Part shown: one piece after another, positions 1-64,000 of the stretch | How positions within the stretch are numbered: position 1 is the stretch's first letter | Layout: each line of letters opens with the position of its first letter | From: Achromobacter spanius | GTDB taxonomy: Bacteria > Pseudomonadota > Gammaproteobacteria > Burkholderiales > Burkholderiaceae_B | Length of the DNA: 64,000 bases | Assembly: GCF_002812705.1 (NCBI RefSeq) | Contig: NZ_CP025030.1 | Location: 124,001 to 188,000, forward strand | Direction: 5' to 3' | Translations under genes and position numbers: made by a program | Notes under the pieces: model-generated | Told to the model about the DNA's origin: nothing | What the model saw: only the letters and a program-made list of their open reading frames with translations | The model's database searches: none

Positions 1-47
1 GGATTGGTCCGCCGCGTCGCATTTTTGGACGGCTCTTGAGCCGCCGG

Positions 48-1895
48 TTACGCGAGAAGTGACAAGTAAGGATTGTTCGGTGGTGGCTCTGCGAACAGGA
101 GCCGAACATCGTGCAATAGATAGCCATACAGGCGGCGGGACTTCCTGGGGCCTGTGACATCGCACGTCCAGATGTTCAGGCCCCTGGGCTTTTTGCGATG
201 CAGTTGCAGGCGCTCGAAGCGCTTTTGTACCCATTGCCAATCCTGCTGGTTCTCCTGCTTGGCGAGAGTCCCGACCTGGGGGTGTTCTTGTGCGTAGCGT
301 TGGAATACCCCGGGGCTGACCAGGTAGGCCGTGTCGCCCACCGTATGCACGAGCGCCTTCGCGTCGTTGATGACCAGCCGGCGGGTAGCGATACCTTGTT
401 TCAGCCACGCCATGAAGTGCTCGCCCGATGGCTGCGCCGACGAGGACGTGGGCACCGGCGCTGATGACGGCACGGGCACCATCGAGGTTGGCGGTGGCGT
501 TTGAGGGCCAGCGGCGGGTGCGTCGCCCGAGACGGCTTCCGCATCCTGTTGGGGAACAAGCAAATCGCCGATTCCTACCATCGCCAGCAGGTCCTCCATG
601 ACATCGGGTGCGGCTTGTGCGGCAGGCAAGTGAACCGGAGTCGCGGCGTCGACGCCCTCCCATGGAAGGGACTCTTGATCGTCGGTGGCTGGCTTTGCCG
701 TCATTGCCGGCGAGGGCACCAAGGCATCGGCATTGTTGGGTGCCGGTGTCCCGTCGATTGCCACTGCCCCTGCGAAGGGCGCTGGCCGCTCTCCAGACTC
801 CCAAATCAGCGCGGGAGCGAGACGCAGCAGGGTGAATGAGTGGGACCAGCCAGTCGTGCTGGTCACGGTCGCGCGCCAGACCGCCTTGCCGTCCGGCGTC
901 GGTTGCAACATGCCGTGATCCTGCAGCACGTTGAAGACGGCGGTGTTGCTCGCGGGGATGCCGTCGACGCCTAGTGACAGCAGGTGCGCACGCAGCTTGT
1001 CCGAGACCGTCTTGCTTACCAGCCACAAGGCATCCTCGGTGATCCAGCCATCGGAGGCTTCCGGCTGGTTCAGCTTCAACTGTTCCTTGAGCAGGTAGCG
1101 CAGCCCGTCGAGCAACTTGCGCTGCAGCGCATGCTTGTGTGCAGCCATGGCGCGGGCCGGATCGCCGCCCAGTTCCTGGGCCACCGAAGCCCGGTCGGCC
1201 TGCACGACAAGTTCGCCCAGCACGCCGGCGCGCTCGTACTGGCCGGCCAGGACGTAGAGCAGCGGTCCCCACAGGTCGGGATAGCCACTGAGCCAGTCCA
1301 GGGCATCACGGTCGAGCAGTTGACGGTAGAGTAAACCTGTCGCGGCGCTGTGGAGCCGATATTCCCGATCGTCGCGGTAGCGGAAGCGGTATGGCTGGTG
1401 CAGCGGGCCGTGCCAGGGGTGCCACAGCGAGCCGTCGGACAGTTCGACGTGCAGATCGACGGCGATCTTGCCGATGTCGTGCAGCAGCGCGGCATAAGCG
1501 ACTGCGGCAGTCCAGGCTTCAGACTGCGCCGCCTGGTCTTCGGGACTGCCGCCAATGGGCAGCAGATGGGACTGCCGCAGCTTGAGCGCATAGGCGACGA
1601 TCTCCAACCCGTGATCCAGCATGCCGCCGGGGTAAGCGTGGTGATGGCTTTCCGATGCGGGGAATTGTTGGACCAACTCGGCGTAGTGCTCCAGCGGCGT
1701 GCGGTATAGGGTGGCGAACTGCCGCCGCGACAGCGACGTGCGCTGCCAGATGTGTTCCAGCAGCTTCTGCCGGCGCGGTGTTGCCAGCAGCGATGCGGCC
1801 GATTCGGGCCGCAGCAACCCTTTCGGGAGGTCGGTGGCGGGCGCTGGCGACGGGGCAGCGACCGGGGGCCGTTTTCGCTGGAACAGGGAGAGCAT
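48..1895 (-). CDS. traI: MobH-family conjugative relaxase (TraI_2 type)
   Basis: This 615-residue protein should nick the ICE at its origin of transfer and pilot the strand into the secretion channel. The N-terminal half carries a three-histidine stretch (H84-H86) followed by H95, and an LLHDIGK motif at about residues 137-143. That is the HHH plus HD-type metal signature of the MobH/TraI_2 family. A Pro/Ala-rich linker at about 400-520 separates it from a C-terminal domain like TraI_2_C. An upstream in-frame Met exists, but I chose 1895 because AGAGGA lies seven bases before this ATG. It is divergent from the RES/Xre pair. Family identity is firm; the nick site was not located. Confidence 0.9.
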   Translation of the reverse strand: MLSLFQRKRPPVAAPSPAPATDLPKGLLRPESAASLLATPRRQKLLEHIWQRTSLSRRQFATLYRTPLEHYAELVQQFPASESHHHAYPGGMLDHGLEIVAYALKLRQSHLLPIGGSPEDQAAQSEAWTAAVAYAALLHDIGKIAVDLHVELSDGSLWHPWHGPLHQPYRFRYRDDREYRLHSAATGLLYRQLLDRDALDWLSGYPDLWGPLLYVLAGQYERAGVLGELVVQADRASVAQELGGDPARAMAAHKHALQRKLLDGLRYLLKEQLKLNQPEASDGWITEDALWLVSKTVSDKLRAHLLSLGVDGIPASNTAVFNVLQDHGMLQPTPDGKAVWRATVTSTTGWSHSFTLLRLAPALIWESGERPAPFAGAVAIDGTPAPNNADALVPSPAMTAKPATDDQESLPWEGVDAATPVHLPAAQAAPDVMEDLLAMVGIGDLLVPQQDAEAVSGDAPAAGPQTPPPTSMVPVPSSAPVPTSSSAQPSGEHFMAWLKQGIATRRLVINDAKALVHTVGDTAYLVSPGVFQRYAQEHPQVGTLAKQENQQDWQWVQKRFERLQLHRKKPRGLNIWTCDVTGPRKSRRLYGYLLHDVRLLFAEPPPNNPYLSLLA

Positions 1896-2148
1896 GCGGG
1901 TGTCCTCTGGGGGGCCGGCCGGGAGGCCTTTTCGCCTTTTCGAGGTAGGGCCTTTCCCCTTGCACCCCATTCCCTTGCCGTTTCGGCCCTTTGGCCTTTA
2001 ACCGTTTCGGTATAGCCGGGCCTGGGTTGCGTCTCCAGCGTCAATGTGGAACCCGCACGAATGGATTGGACGGAGACCTGGCGCTGGCCCCTGCCTATGC
2101 TGCGGGGACGCTACCCCCGGCAGGTAGGCTCTCGCTCAGGCGACTAAG

Positions 2149-2177
2149 TTGACAAATGCGACAAGGGCGACTAGAGT
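2149..2177 (+). promoter_or_regulatory. Sigma70-like promoter with flanking 8-bp direct repeats
   Basis: TTGACA (2149-2154), a 17-bp spacer and TAGAGT (2172-2177) form a strong-looking promoter for the Xre/RES pair. The 8-mer GGCGACTA occurs at 2139-2146 and again at 2166-2173, bracketing the -35 box and overlapping the -10 box. This is a plausible operator for autorepression by the Xre-type antitoxin. The promoter is seen directly; the operator role is inferred. Confidence 0.6.
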
Positions 2178-2210
2178 GAATCCTGTCTCAAACCTGCTTG
2201 GGAGATGACC

Positions 2211-2837
2211 ATGCCCACCGCCATTGAATTCATTGCCGATCGTCTGCCGCGCGTCACCGTGGAGGACGTGCGCCGTTTCGCGGATACCGTTGAAATCCGG
2301 GATGCGCCGGCTTTCGCGGCCGAGTTGCAGGCGTTCATTCACGAGCGCGTGGAGGCGGTAAAACTGCCAGCCAACCTCGAAGGCGAAACGGTGGAGCAGG
2401 CCCTGGCGCGCAAGGCGGCCGCGCTGCGCACCGAAACGCGCTGGACCCCGACTGAAACCGACGTCCAGCGAGGCCGCGCCGTGTTGCTGGAATCCTTCAA
2501 CCAGCCGCACAACCTGCCGATCCCCGAGTACGCCAAGCTGGCGGACAAGTCGCGCCAGCAGATCTACAAGGACATCCTCGCGCGCCGGCTGCTGGCGCTG
2601 AATGTGGGGCCGCGCGGCCAGAAGCTGCCCGACTGGCAGCTCGACCCGGTGAAGCAGCAGTTGACCCAAACCGTGCTTCAAGAGGTCGAGGGCATCGACC
2701 ACTGGACGATCTACCGCGCACTATCCGAACCGCTCGAAGGCTTGGGCGGACGCTCGCCGGTGGATGCGGTGACGCATGGCACAATCGATGACGTGGCCGA
2801 AGCGGTGTTCAACGTGCTGGGCGTCCAGGTGCATTGA
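2211..2837 (+). CDS. Xre/MbcA/ParS-type antitoxin of a RES toxin
   Basis: This 208-residue protein is the probable antitoxin of the RES toxin 12 bp downstream. A central helix-turn-helix-like stretch (LADKSRQQIYKDILARRLL) is followed by a C-terminal segment with the SEPLEGLGGRSPVDAV and EAVFNVLG pattern of the DUF2384 toxin-binding domain. An ATG at 2205 is possible, but GGGAG at 2200-2204 suits the ATG at 2211. The pair probably represses its own promoter (2149-2177) and stabilises the element by post-segregational killing. The family assignment comes from pattern and context. Confidence 0.75.
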   Translation: MPTAIEFIADRLPRVTVEDVRRFADTVEIRDAPAFAAELQAFIHERVEAVKLPANLEGETVEQALARKAAALRTETRWTPTETDVQRGRAVLLESFNQPHNLPIPEYAKLADKSRQQIYKDILARRLLALNVGPRGQKLPDWQLDPVKQQLTQTVLQEVEGIDHWTIYRALSEPLEGLGGRSPVDAVTHGTIDDVAEAVFNVLGVQVH

Positions 2838-2849
2838 GGCAAGACCGCC

Positions 2850-3482
2850 ATGAGCCGCGAACTGCCCTTGTTCTTGATCGATGCGGGTGAACTGCTCCAG
2901 CATGTGAGCCGCGTCGTCTATCGGGGCAGCCCGCTGTACTATGGCCGCAGCGGCACCAATCGCTACGACGACCCGGCGCGGACCTACGGCGTGCTCTACC
3001 TGGGCCGCGACCTGTCCACGGCGCTGATGGAGTCGGTGTTTCACAAGCACCAGTGGCTGGCGGACGAGAAGCGCTCGATTGCGCTGAAGGAAGTCGAGAG
3101 CCGGCTCGTGCGGGCCGTGGGGGTCCTGGACGACGTGCGCTTGGCCGATCTCACGGCCGAGGGTGTCATGGCGGGTTACTTCGGCCTGAACCTGGAACAG
3201 TTGGCCAGCCGCGACTACACGCACACGCAGCAGGTGTCCGCCCAGGTGCATGCGATGCTCGGCGATGATGGCCAGCCGCTGTTCGACGGGGTGCTCTATC
3301 CGTCGCGCAACAACTATCCCGCCAAGAGCATCGCCCTGTTCGAGCGTGCGGCAGCAAGAGTCGGCGTTGTCGATGACATCGACCTGGTGGACCATGTGGA
3401 CTGGCCGCGCTTCGTTGCCACGTATCGCGTCGGCGTGGAGCCTGATCCCGGGCCGGTGGAACCGGATGACGAAGCGTCCTGA
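2850..3482 (+). CDS. RES-domain toxin (NAD+-degrading)
   Basis: This 210-residue protein fits the RES family, whose characterised members (MbcT, ParT and relatives) destroy or transfer NAD+. Visible landmarks are the YRGSP segment near residue 26, TYGVLYLGRDLSTALME at about 50-66 and a late YPSRNNYPAKSIALFE segment, which match the Arg, Tyr, Glu and Ser positions of the RES fold. It lies 12 bp after the antitoxin and is surely co-transcribed. Length is normal for the family. Whether its activity is phosphorolysis or ADP-ribosylation cannot be told from sequence. Confidence 0.8.
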   Translation: MSRELPLFLIDAGELLQHVSRVVYRGSPLYYGRSGTNRYDDPARTYGVLYLGRDLSTALMESVFHKHQWLADEKRSIALKEVESRLVRAVGVLDDVRLADLTAEGVMAGYFGLNLEQLASRDYTHTQQVSAQVHAMLGDDGQPLFDGVLYPSRNNYPAKSIALFERAAARVGVVDDIDLVDHVDWPRFVATYRVGVEPDPGPVEPDDEAS

Positions 3483-3566
3483 AGCGGCAAGAGAGCACAT
3501 TGAAGCCCCAAACAGAATGAAATGGACCAAACTGGAATAGGCATCCCTCTGTAGCAGGAGACGACC

Positions 3567-3932
3567 ATGAACACCACGACCCGCATCAGCACCGCAGAAC
3601 GCCTCGGCCGCACCTTTGGCCGCGGATGGCGCGCCTACGCGCGCGGCGAACGTCGGGCGTCGAACTGGTTGGTGTCCAAGGGGGTGCCGGCGGCCGTTGC
3701 CACCGCGCTCGTGTGGGTGGTCAAGCTGTCTGTGGTGGGATTGCTGCTCTACGTTGCTTTTTGGTTCGCACTCGTGTTGTTGGGCGTCGTGGCGGCGGCG
3801 TGGGCTGCTGCTGCCAATACCTCTGACGAGGACGAGTGGCCTTTCACCGATCTCACAGAACTGCGCAAGACACCGGGCTACGATCCCAATCTGTACAACG
3901 ATACGTCGCACGAGTTGTACACCGACGACTGA
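3567..3932 (+). CDS. DUF3742 family ICE membrane protein
   Basis: This 121-residue protein matches the DUF3742 family found beside relaxase genes in ICEclc-like elements. It has a basic N-terminus, one long or two short membrane segments at about 43-83 (VATALVWVVKLSVVGLLLYV onward) and an acidic, Tyr-rich cytoplasmic or periplasmic tail. AGGAG sits a few bases before the ATG. It follows the RES gene by 84 bp and converges on the TraG-like gene. Function is unknown; an accessory role in transfer is inferred from conserved position only. Confidence 0.7.
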   Translation: MNTTTRISTAERLGRTFGRGWRAYARGERRASNWLVSKGVPAAVATALVWVVKLSVVGLLLYVAFWFALVLLGVVAAAWAAAANTSDEDEWPFTDLTELRKTPGYDPNLYNDTSHELYTDD

Positions 3933-3943
3933 CGGACTCCGGG

Positions 3944-5464
3944 CTACTTCAGCTTGCCTCCCGTGAGTGCCCCAGCCCCCTTGCCCCCGGCTTGGCCGGC
4001 GCTCTTGCTGCCGTCCGACAACCCCTGAATGGCATGTCCCGCCCGAATTCCAACCCAGGTCAGGCTTGCCAGCCAGAATCCTGGCAGCACCAGGAACATC
4101 GTGCCCGCGACGAACATCAAGAGCATGTCGCCGAACGCATTGTTCAGCCCCACCAGCGGGTCGAAGTTCGTGTGTGGCCGGTTCCAGCCAAAGCCCCAGC
4201 CATAGAGCGCATCGAGGATAGTGCTGTCGATCCAGCGAGCGAGCTGGAACCAGAAATCCACGAAGAACAGCGCGAATTGCACGACGCTGACCGTGACGAC
4301 CGTCTTCAGGTCATAGGTGCCCACGACCAGCACGAGCGGGATGCAGATGACCAGCGCCATCTTGAGCAAGGCGAGGACCATGGGTAGAGACTGTCTCACG
4401 ACGTCCATGGCGGGAAACGCGGCAATCGCGCCGACGGCCATCCCAACGTCTCCCGTGGCCCGTGTCACGATGTTCGGCAAGGTCTTGTCGATCTGGCCTC
4501 CGTAGTCCGTATAGACGCTGCCCTGGTTCAACTTCTGCTGCCGCGGTGACGCGATGGCTCGGATCACCGAGTCGTCCACCTCGGCCCGGCTCAGGAACCC
4601 GGCCCAGCCCGCCAGGCGACTCAACAGGCTCGGGTCCACCTGACCCAGCAGGCGTGCCCGCAGGCCGTTACTTCCATCGCTCCACCACTGGCGGCAGGTC
4701 GGGTAGCCGCCACCGCTGGCCACCTGCGCAAGCCCTGCGTCGCGGGTGCTGTCATAGGGCCAGTCCTCGCGTGGGGTGCTGGAACGGTATGTGTCGTAGT
4801 AGCCGTTCGTGTCGGTGAAGAACCGCGATCCGATCCAGGTCACGTCGTGCATCTGCTGCTCATCGAGCTGAGGGCGCTGCATGAACAATTTGGCCCGTGC
4901 AGGCCCATAGCAATCCCGCGAGAAATCCGCTACTTCCTGAGCCAGCACCGGGTCATCGATGCGCGTAGCGTCGATCTCCATGCGCATCTGCCGCAGGTCC
5001 GTGCCGCACGGGATCGCTGCCACCGAAGCGCCCGTGACGGCGCGCGAGAGCGCGTGCATGAACGCCCACCACACCGGCACCTTCGCCGACTGGTTGTTGA
5101 TGGTGCTGAAGGACTGCGACCAGCCGGTATCCCCGGGCTGCGCCACGCTGACCTGGCACTGGGCCGAGCGCGAGCTGTCGTACTGGATGGTGTTCAGGTC
5201 CACGTCGATGAACGGAATGCCGGCGAACATCACCACCACGATGGCGACGAAGACCCGGTTCTCGATGCGGGCGGCGCTCAGCACGCCTTTGTTGCCCTCG
5301 TCGGCGCCTTCCGCACGGGCCTTCAACCACTCCTGCACGATGATGGCGACGAAAGGCAGCGCGAATACCCCGCTGGATACGAGGACCGCCCAGATGCCGT
5401 TGTTGACGATCCAGGACACGAGGGTTAGGTAGTACTCCAGGTAGTCGGTCGTGAAAAGCGTCAT
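3944..5464 (-). CDS. TraG N-terminal-domain conjugal transfer membrane protein
   Basis: This 506-residue integral membrane protein resembles the TraG N-terminal domain family (mating-pair stabilisation). It has N-terminal membrane segments (about 10-45 and 70-90), a large Cys-containing periplasmic domain at about 90-330, then four or so hydrophobic segments between 350 and 480, and a Gly/Lys-rich tail. It lacks the large C-terminal part of F-plasmid TraG, as is usual in ICEs of this group. It is last in the minus-strand transfer operon, 13 bp after the small membrane gene. Confidence 0.8.
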   Translation of the reverse strand: MTLFTTDYLEYYLTLVSWIVNNGIWAVLVSSGVFALPFVAIIVQEWLKARAEGADEGNKGVLSAARIENRVFVAIVVVMFAGIPFIDVDLNTIQYDSSRSAQCQVSVAQPGDTGWSQSFSTINNQSAKVPVWWAFMHALSRAVTGASVAAIPCGTDLRQMRMEIDATRIDDPVLAQEVADFSRDCYGPARAKLFMQRPQLDEQQMHDVTWIGSRFFTDTNGYYDTYRSSTPREDWPYDSTRDAGLAQVASGGGYPTCRQWWSDGSNGLRARLLGQVDPSLLSRLAGWAGFLSRAEVDDSVIRAIASPRQQKLNQGSVYTDYGGQIDKTLPNIVTRATGDVGMAVGAIAAFPAMDVVRQSLPMVLALLKMALVICIPLVLVVGTYDLKTVVTVSVVQFALFFVDFWFQLARWIDSTILDALYGWGFGWNRPHTNFDPLVGLNNAFGDMLLMFVAGTMFLVLPGFWLASLTWVGIRAGHAIQGLSDGSKSAGQAGGKGAGALTGGKLK

Positions 5465-5477
5465 GGCCTCGATCCCC

Positions 5478-5837
5478 TCAAGCGGCCTGCATCAACAGGC
5501 TGGCTTCCAGCGCCACGATGGCAACAATGCCGGCGACCTCAGCGCGAATCAGCCGGCGTCGGGCCAGCGTGCTGTCCTCGCGCGCCAGCAGCCGCCGCCG
5601 CATCCAGACCCAGCCGCAGGCCGTCGCCCCGTACAGGAACAACCGCCACACGAAGAAGTAGCCCGATGCGGCCGCGAGCCACCGCTCCCAGCCGGCCACG
5701 CTGCCAACGAGATAGATGCCGGCGATGTTGGCGCCCACCGCAGCGGCGACGATCACGGCCGCCCACAGCAGTGCTTTCGCCGCACGCCGGCTGATGAGCC
5801 AGCGCAAGGGGCGCCAGGCCATGCGCTCCGCGCTCAT
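5478..5837 (-). CDS. Small ICE membrane protein
   Basis: This 119-residue protein has three or four hydrophobic segments (about 22-45, 55-75, 97-117) and many arginines between them. Its ATG overlaps the stop of the TIGR03755 gene (ATGA at 5834-5837), so the two are translationally coupled. I recognise it only as a conserved neighbour in ICEclc-type transfer regions. A scaffold or channel role is a guess. Confidence 0.6.
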   Translation of the reverse strand: MSAERMAWRPLRWLISRRAAKALLWAAVIVAAAVGANIAGIYLVGSVAGWERWLAAASGYFFVWRLFLYGATACGWVWMRRRLLAREDSTLARRRLIRAEVAGIVAIVALEASLLMQAA

Positions 5838-7228
5838 GGCCGGCCTCCCGGATTGCCCTTCTGCAACTGGTCGAGGCGGTCGGGCACCGGATCGCCCTCA
5901 TAGATGCCGCGCGAGCCTGCCGCGCGCGTGCCATGGCGCTGGATGATGGCCATCGGCGAGTTGTTCGCCAGCTCGCGCCGCAGTTCAAGTTCGGTCTTGA
6001 GGTTGCGGATCTCCCGGTCGAGCGTGTCGCTCTCGTGGTTCACGGCCTCGACTGCCAACTCGTTGGCTGCCACGTTGGGCTCTTTCTTGCCGGTGAGCAG
6101 CGTGCGCTGGAGCAGCAGTGCCTTCTCCAGCACCGACGAAAGCGCCACCTCGGACGCGAGGCGCCGCGCCAGCAGGTCCTGGTCCGGCTCGTCGCGCAGC
6201 GCCTCGATGACGCCGCGCGTGATCGGCAGCGACGTGCTGCCGGCCTCGCGCAAGTTCTCGAAGGTGGTGTTGCGCACGCCGGAAACCAGTTCCTGCAAGA
6301 CTTCCAGCTTGGCTTCGTACTCCTCCTGGATCAGCGGCGTCAGCCCGACGCCGGGCACCGTCTCGGTCTTGGTGCAGGAATCGCACGTGCGCTGCACCTG
6401 TTCCCCGAGGACCCGGGTGGCCCATTCGGTCGCCTGCTGCGGCGACGTCCAGGTCTGGCAGGACAGGCTCGCGCAACTGGTGGACGCGATGGAGGATGTG
6501 TCCGTCACGCCGCGCCCGTTGACCAGGTTGTAGCCCGCGCGGGTGACGTCGCCGACCACGCGGATGGCGGACTGGCCTGCGCCACCGGCATTGCTGCCGC
6601 CCACCCAGGGAAGGCCGTCGTTGCCGCGGCGCGTCTCGGCCTGCTCGACGGCCGACACGGCATCGTTGCTGCCAACCGCGTCACGCAAGGCCATGCCTTC
6701 GGCCATCTGGCTCCAGCCAAGCTGGCCACCCGCAGTCTCGGCCATCTTCTCCGCCATGGCGCGGCACGTCAGCTTGGAGCGGTCGAAGTCCAGCCGCGCC
6801 TGCAGCACGCCGTTGGTCAGCAGGTTGTACAGGCCCGGATCGGCGCGCTGAATGATCAGCGCCGGCAGCGATGCAACCGCGCTGGTCGCGCTCTGGATCA
6901 CGTTGCTCATGATCTGCTGAAAGCCGTTCGTGATGCCGTTGAGCTGATTGCGCAGCGTGGTCTGGATGCTCATGTCGCCGCAGATCAGGTTGCTGTTCCA
7001 CCCCACGCCGACCCCGATGGAGCGCATGCCGGCCGCGCGGCCCATGGACACCGCACTGCCACCGCCGATCGAGTACATGACGTCATCGCCGAGGACGGGG
7101 CCGCTGTTCTGGTATCCGACCTGCGCCCACGCCAGGCCGCAGACCAGAGCGAGCGGGCCGGCCAGCGCCTTCGGGCGCAGCAGGCGGCACGCCTTGGCGG
7201 AAAGGTTCATCGATTCAGGACGCTTCAT
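5834..7228 (-). CDS. TIGR03755 family ICE protein (TraH-like)
   Basis: This 464-residue exported protein fits TIGR03755 (PFL_4711 family), comparable to F-type TraH. A signal peptide runs to LAWAQ near residue 36. The mature part begins with the Gly-rich segment YSIGGGSAVSMGRAAG and then has a long helical region. Several cysteines (NLICGD, LTCRAM, the SCASLSC cluster, RTCDSCTKTE) suggest disulfides, consistent with the DsbA-like protein and the TIGR03757 protein encoded nearby. GAGGTG precedes the ATG. It probably acts in the periplasm or outer-membrane part of the mating channel. Confidence 0.85.
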   Translation of the reverse strand: MKRPESMNLSAKACRLLRPKALAGPLALVCGLAWAQVGYQNSGPVLGDDVMYSIGGGSAVSMGRAAGMRSIGVGVGWNSNLICGDMSIQTTLRNQLNGITNGFQQIMSNVIQSATSAVASLPALIIQRADPGLYNLLTNGVLQARLDFDRSKLTCRAMAEKMAETAGGQLGWSQMAEGMALRDAVGSNDAVSAVEQAETRRGNDGLPWVGGSNAGGAGQSAIRVVGDVTRAGYNLVNGRGVTDTSSIASTSCASLSCQTWTSPQQATEWATRVLGEQVQRTCDSCTKTETVPGVGLTPLIQEEYEAKLEVLQELVSGVRNTTFENLREAGSTSLPITRGVIEALRDEPDQDLLARRLASEVALSSVLEKALLLQRTLLTGKKEPNVAANELAVEAVNHESDTLDREIRNLKTELELRRELANNSPMAIIQRHGTRAAGSRGIYEGDPVPDRLDQLQKGNPGGRP

Positions 7229-7237
7229 CGTGGCACC

Positions 7238-8188
7238 TCAGAGGAAATCGACGCTGCCCAGGAACACCTGCCCGCGGCGTTCGCAGCACGCATAGGGACG
7301 CCACAGCGCCCAGGCGTAGTCGCCTTGTTGGGCCTGGGTCAGCGTGCCGCTGTGCGGGAACACCACGCAGGTGTTGGACAGGCGCGGCGTCAGCTCCTGC
7401 CACTTGCCCGTAGAGGCATCACCCTCCATCAGCGCGCCGGCCGGCCAGTAGCCGTCGCGGGCGTTGGCAAGCAGCGGCTGGTACACGTGGATCTGCCCGC
7501 GGCGCGTGACGACATCACCGGCGCGCTGGGCCACGACGGCCCCGGATTTGTAGTCATCGGTCTGATGCAGGAAGCCGCCGCGCGGATAGACATTGCCCCA
7601 GAGGTTCATCGTGGTGCGCGCACCGACCTCGCGCATGCCCGGAATCAACGCCTCCGGGTAGGCCATTTCAGGCACGTTGTAGCGCCAAGCCAGCGTGTCC
7701 AGGGTGCTGAGTAGATACGGCATGAAGGCCGTGCCCGCGCCTTGGCAGAAATAGCCCGACGACGATGCGAACTGGTTGAATACCTCGCCGCCAGGATGGC
7801 CGATGACATCGCTGTTCTTGAATTTGGCGAGGTTGTTTTCGTGGTCTTCGTTCGTGGTCCCATCCCCACCTGCCTGTGCGGATGGGTTGGGCGTGCTCAT
7901 CGCCTGCACCTCGACCCAGGGGTTCTCTCCGGTGTTGCTGTAGCTGGAGACGACCGCATCGGGCACGTAGTGCCGGACCTTGGTGGATGTGCGCACCGTG
8001 CAGCCCGTCCAGGTGCAGTAGAGCCAGTAGCAGATGCCCACCACCCGGTACTCCAGGCAGTCCGGCGACATGACGGAGGACACGATGGTGGCGGTGTTCA
8101 AGGCGTAGCTGCCCGTGGCGCTGATCAGCAGCAGCGAGGCCACGGCGACGCGCAGGCGGCGCAGCAGGTCGAATGGGCGATGGGTCAC
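7238..8188 (-). CDS. TIGR03756 family ICE protein (TraU-like)
   Basis: This 316-residue protein fits TIGR03756 (PFL_4710 family, TraU-like). I chose the GTG start at 8188 because it overlaps the stop of TIGR03757 (GTGA), and the product then begins with a good signal peptide (RRLRVAVASLLLISATGSYA). The upstream extension in the same frame looks like antisense noise. The mature part is Cys-rich (SPDCLEYRVVGICYWLYC, WTGC, CVVF, YACC), typical of TraU, and should need disulfide formation. Predicted role: periplasmic component for pilus or mating-channel assembly. Confidence 0.85.
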   Translation of the reverse strand: MTHRPFDLLRRLRVAVASLLLISATGSYALNTATIVSSVMSPDCLEYRVVGICYWLYCTWTGCTVRTSTKVRHYVPDAVVSSYSNTGENPWVEVQAMSTPNPSAQAGGDGTTNEDHENNLAKFKNSDVIGHPGGEVFNQFASSSGYFCQGAGTAFMPYLLSTLDTLAWRYNVPEMAYPEALIPGMREVGARTTMNLWGNVYPRGGFLHQTDDYKSGAVVAQRAGDVVTRRGQIHVYQPLLANARDGYWPAGALMEGDASTGKWQELTPRLSNTCVVFPHSGTLTQAQQGDYAWALWRPYACCERRGQVFLGSVDFL

Positions 8189-8631
8189 GGCTGCGTCCTC
8201 CGGTGTTGCTCGATGCGCGCGACGGCCCGGGCCACGTCCGGCTCGCCATAGACCACAAAGCGTTGATCCACCACGACGGCCGGGATGGTCGTGACACCCA
8301 AACTCCATGCGTCGGTGACGCCCTGGTAGGCGGTGCCGATGCGGCGCTGAAGATCGGTGCCGCCTTGCTTCAGGCGTTGCCGGACGATGGCTGCTGCCCG
8401 CTCAGGGTCGGCTGGAAGATTCGCGGAAAGCTCGGCCTCGATCCGGGGCGTTTCGCCCAACTCGATCAGTCGCTCGCCGCCCATGGTCTTGACCGGGTGG
8501 CGGCTGTCGGTGACGACCACCACGTCGGCGGCGAAGGTGGCCGGGCTGAACACCGCCAGAGACGTCGGCAGCGCCACGGCCAGGCCAAGGGTTCGCCAGC
8601 CTGGTGCGAACCGGGTAAAAGCTGCTGGCAT
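8185..8631 (-). CDS. TIGR03757 family ICE protein (thioredoxin-fold, TrbC-like)
   Basis: This 148-residue protein fits TIGR03757 (PFL_4709 family). It has a signal peptide ending near ATFAAD (residue 35) and a thioredoxin-like fold with the cis-Pro loop TTIPAVVVDQRFVVYGE at about 112-128. No CxxC is present, so it is probably a structural or chaperone relative of TrbC rather than an active oxidoreductase. It is first of a coupled set TIGR03757-03756-03755-small protein-TraG. An ATTGTTTG motif shared with other transfer operons lies about 65 bp upstream. Confidence 0.8.
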   Translation of the reverse strand: MPAAFTRFAPGWRTLGLAVALPTSLAVFSPATFAADVVVVTDSRHPVKTMGGERLIELGETPRIEAELSANLPADPERAAAIVRQRLKQGGTDLQRRIGTAYQGVTDAWSLGVTTIPAVVVDQRFVVYGEPDVARAVARIEQHRRTQP

Positions 8632-8689
8632 GTCATGTGCCCCGGAAGTTGATCAGGGCCATAGTCAAACGCCGAACCCCAGGCGGCCC

Positions 8690-8706
8690 CAACAAACAAT
8701 GCGCAT
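8690..8706 (-). promoter_or_regulatory. Shared ATTGTTTG upstream motif (TIGR03757 operon)
   Basis: On the minus strand this reads GCGCATTGTTTGTTGG. Close versions occur upstream of the PilL operon (31573-31586), the RAQPRD operon (18043-18056) and topoisomerase III (59196-59211). It may be a promoter element or the site of a shared transfer-gene activator. This is inference from four sites. Confidence 0.35.
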
Positions 8707-8740
8707 CGCGGCCACCCCGCATACCTGCTTGCGTCGCCGC

Positions 8741-8770
8741 AAAGAAAAAAGCGGAGGCCGAAGCCTCCGC
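8741..8770 (-). terminator. Rho-independent terminator after radC
   Basis: GCGGAGGC (8751-8758) pairs with GCCTCCGC (8763-8770) across a four-base loop. On the minus strand the hairpin is followed by a T-run (8741-8750). It ends the radC transcript, whose stop codon is 26 bp away, and separates it from the TIGR03757 operon. Confidence 0.85.
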
Positions 8771-8795
8771 GCTGATCAACGAAGCAGTGCAACCC

Positions 8796-9290
8796 TTACA
8801 GCAGGCCGGACTCCGCAAAGGAGAACGGGGCACCCTGGCCGACGATGATGTGGTCCAGTACCCGCACATCGATGAGCGCCAGCGCGGCCTGCAGTTGCTG
8901 GGTCAGCATGCGATCCGCGCTCGACGGCTCGGAAATGCCCGAGGGGTGCTGGTGCGCGAAGACCACCGCGGCGGCCTTCAACTCCAGCACACGCTGCACG
9001 ACGACACGCGGATAGACCGAAGTCGAGTTGATCGTGCCCCTGAACAACGGCTCGTAGGCCAGCACCTGGTGCATGCTGTCCAGGAACACCGCGGCGAATA
9101 TCTCATTGGGCTCGGCGACCAGCTTCACGCGCAGGTAGTCGCGCACGGCCGTGGGGTCGAGGAGTTTCGCACCCGCTTTGAAAACCCGCTTCTCCAGCAG
9201 TGCAATGGCTTGCTGGATGATCCAGTCCTCGTGTTGGGCAGCGATGGCGGAAAGCGACTCCAGGCAGGAGTCATTGACGACGAAAGACAT
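8796..9290 (-). CDS. radC: RadC-family JAB-domain protein
   Basis: This 164-residue protein has the RadC JAB/MPN core with the metal motif HQHPSGISEPSSAD at about 112-125. It is a common ICE and island gene of uncertain function, once linked to repair. The upstream in-frame Met at 9368 was rejected because GGAGG lies just before the ATG at 9290. The gene is flanked by a terminator downstream and by a structured three-hairpin element about 140 bp upstream, so it is probably an independent unit inside the transfer cluster. Confidence 0.9.
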   Translation of the reverse strand: MSFVVNDSCLESLSAIAAQHEDWIIQQAIALLEKRVFKAGAKLLDPTAVRDYLRVKLVAEPNEIFAAVFLDSMHQVLAYEPLFRGTINSTSVYPRVVVQRVLELKAAAVVFAHQHPSGISEPSSADRMLTQQLQAALALIDVRVLDHIIVGQGAPFSFAESGLL

Positions 9291-9404
9291 GGCGAACCTC
9301 CAGACGGTGAGATCGGAGGGCGCGCGCCCTGGGAGGGCAAGCCCTCCTGGGGAACGAACAAGGTGCATCCATCACCGCGGCAGCGGTGATCGTTCGCGGC
9401 CAGG

Positions 9405-9502
9405 ATGCGAGGCGAACGGGTTTCGGTCAGCGCAGTGGACTGCGCCGTAGCCTTGAAGACCGGGGCTACCTGGGCATGTCGCCGACGACGTCGGCAGGCA
9501 TT
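9405..9502 (-). ncRNA. Three-hairpin leader element, copy A (upstream of radC)
   Basis: Three stems lie in tandem: GCCGAC/GTCGGC (9481-9495), GTAGCC/GGCTAC (9447-9469) and CGCAGT/ACTGCG (9431-9444). Copies B, C and D (40770-40845, 46888-46955, 49899-49963) keep the layout while the stem sequences differ by paired changes. The element overlaps the last codons of the dsbA-like gene and lies about 140 bp before radC. A structured 5' untranslated element is inferred. Confidence 0.6.
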
Positions 9503-10233
9503 TCCGATGTAGTAGGTGTGGCGGCGGGATCGCCGGCCGCGAGCATGTCCATGGCCGACAGCAAGGCATCGCCCTCGATCGGACCCTGCAGTAGGATCGC
9601 CTTGCCGGTTTCGCGATCGTGCAGCCGCAGCGACGGCGTGGCGGTCACGCCGCTGCTCGTGGCTTCCGCCGTCTGGGTGCGGATCGGCGCCTCGGGCCGT
9701 TCGCTCGCCAGACACTGCTCGATGGCTGGCGTAAGGTCGGGGTACCGCAGGTCCTCGGGCAAGCCCTGGCCGTCGCTGCGCGTGTGGGCATAGACCCACT
9801 CGACAGCCTGCCAGAAGGCGGCATGGCCGCCAGATTCGCCGGCGCACTCCGCCAGGCTCGCTTCGGCAGACGCGGCCGGCTCATGCGCGGCCAACGGGAG
9901 GTGGTGCCATTGCAAGGCCACGTCCGCGTTGCCGGCCACCCAACGCTTGAGCACTGGGAAATAGGATCGGCAGAACGGGCATTCGAGGTCCGCGTAGAGC
10001 GTCAGCGTGAAACGCCCTTCCGGATTTCCCATCTGCCACGGAGGCCCGGCCACCTGCGTCACGCTGACCGGCGTTGAAGTCTGGGGAGTGGACTTGCCAG
10101 AATAGCGGGACACGAGCCAGATCAGCAGCAGCGCTACCAGCACGGCGGCCAACACCCAGGGCCAGCTGAGCCTCCAGCGCCGACGGCGGAACGCCTGTAC
10201 CTGCATCGGAATGGATGGGCGTTTCTGTTCCAT
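9466..10233 (-). CDS. Membrane-anchored DsbA/DsbG-like thiol-disulfide protein
   Basis: This 255-residue protein has an N-terminal anchor (about 22-43) and a periplasmic thioredoxin-fold domain with the active site CPFC (ADLECPFCRSYF, about residue 90) and a cis-Pro region VTATPSL near 199. It likely introduces or shuffles disulfides in Cys-rich mating-channel proteins such as TIGR03755 and TIGR03756. It follows the VirB4-type gene by 24 bp in the same operon. The C-terminal tail codons coincide with structured element A, so this stretch of DNA does double duty. Confidence 0.85.
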   Translation of the reverse strand: MEQKRPSIPMQVQAFRRRRWRLSWPWVLAAVLVALLLIWLVSRYSGKSTPQTSTPVSVTQVAGPPWQMGNPEGRFTLTLYADLECPFCRSYFPVLKRWVAGNADVALQWHHLPLAAHEPAASAEASLAECAGESGGHAAFWQAVEWVYAHTRSDGQGLPEDLRYPDLTPAIEQCLASERPEAPIRTQTAEATSSGVTATPSLRLHDRETGKAILLQGPIEGDALLSAMDMLAAGDPAATPTTSEMPADVVGDMPR

Positions 10234-10257
10234 GGCGTTCTCCGGTGTACGGCAGAT

Positions 10258-13149
10258 TCAGGGCAGGTCCAGGGTCGGCGACTCGATGCCACGTGCCCGG
10301 TCGATCTTCTCAGCCACCTTGAAGGCGGCATCCAGCTCGCTGACGCCGTGCTGCTGCATGAGCTGGTAGCGTTCTGCCTTCTCCTCGGGCTCGGTTTGCG
10401 CGAGCGCGAGGTAGAGACTTGGCGGCACGGCGCGGAACAGCACTTCCATGCTCTTGGAGAGGATGACGCCCTCGGTGAACTTGCCCGCTTCCTTGCGTGC
10501 GGAGAGCATCAGCGCCTTCTGCGCCGGCGAGAGTTCGCGGAACCTGGCGATCTTCTCCACTTCGTCCGGCGGCATCGACAGGCACACCCACCACTCGATC
10601 ATGTTGAGCATGGGCTCTGCGGCGCGCGGCAGATCGTCGATGTTTTGCGTCGCCAGCCAGAACCAGGCGCCCAACTTGCGCCACATTTTTGTAATTTTCA
10701 CGACATAGGGCGCGAGCAGCGGGTTCTTGGTGATGATGTGACCTTCGTCGGTCACGTTGACGATCGGCCGGCCCAGGTACTGGTCGCGCTCGGCGATGTT
10801 GTTCACCGTGCTGATCAGGCTGATGTAGGCGATGGAGAGCTGCGCGTTGTAGCCCTCGCGGGCATAGGTCGCCAGATCGACCAGCGTGATGTCGGCCTCG
10901 GGCCACGGCGTGCCGTCACGGTCGAACATCTCGCCGTCCGTGCCTTGGCAGAACATGTCCATCGCGTCCGCCATCTCCAGCAGCCGCACGCGCCGCATCT
11001 CGGGCAGCGTCGGGTCCTGGCCACGGGCGCGCAGCGCGTTGCGCACGTCGCGCGTGAGCACGGTGCGCTTTTCGGCCACGCAATGTTCGGCGGCGTCGAG
11101 GATGCACTGGCGGATCAGCGAGCGGTCGGCCCGCGTCATCCGCGCTTCTTCCTTGTCTTCGCCGCCCGTGATCATCAGCCGCGCTGTGATCTCCAGTTCG
11201 CCCAGCACGTCGCGCTGCTCGTCCGCTTCCATGGCCGAGGCATCGGGGGGCAGGTCTTCGTCCAGCGCGTCGGCATCGAGCGTCTGTACGTCGCTGGGCG
11301 TTTCGATCAGCCGGCGTGCGTCGGCGAACGGCGCCAGGCTGATGCCCGATCCGGGGGCCAGCTTGACCCGGTTCACGGTCAGGCCCAGGCGCCTGGCGAA
11401 GTCGCTGAACAGGCCGAAGCTGTTGCCGGCTTCCACGATGAAAAGCCGCGGCCGGTAGATGGCCGTCACCTGGTTCAGCAGGTTGTTGAGCGTGGCGGAC
11501 TTCCCCGAGCCGGTGGGGCCAAATAGAAACAGATGGGCATTCATCTGCCGATCCAACCTGTTCAAGGGGTCGAACGTAATCGGGCCGCCGCCGCGATTGA
11601 ACATCGTGATGCCGGGATGCCCCGTGCCCTGGGCGCGGCCCCATACTGGCGACAGGTTCGCCGCGTGCTGGGCGAACATCAGTTGCGTGTACCACCGGCG
11701 CCGGTCCTTGCCGGGGTTGTAGCAGCACGGCAGCCAGCGCAGGTAGCTGTTGAGCGGCGCCACCTCGTCGTCCTCGCGCACCGGCTGCAGGCCGGCGTTG
11801 AGCATCACGTTCGCGAGGTCCAGGCCGCGCCGATCCAGTTCCGCCTCGTCGCGCCCGCGTAGGTAGAACGCCAGAGTGCCCCGGTAGAGCTTGTGCGCGC
11901 TGCCGATCAGGGAGCGGGCTTCATGCACGTCCTTGAGCGTCTGCTCCGACGCCAGCGTCTCGCCCACAGCTTTCTTCGCCAGATGGTTGAGGTCCGATTC
12001 GAGGACGTCCTGCGGCGTGGCCACCATGGTGAGACACATCAAGGTGTCCTCGGGCATCTGGTCGAACAGCGTGTTGATCGCGTCCCCCTTGCGGGTCTCG
12101 CCGGTCAGGTGCCCGGTGCCGGGCGGCATGCGCAGCCGGTCGGTGATCAGCACGCGGTGCGGCATGCCGTCGAAGTACCAGGCCCCTTGCGCCACGTCCG
12201 AGCGCGGCTGCCCAAAGAACAGCCGCTGGCTGAAATCCCGCCCGCTCGCCAGCTCGATCTCGCCGGCCTCGCTTTCCTCGGTACTGTCCGGATAGCGCGC
12301 CAACGCGTAGAAGCGCTCCCGGTCCTCCACCCCAGGCCCGAGCAGCGTGGGGCGCGGGTTGAACCACCGCAGCAGCCAGTCGTGGACGTCGGCCGCGACC
12401 ATGCGCCGGGCCTGGATGCCGGCGTTCGCCAGGCCGCCGCACAGGCGGTCGCAGACGATGCCCAGCATCTGCTCGGGTGTCTGGCCGCGGCGGTTTGCCT
12501 GTCCCTGTCCGCTCGCGCGGCGGTACACCACCATGCGCACGCGCCGCGTCTGGCCGCGCCAGCGCAGCCGCGTGACCACCGTGTCCTCGAACAGGCCGCC
12601 GGGCTTGGCCACAGCGCGCAGGTGGTGGCCGAAGAAGCGCAGGTAGAACTCGGTGAACGCCGAGCCGCGCGCACGTGGCTGCACGTAATCGCGCAAGGTC
12701 TGCATGTACTGGTCGAAGCTCGGTTCGTCCTGGGCATAGAGCTGGAGCACCCACGGGTTCTCGTCCAGTTCATCGAAGCTGTCCTGAAGCGCGTTTTCCA
12801 GGGCGTCGCGGGCATGCGCGAGCCAGCCGGGTTCCCGGCCTTCGGTGCCCAGCGGCACCAGCTCGTAGAAGGCGGCCACCGATTGGCCGTCCTCCAGGAG
12901 CATCGATTTCGACTCGGGCAAGAACTCCACCCAGGGCAGCAGTTCCACGAAGGACGGTGCGACGTCGTACAGCGCCTGCTCGTCGGCCACGGTCGCCGGC
13001 TTGCGGCCCTGGACCGCGGCGCCGGGTGCGGGGATGCCGGCTTGCTGCAAGGCCTCGACGTGGCGCTGCCAGCCGTCCGGCTGCTCGTCGGCGGCGGTGT
13101 CTTCGGCGCTGACGGCAGCCAGCTTCGGCCATGGAAGTTTCCACCGCAT
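10258..13149 (-). CDS. VirB4/TraC-type conjugative transfer ATPase (TIGR03744)
   Basis: This 963-residue cytoplasmic ATPase should power assembly and transport by the type IV secretion system. The Walker A motif GPTGSGKSATLN lies at about residue 540, and a Walker B-like stretch IVNVTDEGH follows near 810. Length and architecture fit TIGR03744 (PFL_4706 family, TraC-like). The ATG overlaps the stop of the lipoprotein gene (ATGA at 13149), showing translational coupling. Confidence 0.9.
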   Translation of the reverse strand: MRWKLPWPKLAAVSAEDTAADEQPDGWQRHVEALQQAGIPAPGAAVQGRKPATVADEQALYDVAPSFVELLPWVEFLPESKSMLLEDGQSVAAFYELVPLGTEGREPGWLAHARDALENALQDSFDELDENPWVLQLYAQDEPSFDQYMQTLRDYVQPRARGSAFTEFYLRFFGHHLRAVAKPGGLFEDTVVTRLRWRGQTRRVRMVVYRRASGQGQANRRGQTPEQMLGIVCDRLCGGLANAGIQARRMVAADVHDWLLRWFNPRPTLLGPGVEDRERFYALARYPDSTEESEAGEIELASGRDFSQRLFFGQPRSDVAQGAWYFDGMPHRVLITDRLRMPPGTGHLTGETRKGDAINTLFDQMPEDTLMCLTMVATPQDVLESDLNHLAKKAVGETLASEQTLKDVHEARSLIGSAHKLYRGTLAFYLRGRDEAELDRRGLDLANVMLNAGLQPVREDDEVAPLNSYLRWLPCCYNPGKDRRRWYTQLMFAQHAANLSPVWGRAQGTGHPGITMFNRGGGPITFDPLNRLDRQMNAHLFLFGPTGSGKSATLNNLLNQVTAIYRPRLFIVEAGNSFGLFSDFARRLGLTVNRVKLAPGSGISLAPFADARRLIETPSDVQTLDADALDEDLPPDASAMEADEQRDVLGELEITARLMITGGEDKEEARMTRADRSLIRQCILDAAEHCVAEKRTVLTRDVRNALRARGQDPTLPEMRRVRLLEMADAMDMFCQGTDGEMFDRDGTPWPEADITLVDLATYAREGYNAQLSIAYISLISTVNNIAERDQYLGRPIVNVTDEGHIITKNPLLAPYVVKITKMWRKLGAWFWLATQNIDDLPRAAEPMLNMIEWWVCLSMPPDEVEKIARFRELSPAQKALMLSARKEAGKFTEGVILSKSMEVLFRAVPPSLYLALAQTEPEEKAERYQLMQQHGVSELDAAFKVAEKIDRARGIESPTLDLP

Positions 13150-13598
13150 CAGTAGTCCTCCGTCCTCTCGCCAGGCATCGCGTACTGCACGCGCTGGTAC
13201 AAGGGGAAAACCGTCGTGTAGCCCGGCACGGGAACGGGGTCGGTGCCGGCCAGGTGCGGGTACACGTACATCACGAGATCGGGATTGGGCAGACGCTGGA
13301 ACTGGCGGTGAACCTCATTGCGCGCGGTGCGCGTGTAGCGCATCTGCTCGACAGGTGCGGCCTGCACGTCGGCGTCGGTCAGGGGCCGACGCAGGCTCTG
13401 GCGCGCATCGAGCAACTGGCGGCCGGCGTTCCGTCCGGCTGCGCCACCGCCGTCGCCGGCCTCCTGCTGCCAGATGTCCATCATCGTGCGGTCACCGTGG
13501 GTCAACAGCTTTTCCTTGCTGGTGGCGCAGCCGGCGAGCACCGCGACGGCGAGGGCCAGTGCTAGGCCACGGGCCAGGTTAGTCAAGTTCAAGGGCAT
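13149..13598 (-). CDS. TIGR03751 family conjugative-region lipoprotein
   Basis: This 149-residue protein carries a lipoprotein signal with lipobox LAGC (ALAVAVLAGCATSKEK). It should be anchored in the outer membrane, a TraV/VirB7-like role. The in-frame extension back to 13883 was rejected because AGGAG precedes the ATG at 13598 and the extension is antisense noise. The start lies 20 bp inside the end of the TIGR03752 gene. The mature region is Arg/Gln-rich with a Pro-rich C-terminus. Confidence 0.85.
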   Translation of the reverse strand: MPLNLTNLARGLALALAVAVLAGCATSKEKLLTHGDRTMMDIWQQEAGDGGGAAGRNAGRQLLDARQSLRRPLTDADVQAAPVEQMRYTRTARNEVHRQFQRLPNPDLVMYVYPHLAGTDPVPVPGYTTVFPLYQRVQYAMPGERTEDY

Positions 13599-14997
13599 GG
13601 CTTTCTCCTGCGCGGTGATCGACCTTGCGGCCTTCGGGATCGAAGTCGATGGCGAGCGGCTTTTCGAGGTGGACGGCAACCTTGGCGCCGGGTTGGACAT
13701 AGACGGCGGCGAAGGCTTGGCCGTAGAGCTTGTTGACCCAGGCCGACATGTCCCGGACACCGCCCGCGAGAATCTGGCCGACCGCTTCTTGGCCGGTGAT
13801 GCCCACGGTGCCGATGGAGCCGTCCGAGCCGACATAGGACATGCGGCCGCTGCCACTCTCGATGAGCGAGGCCACACCGGCACCGGCCGCGGTGATCAGG
13901 GCCTGCGAGCCGAGGTATTGCTGGGCGTTGCTGCGCCGCTCGCCGCTGACGCAAGGAATGCCGTGGGGATCGCTGATCCAGCCCAAGCCGTCGCGCTGTT
14001 GGTTGTTCTGCTGGTTGCCCTCGCGGTCTTCGGGGATCGTGCGAATCGTGCCGTCGTTGAAGACGAACGTGATGCTGCGCACCTGACCTCGCACGCACGA
14101 GAGCGTCCAGTCGCCCGAGGCGGTGCCGCTGAACACGGCGCCGGCCACGTCGGGAATGTCGATGCCATTGGCGGTCAGGTTGTCCGGCCCGACCAGAACT
14201 TTGAACGGATAGGGATCGTTGACCGTGCCGTCGATCGGCACGCGGCCGATCAGGGCCGTCATCGCCACCGATCCCATTAGCGTCGAGTTGGTCGGCACGG
14301 TATAGACCGGCTTGGCATTCTTGACCCCGGCGGCGCGGGCGCCCGCGTTGGCCACGGTTTCAGCGGTGGTTTCGAGCGTGCTCTGCGCCGGGCCGAAGCT
14401 CGTGGGGAAGCTCATGCCGCCGCTCGCGCCACGCCCCCCGTTGCGCCCCTCGGCGGGCTTTGCGTCGTCCGGCTCGACCCACCGCACGCCGCCCTCCATG
14501 CCGGCCTCGTCGCCGCCCTGCAGCCCCAGGCCCACGGGCAGGTCCGCATGGCCGCCGCCGCGCCCGCCGATGCTGTCCAGGCGCCGCTGCAGGTCGGCGA
14601 GCAGCCCTTCGGTCTGCTGGCGCGCGCTGGCCGCCTGCTCTTGGTCGCGGCGCAGGTTGGACCGCTCGGATTCGAGCGCCGAGTTGATGCGCTGGTCGAT
14701 GGAGTTCTCGCGCTGGCGCAGCCGCTGGTTCTCTTCACGCTGCGACTTGTTGTCCGAGAGCGCGGTCTGAAGCTCGGTGCGCAACTGCTTCACTTGGGCA
14801 ACGAGCGTCGCCACGGTGTCGCGCGGGGTGTCGCCTTCGATGCCCAGCGCCTTCATTTCCTCGGGCGTGAGCTGGGCGCCGTTGTCCGCCACGGGTGGCG
14901 CCGTGCCGCCTCCACCCGAGAACAGCCGGATACCGGCGAACAGCACCAGGATGGCGACAGGGATCATCAGCCACTTGAGCAGGCCGTTACTGCGCAT
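13579..14997 (-). CDS. TIGR03752 family ICE protein (TraB/VirB10-like)
   Basis: This 472-residue protein fits TIGR03752 (PFL_4705 family), the TraB/VirB10-like envelope-spanning scaffold. It has one N-terminal membrane segment (about 9-27), a coiled-coil at about 65-140 (Arg/Glu/Gln-rich heptads), a Gly/Pro linker and a C-terminal beta-rich domain from about 200. It sits between the TIGR03749 gene (11-bp overlap) and the lipoprotein gene, a TraK-TraB-TraV-like order. Confidence 0.87.
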   Translation of the reverse strand: MRSNGLLKWLMIPVAILVLFAGIRLFSGGGGTAPPVADNGAQLTPEEMKALGIEGDTPRDTVATLVAQVKQLRTELQTALSDNKSQREENQRLRQRENSIDQRINSALESERSNLRRDQEQAASARQQTEGLLADLQRRLDSIGGRGGGHADLPVGLGLQGGDEAGMEGGVRWVEPDDAKPAEGRNGGRGASGGMSFPTSFGPAQSTLETTAETVANAGARAAGVKNAKPVYTVPTNSTLMGSVAMTALIGRVPIDGTVNDPYPFKVLVGPDNLTANGIDIPDVAGAVFSGTASGDWTLSCVRGQVRSITFVFNDGTIRTIPEDREGNQQNNQQRDGLGWISDPHGIPCVSGERRSNAQQYLGSQALITAAGAGVASLIESGSGRMSYVGSDGSIGTVGITGQEAVGQILAGGVRDMSAWVNKLYGQAFAAVYVQPGAKVAVHLEKPLAIDFDPEGRKVDHRAGESHALELD

Positions 14998-15898
14998 GGC
15001 GGGCCTCCTTGGCGTTCTCGTCGCCGTCCGGCTGCGGCAGATGCACGGCAGGGTCGAAGCGGTGAATCGCCGGCAGCAGCGACTGCGCGAGGCCGCGGCC
15101 GCGCGTGACCAGGTACAGCACGGTCGTGTCCTCGGTCGTGCCGCGCGGGCCCAGCGCCTCGTGCTGGAAGGTGGCGGTGAGGAAATCGCCTTGCAGCACG
15201 CGCGGGTCGAGCGCGACCCAGTCGGCGCCGGTGTTGGTGAGGCGCACGGCAGTCACCCATTGGTCTTCCAGGCGCCACGACGCGAGCACGGCCGCGCGCA
15301 CCGGCAGCGTTGGCATCAGTGTGTCCAGGTCGAGGTCGCGGGGAAGGTTGACCCGCATGACGCCCGGAAGCGGCTCGACGGTGCGCAGCGGTGCGTAGAG
15401 GTTCTGCGCGGCGAAGCGCGTCAGCACGACAGGGACCGGAGTTTCGCGCCGCGCGGTCCGCGCACCTGCCTGGCCCTGGGCGCGTGCCGGGGCCTCGGCA
15501 CTGTCGGCCTGCTCGCCATAGCGTCCCGGTGCGCTGTCACCCTCGACGATGCGCACCGGCTCCAGCTCGGCTTCCCCGTCCTTGGGCGGTTCGGCTGCGA
15601 TGTCCAGCAGGATCAGCGCGCCCGTGTCGGCGTCCTGCAGTTGCAACCGCGTGGGCTCGATCGGCTCGCTGGCACGCAGGTACACCGCGCCGCCCGCACT
15701 CTGCACGCGCAGGCGTTTGCCCACGCCTGCGGGCACGCCCACGCGCACGTTCCGGTCGATGAATACGATGCGTTCCTGACCGACCTTCAGCGGCACTGCC
15801 AGTGGCATGCGTTCCCAACGCAGGATCTCCACCGCCTGGGCGACGGGTGCCGCGGCCACGGCCAGTAGCCCCAGCAGCGCGAGTACAGGATGCTTCAT
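14987..15898 (-). CDS. TIGR03749 family ICE protein (TraK/VirB9-like)
   Basis: This 303-residue protein has a signal peptide ending near AQAVE (residue 23) and a beta-rich secretin-like region, fitting TIGR03749 (PFL_4704 family). By analogy with TraK/VirB9 it would form part of the outer-membrane core complex with the TIGR03752 and TIGR03751 products. ATGA-type coupling links it to the upstream TIGR03746 gene (15895-15898). Confidence 0.85.
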   Translation of the reverse strand: MKHPVLALLGLLAVAAAPVAQAVEILRWERMPLAVPLKVGQERIVFIDRNVRVGVPAGVGKRLRVQSAGGAVYLRASEPIEPTRLQLQDADTGALILLDIAAEPPKDGEAELEPVRIVEGDSAPGRYGEQADSAEAPARAQGQAGARTARRETPVPVVLTRFAAQNLYAPLRTVEPLPGVMRVNLPRDLDLDTLMPTLPVRAAVLASWRLEDQWVTAVRLTNTGADWVALDPRVLQGDFLTATFQHEALGPRGTTEDTTVLYLVTRGRGLAQSLLPAIHRFDPAVHLPQPDGDENAKEARHAQ

Positions 15899-16587
15899 GG
15901 GGTGTTTCCTCCTTGAGGCGCTTGCGGATTCAGGTCACTCGGCGCCGGGCGCGCCGGCTCCGGTGCACTGATGCGCTGGGGCGCGCCTTCGTAGCAGTCC
16001 AGCGCCAGGCCGAACGGGTTGCGGGCGGGATCGACGTCCACCCGCGTGACCTTGATCGGATAGCGCACCAGGGCGCGTTTGACCTGCTCGGCGCCGTAGT
16101 ACTCGTCCGCCGTGATGTCCAGCGTCACCACCCAGTCGCGATCGGATACGGTGCGCACGCGCGCCGTGGGGTCGTCGCCATAGCCGCGGCCGGGAATCTC
16201 GTAGATGCCGCGCACGCGCTGACGCAGCTCGCCCGTGGAGCGGCGGTAGTCATAGTCCGCCCGCAGGAAGGCCTGGCAGGACGGGGTGAGGTACGGCGAG
16301 AGCGTATGGAGGTTGCGCGAGTAGTCTTCTTCGCCATTGGTCGGCCAGCGGTTCAGCGTCTGGAACACGTAGAACGTGAACGCATAGACCGATTCGGGCG
16401 GCACTTCCCACCACTTGCGGGTACTGCCAGAGCGCAGGTCGGGCGGGACGTGGATGGTCAGGTCGCGCGGCGCGCTCCACCAGCCGCCGCCCATGACCAG
16501 GGCGACAATGACCAGCGCGCCCGCGCCCAGGCGCAAGGTCTTGATGTGCGCCTGCAGGTGGGCGATCTCGTTCTTGAAGCGGCTCAT
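15895..16587 (-). CDS. TIGR03746 family ICE protein (TraE/VirB8-like)
   Basis: This 230-residue bitopic membrane protein fits TIGR03746 (PFL_4703 family). It has a short cytoplasmic start, one membrane segment at about 20-40 (GAGALVIVALVMGGGWW) and a periplasmic VirB8-like domain. The start at 16587 is preferred to upstream Mets because it overlaps the TIGR03750 stop (16584-16586). It probably bridges the inner-membrane complex and the TraK/TraB-like core. Confidence 0.85.
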   Translation of the reverse strand: MSRFKNEIAHLQAHIKTLRLGAGALVIVALVMGGGWWSAPRDLTIHVPPDLRSGSTRKWWEVPPESVYAFTFYVFQTLNRWPTNGEEDYSRNLHTLSPYLTPSCQAFLRADYDYRRSTGELRQRVRGIYEIPGRGYGDDPTARVRTVSDRDWVVTLDITADEYYGAEQVKRALVRYPIKVTRVDVDPARNPFGLALDCYEGAPQRISAPEPARPAPSDLNPQAPQGGNTP

Positions 16588-16982
16588 CGCATGCTCCTGC
16601 GGGTGGACCAGAAGCCCGAGCGCGAGATCAGCACGTGGCCGCCCACCCAGCCGGCCATCAGCGGATGGCGCGTTGCGATGCGCCACTGCAACTGTCGATA
16701 CAGCCAGGTGTCGGGGCGCCCACGCTTGAGGCGGCGCAGGATGCCGCCGCCGATGAACACGCCCAAGGCCACGCCCAGGACAACGAACGTCGGTGCGATG
16801 GCGATCGTGCGGAACACCCACGAAAGCGGCGCGCCGACCAGCAGGCCGGCCGCGCCGGACAGGCCGCAGCAGATCCACAGCTCGTCGGCGGTGAGGCCGC
16901 GCACGACCACGGGATGGCGGTTGAGCCGGTGCGGAAGGAACGTGACCGTCCCGTCCGCACGGACGTGCTGCTGCTCGGACAT
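16584..16982 (-). CDS. TIGR03750 family conjugal transfer protein (TraL-like)
   Basis: This 132-residue protein has two close membrane segments (about 33-55 and 62-82) within a basic sequence, as in TraL/VirB3-like proteins. The ATG at 16982 is used instead of the in-frame one at 17084, which would overlap the upstream gene. It lies 11 bp downstream of the TIGR03745 gene. Confidence 0.82.
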   Translation of the reverse strand: MSEQQHVRADGTVTFLPHRLNRHPVVVRGLTADELWICCGLSGAAGLLVGAPLSWVFRTIAIAPTFVVLGVALGVFIGGGILRRLKRGRPDTWLYRQLQWRIATRHPLMAGWVGGHVLISRSGFWSTRRSMR

Positions 16983-16993
16983 ACCGGCCTCGC

Positions 16994-17353
16994 TTACAGG
17001 ATGCCGGTGGCTTCGGTGAGCAGCCAGATGCCGATCACGAGCAGCACGGCGCCGATGGCGACCGTGAGGCCGAATTGGCCCCACGTCTTGCGGCCGGTGT
17101 GGATCTCCGCGTAGGTGCCGTAGGCGTGGTAGCAGACGCCGATGAACATCGACGCCACCACCAGCAGGGCCACGAGCATGATGATGTCGTAGCCGTAGTT
17201 GCGGATGGTCTCCATGATGCCGTTGCCGGTGCCGCGCGTCGGGTTCTCCAACTGCGGCAGACCTTGCGCGAACGACAGTGCGGGCAGCGCGGCGGCGCCC
17301 AGGGCCACGGCGGCGCGCTGGGCAAAACGGGAAGTGAGGTTGCGGTTGTGCAT
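16994..17353 (-). CDS. TIGR03745 family ICE membrane protein (candidate pilin-like)
   Basis: This 119-residue protein has a signal peptide (to ALSFAQ, about residue 30) and two hydrophobic segments (about 54-76 and 92-112) separated by a short basic loop. That is the layout of VirB2/TraA-type pilins, and TIGR03745 occupies the corresponding slot. The start at 17353 has AAAGG six bases before it; an ATG at 17368 is an alternative. A pilin-subunit role is inferred. Confidence 0.8.
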   Translation of the reverse strand: MHNRNLTSRFAQRAAVALGAAALPALSFAQGLPQLENPTRGTGNGIMETIRNYGYDIIMLVALLVVASMFIGVCYHAYGTYAEIHTGRKTWGQFGLTVAIGAVLLVIGIWLLTEATGIL

Positions 17354-17369
17354 GGTCGGGCCTTTCATG

Positions 17370-17603
17370 TCAGGACAGGAGGAAGAAACTCAGGACGAGG
17401 TACATCGCGACGAAGCGGATGCAGACGCCGAGGAACTGGCGCTGGTTGAGGCGGCTCTCGGACCACCCCACATAGGCCGTTCGGATGGCCCAGACGCCCC
17501 ACACGAGCAGGACCGCGAACACGACGCCGACCAGGACGGTCGCCATCGCGGAAGGCGCGATACCGCTGTTGGCTTGAAATGCCGAGACCTGGGCGCCGTT
17601 CAT
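17370..17603 (-). CDS. TIGR03758 family ICE membrane protein
   Basis: This 77-residue protein has two membrane segments (about 20-42 and 60-76) and fits TIGR03758 (PFL_4701 family). Its ATG overlaps the RAQPRD stop (ATGA at 17600-17603). Together with the neighbouring TIGR03745 protein it forms a pair of tiny membrane proteins at the head of the operon. Confidence 0.82.
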   Translation of the reverse strand: MNGAQVSAFQANSGIAPSAMATVLVGVVFAVLLVWGVWAIRTAYVGWSESRLNQRQFLGVCIRFVAMYLVLSFFLLS

Positions 17604-17983
17604 TGCTCGCCCTCCGCAGTCGTCTTCGGCGATGGCGAAGCGGCCCGCTCGGTGCGGTAGTCGCCGGCCAGTTCGGAGGGGTCGCGCGGCTGAGCGCGTG
17701 ATGGCGTCAGGTGGAACTGGATGCCGGCGCGCACGCGCGCCAGGTCAGCCAGCAGCCGTGGGTAATCGAAGTGGTAGCGCTCGCCCGGCTGGATGGGGGC
17801 ATGCGCGGCGCTGTCCGCGACGGTGCGTTCCAGCGCGTCGAGCTGGCGCAGCGCGGCGACCAACTCCTGGCGCTGCGCCGGGGACTCGGCCAATGCCATC
17901 GGGGACTGGCCCAGCACGAGGGCCGTCACGAAAAAAGTGGGCACGCCGCGATGCGCGGCGCGCAGCCAGATCGAAGCCACCAT
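17600..17983 (-). CDS. RAQPRD family ICE protein
   Basis: This 127-residue exported protein contains the literal family motif RAQPRD at about 100-105. It has a signal peptide ending near ALAESPAQ (residue 33) and a helical mature part. The family (TIGR01690) marks the start of the transfer operon in many ICEs. Here it is the first minus-strand gene after the defence cargo, and so is probably the first gene of a long operon down to the dsbA-like gene. Function is unknown. Confidence 0.85.
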   Translation of the reverse strand: MVASIWLRAAHRGVPTFFVTALVLGQSPMALAESPAQRQELVAALRQLDALERTVADSAAHAPIQPGERYHFDYPRLLADLARVRAGIQFHLTPSRAQPRDPSELAGDYRTERAASPSPKTTAEGEQ

Positions 17984-18042
17984 CGCGCCATTCCTGTGTG
18001 ATCAGCAATGGGTTGATCGTGGAGATCAGGGCTGTTTCAGGC

Positions 18043-18056
18043 CGCAAACAATAGGA
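18043..18056 (-). promoter_or_regulatory. Shared ATTGTTTG upstream motif (RAQPRD operon)
   Basis: On the minus strand this reads CCTATTGTTTGCGG, about 60 bp before the RAQPRD start. It shares ATTGTTTG with the sites before the TIGR03757 and PilL operons. It is a candidate activator site or promoter part for transfer genes. Confidence 0.35.
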
Positions 18057-18123
18057 ACTGGCGGACGACCGGATTGGGCATGCTGCGAGCGAACCTACAA
18101 AAGCACGGGTCGCGCTTCGATTA

Positions 18124-18152
18124 TTGCGTTTTTCGAGTATTTCGAATATGAT
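18124..18152 (+). promoter_or_regulatory. Defence-operon promoter with tandem 9-bp repeats
   Basis: TTGCGT (18124-18129), a 17-bp spacer and TATGAT (18147-18152) form a sigma70-type promoter 35 bp before the HTH gene. Two adjacent 9-mers, TTCGAGTAT (18132-18140) and TTCGAATAT (18141-18149), fill the spacer and enter the -10 box. That is a good place for a repressor such as the HTH protein encoded next. Confidence 0.6.
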
Positions 18153-18186
18153 CGGCTCTGCAACCGTTTTCGCTTAGGAGCTACCC

Positions 18187-18657
18187 ATGACCACCGCCAC
18201 TGCCCAATCCAAGATGACCCTTCCCGCCGCGGGAGAGGTGAAGGCAGCCGTCCAGGGTCAACGTGCCTTGGCGGCTTACCTCGCAACCCAGTTCGAGACG
18301 CAGCACATCCAGATCTTTGATGACCACAAACAGGCTCATCAGGTGGAACTGCCTACCTCGGCTTTACGCCTGCTGGTCGACATCCTGGCCGAGTTGGCCG
18401 ATGGCAATGCAGTAAAGGTGGTGCCCGTCCATGCAGAGCTGACGACCCAAGAGGCGGCGGACTTGCTCAACGTGTCCCGTCCCCATTTCGTCAAGCTGCT
18501 CGAAGATGGGGTGTTGGCATTTCATCGCACCGGCAAGCACCGCAGGGTGAGGTTCGCCGATCTGATGCAGTACAAGGAAGCGCGCGAGCGCGCCAGTGAG
18601 CAGGCGATGGCCGAACTCGCTCAGCAGTCGCAAGAGTTGGGAATGGGATACGAATGA
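18187..18657 (+). CDS. HTH (excisionase-like) protein, probable antitoxin or operon repressor
   Basis: This 156-residue protein has a C-terminal MerR/excisionase-type helix-turn-helix (LTTQEAADLLNVSRPHFVKLLE, about 79-100, then KHRRVRFADLMQYKE). Its N-terminal half is of unknown fold. The next gene, a PIN-domain protein, overlaps it by four bases (ATGA). HTH plus PIN pairs are a recognised toxin-antitoxin arrangement. It is also the first gene of the operon that carries CBASS, so it may repress the whole cargo through the TTCGARTAT repeats. Confidence 0.7.
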   Translation: MTTATAQSKMTLPAAGEVKAAVQGQRALAAYLATQFETQHIQIFDDHKQAHQVELPTSALRLLVDILAELADGNAVKVVPVHAELTTQEAADLLNVSRPHFVKLLEDGVLAFHRTGKHRRVRFADLMQYKEARERASEQAMAELAQQSQELGMGYE

Positions 18658-19229
18658 GGCATTCCCCATTCACCGCCGTCTACGACGCGTGCGTTCTATA
18701 TCCCGCGCCACTGCGGGATTTCCTGATGTGGCTCGGCCTGTCTGGCCGCTTCCGGGCGCGGTGGAGCCAAGCCATTCATGAGGAGTGGAAACGCAACCTG
18801 TTGATCAACCGCCCCGATCTCACCCGGGTTCAGGTCGACAGGACGTCGGATCTCATGGACCGGGCAATTCCGGACGGCTTGGTGGAGGGCTACGAAGCGC
18901 TCGTGGCAGGCCTGACATTGCCCGATCCGGACGACCGGCACGTCCTGGCTGCGGCGATTCGCTGCGGTGCGAGCGTGATTGTGACGTTCAACGAACGGGA
19001 TTTCCCGAACGATCTGCTGGCTCCGTACGGCATCGAATCGCAGCACCCCGATGAGTTTGTGGACAACCTACTGGATCTGGACGCGGCCGCCGTGGTGTCG
19101 GCTGCGCAGCGCCAGCGTGCCCAACTCAAGCATCCGCCGATCGAGGTGGACCGCTATCTCGAAATCCTGCTGCGCCAGGGCCTTGTGCAAACGACCAAGG
19201 TGCTGGCGACCTATCGCACCATTCTCTGA
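18654..19229 (+). CDS. PIN-domain protein, probable toxin
   Basis: This 191-residue protein has PIN-type acidic positions: VYDACVLYP near residue 11, DPDDRHVLAAA at about 90-100 and VTFNERDF near 112. PIN toxins are RNases needing Mg2+. It is coupled to the HTH gene by an ATGA overlap and followed 17 bp later by the TRIP13-like gene. Either it is a passenger toxin-antitoxin module or it is functionally tied to the CBASS operon behind it; sequence alone cannot decide. Confidence 0.75.
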   Translation: MRHSPFTAVYDACVLYPAPLRDFLMWLGLSGRFRARWSQAIHEEWKRNLLINRPDLTRVQVDRTSDLMDRAIPDGLVEGYEALVAGLTLPDPDDRHVLAAAIRCGASVIVTFNERDFPNDLLAPYGIESQHPDEFVDNLLDLDAAAVVSAAQRQRAQLKHPPIEVDRYLEILLRQGLVQTTKVLATYRTIL

Positions 19230-19246
19230 CCCGCCGAGAGCCACGG

Positions 19247-20161
19247 ATGACCAAGAATCCTTCATCAGACGCCACTTTGCCGAAAGGCATCCATCGAAGC
19301 TGGAAGCTGCCGGACACGTCGCTGGGCGCCCTGTGGGATTCCATCGTCATGGACGAAGCTCTCAAGAAGCAGTTGCTGTCACAGGCGATCGTCAACTTCA
19401 CGGTGCGCCCCAAGGTGGAGCGCACGGTACTCCCCCTGCACGGCGTGATCTTGTTGGTCGGCCCGCCGGGGACTGGGAAGACCTCCTTGGCACGGGGCTT
19501 GGCGCATCGTGTGGCCGAATCTTTTTCTTCTGCGAAGTTTCGATTGCTGGAAGTAGAGCCTCACACGCTGACGAGCTCTGCAATGGGAAAGACTCAACGC
19601 GCCGTGGCAGACCTGTTCTCGCAATCGATCGCAGAATCCGCAGCGGCGGGCCCGACGATCGTCCTTCTGGACGAGGTCGAAACGCTTGCGGCTGATCGAG
19701 CCAAGCTCAGCCTGGAAGCCAACCCGGTTGATGTGCACCGGGCCACCGACGCGGTGTTGGTGCAGTTGGACATGTTGGCCGAACGCAACCCGCATCTGCT
19801 GTTCGTGGCCACCAGCAACTTCCCACAGGCCGTCGACAGTGCCTTCCTATCTCGTTGCGACATGGTGATGGAGGTGCCACTGCCCGGCAAGGATGCCTGC
19901 AAGCAGATCCTGGTGGACTGCCTGAATGGCCTGGCAAAGACATTTCCGGGGATTGGCAAGCTTTCCTCGGCTCACCAGTTCGACGCGTGCGCTGGCGAGT
20001 GCGTCGGATTGGATGGTCGGGCCATTCGCAAGGTCGTAGCCAACGCCCTCGCGGCCGACCCGCAAGTGGCTATCGATCCGAACAAGCTTTCCGTAGAGCA
20101 CCTGCGCAGTGCGATACGACAGGCAACGCAAATGCGCCTTCAAGGAGGGAAGCAAAAATGA
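19247..20161 (+). CDS. cap6: TRIP13/Pch2-like AAA+ ATPase of type III CBASS (Cap6)
   Basis: This 304-residue AAA+ protein has Walker A GPPGTGKTSLARG at about residue 74, Walker B TIVLLDEVE at about 137 and a sensor stretch LFVATSNFPQ near 186. In type III CBASS the TRIP13-like ATPase remodels the HORMA protein and so switches off the nucleotide cyclase. Here it precedes two small genes, a CD-NTase and NucC, with four-base overlaps. Order and relatives are those described for P. aeruginosa CBASS. Confidence 0.88.
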   Translation: MTKNPSSDATLPKGIHRSWKLPDTSLGALWDSIVMDEALKKQLLSQAIVNFTVRPKVERTVLPLHGVILLVGPPGTGKTSLARGLAHRVAESFSSAKFRLLEVEPHTLTSSAMGKTQRAVADLFSQSIAESAAAGPTIVLLDEVETLAADRAKLSLEANPVDVHRATDAVLVQLDMLAERNPHLLFVATSNFPQAVDSAFLSRCDMVMEVPLPGKDACKQILVDCLNGLAKTFPGIGKLSSAHQFDACAGECVGLDGRAIRKVVANALAADPQVAIDPNKLSVEHLRSAIRQATQMRLQGGKQK

Positions 20162-20628
20162 CCACCGTTGTCAGCCGGACGTTTCGCAGCTCGCCGCACC
20201 GCGATGCGTTGCAGACGTGGGATGCCATTGTCGAACTGCTCACTCAGGGCAAGGACGGCACGGCTCGCTCTGAACTCAGGGCCGTGGCGGGCGTGGCCGC
20301 CAGCTTGATCGCCGACCAGGCACCCAAGAGCGCGCCCATCGTTGCGACATGCGATGGACCACGGACCAGGATCTACTGCCTCTTCGACGAAGACGCGATC
20401 GATGGTGATGATGCCAACGAAGAAGTCTTGGGGTTCGAGCCGTTGAAGGGAGACTGGGGAGTCTCGCTGCCGTGTCCGAAGGAGCAGCTCGGCTGGGTGC
20501 AAACCGCGCTCAAAAAGCACAGTTCTCGCATCATTGCACGGGACTTGAGCCAAGGAATTGCCACGCAGGCGCAGGCCGATGCTGGACAAGCGCTGTCGCT
20601 CGACCTCGGAGGTTTCCTCAAGTCATGA
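20158..20628 (+). CDS. CBASS-associated small protein, possible second HORMA protein
   Basis: This 156-residue protein lies between the TRIP13 ATPase and the clear HORMA gene and overlaps both by four bases. Some published type III CBASS operons carry two HORMA-family proteins, so it may be the second one. I cannot confirm the fold from sequence. The C-terminal tail (about 140-156) is short and hydrophobic ([10 protein letters not shown]), which could act as a closure-type peptide. Membership of the CBASS operon is firm; the molecular role is not. Confidence 0.55.
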
Positions 20629-21125
20629 GCACCGTCGCCACCTACTCGTACACGCACTCGGTTACCTATGTGACCGACAACATCCTCAAGAGCTTGAAAG
20701 ACATCATCCTGCTCAGTGGGCTGGACCCCGAGCACTTCGCGGATCGCTGGGAGAGCAATACCCGAGCCATCAAGACGTGGCTCGGGACCGGTGATCTGCG
20801 CAAGGTGATTCTGGAGATCTACAACCCGGCAACCGACAAACTCGTGACCCGATGGGATATCGACATCGTGTATGGGTGGTCCGATGGCGACGGCAGCTTC
20901 TGGACAGATACCGAGCAGTTGAAGTACGCGATCAAGAAAGCTGGGCTGCTGCCATCGCAGGCCAAGTACAAGTTAATGCTCGATACAAAGCCAGGGCGGC
21001 CTGATGTGGAGGGGTGGAGCAAAGGAAGTTATCGCTCGACGGATGGAATGGTCAAGCAGAGCCTAGGCTCGACTGTCGAACACAGCGGCCTGGCGGGTCA
21101 GGCCGGATATTGGAGGCAACGCTGA
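20625..21125 (+). CDS. cap7: Bacterial HORMA protein of type III CBASS (Cap7)
   Basis: This 166-residue protein fits the bacterial HORMA family. It has an N-terminal helix-rich start ([17 protein letters not shown]), a central beta-rich part with [16 protein letters not shown] at about 77-92 and a C-terminal safety-belt-like end (GSYRSTDG onward). In type III CBASS, HORMA binds a phage-derived peptide, closes, and activates the CD-NTase. The ATG overlaps the previous stop, and its own stop overlaps the next start (TGATG). Confidence 0.8.
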
Positions 21126-22027
21126 TGCTGTCGATCGATGAAGCTTTTCGCAAGTTCAAGTCGCGTCTGGAACTCAACGAACGCGAACAGAAGAATGCCT
21201 CGCAACGCCAGAACGAAGTGCGGGACTACCTGCAGACCAAGTTCGGCATTGCGCGCAGCTTCCTGACCGGGTCCTATGCTCGATACACGAAGACGAAGCC
21301 GCTCAAGGATATCGACATCTTCTTCGTGCTGAAGGACTCGGAGAAGCATTACCACGGCAAGGCCGCATCGGTAGTGCTGGATGATTTCCACTCTGCATTG
21401 GTGGAGAAATACGGTTCGGCGGCCGTGCGCAAACAGGCGCGCTCGATCAACGTGGATTTCGGTGTTCACATCGACGCGGAGGACAACACGGACTACCGGG
21501 TGGTCAGCGTGGATGCGGTGCCCGCATTCGACACCGGCGACCAGTATGAGATCCCCGATACGGCGTCCGGAAAGTGGATCAAGACGGACCCGGAGATCCA
21601 TAAGGACAAGGCGACCGCAGCGCACCAAGCCTATGGCAATGAGTGGAAAGGTCTCGTGCGCATGGTGAAGTACTGGAACAACAATCCCAAGCACGGCGAT
21701 CAGAAGCCGGTGAAGCCCTCGTTCCTGATCGAGGTAATGGCCCTTGAGTGTCTTTACGGCGGCTGGGGAGGATCGTTCGATCGCGAGATCCAGTCGTTCT
21801 TTGCCACGCTTGCCGATCGTGTTCATGACGAGTGGCCGGATCCCGCCGGACTTGGCCCGGCGATCAGCAACGATATGGATGCCGCGCGCAAGCAGCGCGC
21901 GCAGCAGCTGCTGTTCCAGGCGAGCCAGGACGCAAGCATCGCCATCGACCACGCGCGTCGTGGTCGCAATATCGAAGCGCTTCGCGCCTGGCGCGCACTG
22001 TTTGGCCCCAAGTTCCCACTGTCCTGA
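21125..22027 (+). CDS. cdnD: CBASS CD-NTase (CdnC/CdnD type)
   Basis: This 300-residue protein is a cGAS/DncV-like nucleotidyltransferase. The active-site signature [21 protein letters not shown] at about 45-65 contains GS and the DxD pair; the third Asp is in NVDFGVHI near 110. With NucC as effector the expected product is cyclic tri-adenylate, as shown for characterised relatives. The start at 21125 overlaps the HORMA stop. It is 38 bp before nucC. I read it as clade D from resemblance to the P. aeruginosa enzyme. Confidence 0.9.
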
Positions 22028-22065
22028 TTCCATCGGCTTCCATACACGTCCCATCGAGGTACAGC

Positions 22066-22791
22066 ATGTCCCAGTGGTCGCTTTCCCAGCTCCTGTCGTC
22101 CCTGCATGAAGACATCCAGCAGCGCTTGTCCGTAGTACGCAAGACCTTCGGTCACCCGGGTACGAAGGGGGATGCGAGCGAGAACGTCTGGATCGACATG
22201 CTGGATACCTATCTGCCCAAACGGTACCAGGCGGCGAAGGCGCATGTGGTGGACAGCCTGGGGAACTTCAGCCAGCAGATCGATGTGGTGGTGTTTGATC
22301 GGCAATATTCGCCTTTTATCTTCACCTACGAGAACGAGACGATCATTCCAGCCGAAAGCGTGTACGCCGTGTTCGAGGCCAAGCAGACGGCTGACGCGGG
22401 GCTTGTGGCCTATGCCCAGGAGAAGGTCGCCAGTGTGCGCAGGCTGCACCGCACGAGCCTGCCGATCCCGCACGCTGGCGGGACCTACCCAGCGAAGCCG
22501 TTGATTCCGATTCTGGGTGGCTTGCTCACCTTCGAGAGCGAATGGAGTCCTGCATTGGGCCCATCCATGGACAAGGCGCTGAACGCAAACCTCACCGAGG
22601 GGCGTCTGGACATCGGATGCGTTGCCGCCCACGGGCACTTTTTCTATGACCAAGCCAGCGGCGCGTACAGCTACACCAACGAAAACAAGCCGGCGACCGC
22701 GTTTCTTTTCAAGCTGATCGCGCAGCTTCAGTTCAGTGGAACGGTCCCCATGATCGATGTGGAGGCTTACGGTCAGTGGTTGACCAAGTGA
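22066..22791 (+). CDS. nucC: NucC endonuclease effector of CBASS
   Basis: This 241-residue protein matches NucC, a restriction-enzyme-like nuclease that becomes a hexamer on binding cyclic tri-adenylate and destroys DNA, killing the infected cell. The PD-(D/E)xK residues are visible as IDVVVFDRQ at about 73-81 and VFEAKQ near 104-109. It reads almost word for word like the P. aeruginosa NucC I remember. The next gene starts only 9 bp after its stop. Confidence 0.92.
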   Translation: MSQWSLSQLLSSLHEDIQQRLSVVRKTFGHPGTKGDASENVWIDMLDTYLPKRYQAAKAHVVDSLGNFSQQIDVVVFDRQYSPFIFTYENETIIPAESVYAVFEAKQTADAGLVAYAQEKVASVRRLHRTSLPIPHAGGTYPAKPLIPILGGLLTFESEWSPALGPSMDKALNANLTEGRLDIGCVAAHGHFFYDQASGAYSYTNENKPATAFLFKLIAQLQFSGTVPMIDVEAYGQWLTK

Positions 22792-22800
22792 GGGGTCGCT

Positions 22801-25425
22801 GTGGCAAGCATACGTTCGGAGTACCACCGGTTCCTGGCGCACTTGACGCAGCGGCACGTGCACGACGACGTGCGCCGGCTGGCGCACCTGGTGCTCGATC
22901 ACCTGCAGCCACTGGCCGAGGTCGGTGCTGCACGCCGGGGGCGCTCCACGCGCTTGGCGCCGCTGGCCATCGCGCATCTGGCGCAGATGCCTGTCGCCTA
23001 CGACGGGGACGCGCGCGGCCCCGAAAACGGGCCGGCGCTCGGGCGACTGCACCAGCTCGAAGTCGGGCCGTTTCGAGGATTCATGCGGCAGGAGACGTTC
23101 GACCTCAGCCATGACATCACCTTGGTCTACGGTGCCAACGGCACCGGCAAGAGCAGCTTCTGCGAAGCCTTGGAAGTGGCGATGCTCGGTTCGATCAGCG
23201 AAGCGCAGGCCAAGCGGGTCGACCAGCGGACGTACTGCAACAACGCTCGCCTGCGCCGCCACATCGCGCCAGTCCTGTCGTCTACGGCGGCGGGCGAGGC
23301 GCAGGCCGTCCAGCCCGACGAAGCTGAGTATCGCTTCTGCTTCATCGAGAAGAACCGCCTCGACGATTTCGCCCGAATCGCCGCGCGGACCCCGAGCGAT
23401 CAGCGCCAGCTCATCGCCACCCTGTTCGGCGTGGACCAGTTCAGCGAGTTCGTGCGCGGCTTCAACCCCTCGCTCGATCAGGACCTGATGCTTGCCGGCG
23501 TGCAGGCGGCGCAGCTGGCGCAGCGTCGCCTGCAGTTGGCGAACTCCGAACAGACCATCGCCGCCTACCCGCAGAAGATCGCAGCGGTCGAGGGCCTGGA
23601 ACAAGCTTTGGCGCAGCGCATGTCACCTGGCGCGACCTATCAAACCTGCGTGGACTGGCTGCTGGGTACGCCGCAGCAGCAAGGACGGCTACCGTATGTC
23701 CAGGCTCAGCTGGACGCCAACCCGCCTGCCATTCACGAGGTGACCCAGGCCCGCCTGCAAGCGTTGCTGGCAGAGGCCTACCGCGTCCAGGGACTGTGGC
23801 AAGCGTCTTCCGCGCAACTCGCGGCCCGCGCCGGCGAGGTGTCGTACGCGAAGCTCTACGAGGCCGTGCAAGCGTTGGCGGACGGGGCGACCGCGTGTCC
23901 GGCATGTGGAACCGAACTGGCCGCCGTGGCGCAGGACCCGTTCGCCAGGGCGCGAATGGGCCTGGAGCAGCTCGCGCAACTGGCCGTCCTGCAGCAGCAG
24001 GAGGCCGGGCATCGGACGCAGTTGAGCGAGGCGGTCCGAGCGCTGTGTGACGAAATGCGCCGCGTGGTGGCGGCGGCTGGGGTCGCTTGTCCTGCCGAAT
24101 CGCAGGCCGCGGGCCTGCCACTGCTGCCTCCCACGTCGGCGGGCAATTGGCTCGGCGGCGGGGTGAATGGGGACCAGCGCGCCTGGCAAGCCCTCTTACG
24201 GATCGCACAGATCATCGAAGGCTTCGACGCGCAGGCGCGCGACGTGAATGCCCAGCGCGGCGCGATGGCCCAGGAGCGGGACCGCCTGCAACAGCATCAG
24301 CTGGAGATCGAACGGCTGCGGACCATGCGCACGACTGCGGATCAGGAGCTGGCGGCCGCCCGCCAAACCGTGGCCCAATTCGACGACGCGAACCGCGGCC
24401 TGATCCAGGCGGCCACGGACGAAATGCCGGTGGTGGTGCACCATCAGCGGGTCAAGGCCGCCTACGACGGCTTCCTGCCCGAGATTCAGGCATACCTGAC
24501 CGCTCTGCCGGGGGTTCTGCTACAGGGGCTGGGAGACCAAGCCCGCCATCTCTACAACGCATTCAACCGGGCCGATCCGCCCGGCGATCTGCTGCACGCG
24601 CTGTGGTTGCCCGTGGCCGAGAACGGCAAGATCGAGGTGGAGTTCGCCGGCGAGCCGGGCGCGCGCTACGACGCGTTGATCGTCTTCAGCGAAGGGCACA
24701 TCAAATGCCTGGGCCTGGCGATTCTGCTTGCCAAGAACCTCGCGCAGGGCTGCCCCGTGGTCATATTCGATGACGTCGTCAACGCGATCGACGACGACCA
24801 TCGCGATGGCATCTGGCGTACCTTCTTCGAGGACGGTTTGCTCCACGGCAAGCAGGTTATCCTCACCTCGCACGCAGAGGAGTTCCTGCACCGCATCCAG
24901 CAGGAGTTGGGCGTGCGCCGCGCCGCGGCCATTAAGCGCTACAAGTTTCTCCCGCATCAGGGAGAGCACGAACTGCGGGTCGACAGCGACCCGCCAGCGA
25001 AGAACTATGTTCTTCTGGCCCAGCAGGCGTTGGCGGCTGACGAGAAACGCGAGGCACTGCGTCAGGCCCGGCCGGCGCTGGAGAGTCTGACGGACCGCCT
25101 GTGGACGTGGCTGGGTCGGCGGGCGGACGGCCGGATCGACATCAAGCTGAGCGGGCCCCGCGCGCCTTGGGAGCTGAACAATAAATGCACCAAGTTGCGG
25201 TCGGCCGTCGAGCGTATCGCGGCGCAACATGCGGGTGCGCCGGATGCCGTAGGGGCGTTGGTCCGGCTGCTCAATGTCAGCGGTACGAGTATTGAATGGG
25301 GTTACCTCAATAGCGGTGTGCACGACGCTCAGCGCGATCATGAGTTTGATCGGGCGACGGTAAGAACGGTCGTCGAGGCGGTTACGGCGTTGGATGCTGC
25401 TCTTGATACCCTGCAGAACCGATGA
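22801..25425 (+). CDS. Rad50/SMC-like zinc-hook ATPase
   Basis: This 874-residue protein has Walker A GANGTGKSS at residues 111-119, an ABC signature-like FSEGHIKCLG near 630 and Walker B PVVIFDDVVNAID at 652-664. Between them are Gln/Ala-rich coiled coils and a zinc hook CPAC at 366-369, the layout of Rad50, SbcC or RloC. The start is GTG. No Mre11/SbcD nuclease is nearby and I see no clear nuclease motif in the C-terminal ~190 residues. It is 9 bp from nucC, so co-transcribed with CBASS. A DNA-end or phage-replication sensor is one option; function is unknown. Confidence 0.75.
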   Translation: MASIRSEYHRFLAHLTQRHVHDDVRRLAHLVLDHLQPLAEVGAARRGRSTRLAPLAIAHLAQMPVAYDGDARGPENGPALGRLHQLEVGPFRGFMRQETFDLSHDITLVYGANGTGKSSFCEALEVAMLGSISEAQAKRVDQRTYCNNARLRRHIAPVLSSTAAGEAQAVQPDEAEYRFCFIEKNRLDDFARIAARTPSDQRQLIATLFGVDQFSEFVRGFNPSLDQDLMLAGVQAAQLAQRRLQLANSEQTIAAYPQKIAAVEGLEQALAQRMSPGATYQTCVDWLLGTPQQQGRLPYVQAQLDANPPAIHEVTQARLQALLAEAYRVQGLWQASSAQLAARAGEVSYAKLYEAVQALADGATACPACGTELAAVAQDPFARARMGLEQLAQLAVLQQQEAGHRTQLSEAVRALCDEMRRVVAAAGVACPAESQAAGLPLLPPTSAGNWLGGGVNGDQRAWQALLRIAQIIEGFDAQARDVNAQRGAMAQERDRLQQHQLEIERLRTMRTTADQELAAARQTVAQFDDANRGLIQAATDEMPVVVHHQRVKAAYDGFLPEIQAYLTALPGVLLQGLGDQARHLYNAFNRADPPGDLLHALWLPVAENGKIEVEFAGEPGARYDALIVFSEGHIKCLGLAILLAKNLAQGCPVVIFDDVVNAIDDDHRDGIWRTFFEDGLLHGKQVILTSHAEEFLHRIQQELGVRRAAAIKRYKFLPHQGEHELRVDSDPPAKNYVLLAQQALAADEKREALRQARPALESLTDRLWTWLGRRADGRIDIKLSGPRAPWELNNKCTKLRSAVERIAAQHAGAPDAVGALVRLLNVSGTSIEWGYLNSGVHDAQRDHEFDRATVRTVVEAVTALDAALDTLQNR

Positions 25426-25427
25426 AC

Positions 25428-25453
25428 GGCACACGGCTTTGCAGAGCCGTGCC
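25428..25453. terminator. Weak hairpin between convergent genes
   Basis: GGCACACGGCT and AGAGCCGTGCC form an imperfect stem with a four-base loop between the zinc-hook ATPase and the convergent TIGR03747 gene. There is no T-run on either side, so it is only a possible bidirectional terminator. Confidence 0.4.
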
Positions 25454-25465
25454 GCCCGTGTCACC

Positions 25466-26215
25466 TCATAAGTACTTCTTGAAGCTGCCTGCGGTCAGGC
25501 TGACTGCCATCCCCAGCAACGCCGCGCTGGGCAGCAGGATGACCAGAGGATGCACCGATATGGGCAGAGCGAGATAGGTGACCCAAGGCAGCACGGCCAA
25601 CGGCATCAGGCTGGCCTTCGCGCGGTGGTAGATGAAGCCGGATTCGCGGCCCGCGCCGAACCGGCGCACATCCCGTCGCACCAGGCCGTCAATCAGGCCG
25701 ACGAATGCCGCCGTGAGGATCAGCGGCAGCGTGAGCACCAGGACCAGCAGGCGCACCAGGAAGGTGAGCGTCGTGAAGGCCGCAGCGATCAGGTAGCTTT
25801 CGGCCCAGACATAGACTTGGCTGATGTAGTAGCGGAAGTTGCGGCTCTGCCCGTGGCTGGGCGCGCGGACGCGCTCGGCGGTCTGGCTCATGCGCTCCAG
25901 CAACCCCGAGCGCACGAACACCCACTCGTACCCGGTATCCACCAACTCGTGCGCCGTGCGCCCGGGCTCCTGTACCACCACGCTGCGCGTGAAGTGGTTG
26001 GACAGGTGCCCGAGTTCGTACCGCAGCATCTGCTGGGAGTGGCGCCAGCCCTGGTCCTTCCAGAACAGGTGCATGCCGGCGCACTCCACCACGATCGAGA
26101 ACAGCAGCGAGCCAATGAGCACCCCGAGCAGCCGGAACGGTAAGGTGATGGTGCCGACGATCAAGCCTTGGCGATGGTTCTGCTCCCGCTGCGCGGTCGA
26201 GGCGGCATCCTTCAT
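25466..26215 (-). CDS. TIGR03747 family ICE membrane protein (DUF4400)
   Basis: This 249-residue protein has membrane segments at about 22-45, 140-180 (a long double one) and 205-240, and fits TIGR03747 (PFL_4697 family). The start at 26215 overlaps the traD stop (ATGA); the upstream in-frame Met at 26350 lies deep inside traD. It is last of the second transfer operon. Role unknown, perhaps a partner of TraD. Confidence 0.82.
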   Translation of the reverse strand: MKDAASTAQREQNHRQGLIVGTITLPFRLLGVLIGSLLFSIVVECAGMHLFWKDQGWRHSQQMLRYELGHLSNHFTRSVVVQEPGRTAHELVDTGYEWVFVRSGLLERMSQTAERVRAPSHGQSRNFRYYISQVYVWAESYLIAAAFTTLTFLVRLLVLVLTLPLILTAAFVGLIDGLVRRDVRRFGAGRESGFIYHRAKASLMPLAVLPWVTYLALPISVHPLVILLPSAALLGMAVSLTAGSFKKYL

Positions 26216-28404
26216 GGCACGGCCTCGTTGCCCGCGCCATCGTCGGCGCCGGTGGCCACCGCGCCGGGCTCGGCCGCAGCGGCATCGTCCAGCAGGTCGT
26301 CGGGCAAGGCCGCATCCTGCAAGGCCGACGAGCTGGTGAACTCCCACCACTGCGTGGCCTCGCTGTAGCTCTGGCGCATGTACCCGGCCAGTTGCTGCAG
26401 GTCCGCCGGCATCACTTCATCCGGGTCCGGCGCCGGCAGCGGCATACGCACCTTCCAGAGCTGGCCGCCCTGCAGCAGCGCGAAGCACTGGCCCTTGGGC
26501 AGGCCGACGACGTGTGACGGCTCGATCATCGGCACGCTGGCCATGCTGATGCGGTCCTGGGTGTTCGACGTGAAATCCGTCGCGCCGCGGATGTCTGAGC
26601 TGTCCGTCGCGCCCGAGACGATGGTGGTTGTATAGACCTCGACCTTCGGCAACTGCCTCGTCAGCAGTTCCGCGGTGGCCGTCTCGCGCACGCGCAACAT
26701 GAATAAATTGTTGAAATTCCCGATCACTTGGCCGGCCTTCGCGCGATTTCCGATGCGGGCCTCGATGTCCGAGAGCGTCTGCGTGTACGCCGTGACTTGC
26801 AGGCCGGCACCGCCGCCCTTGTTGATGAGCGGGATGAATTCATCGCCCATCAGTTCATTGAATTCGTCCGCGTGCACGTTGATCGGCACGCGAGCGCCAG
26901 CCACTGCGCCGGGCAGGCCATCGTCGATTCCGTGCTTGTAGATGTGTCCGGCCACCGAAACCAGGTCAGAGAACATCGAATTGCCGACCGCTGCGGCGAC
27001 CTCGGCGTCAGACAACGCATCCAGACCCACATAGACGATGGCCCGCTTTCGGATGACCTGCATCCAGTCGAAGATCGGGCGCGGGTCGGCCAGGTCGGAG
27101 TAGTTCGGCGCCAGGAGCTGGGCGATCTTGCCGCTCGTGAGCTTTTCCAGCAGCGGCAGCAGCGATGCAACGATCTTGTCGAAGTAGGTCTTGTCGTAGC
27201 GCACCGCCGAGCGCAGGCCATCGAGCACAGGGTCGTAGTTGCGCGCCTGGGAGAGGTATTGCTCCAGCGCCACCACACGCTTCTCGCGCCCGATCATGTT
27301 CCTTGGGATGTTCTTCTCGTTGAGCTTGGCCTCGATCTGGACGATCACCTCCCAGGCCTTGGGCTCCGTCTTGGCAAAGTAGTGCTGGGCGTACTCAATG
27401 AACAGCGCGTCGATGTTGATGACGTGGCGCTGGATCAGCATGTAGTCCGGGCGCTGCCCCAGTTCCACCAGGGCGCGGGCGATGATGTTCACGAAGCGCC
27501 ATGCGAACTCGCGGAACGCCGCGCTGTTGCCTTCGCCGGAGAGCTGCCCCGCGATGCGTGTCGCCACTTCCGAGATCCGACCGAAGCGGCCCACGGCGTT
27601 GTAGCGGGCGCTGATTTCCGGCCAGCCCAAGTGGAAGATGTAGAACTCGCCTTCGCGGCCAGCGCGCTGGGCTTCGACGTACATCCGTTTCAAGAGATCG
27701 GCATCCCCCTTGGGGTCGATGACGATGACGACCTCATGCTCGCCGGCAGCATTCCTGCGACGGATGTCCTGCGTGACGAACAACTCGGCCAGGCGCGTCT
27801 TGCCCACCCGCGTGGTGCCCAGCACCAGCGAGTGCCCGACGCGCTCGCCCAGCGGCAGGCTGACGTCCACTTCGTCGGGCTCGATGCCGTGCAGCCTTGG
27901 CAGGCCGCCGACAGGCGGCAACGGGCGCACGGGGTTGAAAGGCGCGTCCCAGCCGGTGAGCTTCGGCAGGCGCGAGAGCGGCAATGGCGCGAACTCCAGC
28001 CGTTCCTCCAGGCGCCTGGTCAGCCGGTAGGCCGGCGTCGGCTCGACGTAGCGGCGGAACTCGGGCCGGTACGTCTGCATCAGCCGATGCGTGTGCTTCT
28101 GCTCCCAGAGAAAGCCGCGCCCCACGAATAGGCGCTGCTGGCTGACCGGCACGTCCTTGCTGGTCATCACGTAACGCGGCAGACGGCGGATGTTGCGCCG
28201 GTAGCGCAGGATGATGCGGGCATCGCGGTAGCGGATCGCGCCGTAGGCGCCGAACGCCAAGGCGCTGCCGATGCCCATGGCCGGGCTCAGCGCGAGCGAC
28301 CATGGGGCCACCAGGCACAGAAACGCGGCGCCTGCACACGCCGCGACGGTGTATAGCTCCACCGCTGGGCGTAGCAGAACCTCGACCGGCTGTTTGCCCG
28401 ACAT
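26212..28404 (-). CDS. traD: Type IV coupling protein TraD (SXT/TOL subfamily)
   Basis: This 730-residue protein is the coupling ATPase that brings the relaxase-DNA complex to the channel. It has two N-terminal membrane segments (about 20-60), Walker A LGTTRVGKTRLAE at about residue 193 and a second conserved ATPase block near INVHADEFNELMGDEF at about 510. The C-terminus is acidic and variable. It matches TIGR03743. It is separated by 4 bp from the TIGR03765 gene. Confidence 0.92.
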   Translation of the reverse strand: MSGKQPVEVLLRPAVELYTVAACAGAAFLCLVAPWSLALSPAMGIGSALAFGAYGAIRYRDARIILRYRRNIRRLPRYVMTSKDVPVSQQRLFVGRGFLWEQKHTHRLMQTYRPEFRRYVEPTPAYRLTRRLEERLEFAPLPLSRLPKLTGWDAPFNPVRPLPPVGGLPRLHGIEPDEVDVSLPLGERVGHSLVLGTTRVGKTRLAELFVTQDIRRRNAAGEHEVVIVIDPKGDADLLKRMYVEAQRAGREGEFYIFHLGWPEISARYNAVGRFGRISEVATRIAGQLSGEGNSAAFREFAWRFVNIIARALVELGQRPDYMLIQRHVINIDALFIEYAQHYFAKTEPKAWEVIVQIEAKLNEKNIPRNMIGREKRVVALEQYLSQARNYDPVLDGLRSAVRYDKTYFDKIVASLLPLLEKLTSGKIAQLLAPNYSDLADPRPIFDWMQVIRKRAIVYVGLDALSDAEVAAAVGNSMFSDLVSVAGHIYKHGIDDGLPGAVAGARVPINVHADEFNELMGDEFIPLINKGGGAGLQVTAYTQTLSDIEARIGNRAKAGQVIGNFNNLFMLRVRETATAELLTRQLPKVEVYTTTIVSGATDSSDIRGATDFTSNTQDRISMASVPMIEPSHVVGLPKGQCFALLQGGQLWKVRMPLPAPDPDEVMPADLQQLAGYMRQSYSEATQWWEFTSSSALQDAALPDDLLDDAAAAEPGAVATGADDGAGNEAVP

Positions 28405-28408
28405 GGCT

Positions 28409-28957
28409 TCATTGCTCGATGCCGGTGGCCGTGATCAGCGCCGGGTAGTGCCGCAGGCCCAGGCGATCGGCCAGGTCGTCGCCGGCCACGGGCGCGAGCG
28501 GCACGCCCGGCACCAGGGCGCGCAGCCGCGCCAGGCCCTGCGCGGTCTCGACGTTGACGACCAGGCCGACCGCGCCACGTTCGCGCAAAGCGGCGGCGCG
28601 GCGCTGCAACCAGGCCCGGGAAGCCTCGTCGTCGCCGATGACCACGAACGGCCGCAGGCCGGGCGCTTCGATCACCCGTCGCGCGACGGTGCCGGGCGTG
28701 AGCTTGGCGCTGCGCACCGGCAGCATCGCGGCTTCGTCCGCCCGTGTGGCAGGAACCTGGGGCGTCGGGATGGACGGCCGCGCCGGTGCGTTGGCGCGCG
28801 GCTGGAGATTCAGGGCTTCGTAGTACGGCAATGCCGACGTGCCGCCACGGTCCTCGACAACGATCAGTGGCTCGCCGGCACGCGAGGCCAGCGGCAGGCC
28901 TGACAGCAGCATGAGTAGGCCCGTGAACGCGAGATGGGCGGGATGGGGTTTCGTCAT
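28409..28957 (-). CDS. TIGR03765 family ICE protein
   Basis: This 182-residue exported protein has a signal peptide (LLMLLSGLPLASRAG) and fits TIGR03765 (PFL_4695 family). The start at 28957 overlaps the stop of the transglycosylase gene (ATGA). The in-frame region back to 29182 is antisense to that gene and was excluded. Function is unknown; the position beside TraD is conserved. Confidence 0.8.
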   Translation of the reverse strand: MTKPHPAHLAFTGLLMLLSGLPLASRAGEPLIVVEDRGGTSALPYYEALNLQPRANAPARPSIPTPQVPATRADEAAMLPVRSAKLTPGTVARRVIEAPGLRPFVVIGDDEASRAWLQRRAAALRERGAVGLVVNVETAQGLARLRALVPGVPLAPVAGDDLADRLGLRHYPALITATGIEQ

Positions 28958-29523
28958 GGGGAGGTCTCCTGGCGCGCCGCGAGGACCGCGGCGGCTGGTC
29001 GCGTGCCCTGCACGCGGGCAAGGTGGCGCGACACGCTGCGCCGATAGCGGGCGGCGGGCTCGCCGCCTGCGGGGCGGTGGTAGCGGCCGATCGCCAGCAG
29101 CCAGTCCTCGCCGGGGGTGTGCTGCTCCTTCAGGATCTCGGCGGCAACGGCCAGGTTGCGATACGGATCCAGCAGGTCGCACGCGCCGGTAAAGCGGTGC
29201 TTGTGGTAGCCGAGGTTGATCTGGCCCAGGCCCGCATCAATGCGCGTGTGCGGCGTGGCGCGCATCGCCTGCTGCAGGCCAGCGCAGGCGTCGGCGCGCG
29301 TGGCGAAGCGGCGCGACTGGCCGGCGACGTTGAGGGACCACGGCCACGGCACCAGGCGCCCGTTGCGCCGGATGCCGCTCTCCTGCAAGGCCACGGCGTA
29401 GAGCACGGTCGAGGGGATGCCTGCGCGCTGGGCGGCAAGCTGGTAAGCCGGTGGCGGAACCTCCTGGGCCAGGGCGGCAACGGCATACAGGCCGGCAGTG
29501 AGCACCAGTGCGCGCAGGGGCAT
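28954..29523 (-). CDS. Lytic transglycosylase (SLT domain)
   Basis: This 189-residue exported enzyme should open the peptidoglycan for the mating channel. It has a signal peptide to VAALAQ (about residue 20), the catalytic Glu in VALQESGI near residue 45, and downstream SLT landmarks GLGQINLGYHKHRF and NLAVAAEILKE. The ATG at 29523 is preferred to 29544 because it follows the TIGR03759 stop directly. It corresponds to VirB1-type proteins. Confidence 0.88.
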   Translation of the reverse strand: MPLRALVLTAGLYAVAALAQEVPPPAYQLAAQRAGIPSTVLYAVALQESGIRRNGRLVPWPWSLNVAGQSRRFATRADACAGLQQAMRATPHTRIDAGLGQINLGYHKHRFTGACDLLDPYRNLAVAAEILKEQHTPGEDWLLAIGRYHRPAGGEPAARYRRSVSRHLARVQGTRPAAAVLAARQETSP

Positions 29524-29525
29524 GG

Positions 29526-30263
29526 CTACGGCTGGCGCTGCCATTGGCCGTTCACTTCGCGCACGGCGGCGGGCAGATCGCCGGGCAGGCCCAGTGACAG
29601 CCAGCGGCCGCCGTCGTGGTTGAGCGTGATGCTGCCGGCGCGCACGCGCGCCGGGTCGATCTGCGCGCGCTTGGCCCAGTCGCGGATGCGCGCGTCATCC
29701 TGGCGGCTGCCCACCATGTACAGGTCGAACTCCGCGCCCGAGGATTGCAGGCGCTGCACGAGCTGTCCGCAGGCTGCGCAGCCGTCCTTGACGAACACCG
29801 CCATGCGGCCGCTGCCGCGCAAGGGACTGCTGGATGGGCCGGCGCCCGGCTTGTCGTCGGGCAGGTTCACGCGCTGCATCCCCGGATTCAGGCGCTGCCA
29901 GGCCTCGTCGTAGGCGCGCTGGTAGGCGAGCAGCTTCTCGACGCGGCGCGCTTCCACCTGCACCTGCAGTTCCGCATAGCGGCGCCGTTCTTCGTCCGTG
30001 CGAGCTTCGATGCCCAGGGCGGACAGCGGGTCCAGGTTGGGCGAGTAGATACCCAGCGGCCCATCCATCAGCTCGCGGTAGCGTGCCCATTCTTGTGGCT
30101 GCAAGCCCCATTCGGTTGCCACCCGGTCGTCCAGCACGCGGGCGGCCAGCGGGCGCTCCTGGCTCTGTGCGTTGCGCGCCGAGGTCGTTGCGGGCTGCTG
30201 CGCCCAGGCGGGCCATTGCGACGACGCCACCAGGACCGCGAAAAGGAGGATCGACGGCTTCAT
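29526..30263 (-). CDS. TIGR03759 family ICE protein (thioredoxin-like)
   Basis: This 245-residue exported protein has a signal peptide to PAWAQ, a helical middle and a C-terminal thioredoxin-like domain with CAAC (VKDGCAACGQLVQRL, about 159-173). It fits TIGR03759 (PFL_4693 family). With the DsbA-like and TIGR03757 proteins it is the third thioredoxin-fold protein of the transfer system. Confidence 0.82.
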   Translation of the reverse strand: MKPSILLFAVLVASSQWPAWAQQPATTSARNAQSQERPLAARVLDDRVATEWGLQPQEWARYRELMDGPLGIYSPNLDPLSALGIEARTDEERRRYAELQVQVEARRVEKLLAYQRAYDEAWQRLNPGMQRVNLPDDKPGAGPSSSPLRGSGRMAVFVKDGCAACGQLVQRLQSSGAEFDLYMVGSRQDDARIRDWAKRAQIDPARVRAGSITLNHDGGRWLSLGLPGDLPAAVREVNGQWQRQP

Positions 30264-30275
30264 GGGGTGCTCCGG

Positions 30276-30920
30276 TCAGGGAATCGCCACGCGGCGGGTC
30301 TGGTTGCCGGCCTGGAACACTGCGGTGTTGCCCTCGATCGCCTGCAGGCGCCACGGGCCGACCGCATCCCCGGGCAGCAGCACCTGAAGTTGGGCGGGCG
30401 TGAAGTCCCCGATGCTCGGCGCGACGGACACGCTGCGCTGGCCGGCGCGCAGTTCGGCGCCGACGACGCGGAATGGCAGCGGCGGCAGCTCGGTCTTGGA
30501 GGCGGCGGACGTGCGCGATGCGCGCCGCTGGGCGGGTGCGGTGGCACGCGCGGCGGCTTGGCGCGCCTTGATCTGCTCGACCTCCGCGCGCAGCGCCTGG
30601 AGGTCGTCGGCCGCTGCGTAGCCACTGAGAGATTTCTCGACCTGGGCCGCGCGTGCTTCCAGAATCTGGCGGGTGTCTTTGAGGTCAGCGTCCGTCGCGA
30701 CGGCCGGGCGCTGCTGGATGGCCTCGATCGTCTCGGCCAAGCCAGTTGCCTGCGCTTCCAGGCGTTGCAGGCGGGAATCCAGCCGCTCCTGGTCGGCCTG
30801 GTCGCTGAGGGCCTGGTAGCCCAGGGCCGCCAAGACGCTGAGGAAGATCAACCAGAGCCACATCAGGCTCTGCACCACCACGGCGGCGGTCGATCGCTGG
30901 GCAGGTTGCGGGGCGTTCAT
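30276..30920 (-). CDS. Membrane-anchored coiled-coil ICE protein
   Basis: This 214-residue protein has one membrane segment at about 14-38 and a coiled coil at about 40-120, then a basic Ala/Arg linker and a small beta-rich C-terminal domain (PLPFRVVGAELRAG onward). The ATG overlaps the PilL stop. I know it only as a conserved neighbour of pilL in this ICE class. A pilus-assembly or scaffold role is a guess. Confidence 0.65.
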   Translation of the reverse strand: MNAPQPAQRSTAAVVVQSLMWLWLIFLSVLAALGYQALSDQADQERLDSRLQRLEAQATGLAETIEAIQQRPAVATDADLKDTRQILEARAAQVEKSLSGYAAADDLQALRAEVEQIKARQAAARATAPAQRRASRTSAASKTELPPLPFRVVGAELRAGQRSVSVAPSIGDFTPAQLQVLLPGDAVGPWRLQAIEGNTAVFQAGNQTRRVAIP

Positions 30921-31516
30921 GGCTGGCCTCCCGAAACCATGGGTGCCAGCGGGAACGTCTGCACCGCCTCGGTGGCGGGTGGCTCGGATGGGGACTCGGC
31001 GACCGCGCGATCGCCGGGCCGCTCGAAGCAGATTTGCCGTGCGCGGTCATCCGCGTGCAGTTCCCAGGCCGGGCCAGCCAGCGTGAGCAGCGCATCGCGC
31101 AAGGTCATGGGGCCGAGGTGCAGGTGTACCGCCGGCAACGGCAGCGCGTACAGCTCGATCACGGCATGCGCGGTCTGGCACAGGCCATAGCCGCTGCGTT
31201 TGAGCACGTGCCGAAGCCCATCCCCGACCGTGGCGCGGGCATCCTCGGGCATGGACACGTCGATGGTCTGCAACAACAGGTCGCGCTGCGCCGCCATGGG
31301 TGCCAGTTCGACCAGTGTGTAGCGGGCGTAGCGCACGACCGGGATGTACTCGGAAGCCTCGGGTTCAGGCGCGGCCAAGACTTCCGCGATGGTGTCGGGC
31401 GCGACCGGCGCAGTCGTCGTCGCGCAGCCACCGGCCAGCACCGACCACAGCAGGCCGAGAAATCCCGCCAGAAGGCGGCGTTCGGGATAGTGAAACCACG
31501 GTGGAGAGGGGCACAT
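30917..31516 (-). CDS. pilL: PilL-like ICE lipoprotein (TIGR03748)
   Basis: This 199-residue protein has a lipoprotein signal (WSVLAGGCATTT, Cys at about 31) and fits the PilL family of PFGI-1/PAPI-1-type ICEs. A secretin-associated TonB-like region with MPEDARATVGDGLRHVLKRSGYGLC lies at about 90-115. It is first of the second transfer operon and follows the helicase terminator. The rest of a type IVb pilus set is not in the window. Confidence 0.75.
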   Translation of the reverse strand: MCPSPPWFHYPERRLLAGFLGLLWSVLAGGCATTTAPVAPDTIAEVLAAPEPEASEYIPVVRYARYTLVELAPMAAQRDLLLQTIDVSMPEDARATVGDGLRHVLKRSGYGLCQTAHAVIELYALPLPAVHLHLGPMTLRDALLTLAGPAWELHADDRARQICFERPGDRAVAESPSEPPATEAVQTFPLAPMVSGGQP

Positions 31517-31572
31517 AGCTCGGCGTCCTGAAACATCCAGCCCTCACCATCGCCGCTCAGGCCGCGAGCGGC

Positions 31573-31586
31573 AGCAAACAATGCGA
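31573..31586 (-). promoter_or_regulatory. Shared ATTGTTTG upstream motif (PilL operon)
   Basis: On the minus strand this reads CGCATTGTTTGCTG, about 57 bp before the pilL start and just after the helicase terminator. It is nearly identical to the site before the TIGR03757 operon, which also lies just beyond a terminator. Confidence 0.35.
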
Positions 31587-31616
31587 ACCAGGCAGCGTCC
31601 GATTTACCGGGAGCGG

Positions 31617-31642
31617 CAAAAAAAACGGCCCCGAAGGGCCGT
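31617..31642 (-). terminator. Rho-independent terminator after the helicase gene
   Basis: ACGGCCC and GGGCCGT pair across CGAA, and on the minus strand a run of eight T follows (31618-31625). It ends the 31655-33934 gene 13 bp after its stop. Confidence 0.88.
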
Positions 31643-31654
31643 AAGTGGAACGTG

Positions 31655-33934
31655 TCATGCGGCGACAAGCTGCCGGGCCAGTGCGACCTCGACGGAATCA
31701 CCGTCCTGGTTCAGGACATCGAGCCCGGATTCGGGCACGTCGCCCGAGGTGGACTGCGAGACCATGATCTTCTTGGCCATCAGCTCCAGGCAGGTCATCT
31801 GCGAGGAACCGGCGTAGCCGAGGTAGATCACACGCACGGGCTGCTTCTGCCCGATGCGCCAGGAGCGGCGTGCCGCCTGCTGGAGCGAGTACACGTTGTA
31901 GCCCGACTGCATGAACACGATCGTCGGGAACTCCAACAGGTCCAGCCCCGTCTTGACCAACTCGGGGTTGGTGATGAGCACGTCGATGCCACGGTCCAGT
32001 TGCTCGGCGATCCAGTCTTCGCGGCGGCTGGCATCCACGCTCGCGCGCAGCACCGCCACCTTGAAGCCTTCCTGCTCCAGCAACACCTTCAGGCGCGACG
32101 TGGTGTCGCGCGTGCCGGTATAGACCGTGTAGGCCAGGACCTTGCGGCCCTGCGCCTTCTCCTCTTTGCAGATGTCGATCAGCTCACGCTCCTTGGGGCT
32201 GATCTCGAACTCGTTGAACTGAGCCGGGACAAACGCCAAGGTGTTGCGCGTGCGCGGATGCACCACGGTCTCCGACCGGAAGCAGCAATCCGGCCAGGCC
32301 AGCAGCACGTTGAGGACCACACCCAGCAAGGTCGTATCGCGTCGCGCCAGAGCCTGTTTCAGCTCCGCGGTCAGCCGACCCGCCAGATCGCGGTAGGCCG
32401 CGGCTTGCGCCGTGTCCATCGCGACTTCACGGAACTCCTCGTCATACGGCGGCAGGACGTTGCCACCGATGTCCTTGAGCTTGAGAAAGATCGTGAACGG
32501 CAGGATGCAGCGCAGCACGCCCTTGGGGCCAAACCCCGGGGCCTTGACCGTGCGCACCGATACCTTGGTGCCCTTGGCCGTCTTGTGCGCCGTGCCGGTG
32601 CTCTCGGAGTAGATGTCCTTCAACACCCCGTGATCGCGCATGAACGCCATCGCAGCCGAGGTCATGCTGCCGCTCGTGGTCGGGCGGTAGCCGTCTTCGA
32701 TCATCCGCCCCGGAAGGGCTCGGAACAGCAGGTGGAACAGGTCGTCCCCGTAGCCGCCCATCAACGTGCCGGTCAGCAGCAAGGTCTTGCGAGCCTTCGC
32801 CGCCAGCACGCCCATGGCCTGGCCCTGGGCACTGCCCCCGTTCTTGTACTCATGTGCCTCATCGGCGATGAGCAGGTCGAACGTGCCTTGCGGCAGGTAG
32901 CGTTTGATGAACTCGGACGGCTGATAGCCGCCCTCGCCAAAGCCGAACTCCATGTTGGCCATCGCACGTTCCATGCGCGTGGCCTGACGGTCGGAAAACA
33001 CCAGCTCGCCGTTGCCATCCATGAGGTTGATGAACTCATGGATGTTGTCGCCGAGCATCGACGCCAGGAACCCGTCACCGAACTTTTGCATCAGCTTCTG
33101 CGCGGTGACCTCTCCGATGGTCGGTATGCGCTTTAAGGCTTTGAGCACGGCCGAGGACTGGTCGCTGCCGGACAGACTGCGCGGGCGGATCAGTGTCCAC
33201 AGGGGCGCGGCGCAGTGGCCGCACTTCCTGCGGCACTCCTCGGCTTGGAGCGCGATCGGGTTGACCGGCTCGCCGTCGAGGTCGGTGATGACCGTGCCGC
33301 AGTCCGGGCAGGCCGCCACGTCGCCGTGGCGGGTGCGCCGCGTGGTGAAGACAGGCTTCCAGTGAAAGCCCATCCGCATCCTGACGCGCCCCAGGACGAA
33401 GAACTCCTGGCCCGTGGGCTGCACGCCCAACTGCTCGCGCAGCTTGATGAGCTTGACGAGCGTATCCGGCCCGTTGAGTACCCACACCTTGGCACCGGCC
33501 ACCGTCTCCTGGATCTCGCGCCGCCACTTGTAAACCAGGTGGGGCGGCGACAGCACCAGAGTGCGGCGATAGCCTTCGGCGTTGAGCACGGCGGCCGTGG
33601 CAATGCCGACGGTCGTCTTGCCGCAGCCCATCTCGCCATTGACGATCGCAGCACGTTCGCCACGGTCGATCAGCAGCTCGGCGGCGGCGTGGACGACTTC
33701 GGCCTGGGCTGGGAACAGCTTGCGCTTGAGGCTGGCGACCACCAGTTGCCGGTGCGCCTGCGGTTGGCCGGTATAGACCGGCGGATTAGCGCTGTTGAGG
33801 GCGTCGAGTAGTTCGTCGCCGAACTCGCCGACAAAATCCTGAAGGCTCAGGGTCAGAGGGGAAGATTCCGCGTCGAGCAGTTCGCCCTGTACGGGCGCGG
33901 ATTCAGCGGCAGTGGTTTCGAGATCGAGGGACAT
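31655..33934 (-). CDS. SNF2/DEAD-like helicase with zinc-finger insertion
   Basis: This 759-residue protein is a superfamily 2 ATPase of the SNF2 type. Walker A is GEMGCGKTTVG at about 97-107 and the DEAH box is LLIADEAHEYKNGGS at about 350-364. A CPDC (about 210) plus CGHC (about 240) insertion probably binds zinc, and helicase motifs TGTLMGG and SGYNVYSLQQAARRSWRIGQ (motif VI, near 700) follow. The gene has its own attenuator-like leader and its own terminator, so it is expressed alone. A role in ICE DNA metabolism or defence is inferred. Confidence 0.82.
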   Translation of the reverse strand: MSLDLETTAAESAPVQGELLDAESSPLTLSLQDFVGEFGDELLDALNSANPPVYTGQPQAHRQLVVASLKRKLFPAQAEVVHAAAELLIDRGERAAIVNGEMGCGKTTVGIATAAVLNAEGYRRTLVLSPPHLVYKWRREIQETVAGAKVWVLNGPDTLVKLIKLREQLGVQPTGQEFFVLGRVRMRMGFHWKPVFTTRRTRHGDVAACPDCGTVITDLDGEPVNPIALQAEECRRKCGHCAAPLWTLIRPRSLSGSDQSSAVLKALKRIPTIGEVTAQKLMQKFGDGFLASMLGDNIHEFINLMDGNGELVFSDRQATRMERAMANMEFGFGEGGYQPSEFIKRYLPQGTFDLLIADEAHEYKNGGSAQGQAMGVLAAKARKTLLLTGTLMGGYGDDLFHLLFRALPGRMIEDGYRPTTSGSMTSAAMAFMRDHGVLKDIYSESTGTAHKTAKGTKVSVRTVKAPGFGPKGVLRCILPFTIFLKLKDIGGNVLPPYDEEFREVAMDTAQAAAYRDLAGRLTAELKQALARRDTTLLGVVLNVLLAWPDCCFRSETVVHPRTRNTLAFVPAQFNEFEISPKERELIDICKEEKAQGRKVLAYTVYTGTRDTTSRLKVLLEQEGFKVAVLRASVDASRREDWIAEQLDRGIDVLITNPELVKTGLDLLEFPTIVFMQSGYNVYSLQQAARRSWRIGQKQPVRVIYLGYAGSSQMTCLELMAKKIMVSQSTSGDVPESGLDVLNQDGDSVEVALARQLVAA

Positions 33935-33943
33935 GGTGATGCT

Positions 33944-34006
33944 CCAAAGAAAAATGGGGCATGCACCACCCCCAGCGGGGCAATGGCATGCCCCGTGGTG
34001 GGAAGA
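33944..34006 (-). promoter_or_regulatory. Hairpin leader of the helicase gene (attenuator-like)
   Basis: GGGGCATGC (33956-33964) pairs with GCATGCCCC (33986-33994) around an inner CCCC/GGGG hairpin. On the minus strand the stem is followed by TTTTTCTTT and then GGAG and the ATG. This is an intrinsic-terminator shape placed before the ribosome-binding site. Confidence 0.6.
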
Positions 34007-34070
34007 GAATCGACGCGTGGCTGAGGGTGGTTGAAGGTGCTGGCCTGGGCGGCCCGCAGGTGAACCGTGC

Positions 34071-34376
34071 TCAGTCTTCGGACGGAAGCACGATGACGGT
34101 TGCGCAGCGCTGCGAATCGGTGACGATGCGAATGGCGAGCCCCGGATGGATCACGTAGTGCGATTCCAGCGACGCGCCCGATTGAAGCGCGCTGCTGTTC
34201 GTCTGCCATTGCTGGATGTTGACGTCGCCCCAGTCGCCACGGGTGTGGCGCCTGAAGTACGGGATCGGGTCCAGGCGACCCGCGCGGACCAGGCGGTCTA
34301 CACCTCTGCTGAAGATGAGCGCCCCGATGGGGAACGCCAGCCGCTGGCAGTAGGTTTCGATGCGATGCGATGCCAT
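34071..34376 (-). CDS. Small ICE protein with GDWGD motif, paralogue 1
   Basis: This 101-residue protein is unnamed. Its core RAGRLDPIPYFRRHTRGDWGDVN (about 31-54) is closely repeated in the next gene upstream (34466-34786). The end reads IRIVTDSQRCATVIVLPSED, again like the paralogue. Such GDWG proteins are common single genes on plasmids and ICEs, of unknown function. A good GGAGG precedes the ATG, and a hairpin leader lies upstream. Confidence 0.7.
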   Translation of the reverse strand: MASHRIETYCQRLAFPIGALIFSRGVDRLVRAGRLDPIPYFRRHTRGDWGDVNIQQWQTNSSALQSGASLESHYVIHPGLAIRIVTDSQRCATVIVLPSED

Positions 34377-34379
34377 GGG

Positions 34380-34460
34380 CTCCTCCTTGATGAGTCATTG
34401 AGCCACGACACCCCTGCCGGAGTGAAGTGGCTCCGTCAGGTGGATGAGGATGACGATGTG
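34380..34460 (-). promoter_or_regulatory. Hairpin leader before the GDWGD gene
   Basis: The minus strand reads CTCATCCACC and then a CGGAGCCAC...GTGGCTC fold ending at GGAGG. It shares the TCATCCACC start with the other leaders of this block. Confidence 0.45.
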
Positions 34461-34465
34461 GGGCC

Positions 34466-34786
34466 TCAGATCAGGTCCCGCTCTTCGGGAAGCTGGACCA
34501 CCGTGGTCTGGTGGTCCTCGCTGGTCTTGACGATCAGCGCCAGGTCCGGCGTGATCCTGAACTGCGAGATCATTAGGTTGTCCTGTTGGATCGCCACGTC
34601 GTTGGCTTGGCGTGTGGCCTCATCGATCTCGCCCCAGTCCCCGCGCACATGGCGCTGGACATAGGCCAAGGGGTCGATCAGGCCTCGCCGGGCCAGCCAA
34701 TGCACCTTCTCGCTCAACTTCAACGTACTCGGTGCGAACAACGGTTGCTTGTGCGGCGCAGGCCGCTTGAACGGATTGGGGATCAT
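34466..34786 (-). CDS. Small ICE protein with GDWGE motif, paralogue 2
   Basis: This 106-residue protein is a tandem paralogue of the 34071-34376 product: RRGLIDPLAYVQRHVRGDWGEID at about 49-71, then a C-terminal LALIVKTSEDHQTTVVQLPEE. The start at 34786 has AAGGAG in front; the upstream ATG at 34891 lies inside the methyltransferase gene and was rejected. Two diverged copies side by side suggest an old local duplication, with each copy keeping its own leader. Confidence 0.7.
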   Translation of the reverse strand: MIPNPFKRPAPHKQPLFAPSTLKLSEKVHWLARRGLIDPLAYVQRHVRGDWGEIDEATRQANDVAIQQDNLMISQFRITPDLALIVKTSEDHQTTVVQLPEERDLI

Positions 34787-34799
34787 GGTGTTTCTCCTT

Positions 34800-34842
34800 C
34801 GAGTTGGTACAGCAGGACGGCAGCGCGTCCGGTGGATCAGCG
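34800..34842 (-). promoter_or_regulatory. Short hairpin leader before the GDWGE gene
   Basis: The minus strand reads GATCCACCGGACGCGC and then GCCGTCC, a short GGACG/CGTCC stem, followed by AAGGAG and ATG. It overlaps the end of the upstream methyltransferase gene. Confidence 0.4.
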
Positions 34843-35946
34843 AATGGTCAACACCTCGCCCCGTGTCGCGGAGCCAGGTGTCATGTCCCACGCGCGGATG
34901 ACGGGAACGAACTTGTCGGTGAGGATGCGGGTCTCGGCGATGGAGCCGTCTTCGCGTTCGGTGAACTCCCGCTGGAGCGTCTTGTCCTTGTGGGTGTCAC
35001 CTTTGACGACGAGCACGCGCCCGGTCTTGGAGCGCACAACCCCCGAGATCGCACCCGCGGCCAGAGCCAGGGCGAGATGCCAGCGGGACAAGGCCCGCGC
35101 CGGTGGACGCAGCGATTGCTGCGCAGCCCCCAGGTGCGTGTCCTGCGATGGCCACAAGCCTTGCAGCCTGCCAACCTCATCGGCGAACTGCTCGGGCTCC
35201 ATCGTCACGCGGAAGAAATGCTCTGGCTCGGCCGGGCTGGCGGGGACGATGTACGGCAGGAACGGCCACTCGCTCGGCAGTTCCTCGGCTTCGACTTCGC
35301 CTTGCCCTACCTGCAACAGCAGATTGCGCACGGCCTTGACGCCATCGGGCACCTGCTCGCGCTGGCGCACCCGGCGTCCGAAGATCACCACCTGCTTGAA
35401 CTGCGTCTCCACCGCTCGGTAGATGCGCAGGTCCGTGTAGTGGCGCGTCAGCCAGCCGACCAACTCCGCGTCGAGCACGTAGCCGGGGACGATGAAAACC
35501 AGCACGCCGCCGTATTGCAGCAGCGAGAGCGTGCGCTGGTAGAACAGCTTTTCAAGGCGGGCACGGCCCTGGCCCTGATAGCCGATGTTGCCGTTGACGT
35601 CCTTGGACAGGTCCCCATACGGCGGGTTGAGCCAGAGCAGCCCGAAGGACTGCTTGGAGACCATCGTGTCCATCAGGTCCGCGTGCAGGCAGTGATCGAC
35701 CAGGCCGCGGGCATGGCGCGCCCGCTCCGCGTCGAACTCGACGGCGAACGCCTTTGCCTGCTCGCGCCCGAGGGCATGGGCGGCTTCGGCGATCGCCACG
35801 CCTTCGCCGGCGCAGGGATCGAGGATGCACATCGGCCCGTCGCTGGGCATCAGTGCGTTGAGCGCTCTTTCGAGCGTGGGTTCGTCGGTCGGGAAATATC
35901 CGTTCTTGACGAAATTGCGGGCGAGCCGCGGGAACATGAGGGCCAT
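34837..35946 (-). CDS. DUF6094-type adenine methyltransferase-like protein
   Basis: This 369-residue protein looks like a SAM-dependent N6-adenine methyltransferase. It has motif I DPCAGEGVAIAEA at about 43-55 and the catalytic LLWLNPPYGD at about 103-112, with FKQVVIFGRRVRQ later. It corresponds to the DUF6094 proteins of ICEs. It could methylate the ICE DNA to evade restriction. No restriction enzyme gene is adjacent. The start at 35946 has AGGAG just before it. Confidence 0.75.
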   Translation of the reverse strand: MALMFPRLARNFVKNGYFPTDEPTLERALNALMPSDGPMCILDPCAGEGVAIAEAAHALGREQAKAFAVEFDAERARHARGLVDHCLHADLMDTMVSKQSFGLLWLNPPYGDLSKDVNGNIGYQGQGRARLEKLFYQRTLSLLQYGGVLVFIVPGYVLDAELVGWLTRHYTDLRIYRAVETQFKQVVIFGRRVRQREQVPDGVKAVRNLLLQVGQGEVEAEELPSEWPFLPYIVPASPAEPEHFFRVTMEPEQFADEVGRLQGLWPSQDTHLGAAQQSLRPPARALSRWHLALALAAGAISGVVRSKTGRVLVVKGDTHKDKTLQREFTEREDGSIAETRILTDKFVPVIRAWDMTPGSATRGEVLTIR

Positions 35947-35954
35947 GGAAGTCT

Positions 35955-36008
35955 CCTGGTTGGCGGGGATGAAACACGGAAGTACGCCAAGGCGTGCCTC
36001 CGAGGGTG
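35955..36008 (-). promoter_or_regulatory. Hairpin leader before the methyltransferase-like gene
   Basis: The minus strand starts TTGACCCACCCTCGGAGG and contains ACGCC...GGCGT, then GGCGGGG-type pairing before AGGAG. It is a weaker member of the leader family. Confidence 0.4.
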
Positions 36009-36010
36009 GG

Positions 36011-36658
36011 TCAAGCCGCTACCGCTTCCGGCGTCCAAATCTTGGCCGGATACGGATAGGCGGTGAGCGCGTCGCTGCGGATCAGGGAGCCGAGCGCCAG
36101 GGTCAGCGCCGGCACGTCGATGGCGAGCCGATGGCCTTCCAGCGGCCCGAGGGCGAACGGAAGGCGGGCCAGCATCTCGCGGGTTTGCAGCAGTTCCAGC
36201 ACGGTCTCGCGCCAGTGATCGAGCAGCGGCAACGGGCAGGTGTCCCGCACCAGCATCCACAGGCGGTCAAGCCTGTGGGCGCTGTCGCGTGGCAGCAGTG
36301 CCAATGCGCTGGCGTTGGCCTTGTCGGGCTTGACGCAGCGCCGGTCGAACAGCCACACGTTGGACAGCGAGCCGAACAGCGTCCGCCGGTACGCGCGCGT
36401 GATGCGCTTTTCCAGGCGATCGACGTTGCCGATGAATACCGGGACGCTGCCGCCCTGGTCGGTGATGACGTGGAACTGGTCCAGTCCCTGCTCGTCGCGC
36501 CCGAGGGTCAGGCGAGCGAGGAACTGCTGGACGGCGGTGTCCCGCGCCCAGATGGACAGGAAGATCAGGTTGCCCTGGTCATCGCCGACGCAGGCGTCGG
36601 CCATCACGTCCGGGCATTCGTCGATGCGGTACAGCGTGGAAGAAGTGTTTGCGGGCAT
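36011..36658 (-). CDS. Conserved ICE hypothetical protein
   Basis: This 215-residue soluble protein is not recognised. It has no signal peptide or membrane segment. A mixed alpha/beta look (DQGNLIFLSIWARDTAVQQF, FHVITDQGGSVPVFIGNV) and basic patches are all that can be seen. It lies between the methyltransferase gene and a small acidic protein, each with its own leader. Confidence 0.65.
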   Translation of the reverse strand: MPANTSSTLYRIDECPDVMADACVGDDQGNLIFLSIWARDTAVQQFLARLTLGRDEQGLDQFHVITDQGGSVPVFIGNVDRLEKRITRAYRRTLFGSLSNVWLFDRRCVKPDKANASALALLPRDSAHRLDRLWMLVRDTCPLPLLDHWRETVLELLQTREMLARLPFALGPLEGHRLAIDVPALTLALGSLIRSDALTAYPYPAKIWTPEAVAA

Positions 36659-36667
36659 GGTGGTGTC

Positions 36668-36735
36668 CTCGGATGAACGGGAACAGCACCGCCCGCTGGG
36701 GCAAGTACTGCCCCAGGGGGTGGAAGAAAACCGCT
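36668..36735 (-). promoter_or_regulatory. Hairpin leader before 36011-36658
   Basis: TGGGGCA (36697-36703) and TGCCCCA (36709-36715) form a perfect seven-pair stem with a five-base loop, enclosed by CCACC...GGCGGTG. On the transcript it starts CTTCCACC and ends before GAGGACACC-ATG. Confidence 0.6.
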
Positions 36736-36995
36736 CAGTCCGGCTCGAACTGCCGGGTGTGCGGGTTGAAGTGAAGCGGCTCGTCCGCCGAAGTGATCGG
36801 CGTGAAGCCTTCCAGGTAGATGTTGTTGAGGTACTGGTCGCGGTAGGTCAGTGCCTGCCGTGCCTGGTCCTCGGTGAGGCCGTTGTCGATGAAGTACGCC
36901 AGCATTTCCTCGTCGGAGGACACTTCGTCGTTGGACAAACTCCCTTCAACGAGTGCCAGCAACGAGGGCGGAAGCGTTGCCAGGATCGGGTCCAT
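36735..36995 (-). CDS. Small acidic ICE protein
   Basis: This 86-residue acidic protein (SNDEVSSDEEMLAYFIDNGLTEDQARQAL) is unknown. AGGAGG precedes the ATG at 36995. It is 16 bp from the upstream gene 37012-37419 and probably forms an operon with it. Size and charge would suit a DNA-mimic or regulatory protein, but there is no direct evidence. Confidence 0.6.
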   Translation of the reverse strand: MDPILATLPPSLLALVEGSLSNDEVSSDEEMLAYFIDNGLTEDQARQALTYRDQYLNNIYLEGFTPITSADEPLHFNPHTRQFEPD

Positions 36996-37011
36996 GTCGG
37001 TTCCTCCTGGC

Positions 37012-37419
37012 TCAGGCCATCGACGCCGCGGCGGATGCCGCGGATGCCGTGGGTGTGCGCCGCCGGGCGTGGTAGGCGCGAACGCCTGCACGCCAGTCGG
37101 CGGACTGCTCCGGTGCGAGGTCCAGATAGGACAGCGGGCACGTGTAGTAGTACGGGTGCATGGACTCGTCCAAGGACTTGTAGCCCCACTGGCCGCCGCT
37201 TCGTTCAAGCAGATCGCAGCGGATGTAGCGCAGGGACTGGCCCGGTGCGAGATCACGATGCACGCCTTCGACCTTGGCGGTCACTTCGGCGACGGACCAC
37301 AGCACGTTGCCGCGCAGGGTGTGAGCGATGACCTTGACGCTGGCGCGCTCGGTCTCTTGCGGTGCGATCAGTTCCGCGATCAGTTCGGACCGCGATTGGT
37401 TTGAGAAATACCAGCCCAT
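37012..37419 (-). CDS. DUF6927-like ICE protein
   Basis: This 135-residue protein begins MGWYFSNQSRSELIAEL, a start I associate with DUF6927 proteins, and continues with a mixed alpha/beta core (VLWSVAEVTAK, RYIRCDLLERSGGQWGYKSLDESMHPYYYTCPLSYLD). It ends in a low-complexity Ala/Ser tail. The longer ORF back to 37527 was cut because GAGG and the family-like start fall at 37419. Function unknown. Confidence 0.65.
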   Translation of the reverse strand: MGWYFSNQSRSELIAELIAPQETERASVKVIAHTLRGNVLWSVAEVTAKVEGVHRDLAPGQSLRYIRCDLLERSGGQWGYKSLDESMHPYYYTCPLSYLDLAPEQSADWRAGVRAYHARRRTPTASAASAAASMA

Positions 37420-37427
37420 GAGAGGCC

Positions 37428-37503
37428 TCCTCGAAAAGTTGAGCTGAAGGCCTCCCCGTGGGGAAGAACCCCCAGCGGGTGATGGAATGCCGCATCTGCG
37501 GCG
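37428..37503 (-). promoter_or_regulatory. Two-hairpin leader before 37012-37419
   Basis: The transcript has GCCGCA/TGCGGC (37488-37501), then TCCATCACCCGC and a GGGG...CCCC hairpin, then CGGGGAGGCC and GAGGAGG. It closely resembles the leader of the next gene upstream (37885-37955). Confidence 0.6.
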
Positions 37504-37523
37504 AAGGAACCTATGCGTCGCCC

Positions 37524-37865
37524 TCAATCCCAGTCGTCATCGTCTCGATCACAACCGGCCGGGCAGTAGCCGAACTCGATCCCGTGCGAGCAATAGCCAT
37601 GCTCCGCATTCCAGTCCTGGGTTTCCTGCCGTTCGGCAGGTGTTGCGTAGTCCCATTCCTGGGCCGCGATTTCGAGAGCCTGAGCACGTTGCTCATCCGG
37701 CAAACGATTGGCCTGTGCGTCGATCGCCGAACTGAAGAGCGTCACGTAGTGGTCGTAGGACAAGCCGCAACCGCGCTGGGCGTGTGCGGCGGCCGCTTTG
37801 CAAAGGTCCCGCCACGCGGGTTCATCCAGCGTTGAACGCGGGGTATCGCAAGCGATGGTGGACAT
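37524..37865 (-). CDS. Small Cys/Asp-rich ICE protein
   Basis: This 113-residue protein has a helical N-terminal part and an unusual end (GYCSHGIEFGYCPAGCDRDDDDWD) with three cysteines and six closely spaced aspartates, so it may bind a metal. It is not recognised. The ATG at 37865 follows GGAGG. A two-hairpin leader lies directly upstream. Confidence 0.65.
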   Translation of the reverse strand: MSTIACDTPRSTLDEPAWRDLCKAAAAHAQRGCGLSYDHYVTLFSSAIDAQANRLPDEQRAQALEIAAQEWDYATPAERQETQDWNAEHGYCSHGIEFGYCPAGCDRDDDDWD

Positions 37866-37884
37866 GATGGAGACCTCCAGAAAA

Positions 37885-37955
37885 TGGCCAGGGCCTCCCC
37901 CGCATGGGAAAGGAACCCCGGCGGGTGGATGAAGAACACCGCGCATGCGGCGTCT
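37885..37955 (-). promoter_or_regulatory. Two-hairpin leader before 37524-37865
   Basis: GCCGC...GCGGT is followed by TTCATCCACCCGCC, then CGGGGTTCC...CCCATGCGGGGGAGGCC. Except for the loops it matches the leader at 37428-37503, with paired differences in the stems. Confidence 0.6.
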
Positions 37956-37959
37956 GCGA

Positions 37960-38649
37960 TCACGCAGGTTTTGGTTCGGCCTGGCGGCTCCACTCCTGCG
38001 TCTTGAAGTCCAGCGCGTAGCCCAGCTCGCCCAGGCGGGCGATCTGCGCGCGCAGGGTGCGGCGGTCGATGGTCGAATCCAGTTTCACGGACTCGCCCAG
38101 CGGCCACAGCAGGCCGAAGAGCGCGGCGTCACCGTCTTCGGTGCTGCCGGGGGCAGCGGCCGTAGCAGGCGGTGGCGCATCCACGCCGAAGGGCGTGGTA
38201 TCGACCAGCGGGTCCGCGGACGCCTGCACGGGTGCGGGCTTGGCGGGCCTGGACGCTTTGGTGGGCTTGGCCGGCGTTGCCGCAGGCTGCGCCCCTTGCT
38301 CTTCATCGAGCGGATCGACGTCCTGGGTGGCGAAGCTGCGGGCTTCGTCGCGGCTGAGTTTGTCGATGCCGTTGAGCGTCATGCCGTCGAGGCTGGCACG
38401 GATCTCGAACCGCATGCCGCCGCCGACCGGATAGGACTTCGGGAAGATGTACCTGATGATGAATTCCCCGTCGTACTTGCCTTCGGGGTACTGCTCCAGC
38501 TCCGGGTCTTTGACCTCGAAAGTACCGAGGTGCGTCGCGAGGCGGCCAACCGTGAACGGGCCGTTCTTGCCGCGGATGGTACGCAGCGTGAGCTGGCCGG
38601 GGACGACGATGGGCGCAACAGATTTCTCGGAAGCCGATGGGGTTGCCAT
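37960..38649 (-). CDS. DUF3275 family ICE protein
   Basis: This 229-residue protein fits DUF3275. The N-terminal domain (about 15-105) contains TVGRLATHLGTFEVKDPELEQY and YDGEFIIRYIFPKSY. A Pro/Ala/Lys linker (about 115-165) leads to a small C-terminal helical domain. The family is restricted to ICEs of this type and has no known activity. It is preceded by a leader with an eight-pair hairpin. Confidence 0.75.
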   Translation of the reverse strand: MATPSASEKSVAPIVVPGQLTLRTIRGKNGPFTVGRLATHLGTFEVKDPELEQYPEGKYDGEFIIRYIFPKSYPVGGGMRFEIRASLDGMTLNGIDKLSRDEARSFATQDVDPLDEEQGAQPAATPAKPTKASRPAKPAPVQASADPLVDTTPFGVDAPPPATAAAPGSTEDGDAALFGLLWPLGESVKLDSTIDRRTLRAQIARLGELGYALDFKTQEWSRQAEPKPA

Positions 38650-38662
38650 GATGGTTCTCCTG

Positions 38663-38740
38663 ATGATGAATGACGGGCCGCCGACGGCACCCGGTGGATG
38701 AGAGGAAATGGCCTCGCCCGAGGTGGGCGAGGTCCGCGTG
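38663..38740 (-). promoter_or_regulatory. Hairpin leader before DUF3275
   Basis: CCTCGCCC/GGGCGAGG form an eight-pair stem first, followed by CTCTCATCCACCGGGTGCC and GGCGGCCCG. The order is hairpin, TCATCCACC, second hairpin, ribosome-binding site, as in other leaders. Confidence 0.6.
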
Positions 38741-38743
38741 GCA

Positions 38744-39571
38744 TCACGCCTTGAGCTGGCGCATGCCTTCGGCCAGCAGCCACAACGCCCGGTTCAGGCG
38801 CAGGTTCTGGTCGATGCCTTGCACCGGACGGGTGCGCTGATTGCGGCCGTTGGCCGTGCGTCCGTTCAGGCCCCCTTTGACTAGGTTCTCCTGGACGCGG
38901 TTGAAGACGGCCCACAGGTCGTTCTTGCGGTCGTCCCATCGCCGAGGGGCCAGCAGTTGGCTCTCGGTGACAGGCGTGGACTTGGCCGGATCGTCGTACT
39001 TGAGTGCGAGCGCAGAGTTCGCAAAGACCTCCGCTTCGCCCTCATCGAGGGTGATGGTGCGCATCGCATCGCGCGCGTTATGCACGCGCTCGAAACCTTC
39101 GAGGACTCCGTAGGCACCTTCGATCACCTGGCTGGCCACGTCGCCCTTGTGGGGAACGCGGATGTCTGCGGTGGTGTCACCGCAAACCAGGCCGTTGTGG
39201 CAGACGAACCGGAACATGCCGGCGAGCATCTGATAGCTGCTCGTGCCGTCATGGCTGTTGAGCAGGATGATCTCGTTCGCCTCGTCGCCGTTGATCTGGC
39301 TTGCATGGCGAAGTCGGATGAGGTGCTTCGTGTACTCGCGCCGGTCTTCGTTGCGCACGCGCGTCTGACACACCATGAAGGGCTCGAAGCCCTCCTGGCG
39401 CAGCTTGGTCAGCACGGTCGAGGTCGGTATGTAGGCATACCGATCGGACCGGCTCCCATGTGGAGCGTCGGCGAAGATCGACGGAACGACGGCACGAATG
39501 CGGTCGTCCGAGAGTGGGCGATCAGAGCGCAGGATCGGGGATTGCGGAGCAAAGCGGGATACCAGAGACAT
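38744..39571 (-). CDS. DUF932 family protein
   Basis: This 275-residue protein fits DUF932 (phage/plasmid LGT-type), with YIPTSTVLTKLRQEGFEPF, LRHASQINGDEANEIILLNSHDGTSSY and FVCHNGLVCGD in order. The start at 39571 was chosen over upstream Mets because GGAGATC lies in front and the preceding ORF is noise. The family is often found on mobile elements; no activity is established. Confidence 0.8.
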   Translation of the reverse strand: MSLVSRFAPQSPILRSDRPLSDDRIRAVVPSIFADAPHGSRSDRYAYIPTSTVLTKLRQEGFEPFMVCQTRVRNEDRREYTKHLIRLRHASQINGDEANEIILLNSHDGTSSYQMLAGMFRFVCHNGLVCGDTTADIRVPHKGDVASQVIEGAYGVLEGFERVHNARDAMRTITLDEGEAEVFANSALALKYDDPAKSTPVTESQLLAPRRWDDRKNDLWAVFNRVQENLVKGGLNGRTANGRNQRTRPVQGIDQNLRLNRALWLLAEGMRQLKA

Positions 39572-39584
39572 GGCTGATCTCCTT

Positions 39585-39700
39585 TGAGAAATTCGACAAC
39601 CGCGTGGCCGTGAGACCACGCGGAACTCGGGGGATGAAATGCGCAAGCACGCGTCCTGGGGACGCGGCGTACGTGGGGAGGAAAAGCGACAAGGCCCCGT
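39585..39700 (-). promoter_or_regulatory. Hairpin leader before DUF932
   Basis: CCGCGTGG (39600-39607) pairs with CCACGCGG (39616-39623), preceded on the transcript by TTTCATCCCCCGAG and by an upstream CGCGTCC...GGACGCG stem (39650-39665 region). AAGGAG and ATG follow. Confidence 0.6.
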
Positions 39701-39716
39701 GAGAGGCCGTGCCGGA

Positions 39717-40622
39717 TCAGAACGAAGCAGCCAATGCCGGCTCCTGCTCCTGGACTTGCGCCTCGGGCTCGCGCTCGGCGGGCTCGGTGGCCGTGTCGAT
39801 GGCATCGTCGGCTTCGGACGCGGATGCGTCTTCGGCCGGCGGCGCCTCGGCTTGCGCCTGGCTCGTCGGATAGACCTGGGTGCCGTCGATCTTGATGAGA
39901 CCGATGTGGACCAGCGTCGATTCCAGGCTGGCGGCCGGTTCCCCGGCGTGCTCACCCTTGGTGCGGATGTACGGATCGATCTTCATGTCGTTCAGACGGA
40001 AGGCGATCAGCACCTTGCGGTCACCCTCGACGGCCTGAACGCACCGGCGAACCAGGTGCTCGGCTTCCGGGGTGGCGACGATGGTGTCGAAGTACCGATA
40101 CTCCGGTTCATCGACAGGCCCGGCCAGTGCCGCGACGGTGCAAGAGAGGAACGAGTCGCCAGCTTTTGGGGTGACGTCCTTCACACGATTGAGATAGCCG
40201 ATGCCGCGGGTGATCAACTCGTGCTGCTCGATCGAAGCCAGTTCGGCCCGGTCGATCAGTTCGGCCTTGAGCAGTCGCGCCTTGAGGGACGCGGCGGCCT
40301 GACCCTTCTGCTCACCCTTGTCGCGGATGTACACATCGCCCCACAGGTCACCGAGGCGAAAGCGCACCAGCGGGCGCTGCTTGGGATCGTCAACGCCGAT
40401 GTAGCGCTGAACGAGCTTCTTGGCCTCGGCACCCGAGACCTTGACGTCGAAGTAGCGGTAGCTGGGGTCCCGGGCGGGGCCGACCAGCGCGGCGATGGTG
40501 CATGCCAGGAAAGGCTGCGCACGGCGGCCGCCCCGGACGGGCACTTCACGGACACGCTGGATGTAGCCGATGCCCGAGGTGTGGAGGTCGAAATACGATT
40601 TCTCGTTGGACGTGGTGTTCAT
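39717..40622 (-). CDS. STY4534 family ICE replication protein (DUF3577)
   Basis: This 301-residue protein contains two similar halves. Each has a GIGYxxRVxxV start (about 15 and 165), an FLxCTxAALxGPxxxPxYRYFD core and a DxxIRxKGEHAG/QKG segment, so it looks like an internal duplication. It matches the STY4534/DUF3577 family, which I recall as associated with ICE replication. The C-terminus is Ala/Glu-rich. Both leader types (hairpin leader and three-hairpin element B) lie upstream. Confidence 0.8.
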   Translation of the reverse strand: MNTTSNEKSYFDLHTSGIGYIQRVREVPVRGGRRAQPFLACTIAALVGPARDPSYRYFDVKVSGAEAKKLVQRYIGVDDPKQRPLVRFRLGDLWGDVYIRDKGEQKGQAAASLKARLLKAELIDRAELASIEQHELITRGIGYLNRVKDVTPKAGDSFLSCTVAALAGPVDEPEYRYFDTIVATPEAEHLVRRCVQAVEGDRKVLIAFRLNDMKIDPYIRTKGEHAGEPAASLESTLVHIGLIKIDGTQVYPTSQAQAEAPPAEDASASEADDAIDTATEPAEREPEAQVQEQEPALAASF

Positions 40623-40635
40623 GGTGAATCTCCAT

Positions 40636-40735
40636 TGGGATGAAGCGGAGACACACCGGCCCACGCATGCGGGGAAGGTGCGTGACCCCGCGGTGGGTTG
40701 ATAAGGCGAAAGCATCCGCCACCAGAGGCTGGTGG
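40636..40735 (-). promoter_or_regulatory. Hairpin leader before STY4534
   Basis: GCGGGG (40669-40674) pairs with CCCCGC (40686-40691) inside CCCACC...GGGCCGGTG. The transcript starts TTATCAACCCACCGCGGGG, a variant of the leader start, and ends before GGAGATTCACC-ATG. Confidence 0.55.
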
Positions 40736-40769
40736 CCGCTCGCGGAAGGATGCGGTGCGAGCTGGCTCG

Positions 40770-40860
40770 GTCACGCAGTGGGAACTGCGCCGCAACCTCG
40801 AAGACCGATGGTTGCCTGGCATGTCGCTGACGACGTCAGCAGGCATGGGGCCAGCATGGC
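40770..40860 (-). ncRNA. Three-hairpin leader element, copy B (upstream of STY4534)
   Basis: Stems are CGCAGT/ACTGCG (40774-40789), GCAACC/GGTTGC (40792-40815) and GCTGAC/GTCAGC (40826-40840). Compared with copy A, the second stem changes two pairs and the first changes C-G to T-A on both sides. The flanking CATGCTGGCCCCATG also recurs near copy C. Confidence 0.65.
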
Positions 40861-40932
40861 GGGGCCTCGCGCGCGCGGCAGCAATCAATCGGCACCCGGG
40901 CGCTTCCCTTTGTCCGCGCCACCCGGCGCCTG

Positions 40933-41383
40933 TCACAGGCACTTGGCGCCGCGCAGGTGCTCGGGGGTATCGGCGCGCGGACGGCCGGGACGGCTCCAGG
41001 CGCCGCCACCGCGCGCGCCGATCAGCCGCCAGCCGGCGGCGCGCAGGCTGGCGCCACCTTCGTCGGGCATGGTGTAGGTGAGCAGGCGTATGTAGCCCAG
41101 CGCCCTTGCCGCCTGCCAGGCCGCGCCGTAGAGCTTGCTGCAGGCGCTGGGTGTGCCGTCGGTGCACAGCCGCGTGACTTCCAGCGTCCAGGTGCCGCGC
41201 GACCGGGCGGCCGACAATGGCCACGCCGTGGATCAGGTCGCTGTCGCTCAGCGTGACGGCCAGGGCGAACTTCGCGCCCTGGACCGGGCGGTGGTGGCGA
41301 TGGTGCGACAGAACGAATGCATTGGCCGTGCGCAGCGACACCGGTAGGAGGTGCAGCCTCGGCGAGGTCGATGGCGTGTTCAT
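40933..41383 (-). pseudogene. XF1762 family gene, frameshifted
   Basis: The first 63 codons (MNTPSTSPRLHLLPVSLRTA onward) continue in another frame as TWTLEVTRLCTDGT to GAKCL. Both parts look like the XF1762 family (acetyltransferase-like, of unknown role). The break is at about 41184-41192, in CACCTGGACGCTGGAA. Relatives as I remember them read about RHLDDGWTLEVTR, so an 11-bp loss between two CTGGAC copies would explain it. The 451-bp span plus 11 is 462, exactly 154 codons. A short programmed shift is less likely. Confidence 0.6.
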
Positions 41384-41481
41384 GCGGTTGTCTCCGGTGG
41401 CATGCCGGCGTTGTGGCCGGCGGGGCGTGCCTCGGCGGCTGGAGACAAACGCGCACGCGCGGCGATGGCGGCGGTGCGAAC
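41384..41481 (-). promoter_or_regulatory. GC-rich leader before the XF1762 pseudogene
   Basis: GCCGGC and GCCGGC arms around GTTGTG (about 41405-41422) form a hairpin before GGAGACAACCGC-ATG. It resembles the other leaders in position but lacks the TCATCCACC start. Confidence 0.35.
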
Positions 41482-41507
41482 AAAAGAAGGCCCCCGATGC
41501 GGGGGCT
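41482..41507 (-). terminator. Rho-independent terminator of the DUF3085 gene
   Basis: GCCCCCG (41490-41496) and CGGGGGC (41500-41506) form a stem with a three-base loop; on the minus strand a CTTCTTTTG tail follows. It lies 18 bp after the DUF3085 stop codon. Confidence 0.75.
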
Positions 41508-41524
41508 GCGAGGCGGTTGCCGCG

Positions 41525-41821
41525 TCAGGCGGGAGGCACCACTGCTAAGGACAGGTGCGTGGCGGTGGCGGAAAGCACGAGATCGTCCGCCGAGTGCTGG
41601 AGGCGCGTGAACAGGCCGTCCTTCGGGTCGAAATACTCCGCGAAGTCATCGCCGCCCAGCTCGCGGCCGGCGAGGTGCCACCAGTCATCGAACGGGTCGG
41701 TGTCCGGGTTGCATCCGACGGCGTAGGCGAGCAGTGCCTGGCGCCCATCCGGGCGACGCTCCCCACGCTCGGCGAGGAAGTACACGCCCTGATCCTTGAC
41801 CAGGACAATGCGGCACTGATT
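41525..41821 (-). pseudogene. DUF3085 gene, 3' part, split by transposon
   Basis: This is the C-terminal portion (VYFLAERGERRPDGRQALLA to LSLAVVPPA) of a DUF3085 protein. It is cut off from its start by the mercury transposon. Joining it to 45760-45816 after removing one copy of the 5-bp duplication gives a 354-bp frame, 117 residues, reading MSLRFKGADLRPVLTEAIAN and then CRIVLVKDQGVYFLAERG without a break. Before the insertion the gene was therefore intact. Confidence 0.85.
41817..41821. repeat. Target-site duplication TGATT (left)
   Basis: TGATT directly abuts the left terminal repeat and recurs at 45755-45759 beside the right one, the 5-bp duplication expected of Tn3-family transposition. 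Confidence 0.9.
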
Positions 41822-41859
41822 GGGGACGTCTCAGAAAACGGAAAAAATCGTACGCTAAG
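41822..41859 (+). repeat. Left terminal inverted repeat
   Basis: This 38-bp repeat begins GGGGACGTCTCAGAAAACGG and ends CGTACGCTAAG. It differs from the right end by one substitution (position 5) and one A in the A-run. The tnpA stop codon lies inside it. Confidence 0.92.
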
Positions 41860-42852
41860 CCGGTTGCAGCGGTCGTAGCGGCCTGAACTTGCCCGCGCCG
41901 ATCTTGGCGCTGCTGCGCCAGAGGTAATCGCCGGTCAGGTTGATGTGCTCCCAGCCCAGCGGCGACAGGTACTGCAACAGGGCGTCATCGACAGTCTGGC
42001 CGTGACCGCGTAAGGCGTTTGAGGCCCGTTCCAGATAGACCGTGTTCCACAACACTATGGCCGCCGTCACCAGGTTGAGGCCGCTGGCCCGGTAGCGCTG
42101 CTGCTCGAAACTGCGGTCGCGGATTTCGCCCAGCCGGTTGAAGAACACGGCGCGGGCTAGCGCGTTGCGGGCTTCGCCCTTGTTCAGTCCGGCATGCACG
42201 CGGCGGCGCAGCTCGACGCTTTGCAGCCAGTCCAGGATGAACAGCGTTCGCTCGATGCGGCCCAGCTCGCGCAGCGCCACGGCCAGGCCGTTCTGGCGCG
42301 GGTAGCTGCCGAGTTTCCTGAGCATCAGCGAGGCCGTCACCGTGCCCTGCTTGATCGAGGTGGCCAGCCGCACCTTGGCGTTGATCGCCTTGCCGGACGC
42401 CTGGAACTGCTGCTGATGCTTGTGCTTGGCAGCGTTGAACAGCTTGCCCAGGATGCGGTCGTGCAGGTCGATGATTTCGTCGGTGACGGTGGCCATGCCC
42501 TCGATGGCGAGCGCACCAGGGTCGCGTAGCGGCGCTGTGCCTCGAACTTGGCCAGATCGGCGGGCGTCATCTGGCCGCCTTCGCGGGCGATCTTGAGCAG
42601 GCGGTTCTGGTGCACCGACCGCTCGATGCCGGAAGGCAGGTCGAGCGCCTGCCAGGCTTTGAGGCGCTCGATGTGTTCGAGTATGTGGCGCGAGTTCGGC
42701 TTGACGGGCGACTGGCGCAGCCAGGCCAGCCAGGTCGTCTTGCCGTTGTCGTGGCGCTTGAGCAGATCGTCGAGGCGGTGCCGGTGGGTGGCCGACAGGG
42801 GATCGGACAAGGCCGCGTAGATGCGGCGGTTGGCGCGGCTGTAGGCGTTCAT
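41855..42852 (-). pseudogene. tnpA: Tn3-family transposase tnpA, internally deleted and frameshifted
   Basis: Only the two ends of a transposase normally close to 988 residues remain. The N-terminal part ([19 protein letters not shown] onward) is in one frame down to RRYATLV at about 42515. There a single G appears to be missing (GTGCGCTC where GTGGCGCTC would continue LALAIEGMA). The other frame then runs [18 protein letters not shown] to AINAKVRL, where it jumps at about 42368 straight to [16 protein letters not shown], the family's C-terminal region. The span is 998 bp, one short of 333 codons. The DDE catalytic core is absent. Confidence 0.85.
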
Positions 42853-42870
42853 CGAACACCTCCCTTTTCC

Positions 42871-44857
<1,987 letters not shown>

Positions 44858-44869
44858 GGTGATCTCCTT

Positions 44870-45220
44870 TCAGTAGAACAGCGGCAGGACGTAGGGAAAC
44901 GCGAGGGCAACCAGAACCAGGGCGGCCACGATCCAGAAGATCACCTTGTAGGCAGTCCGCACTTGGGGCACGGCGCAAACGTCGCCGGGCTTGCAGGCAT
45001 GGGCTGGTCGGAAGATGCTGCGCCAGGCGAAGAACAGCGCGATGAGCGCTGCGCCGATGAAGATCGGCCGATACGGCTCCAGCACGGTCAGGTTGCCGAT
45101 CCACGCGCCAGAGAAGCCGAGCGCGACCAGGACAAGGGGGCCGAGGCAGCAGGCCGAGGCGAGGACGGCCGCGACGCCGCCGGTCGCCAGTGCGCCGCAG
45201 CCGTTCTTGGGTTCCGACAT
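44870..45220 (-). CDS. merT: Mercuric ion transport protein
   Basis: This 116-residue inner-membrane protein has three membrane segments, with the Cys pair ACCLGPL in the first and PAHACKPGDVCAV in the loop between the second and third. The start at 45220 (MSEPKNGCGAL) is chosen because AAGGAG precedes it; the ATG at 45274 would lie across the promoter. Confidence 0.95.
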   Translation of the reverse strand: MSEPKNGCGALATGGVAAVLASACCLGPLVLVALGFSGAWIGNLTVLEPYRPIFIGAALIALFFAWRSIFRPAHACKPGDVCAVPQVRTAYKVIFWIVAALVLVALAFPYVLPLFY

Positions 45221-45255
45221 AAGGTTCTCCTTCCGGGACTTCGCTTGATGCTGTA

Positions 45256-45286
45256 ACGTTACTTCCGTAGTCAACTACGGAGTCAA
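45256..45286 (-). promoter_or_regulatory. mer promoter-operator (PmerT / merO)
   Basis: On the minus strand TTGACT (45281-45286), a 19-bp spacer and TAACGT (45256-45261) form the classical overlong MerR promoter. The spacer holds the dyad CCGTAGTTGACTACGG. MerR bound here represses without Hg2+ and untwists the DNA to activate when Hg2+ is bound. Confidence 0.93.
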
Positions 45287-45291
45287 GCGCC

Positions 45292-45699
45292 ATGGAGAAC
45301 GCTCAAGAGAATCTGACCATCGGGGCCTTCGCCAAGGCAGCCCGGGTCAACGTGGAGACGATCCGCTTCTATCAGCTCAAGGGCTTGCTACCCCAGCCGG
45401 AGCGGCCCTACGGTCGCATCCGCCGCTACGGGCAGGCGGACGTGGCGCGGGTGAAGTTCGTGAAGTCAGCCCAGCGCCTGGGATTCAGCCTGGATGAAGT
45501 CGGCCAGCTCCTGAAACTGGAGGACGGCACCCATTGCAGCGAGGCGGCCGAACTGGCTGCTCACCGGCTGGCCGATGTGCGCGCACGCATGGCGGACCTC
45601 ACGCGGATGGAAGAGGCCCTGTCGACGCTAGTGAGAGAGTGCAACGCGCACCATGGCAATGTTTCCTGCCCGTTGATCGCAGCTTTGCATTGCTGCTAA
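45292..45699 (+). CDS. merR: Mercury-responsive regulator MerR
   Basis: This 135-residue regulator has the N-terminal HTH ([22 protein letters not shown]) and the three Hg2+ ligands Cys82, Cys117 and Cys126 at canonical positions. It is divergent from merTPA and overlaps the shared operator region. It ends 16 bp before the right terminal repeat. Confidence 0.96.
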
Positions 45700-45715
45700 A
45701 GGGCCCACTTCGGCT

Positions 45716-45754
45716 CTTAGCGTACGATTTTTTTCCGTTTTCTGAGACGACCCC
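45716..45754 (-). repeat. Right terminal inverted repeat
   Basis: This 39-bp repeat is the reverse complement of the left end apart from one substitution and one extra A. It is followed directly by the second TGATT. Confidence 0.92.
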
Positions 45755-45816
45755 TGATTGGCGATGGCTTCGGTCAGCACGGGGCGCAGGTCAGCGCCTT
45801 TGAATCGCAGTGACAT
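45755..45816 (-). pseudogene. DUF3085 gene, 5' part, split by transposon
   Basis: Codons for MSLRFKGADLRPVLTEAIAN lie here with AGGAG upstream; 45755-45759 is the second TGATT. Translation now runs into the transposon end and stops soon after. See the 3' part at 41525-41821 for the rejoined frame. Confidence 0.85.
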
Positions 45817-45905
45817 GGATGAAATCTCCTGTGTGGAAGAATGAGAAAGGCCTCCATCCGATGGGATGAAGGGCCTGTAGTGCACGCGGCCGGAACGGCT
45901 GGAAC
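45817..45905 (-). promoter_or_regulatory. Hairpin leader before DUF3085
   Basis: AGGCCCTTCATCCC, a short loop and GGATGGAGGCCTTT form a hairpin before AGGAG. Further upstream (45905-45960) are more pairing segments (ACGGC/GCCGT) that loosely recall the three-hairpin element. Confidence 0.5.
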
Positions 45906-45960
45906 GCCGTGGCGGATGCCTCGGGTCAGCCGCAGGACCGCCCGGTTTCGCTGCGGGGCG

Positions 45961-46785
45961 TCATGCCGGGACGGCCTGGCGCTTGCGGGCCGCTTTCGCG
46001 TCGAGGATGCTCACGTCGATCTGGCGCCAGCGCCCGTCGTCGATGAGCCTCTCCAGCACTTCGCCGAGCATGTCGAAATACACCTCGTCGTGCCGATCGA
46101 CCAGTTCGACCGATTCACCGTTCTGACGGTGCAGTTCCACCACGTAGGTGTCTCCGCCGCGGTCGTAGAGGATCGTCACCCGGCCCTCGAACTTCGCGGT
46201 CGAGACCGTGAAGCTGATCGCCGGCGGGGTCTCGATGATCTTGGAGGGCGTGGGATCGACCCAGGTGAAGTCGCGGGCACCGGCATCCACCAGCATGTGG
46301 GTGATGCGCCGGAAGCGATCGGGGGCCGGCATCTCCTCCAACTGCTCGATGAGCTGGCCCAACTCCATGCACTGCGGCGTGGGAATGGGCAGCTTGGCCG
46401 GCGCCGAGCCGAGGATGTGCCTCGTGATGGTGTACGGCGTGCCGTCCGAAGTCTCCTCGGTGATGACCTCCGGCGTGTCCGCGCGCAGTCCGTCGAAGCG
46501 ACGACGGGCATAGGGTTGGACATGCACCTTGGCGCCTTCGGCAGGAACCGTGGTCACCAGGCTGGGATCGAGCACCGCGAACTCGGAAGGCTTGAGCTTG
46601 ACGACGATGGCATCGTCGGTCGCGGCGACCACCTTGCCGTCGAAGGGTTGGGGGTCGATGGCGAAGCCCAGCGTTGAGGACAGCGGCTGATCATCGAACA
46701 CGCGGTACTTGAACGACCGCACGTTGCGGGGCACATGGCCTGCGACCAGCGAAGGCATCATGGATTTGATGAGGGAACGATCCAT
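45961..46785 (-). CDS. Conserved ICE hypothetical protein
   Basis: This 274-residue soluble protein is not recognised. It starts MDRSLIKSMMPSLVAGHVPRN and has mixed alpha/beta features with a basic C-terminus (AKAARKRQAVPA). The ATG at 46785 has AAGGAG in front; the longer ORF to 47043 crosses the leader. It has both leader types upstream, like STY4534, so it was probably important enough to be tightly controlled. Confidence 0.65.
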   Translation of the reverse strand: MDRSLIKSMMPSLVAGHVPRNVRSFKYRVFDDQPLSSTLGFAIDPQPFDGKVVAATDDAIVVKLKPSEFAVLDPSLVTTVPAEGAKVHVQPYARRRFDGLRADTPEVITEETSDGTPYTITRHILGSAPAKLPIPTPQCMELGQLIEQLEEMPAPDRFRRITHMLVDAGARDFTWVDPTPSKIIETPPAISFTVSTAKFEGRVTILYDRGGDTYVVELHRQNGESVELVDRHDEVYFDMLGEVLERLIDDGRWRQIDVSILDAKAARKRQAVPA

Positions 46786-46796
46786 GGGGAAACTCC

Positions 46797-46862
46797 TTGA
46801 GGAAAAACAAGGGATTCCCCGCCCGCAAGGGAGAGGTCCCTTGTGGGTGGCGTGGATGGACG
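46797..46862 (-). promoter_or_regulatory. Hairpin leader before 45961-46785 (attenuator-like)
   Basis: CAAGGGA (46826-46832) pairs with TCCCTTG (46837-46843), enclosed by CCACCCA...GGGCGGGG. On the transcript the fold starts after GTCCATCCACGCC and ends in AATCCCTTGTTTTTCC before AAGGAG, a stem plus U-run. Confidence 0.6.
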
Positions 46863-46887
46863 CGGTAGGTCCGTAGGAAGAAACGAC

Positions 46888-46975
46888 CAGCACGGTTTCC
46901 CGCGCTTGCAGCCTCGAAGGTCTCGACTGCCTGGGCATGTGCCGGCAACGCCGACGAACATGGGGCAAGCATGGC
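46888..46975 (-). ncRNA. Three-hairpin leader element, copy C
   Basis: Stems are GCACGG/CCGCGC (46890-46905, GAAA tetraloop on the minus strand), GCAG/CTGC (46908-46930) and CGGC/GCCG (46943-46953). Flank CATGCTTGCCCCATG matches copy B. It sits about 105 bp before the 46785 start. Confidence 0.6.
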
Positions 46976-47042
46976 CCTGGGGCGGTCTGCCTGCCCGCAG
47001 GAAACGGCACCGCACCACAACCGTTTTCCTGTGCTGCGGGCA

Positions 47043-47066
47043 AGAAAAAGCCCCTCGAAAGGGGCT
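47043..47066 (-). terminator. Rho-independent terminator after 47074-47352
   Basis: AGCCCCT and AGGGGCT pair across CGAA; on the minus strand TTTTTCTTG follows. It lies 8 bp after the stop of the 47074-47352 gene and separates that gene from leader element C. Confidence 0.85.
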
Positions 47067-47073
47067 GGAGGAA

Positions 47074-47352
47074 TCAGGCTTGGTACACGAAGTAGTGCTC
47101 GCGCTGACGCGGAAAGAACACGTGTTTCCACGTGTCGCCGCTTGTGTTGCCACCGTCGAAGACGACCATTTCGTAGTCGTCCACGTCGGTGTCCACCAGG
47201 TCGGCGCTGGCGATATGGCGCATGTGCAGCGTGCCGCTCATGCGCTCGAATACCAGGATCTGGCCGATGGCATCTTCCTGGCTCATGGCGTTGACGCAGG
47301 CTCCGAGTTGGTGCTCGAAGTCGGATGCGGGTGTGATGAGGTCGGGGAACAT
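47074..47352 (-). CDS. Small ICE hypothetical protein
   Basis: This 92-residue acidic protein (MFPDLITPASDFEHQLGACV to REHYFVYQA) is unknown. It has a mixed alpha/beta pattern and no membrane segment. GGAG precedes the ATG at 47352. It has its own leader and terminator, so it can be a single-gene unit, though the 47450 gene lies just upstream. Confidence 0.65.
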   Translation of the reverse strand: MFPDLITPASDFEHQLGACVNAMSQEDAIGQILVFERMSGTLHMRHIASADLVDTDVDDYEMVVFDGGNTSGDTWKHVFFPRQREHYFVYQA

Positions 47353-47358
47353 GGGATC

Positions 47359-47420
47359 GCTCCTGTGAAAGTGCGCCGGCCCGGCTCTCTGGCGGGAGAC
47401 CGGGCCGGCATGCGGTGAGG
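47359..47420 (-). promoter_or_regulatory. Ten-pair hairpin leader before 47074-47352
   Basis: GCCGGCCCGG (47375-47384) pairs perfectly with CCGGGCCGGC (47400-47409). On the transcript it follows GTCCTCACCGCAT and precedes CAGGAG and the ATG. Confidence 0.6.
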
Positions 47421-47449
47421 ACAAGGAAGGCCGGGGATGTGTGTGGCAG

Positions 47450-48187
47450 CTATTCGCCGGCCAGCGATAGGCCCGGCAACACGGGTGCGTCGGCATCGAG
47501 GATGAGGATGCGCACGTCGGCCTGGCCGGCCAGTTCAAGGATCTGTGCCAGCTCGTCCGGCATGCCCTTGCTGCGGTGCTCCTGCCGAAGCTGCTCGGCG
47601 GCGATCCCCTCGACGTCCTGCAGGTGCTGGTCCGTCCAGGGCGTGGAGATCAGCTTGACGCCGATCGCCGGGCTGTAGGGAATCCGGAACGCGATGAACA
47701 AAAAGGCCTCCGGCGTCGCGAGGTCAGCCAGGTTGGCCAGGTACTGGCCGGTTTCGCGGCTGATGTGCGCGCTGCTGATTTCCCAGCACCGGCTGTAGTA
47801 GCCGGTCTCGAAGCTCAACCGCTGCACGACTTCCCGTGCGGCCTCGGCCGAATAGGTGTCGCCAATGTGGACGGGGCGGCCGTCGAAGTCGTCGCCGTGG
47901 ATCGCGTACACCACGGCACCCACCATGCCTTCGCCGCTGCCCCCTTCAGCCGCGTCGCATTCGGCGATCAGTGCGGCGCCGACAGGTTCGGTGCCAGTCC
48001 TGACCACCGCGAAGTCGCTGGTGATGATGCAAGGAGAAGAAACCAGCGCCGCGTCGCAGAGGTGCTGCTGGCTCGGGTGGATGTTTCGCCAAACATGCGG
48101 GCTTCCGTCCTCGTAGCTGATGGACAGCGTGCGGACGATTTTCAGATTCCAGTAGCCGCGTAGAAAGGGATTGGGATTCTGGGACAT
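47450..48187 (-). CDS. Conserved ICE hypothetical protein
   Basis: This 245-residue acidic protein is not firmly recognised; it may belong with the DUF5983-type ICE proteins. It lacks signal peptide and membrane segments. Features are an N-terminal region with CIITSDFAVVRTG, a central GDTYSAEAAREVVQRLSFETGYYSRCWEI stretch and a C-terminal VRILILDADAPVLPGLSLAG. GGAG precedes the ATG. Confidence 0.6.
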   Translation of the reverse strand: MSQNPNPFLRGYWNLKIVRTLSISYEDGSPHVWRNIHPSQQHLCDAALVSSPCIITSDFAVVRTGTEPVGAALIAECDAAEGGSGEGMVGAVVYAIHGDDFDGRPVHIGDTYSAEAAREVVQRLSFETGYYSRCWEISSAHISRETGQYLANLADLATPEAFLFIAFRIPYSPAIGVKLISTPWTDQHLQDVEGIAAEQLRQEHRSKGMPDELAQILELAGQADVRILILDADAPVLPGLSLAGE

Positions 48188-48197
48188 GGGATTTCTC

Positions 48198-48258
48198 CAA
48201 CAGAATAATGATGGAGCAAATCCCCGCCACCGGGAATTGACCCCGGTGGGTGGAAAGA
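48198..48258 (-). promoter_or_regulatory. Hairpin leader before 47450-48187
   Basis: CCACCGGG (48226-48233) pairs with CCCGGTGG (48241-48248). The transcript runs TTTCCACCCACCGGGG, loop, CCCGGTGGCGGGG and then TTGGAG and ATG. Confidence 0.6.
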
Positions 48259-48270
48259 AAGGAAACAGCG

Positions 48271-48957
48271 TCAGGTGACGCTGATCGTTGGCGTTTGGGC
48301 CAATCGCTCGGCGACGCGCCGGCGCAAATTCATGCGGAATGGCTCGTCGCTGACGCCCGCCAGCAGATTGATGGTCTCCAGCGCGATCAGGGCCGAAGCC
48401 TCTTCGATGTCGGCGGCCACAATGGTCTTGCGCAATTGGTCGCCGAGCTGGAGGGCCTGGGAGGAGGAGCTGATGAAGCGGACCTCGCGGCTCAGGTAGC
48501 AGCCGTTGCCGCCGAACTCGAACAGCCGCGGCTTGCTGCAGTACCAGCAGCCCTCGAACTGGATGGCGGTCAGGTGGTGCCCGTCATCGAACCGGGTGGC
48601 GATCAGAAACAATGCGTCGAGATCGGCGGTGTCCTCGAACGAATGACGGTCGATCAAGTTCCCCAGCTCTTCGTCCTCATCGGCACGGAAGTGCACGGCG
48701 AGCAGTTCGAGCAGCGGCGGGATCGACAGCCCTTCGTCGTCCGGCATCGGAATACCGAGTTGCGTGGCCAGGTCTTCCAGGCCATCGAGCACGTCCGGCC
48801 ATTGCGGATTGGTGGTCTCGGCGATCTGGGCGATGTAGGCCTGCCCGTTGCCGGGGTGGCTCTCGTCCAGCGCGAAGGCGCCGAACAGCGCCTGGATGAC
48901 GGGCGTCACACGGTCGAGCACGAGAACGCCGGTGGCTTCGTAGTAGTTGTTGGCCAT
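48271..48957 (-). CDS. Conserved ICE hypothetical protein
   Basis: This 228-residue acidic protein is unrecognised. The start at 48957 (MANNYYEATGVLVLDRVTPV) has AAGGAG in front. Visible are EDLATQLGIPMPDDEGLSIPP, a CWYC pair near residue 137 (FEGCWYCSKPRLFEF) and a helical end. The CxxC could bind a metal or be redox-active. It has its own leader. Confidence 0.62.
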   Translation of the reverse strand: MANNYYEATGVLVLDRVTPVIQALFGAFALDESHPGNGQAYIAQIAETTNPQWPDVLDGLEDLATQLGIPMPDDEGLSIPPLLELLAVHFRADEDEELGNLIDRHSFEDTADLDALFLIATRFDDGHHLTAIQFEGCWYCSKPRLFEFGGNGCYLSREVRFISSSSQALQLGDQLRKTIVAADIEEASALIALETINLLAGVSDEPFRMNLRRRVAERLAQTPTISVT

Positions 48958-48965
48958 GAAGGCTC

Positions 48966-49026
48966 CTTTCGATGAATGAACGGAGCCAGCCCTTGCGGAC
49001 GATGGCATCCGCAGGGGAAACCGCCT
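48966..49026 (-). promoter_or_regulatory. Hairpin leader before 48271-48957
   Basis: TGCGGA (48994-48999) pairs with TCCGCA (49008-49013), enclosed by CCCCT...AGGGCTGG. It begins ATCAGGCGG rather than TCATCCACC and so is a divergent member. Confidence 0.5.
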
Positions 49027-49139
49027 GATGCCGGATGGCGCTGGGCGGGGAGAAAACGCGAGGGACATGGCCTCGAACGAGGCGCATGTCCCTCATGGGG
49101 TCCCGTGAACGCAGTGATGAAGGTGTGCCAGGGACCGGC

Positions 49140-49532
49140 TCACCAACCGCTGTAGTTCAGCAGCAGGTCGGCGATCACCTGGCGACGTTGCAGATCGAGA
49201 CCATCGAAGTCCGACAGTCCTTGGAAGTGGCAGCGCTTGAGCATGGCACCGCCCTCGCGCGCGTTGTAGAAGCTGAACATGGCGGACAGGAACATGCGTT
49301 CCCCGCTGCTCAGGACGCCGAGTGCGTCGTTGGCACGCAGCATGTCGGGACGCAGATCCCACTTGCTCTTTGCCTGGTTCAGGCCTTCGCGCGTGCCGTC
49401 GCCAAACCATTGCGGGCCTGCGATCTCGACGCCGCGCTTCCAGACCTCGAAGAAGGCTTGGGGCGCGGCGGCGAAATGCTGCTCTTCCCGCATGATCTGA
49501 TCGACGACTTCCTGGGGCAAAAGCTGGTTCAT
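49140..49532 (-). CDS. Small ICE hypothetical protein
   Basis: This 130-residue helical protein (MNQLLPQEVVDQIMREEQHF onward) is unknown. GGAGG lies before the ATG. It starts 21 bp after the stop of the 49554-49766 gene and has no leader of its own, so the two form an operon controlled from the leader at 49776. Confidence 0.65.
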   Translation of the reverse strand: MNQLLPQEVVDQIMREEQHFAAAPQAFFEVWKRGVEIAGPQWFGDGTREGLNQAKSKWDLRPDMLRANDALGVLSSGERMFLSAMFSFYNAREGGAMLKRCHFQGLSDFDGLDLQRRQVIADLLLNYSGW

Positions 49533-49553
49533 GACGTGGTTCCTCCAGTTGGA

Positions 49554-49766
49554 TCAGGGTGTGGCGAGCTGGGACCAGCCGCCTCTTTCGAGGGCACGTT
49601 GAGCCGCGGCATAGCTGCGGAAGTACTGGCAGGATTCCCGCGAAACGGGACCTTCTGTATCGCGCGTGCCGATGTAGTGGCCGGCGGCGCTATGCAGGAT
49701 TTCGAGCGGCAGGAACTTGCCGCAATGGATCAAGGCCAACTGGCCGAAAGAGGCTTGCTGGGACAT
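49554..49766 (-). CDS. Very small ICE hypothetical protein
   Basis: This 70-residue protein (MSQQASFGQLALIHCGKFLP onward) is unknown. AAGGAG precedes the ATG at 49766. It is downstream of the most elaborate leader arrangement in the window: three-hairpin element D plus an attenuator-like hairpin with a five-T run. The longer ORF to 49967 crosses that leader and is not used. Confidence 0.6.
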   Translation of the reverse strand: MSQQASFGQLALIHCGKFLPLEILHSAAGHYIGTRDTEGPVSRESCQYFRSYAAAQRALERGGWSQLATP

Positions 49767-49775
49767 GGACGGGCT

Positions 49776-49842
49776 CCTTGGAAAAAGCGGGGCCTCGTCC
49801 CTCACGGGATGGCAGCTCCCGCACGCGGTTGAGAAAAAAGCA
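49776..49842 (-). promoter_or_regulatory. Attenuator-like leader before 49554-49766
   Basis: On the minus strand TCTCAACCGCGTGCGGGA opens a fold whose outer GCGGG...CCCGC stem is closed immediately before TTTTT, followed by CCAAGGAG and ATG. An inner TCCCGTGAGGGA hairpin lies in the loop. A run of six T precedes the fold as well. Confidence 0.6.
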
Positions 49843-49894
49843 TCGGCGTCACGGGTGACGCGCGTCCGCAGACTCGATGCGATGGCGGACTGGC

Positions 49895-49975
49895 GGGTAG
49901 CGCGGAAAGAATCCGCGGCAGCCTGGAAACTCTGGCTGCTGGCATGGTGCTGACGAATCAGCGACACATGCGGGC
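49895..49975 (-). ncRNA. Three-hairpin leader element, copy D
   Basis: Stems are CGCGGA/TCCGCG (49901-49917), GCAGCC/GGCTGC (49918-49939) and GCTGA/TCAGC (49949-49962). Relative to copies A and B the CGCAGT/ACTGCG stem has changed on both sides, which supports base pairing. It lies about 135 bp before the 49766 start. Confidence 0.65.
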
Positions 49976-50046
49976 AGCTTCATGCGCGAGGCGAGCCGCG
50001 TCAGCCGGAAATCGGCATTTGCAACAGCCCCGATTGGCGAACGCGG

Positions 50047-50078
50047 AAAAAAGAAAGCCCCGCAATAAGTGCGGGGCT
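50047..50078 (-). terminator. Rho-independent terminator after 50104-50415
   Basis: AGCCCCGCA (50056-50064) and TGCGGGGCT (50070-50078) pair across five bases; on the minus strand TTTCTTTTTTCC follows. It lies 26 bp after the stop of the 50104 gene. Confidence 0.88.
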
Positions 50079-50103
50079 GTCAGGAGGATGAGGCGAAACT
50101 GGG

Positions 50104-50415
50104 TCAGCGAGGCCTGTCGCCCAGTACATGCTGCTTCCACAGGGCGAATGCCTCGTCCGGTCCCAGCTCTGCGAGGATGACGATGGGCTGGCCCCGACGG
50201 GCACGCAGCGATGCGAAATACGCTGGCCGGTCGGCGATGGCGTTGAGCTTGATGTCCTTTAGGAACAGCAACTGGCGGGGGCGAACTTTGGTGGTAACGC
50301 AGGCATGATTGCGCTTGTTTGGGGCAAAAGGGCCAGCGAAGCGGGCGGACACGGCCAGAAAACCGCGACGAACTACTTGTACTTGCCAGGCGAGGCGAAC
50401 GGGTGACATCAGCAT
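50104..50415 (-). CDS. Small ICE protein, possibly 5'-truncated
   Basis: This 103-residue frame has a convincing C-terminal part (VRPRQLLFLKDIKLNAIADRPAYFASLRARRGQPIVILAEL onward) and a doubtful start. No ribosome-binding site precedes the ATG at 50415, and the first 40 residues look atypical. It is the last ICE gene before the metal island, so the island may have removed the original start. Function unknown. Confidence 0.5.
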   Translation of the reverse strand: MLMSPVRLAWQVQVVRRGFLAVSARFAGPFAPNKRNHACVTTKVRPRQLLFLKDIKLNAIADRPAYFASLRARRGQPIVILAELGPDEAFALWKQHVLGDRPR

Positions 50416-50751
50416 ATCGCTATGCGGTAAAGAAGACCGTCCTAAAGCTTGCAGGATCCCGGCATAGCTTCATCATCACCTCTCCGTGACGGCTCATTGG
50501 AACGAAAAAGGCCAGCATCGCCGTGATGGACTTTCATAATTGCCAGGTCAACTGGCTTGCGTGCTGTTTATTCACAGCAAGGCATTGCGACGTCGTTGCA
50601 GCAATCGCCGCCATCGCAACAGGGCGTTGCAGCAAAAGCGGCGGTGGGCGCTAGCATGAGGGCCAAGCCGCGGCCGCTCATGCTGGGGGCCGTTCTCTTC
50701 AGATTGGTGTCCTGCACCGTGTGCATTGCGAATTTCCGGATCGTCCCAATG
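50416..50751. other. Gene-poor junction between ICE genes and metal island
   Basis: I see no convincing gene here. The stretch is less GC-rich at 50416-50580 and contains a plus-strand frame starting at 50557 (MRAVYSQQGIATSLQQ) that continues antisense into lspA and is probably not real. No terminal repeats or duplications typical of a transposon were found at this edge of the metal island. Confidence 0.5.
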
Positions 50752-51252
50752 TCACTGGGACTCCTTTGTGGCGGCCGGGTTCTCCACGCTCATGAACGAC
50801 TGGGCCACCAGCGCGATCGCCCCGCCCACGATGGCCATGTCAGCGATGTTGAAGGCGGGCCAGTGCCAGCCGTGCAGGTGAAAGTCGATGTAGTCGATAA
50901 CGTGCCCGCGCGTGGCGCGGTCGAACGCGTTGCCCAATGCGCCGCCCAGAATGAGGCTGTACGAAAGGCCTTCCGTTTTGCGCAGCGGCCGGGAGAGCAG
51001 CCATGCGAGCCATGCCGATATTGCGAACGCGATCGCCAGAAAAAACCACCGCTGCCAGCCGCCCGCGCCAGCAAGGAAGCTGAACGCCGCGCCGGGATTG
51101 AGAGCGTGAACTAGGTTGAAGAATGACGCCACCTCGTGCGACCAACCCAAGGGAGTTGTCGCGTCAATGTAGCTCTTAGCTGCCTGATCGCCGGCGAATA
51201 TAACGATCGCGAGTGAGTACCACTGCGTCTTGCGAAGAGATGGTTCATCCAT
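50752..51252 (-). CDS. lspA: Lipoprotein signal peptidase, metal-island type
   Basis: This 166-residue membrane aspartyl protease has four membrane segments and the catalytic Asp motifs GNAFDRATRGHVIDYIDF and FNIADM. It is a plasmid/ICE copy, not the housekeeping gene: in lead and cadmium operons an lspA-like gene (pbrB/pbrC type) follows the P-type ATPase, as here with 3 bp between genes. Confidence 0.88.
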   Translation of the reverse strand: MDEPSLRKTQWYSLAIVIFAGDQAAKSYIDATTPLGWSHEVASFFNLVHALNPGAAFSFLAGAGGWQRWFFLAIAFAISAWLAWLLSRPLRKTEGLSYSLILGGALGNAFDRATRGHVIDYIDFHLHGWHWPAFNIADMAIVGGAIALVAQSFMSVENPAATKESQ

Positions 51253-51255
51253 TGT

Positions 51256-54168
51256 TCATGCCGCCTTGAACTTCAGGAGGCGCAGCCCATTGACGACAAC
51301 CAAAAGACTTGCCCCCATGTCAGCGAACACAGCCATCCACATGGTGGCATGCCCTGTGAACGTCAACGCAAGGAACACCGCCTTGATGCCAAGGGCCAGA
51401 ACGATGTTCTGCGTGAGGATCGCCGCAGTGCTACGCGACAGCCGGATGAAGGCGGGGATCTTGCGCAGGTCGTCGTCCATCAGGGCGACGTCGGCTGTTT
51501 CGATCGCGGTGTCGGTGCCGGCCGCGCCCATGGCGAAGCCGATGTCGGCACGGGCGAGCGCGGGCGAATCGTTGATGCCGTCGCCCACCATGCCCACCTG
51601 GCCCTCGCCGCCGACCAGGCTTTCGATGGTCTTGAGCTTGTCTTCGGGCAGTTGGTCACCACGGGCTTCAGAGATTCCGACCTGGGCAGCGATGGCCGCG
51701 GCCGTGTGCTGGTTGTCCCCCGTCAGCATCAGCGTGCGCACACCCAGCGCCTGCAGGTCGGCCACCGCCTCACGGCTGGTTTCCTTCACGGTGTCGGCCA
51801 CTGCAAAAATGCCGAGCACGGTCGCATCGTCCATCAGCAGGATCGCTGTCTTGCCTTGGCGCTCCAGGGTCTCCAGCCGAGCCTGGAGCGTCGCTTCGCT
51901 CAGGCCCAGCTCCTGGGCGAGCCTGTGGTTGCCCATGTGCAACATGCGCCCGGCGACGCGGCCGCGCACGCCGCGGCCAGGCAGCGCCGCGAAGTCGTCG
52001 ACCTCGTGCAGCGCGATGCCGTCACGGTTCGCCTTGCGGGCGATGGCCTGAGACACAGGATGGTCCGAGCGTGCCGCGAGGCTTGCGGCCCAGGCGGCAA
52101 CTTCCTGCGCCTCGCCGATCAGCGGCACGAAGTCGGTCTGCTCGGGCTTGCCATGTGTGAGTGTGCCGGTCTTGTCCAGGGCCAACGCCTTGAGCTTGCG
52201 CCCGCCCTCCAGGTAGACGCCACCCTTGATCAGGATGCCGCGTCGGGCGGCAGCGGCCAAGCCGCTGACGATGGTGACCGGCGTGGAGATGACCAGAGCG
52301 CAGGGGCAGGCGATCACCAGCAGTACCAGGGCCTTGTAGACCCAGTCAAACCATGCGCCGCCGAAGGCGAGCGGCGGCACGACGGCAACCAGCACGGACA
52401 CCGCGAACACCGCCGGCGTGTAGACGCGGGCGAACTGGTCGACGAAGCGCTGCGTGGGCGCACGGCTGCCCTGCGCGGACTCCACGGCATGGATGATGCG
52501 CGCGAGCGTCGAGTCGCTGGCGCCTGCGGTCACCTTGTATTCGAAAGAGCCGGTCTCATTGATGGTTCCGGCGAAGACCTGGTCACCTTCGGCCTTCTCG
52601 ACGGGCAGGCTCTCGCCGGTGATGGGCGCCTGGTTGATGGCCGATCGACCCGAGGTGATCAGGCCGTCCAGTGCGATGCGCTCGCCAGGACGCACGCGGA
52701 CCACCGCGCCCTTTGCGACCTCCTTGGCCGGCAGCTCTGTCCATGAGCCATCGGCCTGCCGCACGGTCGCGGTCTCGGGCGCCAAGTCCATCAGCCCCCG
52801 AATGGCGTTGCGGGCGCGGTCCAGCGACTTCGCCTCGATCACTTCCGCCAACGCGAACAGGAACATGACCATGGCGGCCTCCGGCCAGTGGCCGATCGCC
52901 ATGCCGCCGGTGACCGCGATGGCCATCAGGGCGTTCATGTTCAGGTTGAGGTTCTTCAGCGCGATCCAGCCCTTCTTGTAGGTGCTGAGGCCGCCGGTGA
53001 AGATCGAAACCAGTGCCAGCACGATCACGGCCCAATGATTGCCGTCGTTGACCCAGTACACGCCTTCGGCGGCCACCGCCGCAACGCCCGAAACCGCCAT
53101 CGGCCACCAATTGGTCTTGTGCGCGGCCACCGGGGCATCGCGCGGCTCATCAGTCCTCTGGACCTCGGCTTCCATGCCCAGCGATTCGATGGCTTCGACT
53201 GCCGGCTTGATCGCGTCGGGTGTGTGCCGAACCGTGAGCGTGCGCTGCATCAGGTTGAAATCCATTCCCTGCACGCCCGGCATGCCTTGCAGCTTGCCGC
53301 GGATCAGACTTTCCTCGGTCGGACAGTCCATCTTCGCGATGCGAAGTACCGTGGTGGCTGTCTGCATGTCCTGCCGCGCAGCCTGCATTCCAATGGAAGC
53401 AAGCGCCTTCTCGATCGGCGCTGAGGTCGCCAGCGTGTGCTGGACTCCCAGCACACGCTGCATCAGATTGAAGTCGAGCGCGGTCACACCCGGCAGCTTG
53501 CCCAGCCGGTCGCGGATCAGCGCTTCTTCCGTCGGGCAATCCATGTTCTCGATCCGGTACGTCACCCGCTCGCCGATCGGCGGCGCGGAAACGGCAGCGG
53601 TTGGTTGCTGCTGCAGGGCCGAGGATGGGATCACAGCCGCGGCTTCGATCGGCCCCGTGTGGCCGAAGGTCTGCTCCTTGGCGCGCATGCCGATCGAGGC
53701 CAGGACCTGCTCCATCTGCGCGCGTGCCTGAGCGAGGTGTTTCACCGACAGGGTGCGCTCAGCGAGGTCGAAGTCGAGGTCCTGAATTCCCTCGACTGCC
53801 CCGAGGTGCGAGCGGATGAGTTTCTCCTCGCTCGGGCAGTCCATGTTCTCGATGCGGTAGGTGGTCGACACGGCGGCGTCTCGGACAGCCTGAGCCTTCA
53901 TGCCCACCGAATTCAGCGCTTGCTCCAAGGCATCGGCCGAGACTTCGCGGTGCGAAATGGTCAACAAACGCTGCGGAAGATCGAACAGGAGCCGCTCGAC
54001 ACCGGGCATGCCCTCCAGCGTTCGCCGCACCAGTGCTTCCTCATTGCGGCAATCCATGTTGCTCACGTGGAAAACGGTGGTTTCAGTGCTGGCCTGCTCA
54101 CTGGCGCACGCCGTCTGTTGGCCATTGCCGCCGGAGCAGGCGCATGGGCTGGAAGGTTCTTTGTTCAT
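51256..54168 (-). CDS. cadA: Cd/Pb/Zn-exporting P1B-type ATPase with four metal-binding repeats
   Basis: This 970-residue efflux ATPase has an N-terminal Cys cluster and four HMA-like repeats. Each is marked by (N/K)MDCxxEE instead of the usual GMTCxxC, with one Cys per repeat. The core has the CPC membrane motif (VIACPCALVIS), phosphorylation site DKTGTLTHG, SDHPVSQAI and hinge GDGINDSPAL. The start at 54168 is used because upstream Mets fall within the -10 region. The promoter is the CadR dyad at 54209-54239. Four such repeats is unusually many. Confidence 0.93.
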   Translation of the reverse strand: MNKEPSSPCACSGGNGQQTACASEQASTETTVFHVSNMDCRNEEALVRRTLEGMPGVERLLFDLPQRLLTISHREVSADALEQALNSVGMKAQAVRDAAVSTTYRIENMDCPSEEKLIRSHLGAVEGIQDLDFDLAERTLSVKHLAQARAQMEQVLASIGMRAKEQTFGHTGPIEAAAVIPSSALQQQPTAAVSAPPIGERVTYRIENMDCPTEEALIRDRLGKLPGVTALDFNLMQRVLGVQHTLATSAPIEKALASIGMQAARQDMQTATTVLRIAKMDCPTEESLIRGKLQGMPGVQGMDFNLMQRTLTVRHTPDAIKPAVEAIESLGMEAEVQRTDEPRDAPVAAHKTNWWPMAVSGVAAVAAEGVYWVNDGNHWAVIVLALVSIFTGGLSTYKKGWIALKNLNLNMNALMAIAVTGGMAIGHWPEAAMVMFLFALAEVIEAKSLDRARNAIRGLMDLAPETATVRQADGSWTELPAKEVAKGAVVRVRPGERIALDGLITSGRSAINQAPITGESLPVEKAEGDQVFAGTINETGSFEYKVTAGASDSTLARIIHAVESAQGSRAPTQRFVDQFARVYTPAVFAVSVLVAVVPPLAFGGAWFDWVYKALVLLVIACPCALVISTPVTIVSGLAAAARRGILIKGGVYLEGGRKLKALALDKTGTLTHGKPEQTDFVPLIGEAQEVAAWAASLAARSDHPVSQAIARKANRDGIALHEVDDFAALPGRGVRGRVAGRMLHMGNHRLAQELGLSEATLQARLETLERQGKTAILLMDDATVLGIFAVADTVKETSREAVADLQALGVRTLMLTGDNQHTAAAIAAQVGISEARGDQLPEDKLKTIESLVGGEGQVGMVGDGINDSPALARADIGFAMGAAGTDTAIETADVALMDDDLRKIPAFIRLSRSTAAILTQNIVLALGIKAVFLALTFTGHATMWMAVFADMGASLLVVVNGLRLLKFKAA

Positions 54169-54208
54169 AGATCGCTCTTCATTGACAAGGTTTTCCCCGG
54201 ATGCCATC

Positions 54209-54239
54209 ATTAGAAAACCTCTAGTAGATATAGAGTCAA
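54209..54239 (-). promoter_or_regulatory. cadA promoter-operator for CadR
   Basis: On the minus strand TTGACT (54234-54239), a 19-bp spacer and TCTAAT (54209-54214) form a MerR-type promoter. The spacer holds the dyad CTCTA-N7-TAGAG (54219-54235). The divergent cadR start is 21 bp away. Confidence 0.88.
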
Positions 54240-54259
54240 GTTTTTTATAGGAAGCAACC

Positions 54260-54658
54260 ATGATGCGGATCGGTGAACTGGGCAAGAAGGCAGATTGCTT
54301 GGTGCAGACCGTGCGCTTTTACGAGTCAGAAGGCTTGCTGCCCGAGCCTGCACGTAGCGAGGGCAACTTCAGGCTCTATGACGAAGTCCATTTGCAGCGC
54401 TTGCTGTTCATCCGCCGCTGCCGGGCGAAGGACATGACGCTGGATGAGATCCGTCAACTGCTGAACTTACGGGATCGGCCAGAGTTGGGCTGCGGCGAGG
54501 TGAACGCGCTGGTCGACGCTCATATCGCGCAAGTGCGGACCAAGATGAAGGAATTGCGCGCCTTGGAGCGCGAGTTAATGGATCTGCGACGCTCCTGCGA
54601 TAGCGCCCGAACCTCGCGCGAGTGCGGCATTCTCAACAGCTTGGCCGAGCCCGCCTGA
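54260..54658 (+). CDS. cadR: MerR-family Cd/Pb-responsive regulator
   Basis: This 132-residue regulator has the MerR HTH (MRIGELGKKADCLVQTVRFYE) and cysteines at ELGCGEVN, RRSCDS and SRECG (about 78, 113 and 122), the CadR/PbrR ligand pattern. It is divergent from cadA and shares its operator. ATG at 54263 is an equally good start. Cd versus Pb preference cannot be told. Confidence 0.92.
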   Translation: MMRIGELGKKADCLVQTVRFYESEGLLPEPARSEGNFRLYDEVHLQRLLFIRRCRAKDMTLDEIRQLLNLRDRPELGCGEVNALVDAHIAQVRTKMKELRALERELMDLRRSCDSARTSRECGILNSLAEPA

Positions 54659-55112
54659 AGCTCGAGCGTGTCATCGGTGCTGGAAGTGATCGGGTCCAGT
54701 TCTGAGAGCCACGTGCCGCGCTCCATCATGCGAAAGCGCGCGATTCTGACGTTTTGAGACGGCGTGCGACCGAGGGCGTGGCCCACAGGAGCCAGCGCGA
54801 GCCGGACGACCTGCGCGCCGCAATCTCCGCCACCTTACGGGTTCTCCAGGCCAGACCGAGCATCGCGGCGTGGCTGCGCAGGTGCAGGTGCAGGCCAAGG
54901 TAGCAGTGCGCCACGACGCGGCCCGACTCATGGGCACGCCACGCAACTCGCGATCGCTTCGCAAGAAGCCGCAAGGCCCGACTCGCGCAAGAATGCGACG
55001 TGGGCAAGATCGTATAGCCAGCAGCGCAAGCGTTTGCCGCTGCTGGCCGGCTCCGGAAGGGATAGACAAGCTGCGGGCCGTAGTCCATTGGAAAGTCCAT
55101 CTTTCTTGAGTG
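54659..55112. other. Stretch without a recognisable gene
   Basis: A minus-strand frame (54726-55100, 124 codons) is open but has the Arg/Ala/Ser-rich composition of a non-coding frame and no good ribosome-binding site. It may be debris of the gene whose other end is the broken sterol-desaturase at 55113-55576. Nothing else was seen. Confidence 0.4.
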
Positions 55113-55576
55113 TCACTCTTTGGCGCCCAGCGTGTGCTTTTGCGACCGGAAAGCGCTGAACAAGTGGCCCCCGGGCATCCAGAAATCGCCGTAGTTGACT
55201 TGGGCGTCTTCGTGCTCACGCTTGTGATGCCAGCGATGGGCTTCAGCCACCCCGATCAACAATCCCAACGGCCCGACCCGGTATCCCAGATTGGAGTGCT
55301 GGAAGGCCAGATGCACGACCAAGAAGCCGAGCCATGCGCCGACGGCCAACCACAGCTTGGAACGCCGCTACTGGCTCAACGGGGAGTGGAAAGGCCGCCC
55401 GCCCTCTAGCAAGGCGGCACAAGCGAGCGCGACGATCACTGTGAGTAGCTCCGTCGGAAAAGACGGCCGGCCGGTCGCGAGCTCGCCGAAGAGCACAACC
55501 GCAGTGGCGCCACGGATCAGTGGATAGCAGCCATACCGGATGACAGTCGCAATGAAGGGGGCGCATTGGTGCTCAT
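55113..55576 (-). pseudogene. Sterol-desaturase/fatty-acid hydroxylase family gene, broken
   Basis: An ATG at 55576 (MSTNAPPS) meets a frameshift in a run of five C. The frame then reads FIATVIRYGCYPLIRGATAV to PLSQ and hits TAG. Beyond it, RSKLWLAVGAWLGFLVVHLA and the family signature AEAHRWHHKREHEDAQVNYG continue. The central histidine boxes expected between these parts are missing, so a deletion also occurred. A MerR-type promoter copy lies directly upstream, suggesting it was once metal-regulated. Confidence 0.7.
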
Positions 55577-55602
55577 CTGTTCTGTCCTAAAGCTCTGACT
55601 GG

Positions 55603-55634
55603 ATTGGAAAACCTTCTAGCTACGGTAGAGTCAA
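55603..55634 (-). promoter_or_regulatory. Second MerR-type (CadR-like) promoter
   Basis: On the minus strand TTGACTCTACCGTAGCTAG continues to AAGGTTTTCCAAT. It matches the cadA operator in its TTGACTCTA start, CTAGA-type right arm, GGTTTTC and a TCCAAT-like -10 at 19-20 bp. It points at the broken desaturase gene. It may let CadR control this region too. Confidence 0.65.
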
Positions 55635-55733
55635 GGGCGTCCGGGAAGACCCTGTGGCAAGTTCGTTGCATCTGCGCCTTGACTCTCCAGCCGCTACAGG
55701 CTTCAGCATCCATCGATTTGGAAGGAACAATGC

Positions 55734-56369
55734 ATGGCTGAAAACCACAGAAATCACGAAAACGACGAGTTGGGCCGCCTAGATGCGAGCGATGCGAAGG
55801 ACCGAAAGATTCTTCTGACTGTGTTGCTGATCAACCTGACGCAGTCCGCCGCCGGCATTGCCCTTGGCATCTGGGCTGGCTCTACGGCGCTGATGGGCGC
55901 CGGGTTGGACAACCTCGCCGATGCGTCGGTCTATGCGGTTAGCCTGTATGCCGTCGGTCGTGCGGCAACGGTCAAGGTGGGCGCGGCCCGCTTGTCGGGT
56001 TTCTTGCTAATCGGCCTGGCCGCGCTGCTGCTGTTGGAAGTCCTACGCCGCTTCGCTGGAGGGGAAGAGCCTGTCGGCCCAGCCATGATGGCCATGGCCG
56101 CGCTGAACGCGGCTTTGAACCTAGTGTGCCTCAGACTACTGCGCCGCCATCGCGGGGAAGATGTGAACTTCAAGGCGTCAGCGATCTTTACCAGCAACGA
56201 CTCCATCGTCAATGGTGCGATTGTGCTGTCCGGGGTGCTGGTGATGGGGTTCGGGTCGAACATCCCGGATCTGGTGCTGGGCGTCATCGTGGCCGCAATC
56301 GCAGCGAATGGGGGGCGGGAAATCCTGCGCGAAGCATCGGAAACAGCTCGCCGTAAGGCGGGCACATAA
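55734..56369 (+). CDS. Compact CDF-type cation efflux protein
   Basis: This 211-residue protein is a cation-diffusion-facilitator homologue with five or six membrane segments. It lacks the usual C-terminal cytoplasmic domain. Metal-site segments are GLDNLADASVYAVS (second membrane segment, Asp in place of the usual His) and FTSNDSIVNGAIVL (fifth). Such short CDF proteins accompany cadA/cadR in mobile islands. A ribosome-binding AAGGA precedes the ATG. Confidence 0.85.
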   Translation: MAENHRNHENDELGRLDASDAKDRKILLTVLLINLTQSAAGIALGIWAGSTALMGAGLDNLADASVYAVSLYAVGRAATVKVGAARLSGFLLIGLAALLLLEVLRRFAGGEEPVGPAMMAMAALNAALNLVCLRLLRRHRGEDVNFKASAIFTSNDSIVNGAIVLSGVLVMGFGSNIPDLVLGVIVAAIAANGGREILREASETARRKAGT

Positions 56370-56616
56370 GGCATGTTTTCGCCCAGTTCATCCCGAGGTT
56401 TACCTCTGCAAAAGAGGTAGTCCAGCCTTTGGGCTACGGCCTCGGCTGCAGCCGAGCGTACCATTGGCGATGGCCGCGCGATAGGCGGGCATGCCGTTCT
56501 CGACCTCCGTCTGCCGTACAGCAGCGGTGCGCAAGGTTGAGGGTGCATGTCGTCTCTCCTGTTCGTGTGGCCCAGGCCAATGGCCGGGCCGGGACGTTGA
56601 TGGGCAGGAGAATGGC

Positions 56617-56640
56617 GCCGAAGGCCCAACGGCCTTCGGC
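56617..56640. repeat. Ten-pair perfect hairpin
   Basis: GCCGAAGGCC and GGCCTTCGGC enclose CAAC. There is no T-run on either side, so it is not a standard terminator. On the minus strand it lies about 70 bp before a ribosome-binding-like CAGGAGAG. Confidence 0.7.
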
Positions 56641-56827
56641 TCGGGAGAAAAGAGGAACCACCCGTGGGCTGATTGGCAGGCCCGGTCGTCGCTAGAACCG
56701 TCTGCTCATCAAGCAATCACACCCGGCCCATGTCGTGGCTGGGGCCGGCATCGTCTGGCGCACATCCGCGCACAAAGGGAGCCCGTTTTTGCACCGGCGG
56801 GCACCGGCACCGATTACCGCTGACCAC

Positions 56828-56879
56828 GAAGGGTCTCCCGGTGGCTCGTGCAGCCTGGCAAGCCACCGGGAGACCCTTC
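56828..56879. repeat. 19-pair perfect inverted repeat with 14-base loop
   Basis: GAAGGGTCTCCCGGTGGCT (56828-56846) is perfectly complementary to 56861-56879. The 14-base loop CGTGCAGCCTGGCA resembles the loop of the hairpin at 59361-59402 (shared GCA...GGCA at the same places). No T-run follows. It could be a transfer or replication origin structure or an RNA hairpin. Confidence 0.8.
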
Positions 56880-57092
56880 GCAGAGGGCGGAAGAAACGCA
56901 GATCAACAGAACGCGCGTGGTGCGGCTCGCAGAGAAGCTACCTTCAGGTCCCGCGGCCGGGGACGGCTGGGCGGGACGCGCACACGGATCAAGAAGGCGT
57001 TGCGCGCTGGGCGTCCCGCAGGGCATGCGGCGGAGTGCGGGACAGGGGCCACGCCGCCGAAGGCGGGCACGGCTCACGGGGAACGGGGGCGG

Positions 57093-59123
57093 TCAGGAGC
57101 CTTTGCGGCCGCTACGGCGCGGGCGCGAGGCGCCGCGCTTGGAGCTGCCGGATTCGACTGGCAGCGTGCCTTTGCAGTCCGGGTAGCGGCTGCACGACCA
57201 GAACGGGCCGCTCTTGCCGCTGCGCTGGCGCGTGGGTGCGCCGCACTGCGGGCATGCCGGCCCTTGGGGAACCTTGATGGACAGGGAGGCGCTGCCGTAC
57301 TGCGCAATCAACTGCGAAATCCACGCGGCCTGCTTGCCGATGAACACGTCCAGGGTGAGCTGTCCGGCCTCGATCATGTCGAGCGCCTGTTCCCAGACGG
57401 CGGTGGTGCCAGGGTCGGCAATCGCCGCAGGCACGGCATCGATCAAAGTGAAAGCCGCATCCGAGGCGCGGATGGCGCGCCCCTTCTTCACGAGGTAGCC
57501 GCGAGCGATCAGGCCGCCGATGATGTTGGCCCGCGTCGCTTCGGTGCCGATGCCAACCGTATCCTTGAGCTTCTGCTTCAGGCGGGGATCGGACACCAGC
57601 TTGGCGACGCCTTTCATGGACTTGACCAACTCGCCTTGCGTGTACGGTTTGGGCGGCAGCGTCTTGAGTGCCTTGAGATCGACGTCGGCCACCTGGCATG
57701 CCAGGCCCTCATACAGTTTCGGCAGCGCGGGCAGCACCTGGGCGCGGACCGCAGTATCGCCCTCGCCATCACCGTCTTCGGCCTGCGGCTCGGCGAGCAC
57801 CTGGCGCCAACCCGGGATGACAACCTGCTTGCCCGTGGCCGCCAGGTTCTGCCCCCCGCACGAAAACTTGGCCACAGTGCGGTCGAACTCGTGGTGAGGG
57901 AGGAACTGCGCCAAGTAATGCGACCGGATGAGCCTGTACACGGCCAGTTCCTTCTCGCTCATGGCGGAGAGCTTCGCCGGTTCGAGCGTCGGGATGATGC
58001 CGTGGTGCGCCGTGACCTTGCCATCGTTCCAGGCGCGCGAGCGCTGCGAGCGGTCGAGCTGGCCCATGATCGAGCGCAGCGAGGGATCGGTCTTGAGCAG
58101 GCTGTCGAGAACGGTGGGCACTTCGGCAAACATGCTCTCGGGCAGGTAGCCGGAGTCCGAGCGGGGGTACGTCGTGGCCTTGTGCGTCTCGTACAGGGCT
58201 TGGGCAATCTCCAAGGTTTCCTGCACGTCCAGCCCAAGCTGCTTGGAACACACTTCCTGCAAGGTGCCCAGGTCGAACGGCAGCGGCGGGCCTTCGCGGA
58301 CACGCTCAGTCTCCACCGACACGACGTGGGCACTGCCCGCAGCGCGGATCTGCTGCATGGTCTGCTGTGCGACCGGCTGCCGCAGGCAGCGGCCTGCGTC
58401 GTCGGTGCACGCATCGGGTGGAACCCATTGCGCGGCGAAAGTCGAACCGCCTGCGAACAGGGACACGGCGATGGCCCAGTATGGTACGGACACGAAGCGC
58501 GCGATCTCGCGGTCGCGGTCCACAACGAGCTTGAGCGTCGGGGTCTGTACGCGGCCGACCGACAGCACGCCGTCGTAACCCGCCTGTCGCCCCAGCACCG
58601 TGAACAGCCGGCTCAGGTTCATGCCCACGAGCCAATCCGCACGGGAGCGCGCCAGCGCCGAGTGGTACATCGAAAGCGTCTCGGCCGAAGGCCGCAGCTT
58701 GCCCAGTGCCGCCCGAATGGACGCATCGTTGAGCGCCGACAGCCACAGGCGTTCGATGGGGCCGCGGTAGCCGCAAAGCTCCACGATCTCGCGGGCGATC
58801 AATTCGCCCTCGCGGTCGGCATCGGTGGCGATAACCAGGTGAGTCGCCTTCGCCAAGAGCGCCTTGACGACCTTGAATTGCGTGGCGGTCTTCGGTTTGA
58901 CCTCGACCCGCCAGTGCTGGGGAATGATGGGCAACTGCTCAACGGACCATCGTTTGAGCTGCTCGTCGTAGGCCTCGGGCGGCGCCGCCTCCACGAGATG
59001 GCCGATGCACCAGGTGACCGTGACGCCGGAACCGTTGAGGCAGCCTTCACCGCGCTGCGTGGCGCCGAGAATCCGGCCAATGTCTTTGCCCTGGGAGGGC
59101 TTCTCGCACAAGAACAGCCGCAT
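57093..59123 (-). CDS. topB: DNA topoisomerase III (type IA)
   Basis: This 676-residue enzyme decatenates or unwinds DNA and is a fixed member of this ICE class. It has the TOPRIM domain (MRLFLCEKPSQ; ATDADREGELIARE), the active-site Tyr in TTYPRSDSGYL near residue 319, and a C-terminal zinc finger (CPQCGAPTRQR...CSRYPDC). The start at 59123 is the family start; the longer frame to 59558 overlaps ssb. It probably helps processing of the transferred strand or ICE replication. Confidence 0.93.
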   Translation of the reverse strand: MRLFLCEKPSQGKDIGRILGATQRGEGCLNGSGVTVTWCIGHLVEAAPPEAYDEQLKRWSVEQLPIIPQHWRVEVKPKTATQFKVVKALLAKATHLVIATDADREGELIAREIVELCGYRGPIERLWLSALNDASIRAALGKLRPSAETLSMYHSALARSRADWLVGMNLSRLFTVLGRQAGYDGVLSVGRVQTPTLKLVVDRDREIARFVSVPYWAIAVSLFAGGSTFAAQWVPPDACTDDAGRCLRQPVAQQTMQQIRAAGSAHVVSVETERVREGPPLPFDLGTLQEVCSKQLGLDVQETLEIAQALYETHKATTYPRSDSGYLPESMFAEVPTVLDSLLKTDPSLRSIMGQLDRSQRSRAWNDGKVTAHHGIIPTLEPAKLSAMSEKELAVYRLIRSHYLAQFLPHHEFDRTVAKFSCGGQNLAATGKQVVIPGWRQVLAEPQAEDGDGEGDTAVRAQVLPALPKLYEGLACQVADVDLKALKTLPPKPYTQGELVKSMKGVAKLVSDPRLKQKLKDTVGIGTEATRANIIGGLIARGYLVKKGRAIRASDAAFTLIDAVPAAIADPGTTAVWEQALDMIEAGQLTLDVFIGKQAAWISQLIAQYGSASLSIKVPQGPACPQCGAPTRQRSGKSGPFWSCSRYPDCKGTLPVESGSSKRGASRPRRSGRKGS

Positions 59124-59195
59124 ATCCGTCCATCCCGATTCCTGTTGTTCATGGAGTTGCTGGGATCGAGGATGCCGAGCGCAGCCCCTGGCAGC

Positions 59196-59211
59196 AGCAA
59201 ACAAGCCGCAT
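59196..59211 (-). promoter_or_regulatory. Shared TTGTTTG upstream motif (topB)
   Basis: On the minus strand GCGGCTTGTTTGCTGC, about 75 bp before topB, resembles the sites before three transfer operons. Confidence 0.3.
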
Positions 59212-59336
59212 GCGGCAGCGACCGCTTTCACGCCGATGAAATGGCGAGTGCGGGGAAGGTGCGTGGCCGGAAGTGTGCGGGCCGAGAGCCGCGATTTCCG
59301 GGAGCGCGCGTGGAACTCGGTGGACGTTGGTGGAGC

Positions 59337-59351
59337 TATCCCCTGGGGATA
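59337..59351. repeat. Palindrome TATCCCCTGGGGATA
   Basis: A 15-base perfect palindrome sharing the core TCCCCWGGGGA with the three palindromes at 61357-61612. It is a candidate protein-binding site. Confidence 0.5.
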
Positions 59352-59360
59352 ATTCGCAGC

Positions 59361-59402
59361 GCATGGAGGGCGGCGAAGCACTGCGGCAGCCGCCCTCCAT
59401 GC
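59361..59402. repeat. 14-pair inverted repeat downstream of ssb
   Basis: GCATGGAGGGCGGC (59361-59374) and its complement (59389-59402) enclose a 14-base loop GAAGCACTGCGGCA. It lies directly after the ssb stop and could end that transcript or be the first hairpin of the topB leader. Confidence 0.7.
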
Positions 59403-59406
59403 CCGA

Positions 59407-59847
59407 TCACTTCCTGCGCTTGGTCTCTTTCGGCGCCGTCGATTCCTGGGTGGCCTGGGGCTTCGGCTCTGCCTCCTGTGGCTTCGGGCTGAGGGCCACA
59501 GACTCGATGCGGTACGGCAGGATGCCGACACTGCGCGCGTTGACCTGCCAAGTCTCACGCGGCTGATCTTCGTTGTCCGTCCAGGGGTCGCGCTCCATGC
59601 GGCCGACGACCAGCACCCGCATGCCCTTCTGGTAGAGCTGCTGCCAGCGGTCGGCGTCGTGGTGCCAGAGTTCCACCGGCGCCCAGAAGCCGCCGCGGTC
59701 CTCGAACTCGCCGCCCTTGGTGGGGACGGGGTTGTCGAAGTACACGTTCAGCCGGAGCAACCGGCGAGGATCGTCGTTGCCATTGGGGAATTCGCGGTAC
59801 TCGGGAGGCGATCCGATGTTGCCCTCGCCGATGAATTGTGTGCTCAT
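59407..59847 (-). CDS. ssb: ICE single-stranded DNA-binding protein
   Basis: This 146-residue OB-fold protein (FIGEGNIGSPPEYREFPNGN; LRLNVYFDNPVPTKGGEFED; FWAPVELWHHDADRWQQLYQKGMRVLVVGRM) is an ICE-type SSB. The C-terminus is Lys/Arg-rich (PKETKRRK) and lacks the acidic tip of host SSB. It probably coats single-stranded ICE DNA during transfer or replication. It lies 73 bp after the DUF3158 gene. Confidence 0.88.
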   Translation of the reverse strand: MSTQFIGEGNIGSPPEYREFPNGNDDPRRLLRLNVYFDNPVPTKGGEFEDRGGFWAPVELWHHDADRWQQLYQKGMRVLVVGRMERDPWTDNEDQPRETWQVNARSVGILPYRIESVALSPKPQEAEPKPQATQESTAPKETKRRK

Positions 59848-59920
59848 GTTGGAATCTCCGTGGTGGTTGAAATACCCGTGCCTCGTTGGGCTCGGGCGCG
59901 TGCTCGGATGGCAGGCGCAA

Positions 59921-60448
59921 TCACCGATCGCGCACTGCGGCAGGAACGGACGCGAGCCGGCGCAGGTAGGTGTTGTCCGCCTGCGCGGCCTTGCTGGCGC
60001 ATTCCTGTGCTTGCCTGCCCAGGGTGTGCAGCAGGCTGATCTGCATGTTCAGCATGACGCGCTGCAGTTCGATCTCGTGCAGGTCGTGCAGCAGGTTGAC
60101 CGGCGTGCTGGGGCTCGCCATCAGCTCCTGCCACAACGCCACGCCCATGGCCGATCGATCGTGCTTGCGCCAGCGAAGAAAGGTCGTGCCTGCGCCAGTG
60201 GTCTGCTGGGCCAGCTCGACGGGAAGCAGGTGGAAGGGATGCCCGCACGCCTGTGGCAGCACCTGTCGCTGCGCCAGGGCAATCAACTCGTCGCGCATGG
60301 CGAAGCACTGGCTGGCCCAGGCCTCGAAGTCCCCTTTACCTTTAAAAGGCTTTAAAAGGCCTTTTAGAGAGGCCGCGTGTTCCAGCCGCATGAAGGCTGG
60401 CTGTTCCAGACGACGGAAGTAGCGCGGTTCGCGGTTCGGGTCGCTCAT
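59921..60448 (-). CDS. DUF3158 family ICE protein
   Basis: This 175-residue helical, soluble protein fits DUF3158 (FLRWRKHDRSAMGVALWQEL is a recognisable stretch). Its ATG overlaps the TIGR03761 stop (ATGA). The pair always travels with ssb and topB in this ICE class. Function unknown, presumably replication or transfer. Confidence 0.82.
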   Translation of the reverse strand: MSDPNREPRYFRRLEQPAFMRLEHAASLKGLLKPFKGKGDFEAWASQCFAMRDELIALAQRQVLPQACGHPFHLLPVELAQQTTGAGTTFLRWRKHDRSAMGVALWQELMASPSTPVNLLHDLHEIELQRVMLNMQISLLHTLGRQAQECASKAAQADNTYLRRLASVPAAVRDR

Positions 60449-61236
60449 GCCGGTTCGTCCTCGCCGGCGGCTGTGGACTTGGCCTCGGCCGAATCGGCGG
60501 CAGCGCCTTCGTCGGTGGGAGATGCGGCTGCGGCAGCGCTATCACCACGCTGTTGCAGACCACGGCGCACGACGGGCGGCGCAAACTTCGAGCGGCGCAT
60601 GCCTTCGAGCACGTCCTGCGGCAGTTCGCCGAACTTCTCCAATGCTGCCCGAGCTGCGGCGTTCTTGGCCGCGAAGTCGTCGCGGGTGCAGCCCGAGTAG
60701 CGGTATTGCTGGGCCAGGCTGAACAGGCTGCGCAGCGCGTGGGCACCTTCGTTGAGCCAGCGCTCCAACGTCGAGCGATCGATCAGCGCGGTGTGGTGGG
60801 CGAGGATCAGCTTGCGGGCGATGTCGTCGTAGTCGGCCAGCAGATAGACGGCGGCAAAGCCGAGCTGCGCGTTCACGAACAAGGGGAGCTTCACCGGCTG
60901 CACGTTGAGGTTCTCACCCAGGCTCAACGCCGCAGGCACGCCGGCCAGTGCCTGGTCAACCTGCTCGCGCAGCGATTGCAACGTGGTCCTGGTCTGGTCG
61001 AGCTTTTCCTCGATGCGCAACATCCACCAGTCGCTGTACGGGTCGTCCTGCTCCGAGCCGCGCTTCATCTTGTTCATCACGGCGATGTAGCCGTTCAGGC
61101 CGACGATGCCGGGTCGCCCCTCGGCGGCGGCGCGGCCATGCCAGATGCGCGAGGCGTGGTGGGTGTGCAGCGTCAGCGACATCGCGCTGCGCAGGGAGCC
61201 GAGGTTGAGTTGCAATGGTTCGTTGCTGGTTGCCAT
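60445..61236 (-). CDS. TIGR03761 family ICE protein (PFL_4669, DUF1845)
   Basis: This 263-residue protein fits TIGR03761. It has the N-terminal segment LRSAMSLTLHTHHASRIWHGR, a central YSDWWMLRIEEKLDQTR and an Ala/Asp/Glu-rich tail from about residue 225. It is coupled to DUF3158. No activity is known. Confidence 0.85.
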   Translation of the reverse strand: MATSNEPLQLNLGSLRSAMSLTLHTHHASRIWHGRAAAEGRPGIVGLNGYIAVMNKMKRGSEQDDPYSDWWMLRIEEKLDQTRTTLQSLREQVDQALAGVPAALSLGENLNVQPVKLPLFVNAQLGFAAVYLLADYDDIARKLILAHHTALIDRSTLERWLNEGAHALRSLFSLAQQYRYSGCTRDDFAAKNAAARAALEKFGELPQDVLEGMRRSKFAPPVVRRGLQQRGDSAAAAASPTDEGAAADSAEAKSTAAGEDEPA

Positions 61237-61665
61237 GGTGATCGCTCGCTGGTGGACAGGGAGCCGCCAGCATCCGCATGCAGCGGAAGGCAGTCAGTCA
61301 ACAAACCGAAATGAGCCGACCCCCGGTTCTGTGCGCGCTGGCGGCGCAGCGCGCAACGGTCCCCTGGGGACCGCTCCGCAGATGGGCACTCACATCGGCG
61401 TTCCCGTCCTCGGTTGTTGACGGTATGCGTGCTGCACCGCACGTCGCGCTGCCGTTCGACACGATCCTTCGCCGCGCAGCCGTCCCCAGGGGACCGTTCC
61501 GTTGAGCGCCATGGAGGTCTGCTTCATGGTCTTGCATGCGCTCTACTCAGGTTTTGCGCAGCATGTCGCGCCGTCGCCCGGCGCTTCACCGCACAGCCGT
61601 CCCCAGGGGACCGTTTCTGCCGACCGCCATGGAGATCTACTTCACGGCTTTGACAAGCCCTGTGC
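61237..61665. repeat. Repeat region with three CCCCWGGGG palindromes
   Basis: Three palindromes lie here: CGGTCCCCTGGGGACCG (61357-61373), GTCCCCAGGGGAC (61482-61494) and GTCCCCAGGGGAC (61600-61612), spaced 123 and 118 bp centre to centre. The second and third sit in a ~105-bp tandem repeat (about 61473-61577 and 61591-61695) whose right copy includes the last codons of the STY4528 gene. The left copy preserves a mutated version of those codons (RDMLRKT and stop). Candidate parS, iterons or regulator sites. Confidence 0.65.
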
Positions 61666-62904
61666 TCAGGATTTGCGCAGCAGATCGCGCAGGCGCTCGA
61701 TGTGCTGCCGGGCCACCTCGGGCGGCACGACGTTGCGCGGCGGCTCGGTTGGTGGCGCTCGCGCCGCCGATGGTGTTGGCGGTGCCGGGCCGGTCTGCTT
61801 GGCCCAGGCATTGAACTCGCCGCGCATGGCGCGCTGGATGATGCCGAACAGATAACCGGCGGGGTTGCGGATGCCATGCTTGCCGCACCGTGCGGCCCAT
61901 TCGTCCAGCACGGCCTGCCGCAGGGCAGCGTCCACCTGCTGCAACGCCATCTTGGCTCCGGCCTGCTGTTCCGCCTTCAGTTCCGCGAAGCGCTTGGGCC
62001 ATTGCAGGTCGCCCAGCGCACGCGCCTGCGCGGTAGTACGTACTTCATCAATACGACTACTACGTACTGTACGGTCCTGCTTCGAATTCCGAAGAGCGCC
62101 GTCTGGCGCGGGTTTCGGCCCTGCTTCGGATTCCGAAGATGGGCGATCGCCATTCCGAAGAAGGCTCGCGGGCCCTTCTTCGGAATCGTGGACCGCATCC
62201 TCCTGTGGATAACTTTCGGAGGCGGTGATGCCCTGGTCGGCCAGGCGCTCGGCGAGCACTTGCAGCCGCGACGGCAAGGTGCGTCCGGACAGCATCGGGT
62301 CGTCCGCGATCTCCTGGAGGGTGTTGAGTCCCACCACCTGGACGGCCTTGGCCGAATGCCCCAGCGACTGGCTGACCAGGGCCAGGTAGTCGGCGTCGAG
62401 TTGCATCGCCTCGAACGGCGTCAGCGGTTCGTCGTGCAGGACGTAGAGGTTGCCGAGGATGCGACCGGTCTTGGGGTCGCGCCGTCGTCGCACGAGGCTC
62501 AGCCAGCGCGTCAGGCGCAGCAGCGTCAGCGCCCGCGCCACGGTCTCATGGGAGGCCTGGCCTGCGCAGGGCATCGACGCCAGCCAGGGGCGCAACTGCT
62601 CATAGGTGGGAAATGCCGTGACGCCATCGTCGTTGAGCATCAATCGGAACACCTGCCAGGCGTTGCGCTCCAGCGGTGTCAGGCGGCGGTCGAGGAACAG
62701 CCGCCGCGGCACGCTCTCGTGCCGATTGCCACTGAACAGGAAGGCGTCGCCGGACGTAGGAGGCGTGGGCGTTGGAGCAGGCAGGGACGCGGGAGCGCCA
62801 GAGCTGGACTTGGGCGCGAGGTCCTTCAGCGCAGCGTCGAACAGGTCGGCGAGTGCGATGGGGCCAGGGCGCTGGGCTCGTGGGGCGGTGTCGTCCACGG
62901 CCAT
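61666..62904 (-). CDS. STY4528 family island replication protein
   Basis: This 412-residue protein fits the STY4528 family, which I recall as annotated for replication of pathogenicity islands. It has an N-terminal Pro/Ala linker, a winged-helix-like segment (RNAWQVFRLMLNDDGVTAFPTYEQLRPWL, about 80-108; ETVARALTLLRLTRWLSLVRRRRD) and a C-terminal region with WAARCGKHGIRNPAGYLFGIIQRAMRG like plasmid replication initiators. The start follows the DUF2857 stop by 3 bp. Palindromes directly downstream could be its binding sites. Confidence 0.83.
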   Translation of the reverse strand: MAVDDTAPRAQRPGPIALADLFDAALKDLAPKSSSGAPASLPAPTPTPPTSGDAFLFSGNRHESVPRRLFLDRRLTPLERNAWQVFRLMLNDDGVTAFPTYEQLRPWLASMPCAGQASHETVARALTLLRLTRWLSLVRRRRDPKTGRILGNLYVLHDEPLTPFEAMQLDADYLALVSQSLGHSAKAVQVVGLNTLQEIADDPMLSGRTLPSRLQVLAERLADQGITASESYPQEDAVHDSEEGPASLLRNGDRPSSESEAGPKPAPDGALRNSKQDRTVRSSRIDEVRTTAQARALGDLQWPKRFAELKAEQQAGAKMALQQVDAALRQAVLDEWAARCGKHGIRNPAGYLFGIIQRAMRGEFNAWAKQTGPAPPTPSAARAPPTEPPRNVVPPEVARQHIERLRDLLRKS

Positions 62905-62907
62905 GGC

Positions 62908-63468
62908 CTAGCCCAATCCCTGATCGACCCAGTTCCTGATCGCGGCCCAGACCACCGAGAGCGGCAGCGACATGCCCTCGGCCAGGTCCATGGCCGCATC
63001 GAGAATCGAGGTCTCGTCCTCCAGATCGACGTTCCTGCTGCTGGTCACGGCTTTCCATTGCCGCCACAGTTCGGTGTCCTGGGTCTCGTCCAGGACGGGG
63101 TGGCGCCCCTTGCGCTTGGGCAGGCCGAGGATCTCCCGCCGCAGGGCGACTTCCTGATGGGTCAGGCCATAGAAGCGGCTGACCATCTCCGTGCTGGCCC
63201 CCAGCCGCAGCATGCGATCGACCGTGGCGATTTCCTTCTCCACGTCCTGTGCCTGGTTGAGCAGGCGCTGCAGCACTTCGCGGTTGACCGTGACCGAGCA
63301 CCACGAGACGCTGGCGTTGGCCAGCACGCTGATCAGCGCGGGGTGCTTGAGCGCATCCAGCTCGGCCTCGCCGAAGCCCATGGCCTTGCAGCGGCGCAGT
63401 TGGCCGTTGCGAAGGTCATACAGCGCCTGGGCAATCACGGCCTGGTTGAGCGGATGCGATGTGGACAT
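62908..63468 (-). CDS. DUF2857 family ICE protein
   Basis: This 186-residue helical protein fits DUF2857 (STY4526-like). A helix-turn-helix-like stretch RLGASTEMVSRFYGLTHQEVALRREILGLP (about 86-115) suggests DNA binding. The ATG at 63468 has GGGAGG upstream; the longer frame to 63789 overlaps the next gene. It is part of the ParB-DUF2857-STY4528 operon. Confidence 0.82.
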   Translation of the reverse strand: MSTSHPLNQAVIAQALYDLRNGQLRRCKAMGFGEAELDALKHPALISVLANASVSWCSVTVNREVLQRLLNQAQDVEKEIATVDRMLRLGASTEMVSRFYGLTHQEVALRREILGLPKRKGRHPVLDETQDTELWRQWKAVTSSRNVDLEDETSILDAAMDLAEGMSLPLSVVWAAIRNWVDQGLG

Positions 63469-63482
63469 GCGGCCTCCCTCGC

Positions 63483-64000
63483 TCACGTCCCGGGCGCCGT
63501 GGTGCCGGCTTCCAGGTCCAGCAGACGCCGGGCGAGGCGCAGCAGCCGAAAGAGCTTGACCAACGCCGTGTCGCTCAAGCGCCTTGCGCCGCTGCCATGG
63601 CCTTGGCTCTGGCCGTGCAACAGGGTCGGCAGGTCGGCGGCGAGCTGCGCGCCGTCCAGGCCCGCTTCGGCGACGGGCTGACCCGTCAGGGAAGTGAGCA
63701 GCGTCAGCACCGCGCGGCCGAGCGGCGACGGGGCTTGGCCGCGGGCGCGGCACGCAAACCCGATGCCATCGGCGCGATCCTCGATGCACTCGTCCAGGCC
63801 TGCCTCCCCGGCGATCTCGCGCGCGAACTGCGCGATGTGGATGCGCAGCCGATCGGGCGTGTCCAGGCCGGCGTCGATGTACCAGACGTCGGAGATCGGA
63901 TAGAGTCCGCCGGCTTGCACCGGGATGGACTGCAGCACGCTCGCCGAGAAGTCGGGCGGCAGCGCATCGCCCAACTGGTCGGCGACCATGCGCTGGATCG
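63483..64000 (-). CDS. Probable ICE ParB-like protein, C-terminal part
   Basis: The frame is open to the window edge, so the N-terminus is missing. The visible ~172 residues (IQRMVADQLGDALPPDFSAS; LYPISDVWYIDAGLDTPDRLRIHI; Arg-rich LVKLFRLLRLARRLLDLE) are not self-explanatory. By gene order this is the place of the PFGI-1-class ParB (TIGR03764). The call therefore rests mostly on context. Confidence 0.45.
   Translation of the reverse strand, partial: IQRMVADQLGDALPPDFSASVLQSIPVQAGGLYPISDVWYIDAGLDTPDRLRIHIAQFAREIAGEAGLDECIEDRADGIGFACRARGQAPSPLGRAVLTLLTSLTGQPVAEAGLDGAQLAADLPTLLHGQSQGHGSGARRLSDTALVKLFRLLRLARRLLDLEAGTTAPGT

Follow-up and report, generated by a model that had tools for sequence, protein, structure and literature searches.

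RNA switches of the gonococcal genetic island were reportedly described by Ramsey et al. in 2015. According to the excerpted text of PMC8716806, these experimentally studied switches, situated before traH and parA of the mobile island, consist of two stem-loops, the second of which covers the SD and the start. For traH, an alternative single stem-loop frees the start, with an activator that the same excerpt gives as unknown; parA yielded no such alternative, and its output is lost when the first stem is altered (PMC8716806). These switches seem to be the closest precedent for the leaders discussed here, the likeness, in a comparison by description, being one of architecture and of location on a mobile element. 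In translational riboswitch platforms (anti-SD/anti-anti-SD), the anti-SD is likewise shared between the SD and an upstream segment. The DUF3577 and DUF3085 RNA motifs are cis-regulatory leaders found before several unrelated genes.

In the window, that is, the whole stretch of 64,000 nt of Achromobacter spanius DNA that was analysed, sixteen leaders on the minus strand were considered (Table 1), and each start coordinate marks an ATG that has an SD-like word. The gap to the upstream frame is 50-337 nt. In most of them one can read a 5' tract resembling UUC/CAUCCACC, then a GC-rich hairpin whose arms differ (HP-A) and a G-rich 3' flank, the poor fits to this plan being 34786, 35946, 38649 and 47352. 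An earlier note had proposed the plan as a single hairpin followed by a GG-rich flank. The hairpin is as described, but in most leaders the flank forms one side of a further predicted hairpin that covers the ribosome-binding site and had been overlooked, and a third fold competes with both. The second hairpin, HP-B, lies 3' of HP-A and pairs the SD and pre-AUG bases. It is predicted with P of at least 0.9 in 12 of the 16 leaders, where HP-A and HP-B stand one after the other immediately before the gene; four leaders are without a clear HP-B. Both folding prediction and the swap test place this second stem over the SD and start region. Its 5' arm, C3, is predicted to pair alternatively with the SD-like 5' arm of HP-A, G1. 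The product would be a single long hairpin, HP-C, in which the SD is unpaired, an alternative stem-loop that frees the start. The leaders differ from the precedent in the recurrence of this design: the excerpt of PMC8716806 has two switches (traH, parA), whereas here one stands before many unrelated block genes of PFGI-1-class ICEs.

Table 1. Leaders and neighbouring RNA element in the window, all on the minus strand. The last column counts leaders with HP-B at P>=0.9; w, count including the window copy.
Start	Feature	Coordinates	Strand	Predicted structure	HP-B count
33934	SNF2/ResIII helicase gene (31655-33934) leader	33935..34004	-	HP-B 33934-33968 (P 1.0), HP-C 33956-33994	32/34 distinct leaders, w
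34376	101-aa gene leader	34377..34447	-	HP-C 34400-34433; HP-B about 34374-34407 (50-nt fold; P 0.98)	13/20, w
34786	106-aa frame, weak leader	34787..34836	-	hairpin GGACG/CGUCC, without clear HP-B (P 0.31)	1/14, w
35946	DUF6094 methyltransferase gene, atypical leader	35947..36009	-	hairpin without HP-B (P 0.13)	1/41, w
36658	215-aa gene leader	36659..36726	-	HP-B 36659-36690	14/26, w
37419	135-aa gene leader	37420..37487	-	HP-B 37422-37454, HP-C 37443-37476	17/28, w
37865	113-aa gene leader	37866..37933	-	HP-B 37869-37898 (50-nt fold), HP-C 37887-37922	12/24, w
38649	DUF3275 gene, short leader	38650..38702	-	window copy without predicted HP-B (P 0.35)	14/27 distinct leaders
39571	DUF932 gene leader	39572..39639	-	HP-A CCGCGUGG/CCACGCGG; HP-B 39572-39601 (50-nt fold; P 1.0)	7/10, w
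40622	DUF3577 gene (STY4534 family) leader	40623..40703	-	HP-B 40623-40657, HP-C 40645-40691	21/22, w
	radC RNA (RF01754)	40712..40857	-	123.3 bits; separate element directly upstream of DUF3577 leader	
45816	39-aa frame, leader-like hairpins	45817..45876	-	HP-B in window copy	1/19 orthologues, w
46785	274-aa gene leader	46786..46853	-	HP-B 46786-46820, HP-C 46807-46844	22/24, w
47352	92-aa gene, divergent leader	47353..47420	-	long hairpin GCCGGCCCGG/CCGGGCCGGC, weak HP-B (P 0.78)	16/29, w
48187	DUF5983 gene leader	48188..48255	-	HP-B 48188-48224	4/20, w
48957	228-aa gene leader	48958..49022	-	HP-B 48961-48987	7/8, w
49766	70-aa gene leader	49767..49834	-	HP-B 49767-49800, HP-C 49787-49822 then UUUUU	3/21, w

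At 45816, 49766 and 48187, HP-B is present in the window copy but seldom kept in orthologues, and the 39-aa frame behind the first of these looks interrupted. The upstream stop at 34786 lies next to CCACC. A separate GC hairpin is found immediately upstream of leader 37865, and many genes of the block are without a known family.

A MAFFT alignment of 12 different window leaders yielded no consensus with RNAalifold, and alignment-free swap tests were therefore used, in which segments are exchanged between leaders while composition is kept. In the window leaders, swapping costs HP-A about 5 kcal/mol (native -10.7 versus swapped -5.6, permutation p 5e-5); at a control cut 50 nt 5' of the SD there is no swap effect (p 0.42). 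An unsupervised map of native versus swapped pairing in the 16 leaders gives strong signals for HP-C, the strongest (z -5.9), and HP-B (z -4.4), with weaker cells for HP-A (z about -2 to -3.3). With windows fixed from this map, replication at 177 gene starts from 15 other loci gave z -8.6 for HP-A, -4.6 for HP-C and -7.1 for HP-B, control pairings remaining within z +-1, and the result was kept when swapping was confined to the same locus (z -7.2, -3.4 and -5.6, respectively). The 105 host starts that served as control have no HP-B signal (z -0.1) and weak ones for HP-C (-1.8) and HP-A (-2.4). A second DUF3275 region of the same genome, with 11 genes, gave no clear pairing map. Computation on predicted folds shows, then, that the three pairings are leader-specific, that C3 is contested by G1 and the SD region, and that the pattern recurs in other ICEs; host genes, by the same computation, are without the SD hairpin. 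The leaders are confirmed as a real family. Two claims made before this analysis, that related hairpin leaders precede many accessory genes and that their arms differ while pairing is kept, are both supported, and the result replicates in other ICEs.

It seems fairly probable, from the modelled folds, that each typical leader is a two-state RNA governing whether ribosomes can reach the downstream gene. HP-A would form in the OFF state, with C1:G2 outside and G1:C2 inside, and C3 behind it would pair with the SD and pre-AUG bases as HP-B. In the ON state, the SD-like G1 would capture C3, and G1:C3 with C2:G2 nested would make up HP-C, leaving a U-rich tract and the SD single-stranded. The reading is supported by partner changes, defined as at least 5 bases with a different partner in the pre-SD and the full MFE: they occur in 7 of the 16 window leaders (12% of shuffles) and in 51 of the 177 starts of other loci (12.7% of shuffles), versus 17 of 105 for host starts (shuffled 15.9%) and 10 of 42 for other window genes (shuffled 16.7%). 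We infer that both states act on translation in cells and which of them is ON, and that many genes take their state from a shared signal, be it a protein, an RNA or folding kinetics. Translational coupling was set aside as a general trigger, because the upstream gap varies so widely.

Many genes of one conjugative-element block may, on this modelling, share this kind of individual on/off RNA switch. ICEs of this kind are vehicles for catabolic, metal and resistance genes. Should the leaders act in the proposed way, one mobile element would contain a large number of RNA switches working in parallel, a single switch logic realised repeatedly in different sequences, and the leaders would indicate where a shared trigger may be sought. 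They would also provide a concrete reason for the expression of block genes to depart from mRNA level. The ORF81655 promoter of ICEclc gives a reporter output that does not match its RNA level, and post-transcriptional control is suggested by the authors in the excerpted text (PMC9286271).

The whole case is built on predicted folding of GC-rich RNA, and the same folds lend themselves to other explanations. One of these, a version of the two-state switch that overlaps with it, is metastable co-transcriptional folding, in which HP-C would form first and allow early translation, followed by a ligand-free shut-off through HP-A and HP-B. Such folding during transcription is found in some type I toxin mRNAs. 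The MFE before the SD is often HP-C and the full MFE HP-A plus HP-B. MFE folds, however, carry no rate information, and we give this version a rather low probability.

Somewhat less likely still is transcription attenuation in a long operon, with HP-C and its U tract as intrinsic terminator and HP-A as antiterminator, so that only part of the polymerases would get as far as each gene. The 8 nt after HP-C-type hairpins hold a mean of 3.47 T in the window (9 of 15 with at least 4) versus 1.09 in the host (1 of 80), and 19 terminator-like patterns are present in 33.0-50.4 kb versus 10.4 +- 3.2 in shuffles, about 3 of the 19 lying wholly inside leaders. The transcript signal of ICEclc also drops from 5' to 3', according to the excerpt of PMC2892462. 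Yet the T tract is weak in many leaders (validation mean 2.16; 18 of 148 with at least 5), and attenuation leaves HP-B unexplained, with its specific pairing of C3 to the SD and pre-AUG bases (the z of -7.1 above). For gonococcal parA, the excerpt of PMC8716806 has the transcript level unchanged on stem removal.

The hairpins could also be constitutive intercistronic elements that protect or process a polycistronic mRNA, or insulate each ribosome-binding site, without any switching. They are stable and intergenic, and one ICEclc core transcript is apparently cleaved rapidly (PMC2892462, excerpted text). The cost of opening the SD region is moreover ordinary, its net value not being raised (median 4.2 kcal/mol, versus 5.4 in the host and 4.8 in shuffles); this also counts against the two-state switch, as do the four leaders without a clear HP-B and the three that seldom keep it in orthologues. 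Constitutive hairpins, however, need neither the G1:C3 pairing nor competition for C3, and we regard this explanation as distinctly improbable. An artefact of GC-rich sequence and SD complementarity is strongly disfavoured and hardly credible: loose measures are common by chance, but composition is kept in the swap tests, the host is negative for HP-B and independent ICEs replicate the result. Loose measures of SD pairing discriminate poorly, if at all, between leaders and controls, 30% of shuffles carrying an enclosing pair with P of at least 0.9. A combined score separates window leaders (p 6e-5) and other ICE starts (p 3e-4) from host starts, and at its loosest cut-off host starts pass as often as their own shuffles (71%).

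The two-state reading can also be followed through orthologues. Leaders are retained by orthologues of 33934, 36658, 37419 and 37865 in other ICEs, and at 39-90% protein identity a hairpin leader precedes most orthologues of 33934, 36658, 38649, 40622 and 35946, with some exceptions and with the start not located for 4 of 44. For DUF3577 leaders at 39-54% protein identity, the full fold, read by eye, is HP-A plus HP-B in 10 of 11 distinct cases and the pre-SD fold HP-C in 9 of 11, with changed sequences. Beyond the SD, HP-B has several pair types per position in 12 DUF3577 leaders, in a register picked for best pairing. An ungapped pair count places native barely above swapped (9.6 versus 8.7; 11.0 versus 10.3 pairs), since the arms of orthologous leaders resemble each other in part. 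For 36658, 30 distinct orthologous leaders have HP-C as their RNAalifold consensus, again read by eye.

Covariation, which the earlier note had made a test of its proposal, was scored among 30 orthologues of the 37419 leader. Pairing in HP-C stands at 96% there, and 1 of 500 shuffles reaches the HP-C covariation score, but kin sequences can outscore such shuffles in the absence of structure. Other HP-C counts gave no clear excess in these orthologues (both-side changes 336 of 500, cells 33 of 500 shuffles), nor did HP-A plus HP-B (306 of 500). A covariance model, also proposed at the outset, was trained on orthologues of four leaders alone (33934, 36658, 37419 and 37865) and contains 5 pairs only. 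Of 12 held-out leaders it recovered 48187 (E 0.007) and 46785 (E 0.055) and missed 10. Outside leaders it had no match with E below 1, the remaining ones under that value being training leaders and the reverse strands of two. It behaves above all like a sequence profile.

Rfam searches gave no match for the leaders themselves. A comparison with the DUF3577 and DUF3085 motifs had been suggested in the belief that both genes are present: DUF3577 was found, DUF3085 was absent among the 19 window proteins scanned with Pfam, and the motifs had no Rfam match, either in the window block, searched as far as E 10, or at gathering scores in 15 diverged loci, in a database that may not contain these models. 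The radC RNA (RF01754) has window matches at 9365, 40712, 46821 and 49840, and no gathering-score match extends over any whole leader. It shares these ICEs with the leaders and precedes some of the genes that they precede, but is a different structure of 149 nt, and three matches lie 5' of leaders without replacing them. Those at 40712 and 49840 end 5' of the leader, the latter directly upstream of leader 49766. The match 46821-46972 overlaps leader 46785 by 33 nt and includes its HP-A within these last 33 nt. No conserved aptamer core, as of a ligand riboswitch, was seen by eye; the arms vary and short words alone recur. Among the matches listed in a search of titles and abstract openings of open-licence literature there is no account of such leaders in ICEclc-type elements, which is weak evidence of absence.

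In a set of 133 leaders, 117 of which were preselected by score, recurring words such as TCAACC and TTCATC are over-represented on the 5' side of HP-A and within the HP-B loop. Judged from sequence, one trans-acting factor for the whole leader set is possible. When the 5' tract was blocked in silico, 8 of the 16 window leaders became more than 1 kcal/mol cheaper to open, an effect that was not replicated: the cost fell in 22% of the 177 other starts (and rose in 28%) versus 19% of host starts. It could be imagined, as a tentative and rather unlikely extension, that the leaders form an ICE-wide translational checkpoint. The mRNAs of a dozen establishment or accessory genes would be made but silenced leader by leader, and one trans factor reading single-stranded UUCAACC/UUCAUCC would flip them all, for instance at a transfer stage. 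The leaders would at the same time be cassette borders, at which recombination in mid-leader deletes a gene and leaves a working hybrid switch. Where the neighbouring gene is missing, leaders are hybrid in 10 of 10 cases, versus 0 of 23.

The leaders of the 33.9-49.8 kb block, each named here after the start coordinate of the minus-strand gene behind it, appear to hold two competing structures. When the RNA is folded up to the SD, many leaders form one long hairpin, HP-C, with G1 paired to C3 and C2:G2 nested inside, while the full-length fold of the same leaders consists of two hairpins: HP-A (C1:G2 outside, G1:C2 inside) and HP-B, in which C3 pairs with the SD and the bases before the AUG. 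Between the two MFE structures at least five bases switch partner in 7 of the 16 window leaders (shuffled 12%) and in 51 of 177 other ICE starts (shuffled 12.7%); the controls gave 17/105 for host starts (shuffled 15.9%) and 10/42 for other window genes (shuffled 16.7%). The competing-fold test was alignment-free, the segments of each leader being paired with those of every other leader; a negative z denotes stronger native pairing. In the all-position map of the 16 leaders, HP-C (z -5.9) and HP-B (z -4.4) are strong and the HP-A cells weaker. With larger swapped pieces, permutation p is 5e-5 for each of HP-A and HP-B; pairing of C3 with the upstream part of its own leader gave 1e-4, and a cut placed further 5' gave 0.42.

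The pattern is replicated in 15 loci of other genomes, located via DUF3275 or DUF3577 and comprising 177 starts (184 minus 7 near-duplicates), at windows fixed beforehand from the 16-leader map. Here z is -8.6 for HP-A, -4.6 for HP-C and -7.1 for HP-B, and -7.2, -3.4 and -5.6, respectively, when swapping is confined to the same locus; earlier pairing maps agree with this result. The corresponding values are -2.4, -1.8 and -0.1 at 105 host starts and -2.8, -1.6 and -0.1 at 42 starts of other genes in the window, and ordinary genes therefore have some local upstream hairpin and a weak tendency at the place of HP-C, without the SD hairpin. Among loci mapped singly, the pattern is present in L088, slightly shifted in L090 and weak in L089; the second DUF3275 region of the same genome (11 genes), mapped alone, gave no clear pattern.

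An earlier note had described a GG-rich 3' flank. It is present, but rather than a mere flank it is usually the 5' arm of HP-B, whose 3' arm in the predicted folds is the SD with the bases up to the AUG. For example, GGGAUUU.CUCCA pairs with UGGAGAAAUCCC-AUG in leader 48187, GGGGAA.CCCUUG with CAAGGAGUUUCCCC-AUG in 46785 and GGUG.GUCUCC with GGAGAUUCACC-AUG in 40622. When the last 50 nt plus AUG are folded, 12 of the 16 leaders have a predicted HP-B probability of at least 0.9, a measure that is weak alone, as 30% of shuffles reach this cut-off. An upstream 4-mer matching the complement of the SD core occurs at 41/177 ICE starts versus 5/105 host starts, a strict filter passed by only 3 of the 16 window leaders. 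Pairing extends past the SD at ICE starts (0.576 versus 0.431 with downstream bases shuffled; host starts, 0.348 versus 0.406). Retention of HP-B among orthologous leaders, window copies counted, is uneven, ranging from 32/34 (33934) and 21/22 (40622) to 3/21 (49766) and 1/19 (45816).

That the arms differ while pairing is kept, as the same note had proposed, holds for DUF3577 leaders, which retain the plan with changed arms at 39-54% protein identity. As read from predicted folds, the full fold is HP-A plus HP-B in 10 of 11 distinct DUF3577 leaders and the pre-SD fold is HP-C in 9. For leader 37419, HP-C is 96% paired across 30 orthologues and has a covariation score above 499 of 500 shuffles, while two-sided change counts are unremarkable, and HP-A plus HP-B, 89% paired, lacks excess covariation. 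This leader is a hybrid, its 5' half nearer the 37865 leader and its 3' half nearer its own, in 10/10 distinct leaders without a detected 37865 gene (L029, L031, L033, L034, L036, L039, L040, L042, L043 and L080) versus 0/23 with the gene. Judged from sequence, such hybrids are the apparent outcome of loss or gain of the 37865 gene via recombination inside leaders. Since they occur where that gene was not found, the leaders behave as module borders.

The best reading, and a probable one, is that the leaders control translation and that HP-C, which leaves the SD free, is their open state, because the plan, as predicted from folds, is the same in kind as that of the RNA switches described on the gonococcal genetic island, the closest tested systems. 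According to PMC8716806, these consist of two stem-loops, the second covering SD and start; traH has an alternative single stem-loop, and none was found for parA. Removal of the inner legs of parA strongly raised protein with unchanged mRNA, and first-stem changes abolished output (PMC8716806). The strongest objection is that the SD opening cost of the leaders is no higher than that of host genes, which is compatible with a poised switch and also with no switch. In transcription attenuation, HP-C and the U-rich tract behind it would form an intrinsic terminator. The 8 nt after HP-C hold on average 3.47 T in the window versus 1.09 in the host, and because this tract suits a terminator as well as a ribosome landing site, attenuation is a serious rival, albeit an unlikely one.

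A shared factor could act on short words. Among 133 leaders, 117 of them preselected by score, TCAACC lies 5' of HP-A in 23 (shuffled 1.4; host 1/105), CCACC is enriched, and TTCATC is enriched in the HP-B loop; these words are a possible candidate site. In-silico blocking of the 5' tract had no consistent effect.

At gathering scores, Rfam finds four radC RNAs in the whole window and no other match; up to E 10, only radC is found on the minus strand of 28-52 kb, and a snoRNA match at chance level (E 5.3) lies over leader 33934 on the opposite strand. The radC RNAs at 40712 and 49840 stop 5-8 nt short of a leader. The two GC hairpins are separate from the leaders of 37865 and 37419.

Structured RNA elements in the window outside or overlapping the leaders
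Feature	Position	Strand	Remark
radC RNA (RF01754)	9365-9512	-	Rfam match, gathering score
radC RNA (RF01754)	40712-40857	-	Rfam gathering score; directly 5' of a leader
radC RNA (RF01754)	46821-46972	-	Rfam gathering score; takes in HP-A of 46785 leader
radC RNA (RF01754)	49840-49980	-	Rfam gathering score; directly 5' of a leader
GC hairpin, type CGCCGC-N4-GCGGUG, then U-rich stretch	about 37934-37960	-	between upstream stop and 37865 leader
GC hairpin, type CGCCGC-N4-GCGGUG, then U-rich stretch	37488-37524	-	between upstream stop and 37419 leader

Among the open-licence literature matches listed, none describes leaders of this kind in ICEs of this class. Reported for ICEclc are long core transcripts with a signal falling 5'-3' (PMC2892462), a mismatch between RNA and reporter levels upstream of ORF81655 and a 27-bp motif common to transfer-competence promoters (PMC9286271).

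The block is part of an ICE, and PFGI-1-class genes adjoin it (PilL2, TIGR03759). The majority of its minus-strand genes have no known family; those assigned are SNF2/ResIII helicase, DUF6094, DUF3275, DUF932, DUF3577 (a STY4534/DUF3577 protein) and DUF5983. The gap upstream of the 16 starts is 50-337 nt. The DUF3577 protein (39717-40622, minus strand) is a single 301-aa chain with two DUF3577/STY4534 stretches, compared with open frames of ~140 aa in some other loci. At about 41820-45755, inverted terminal sequences (CGTCTCAGAAAACGGAAAAAAATCGTACG) flank genes that by eye resemble a mercury-resistance (mer) operon, a candidate insert, and the 39-aa frame at 45816 extends into it and appears interrupted.
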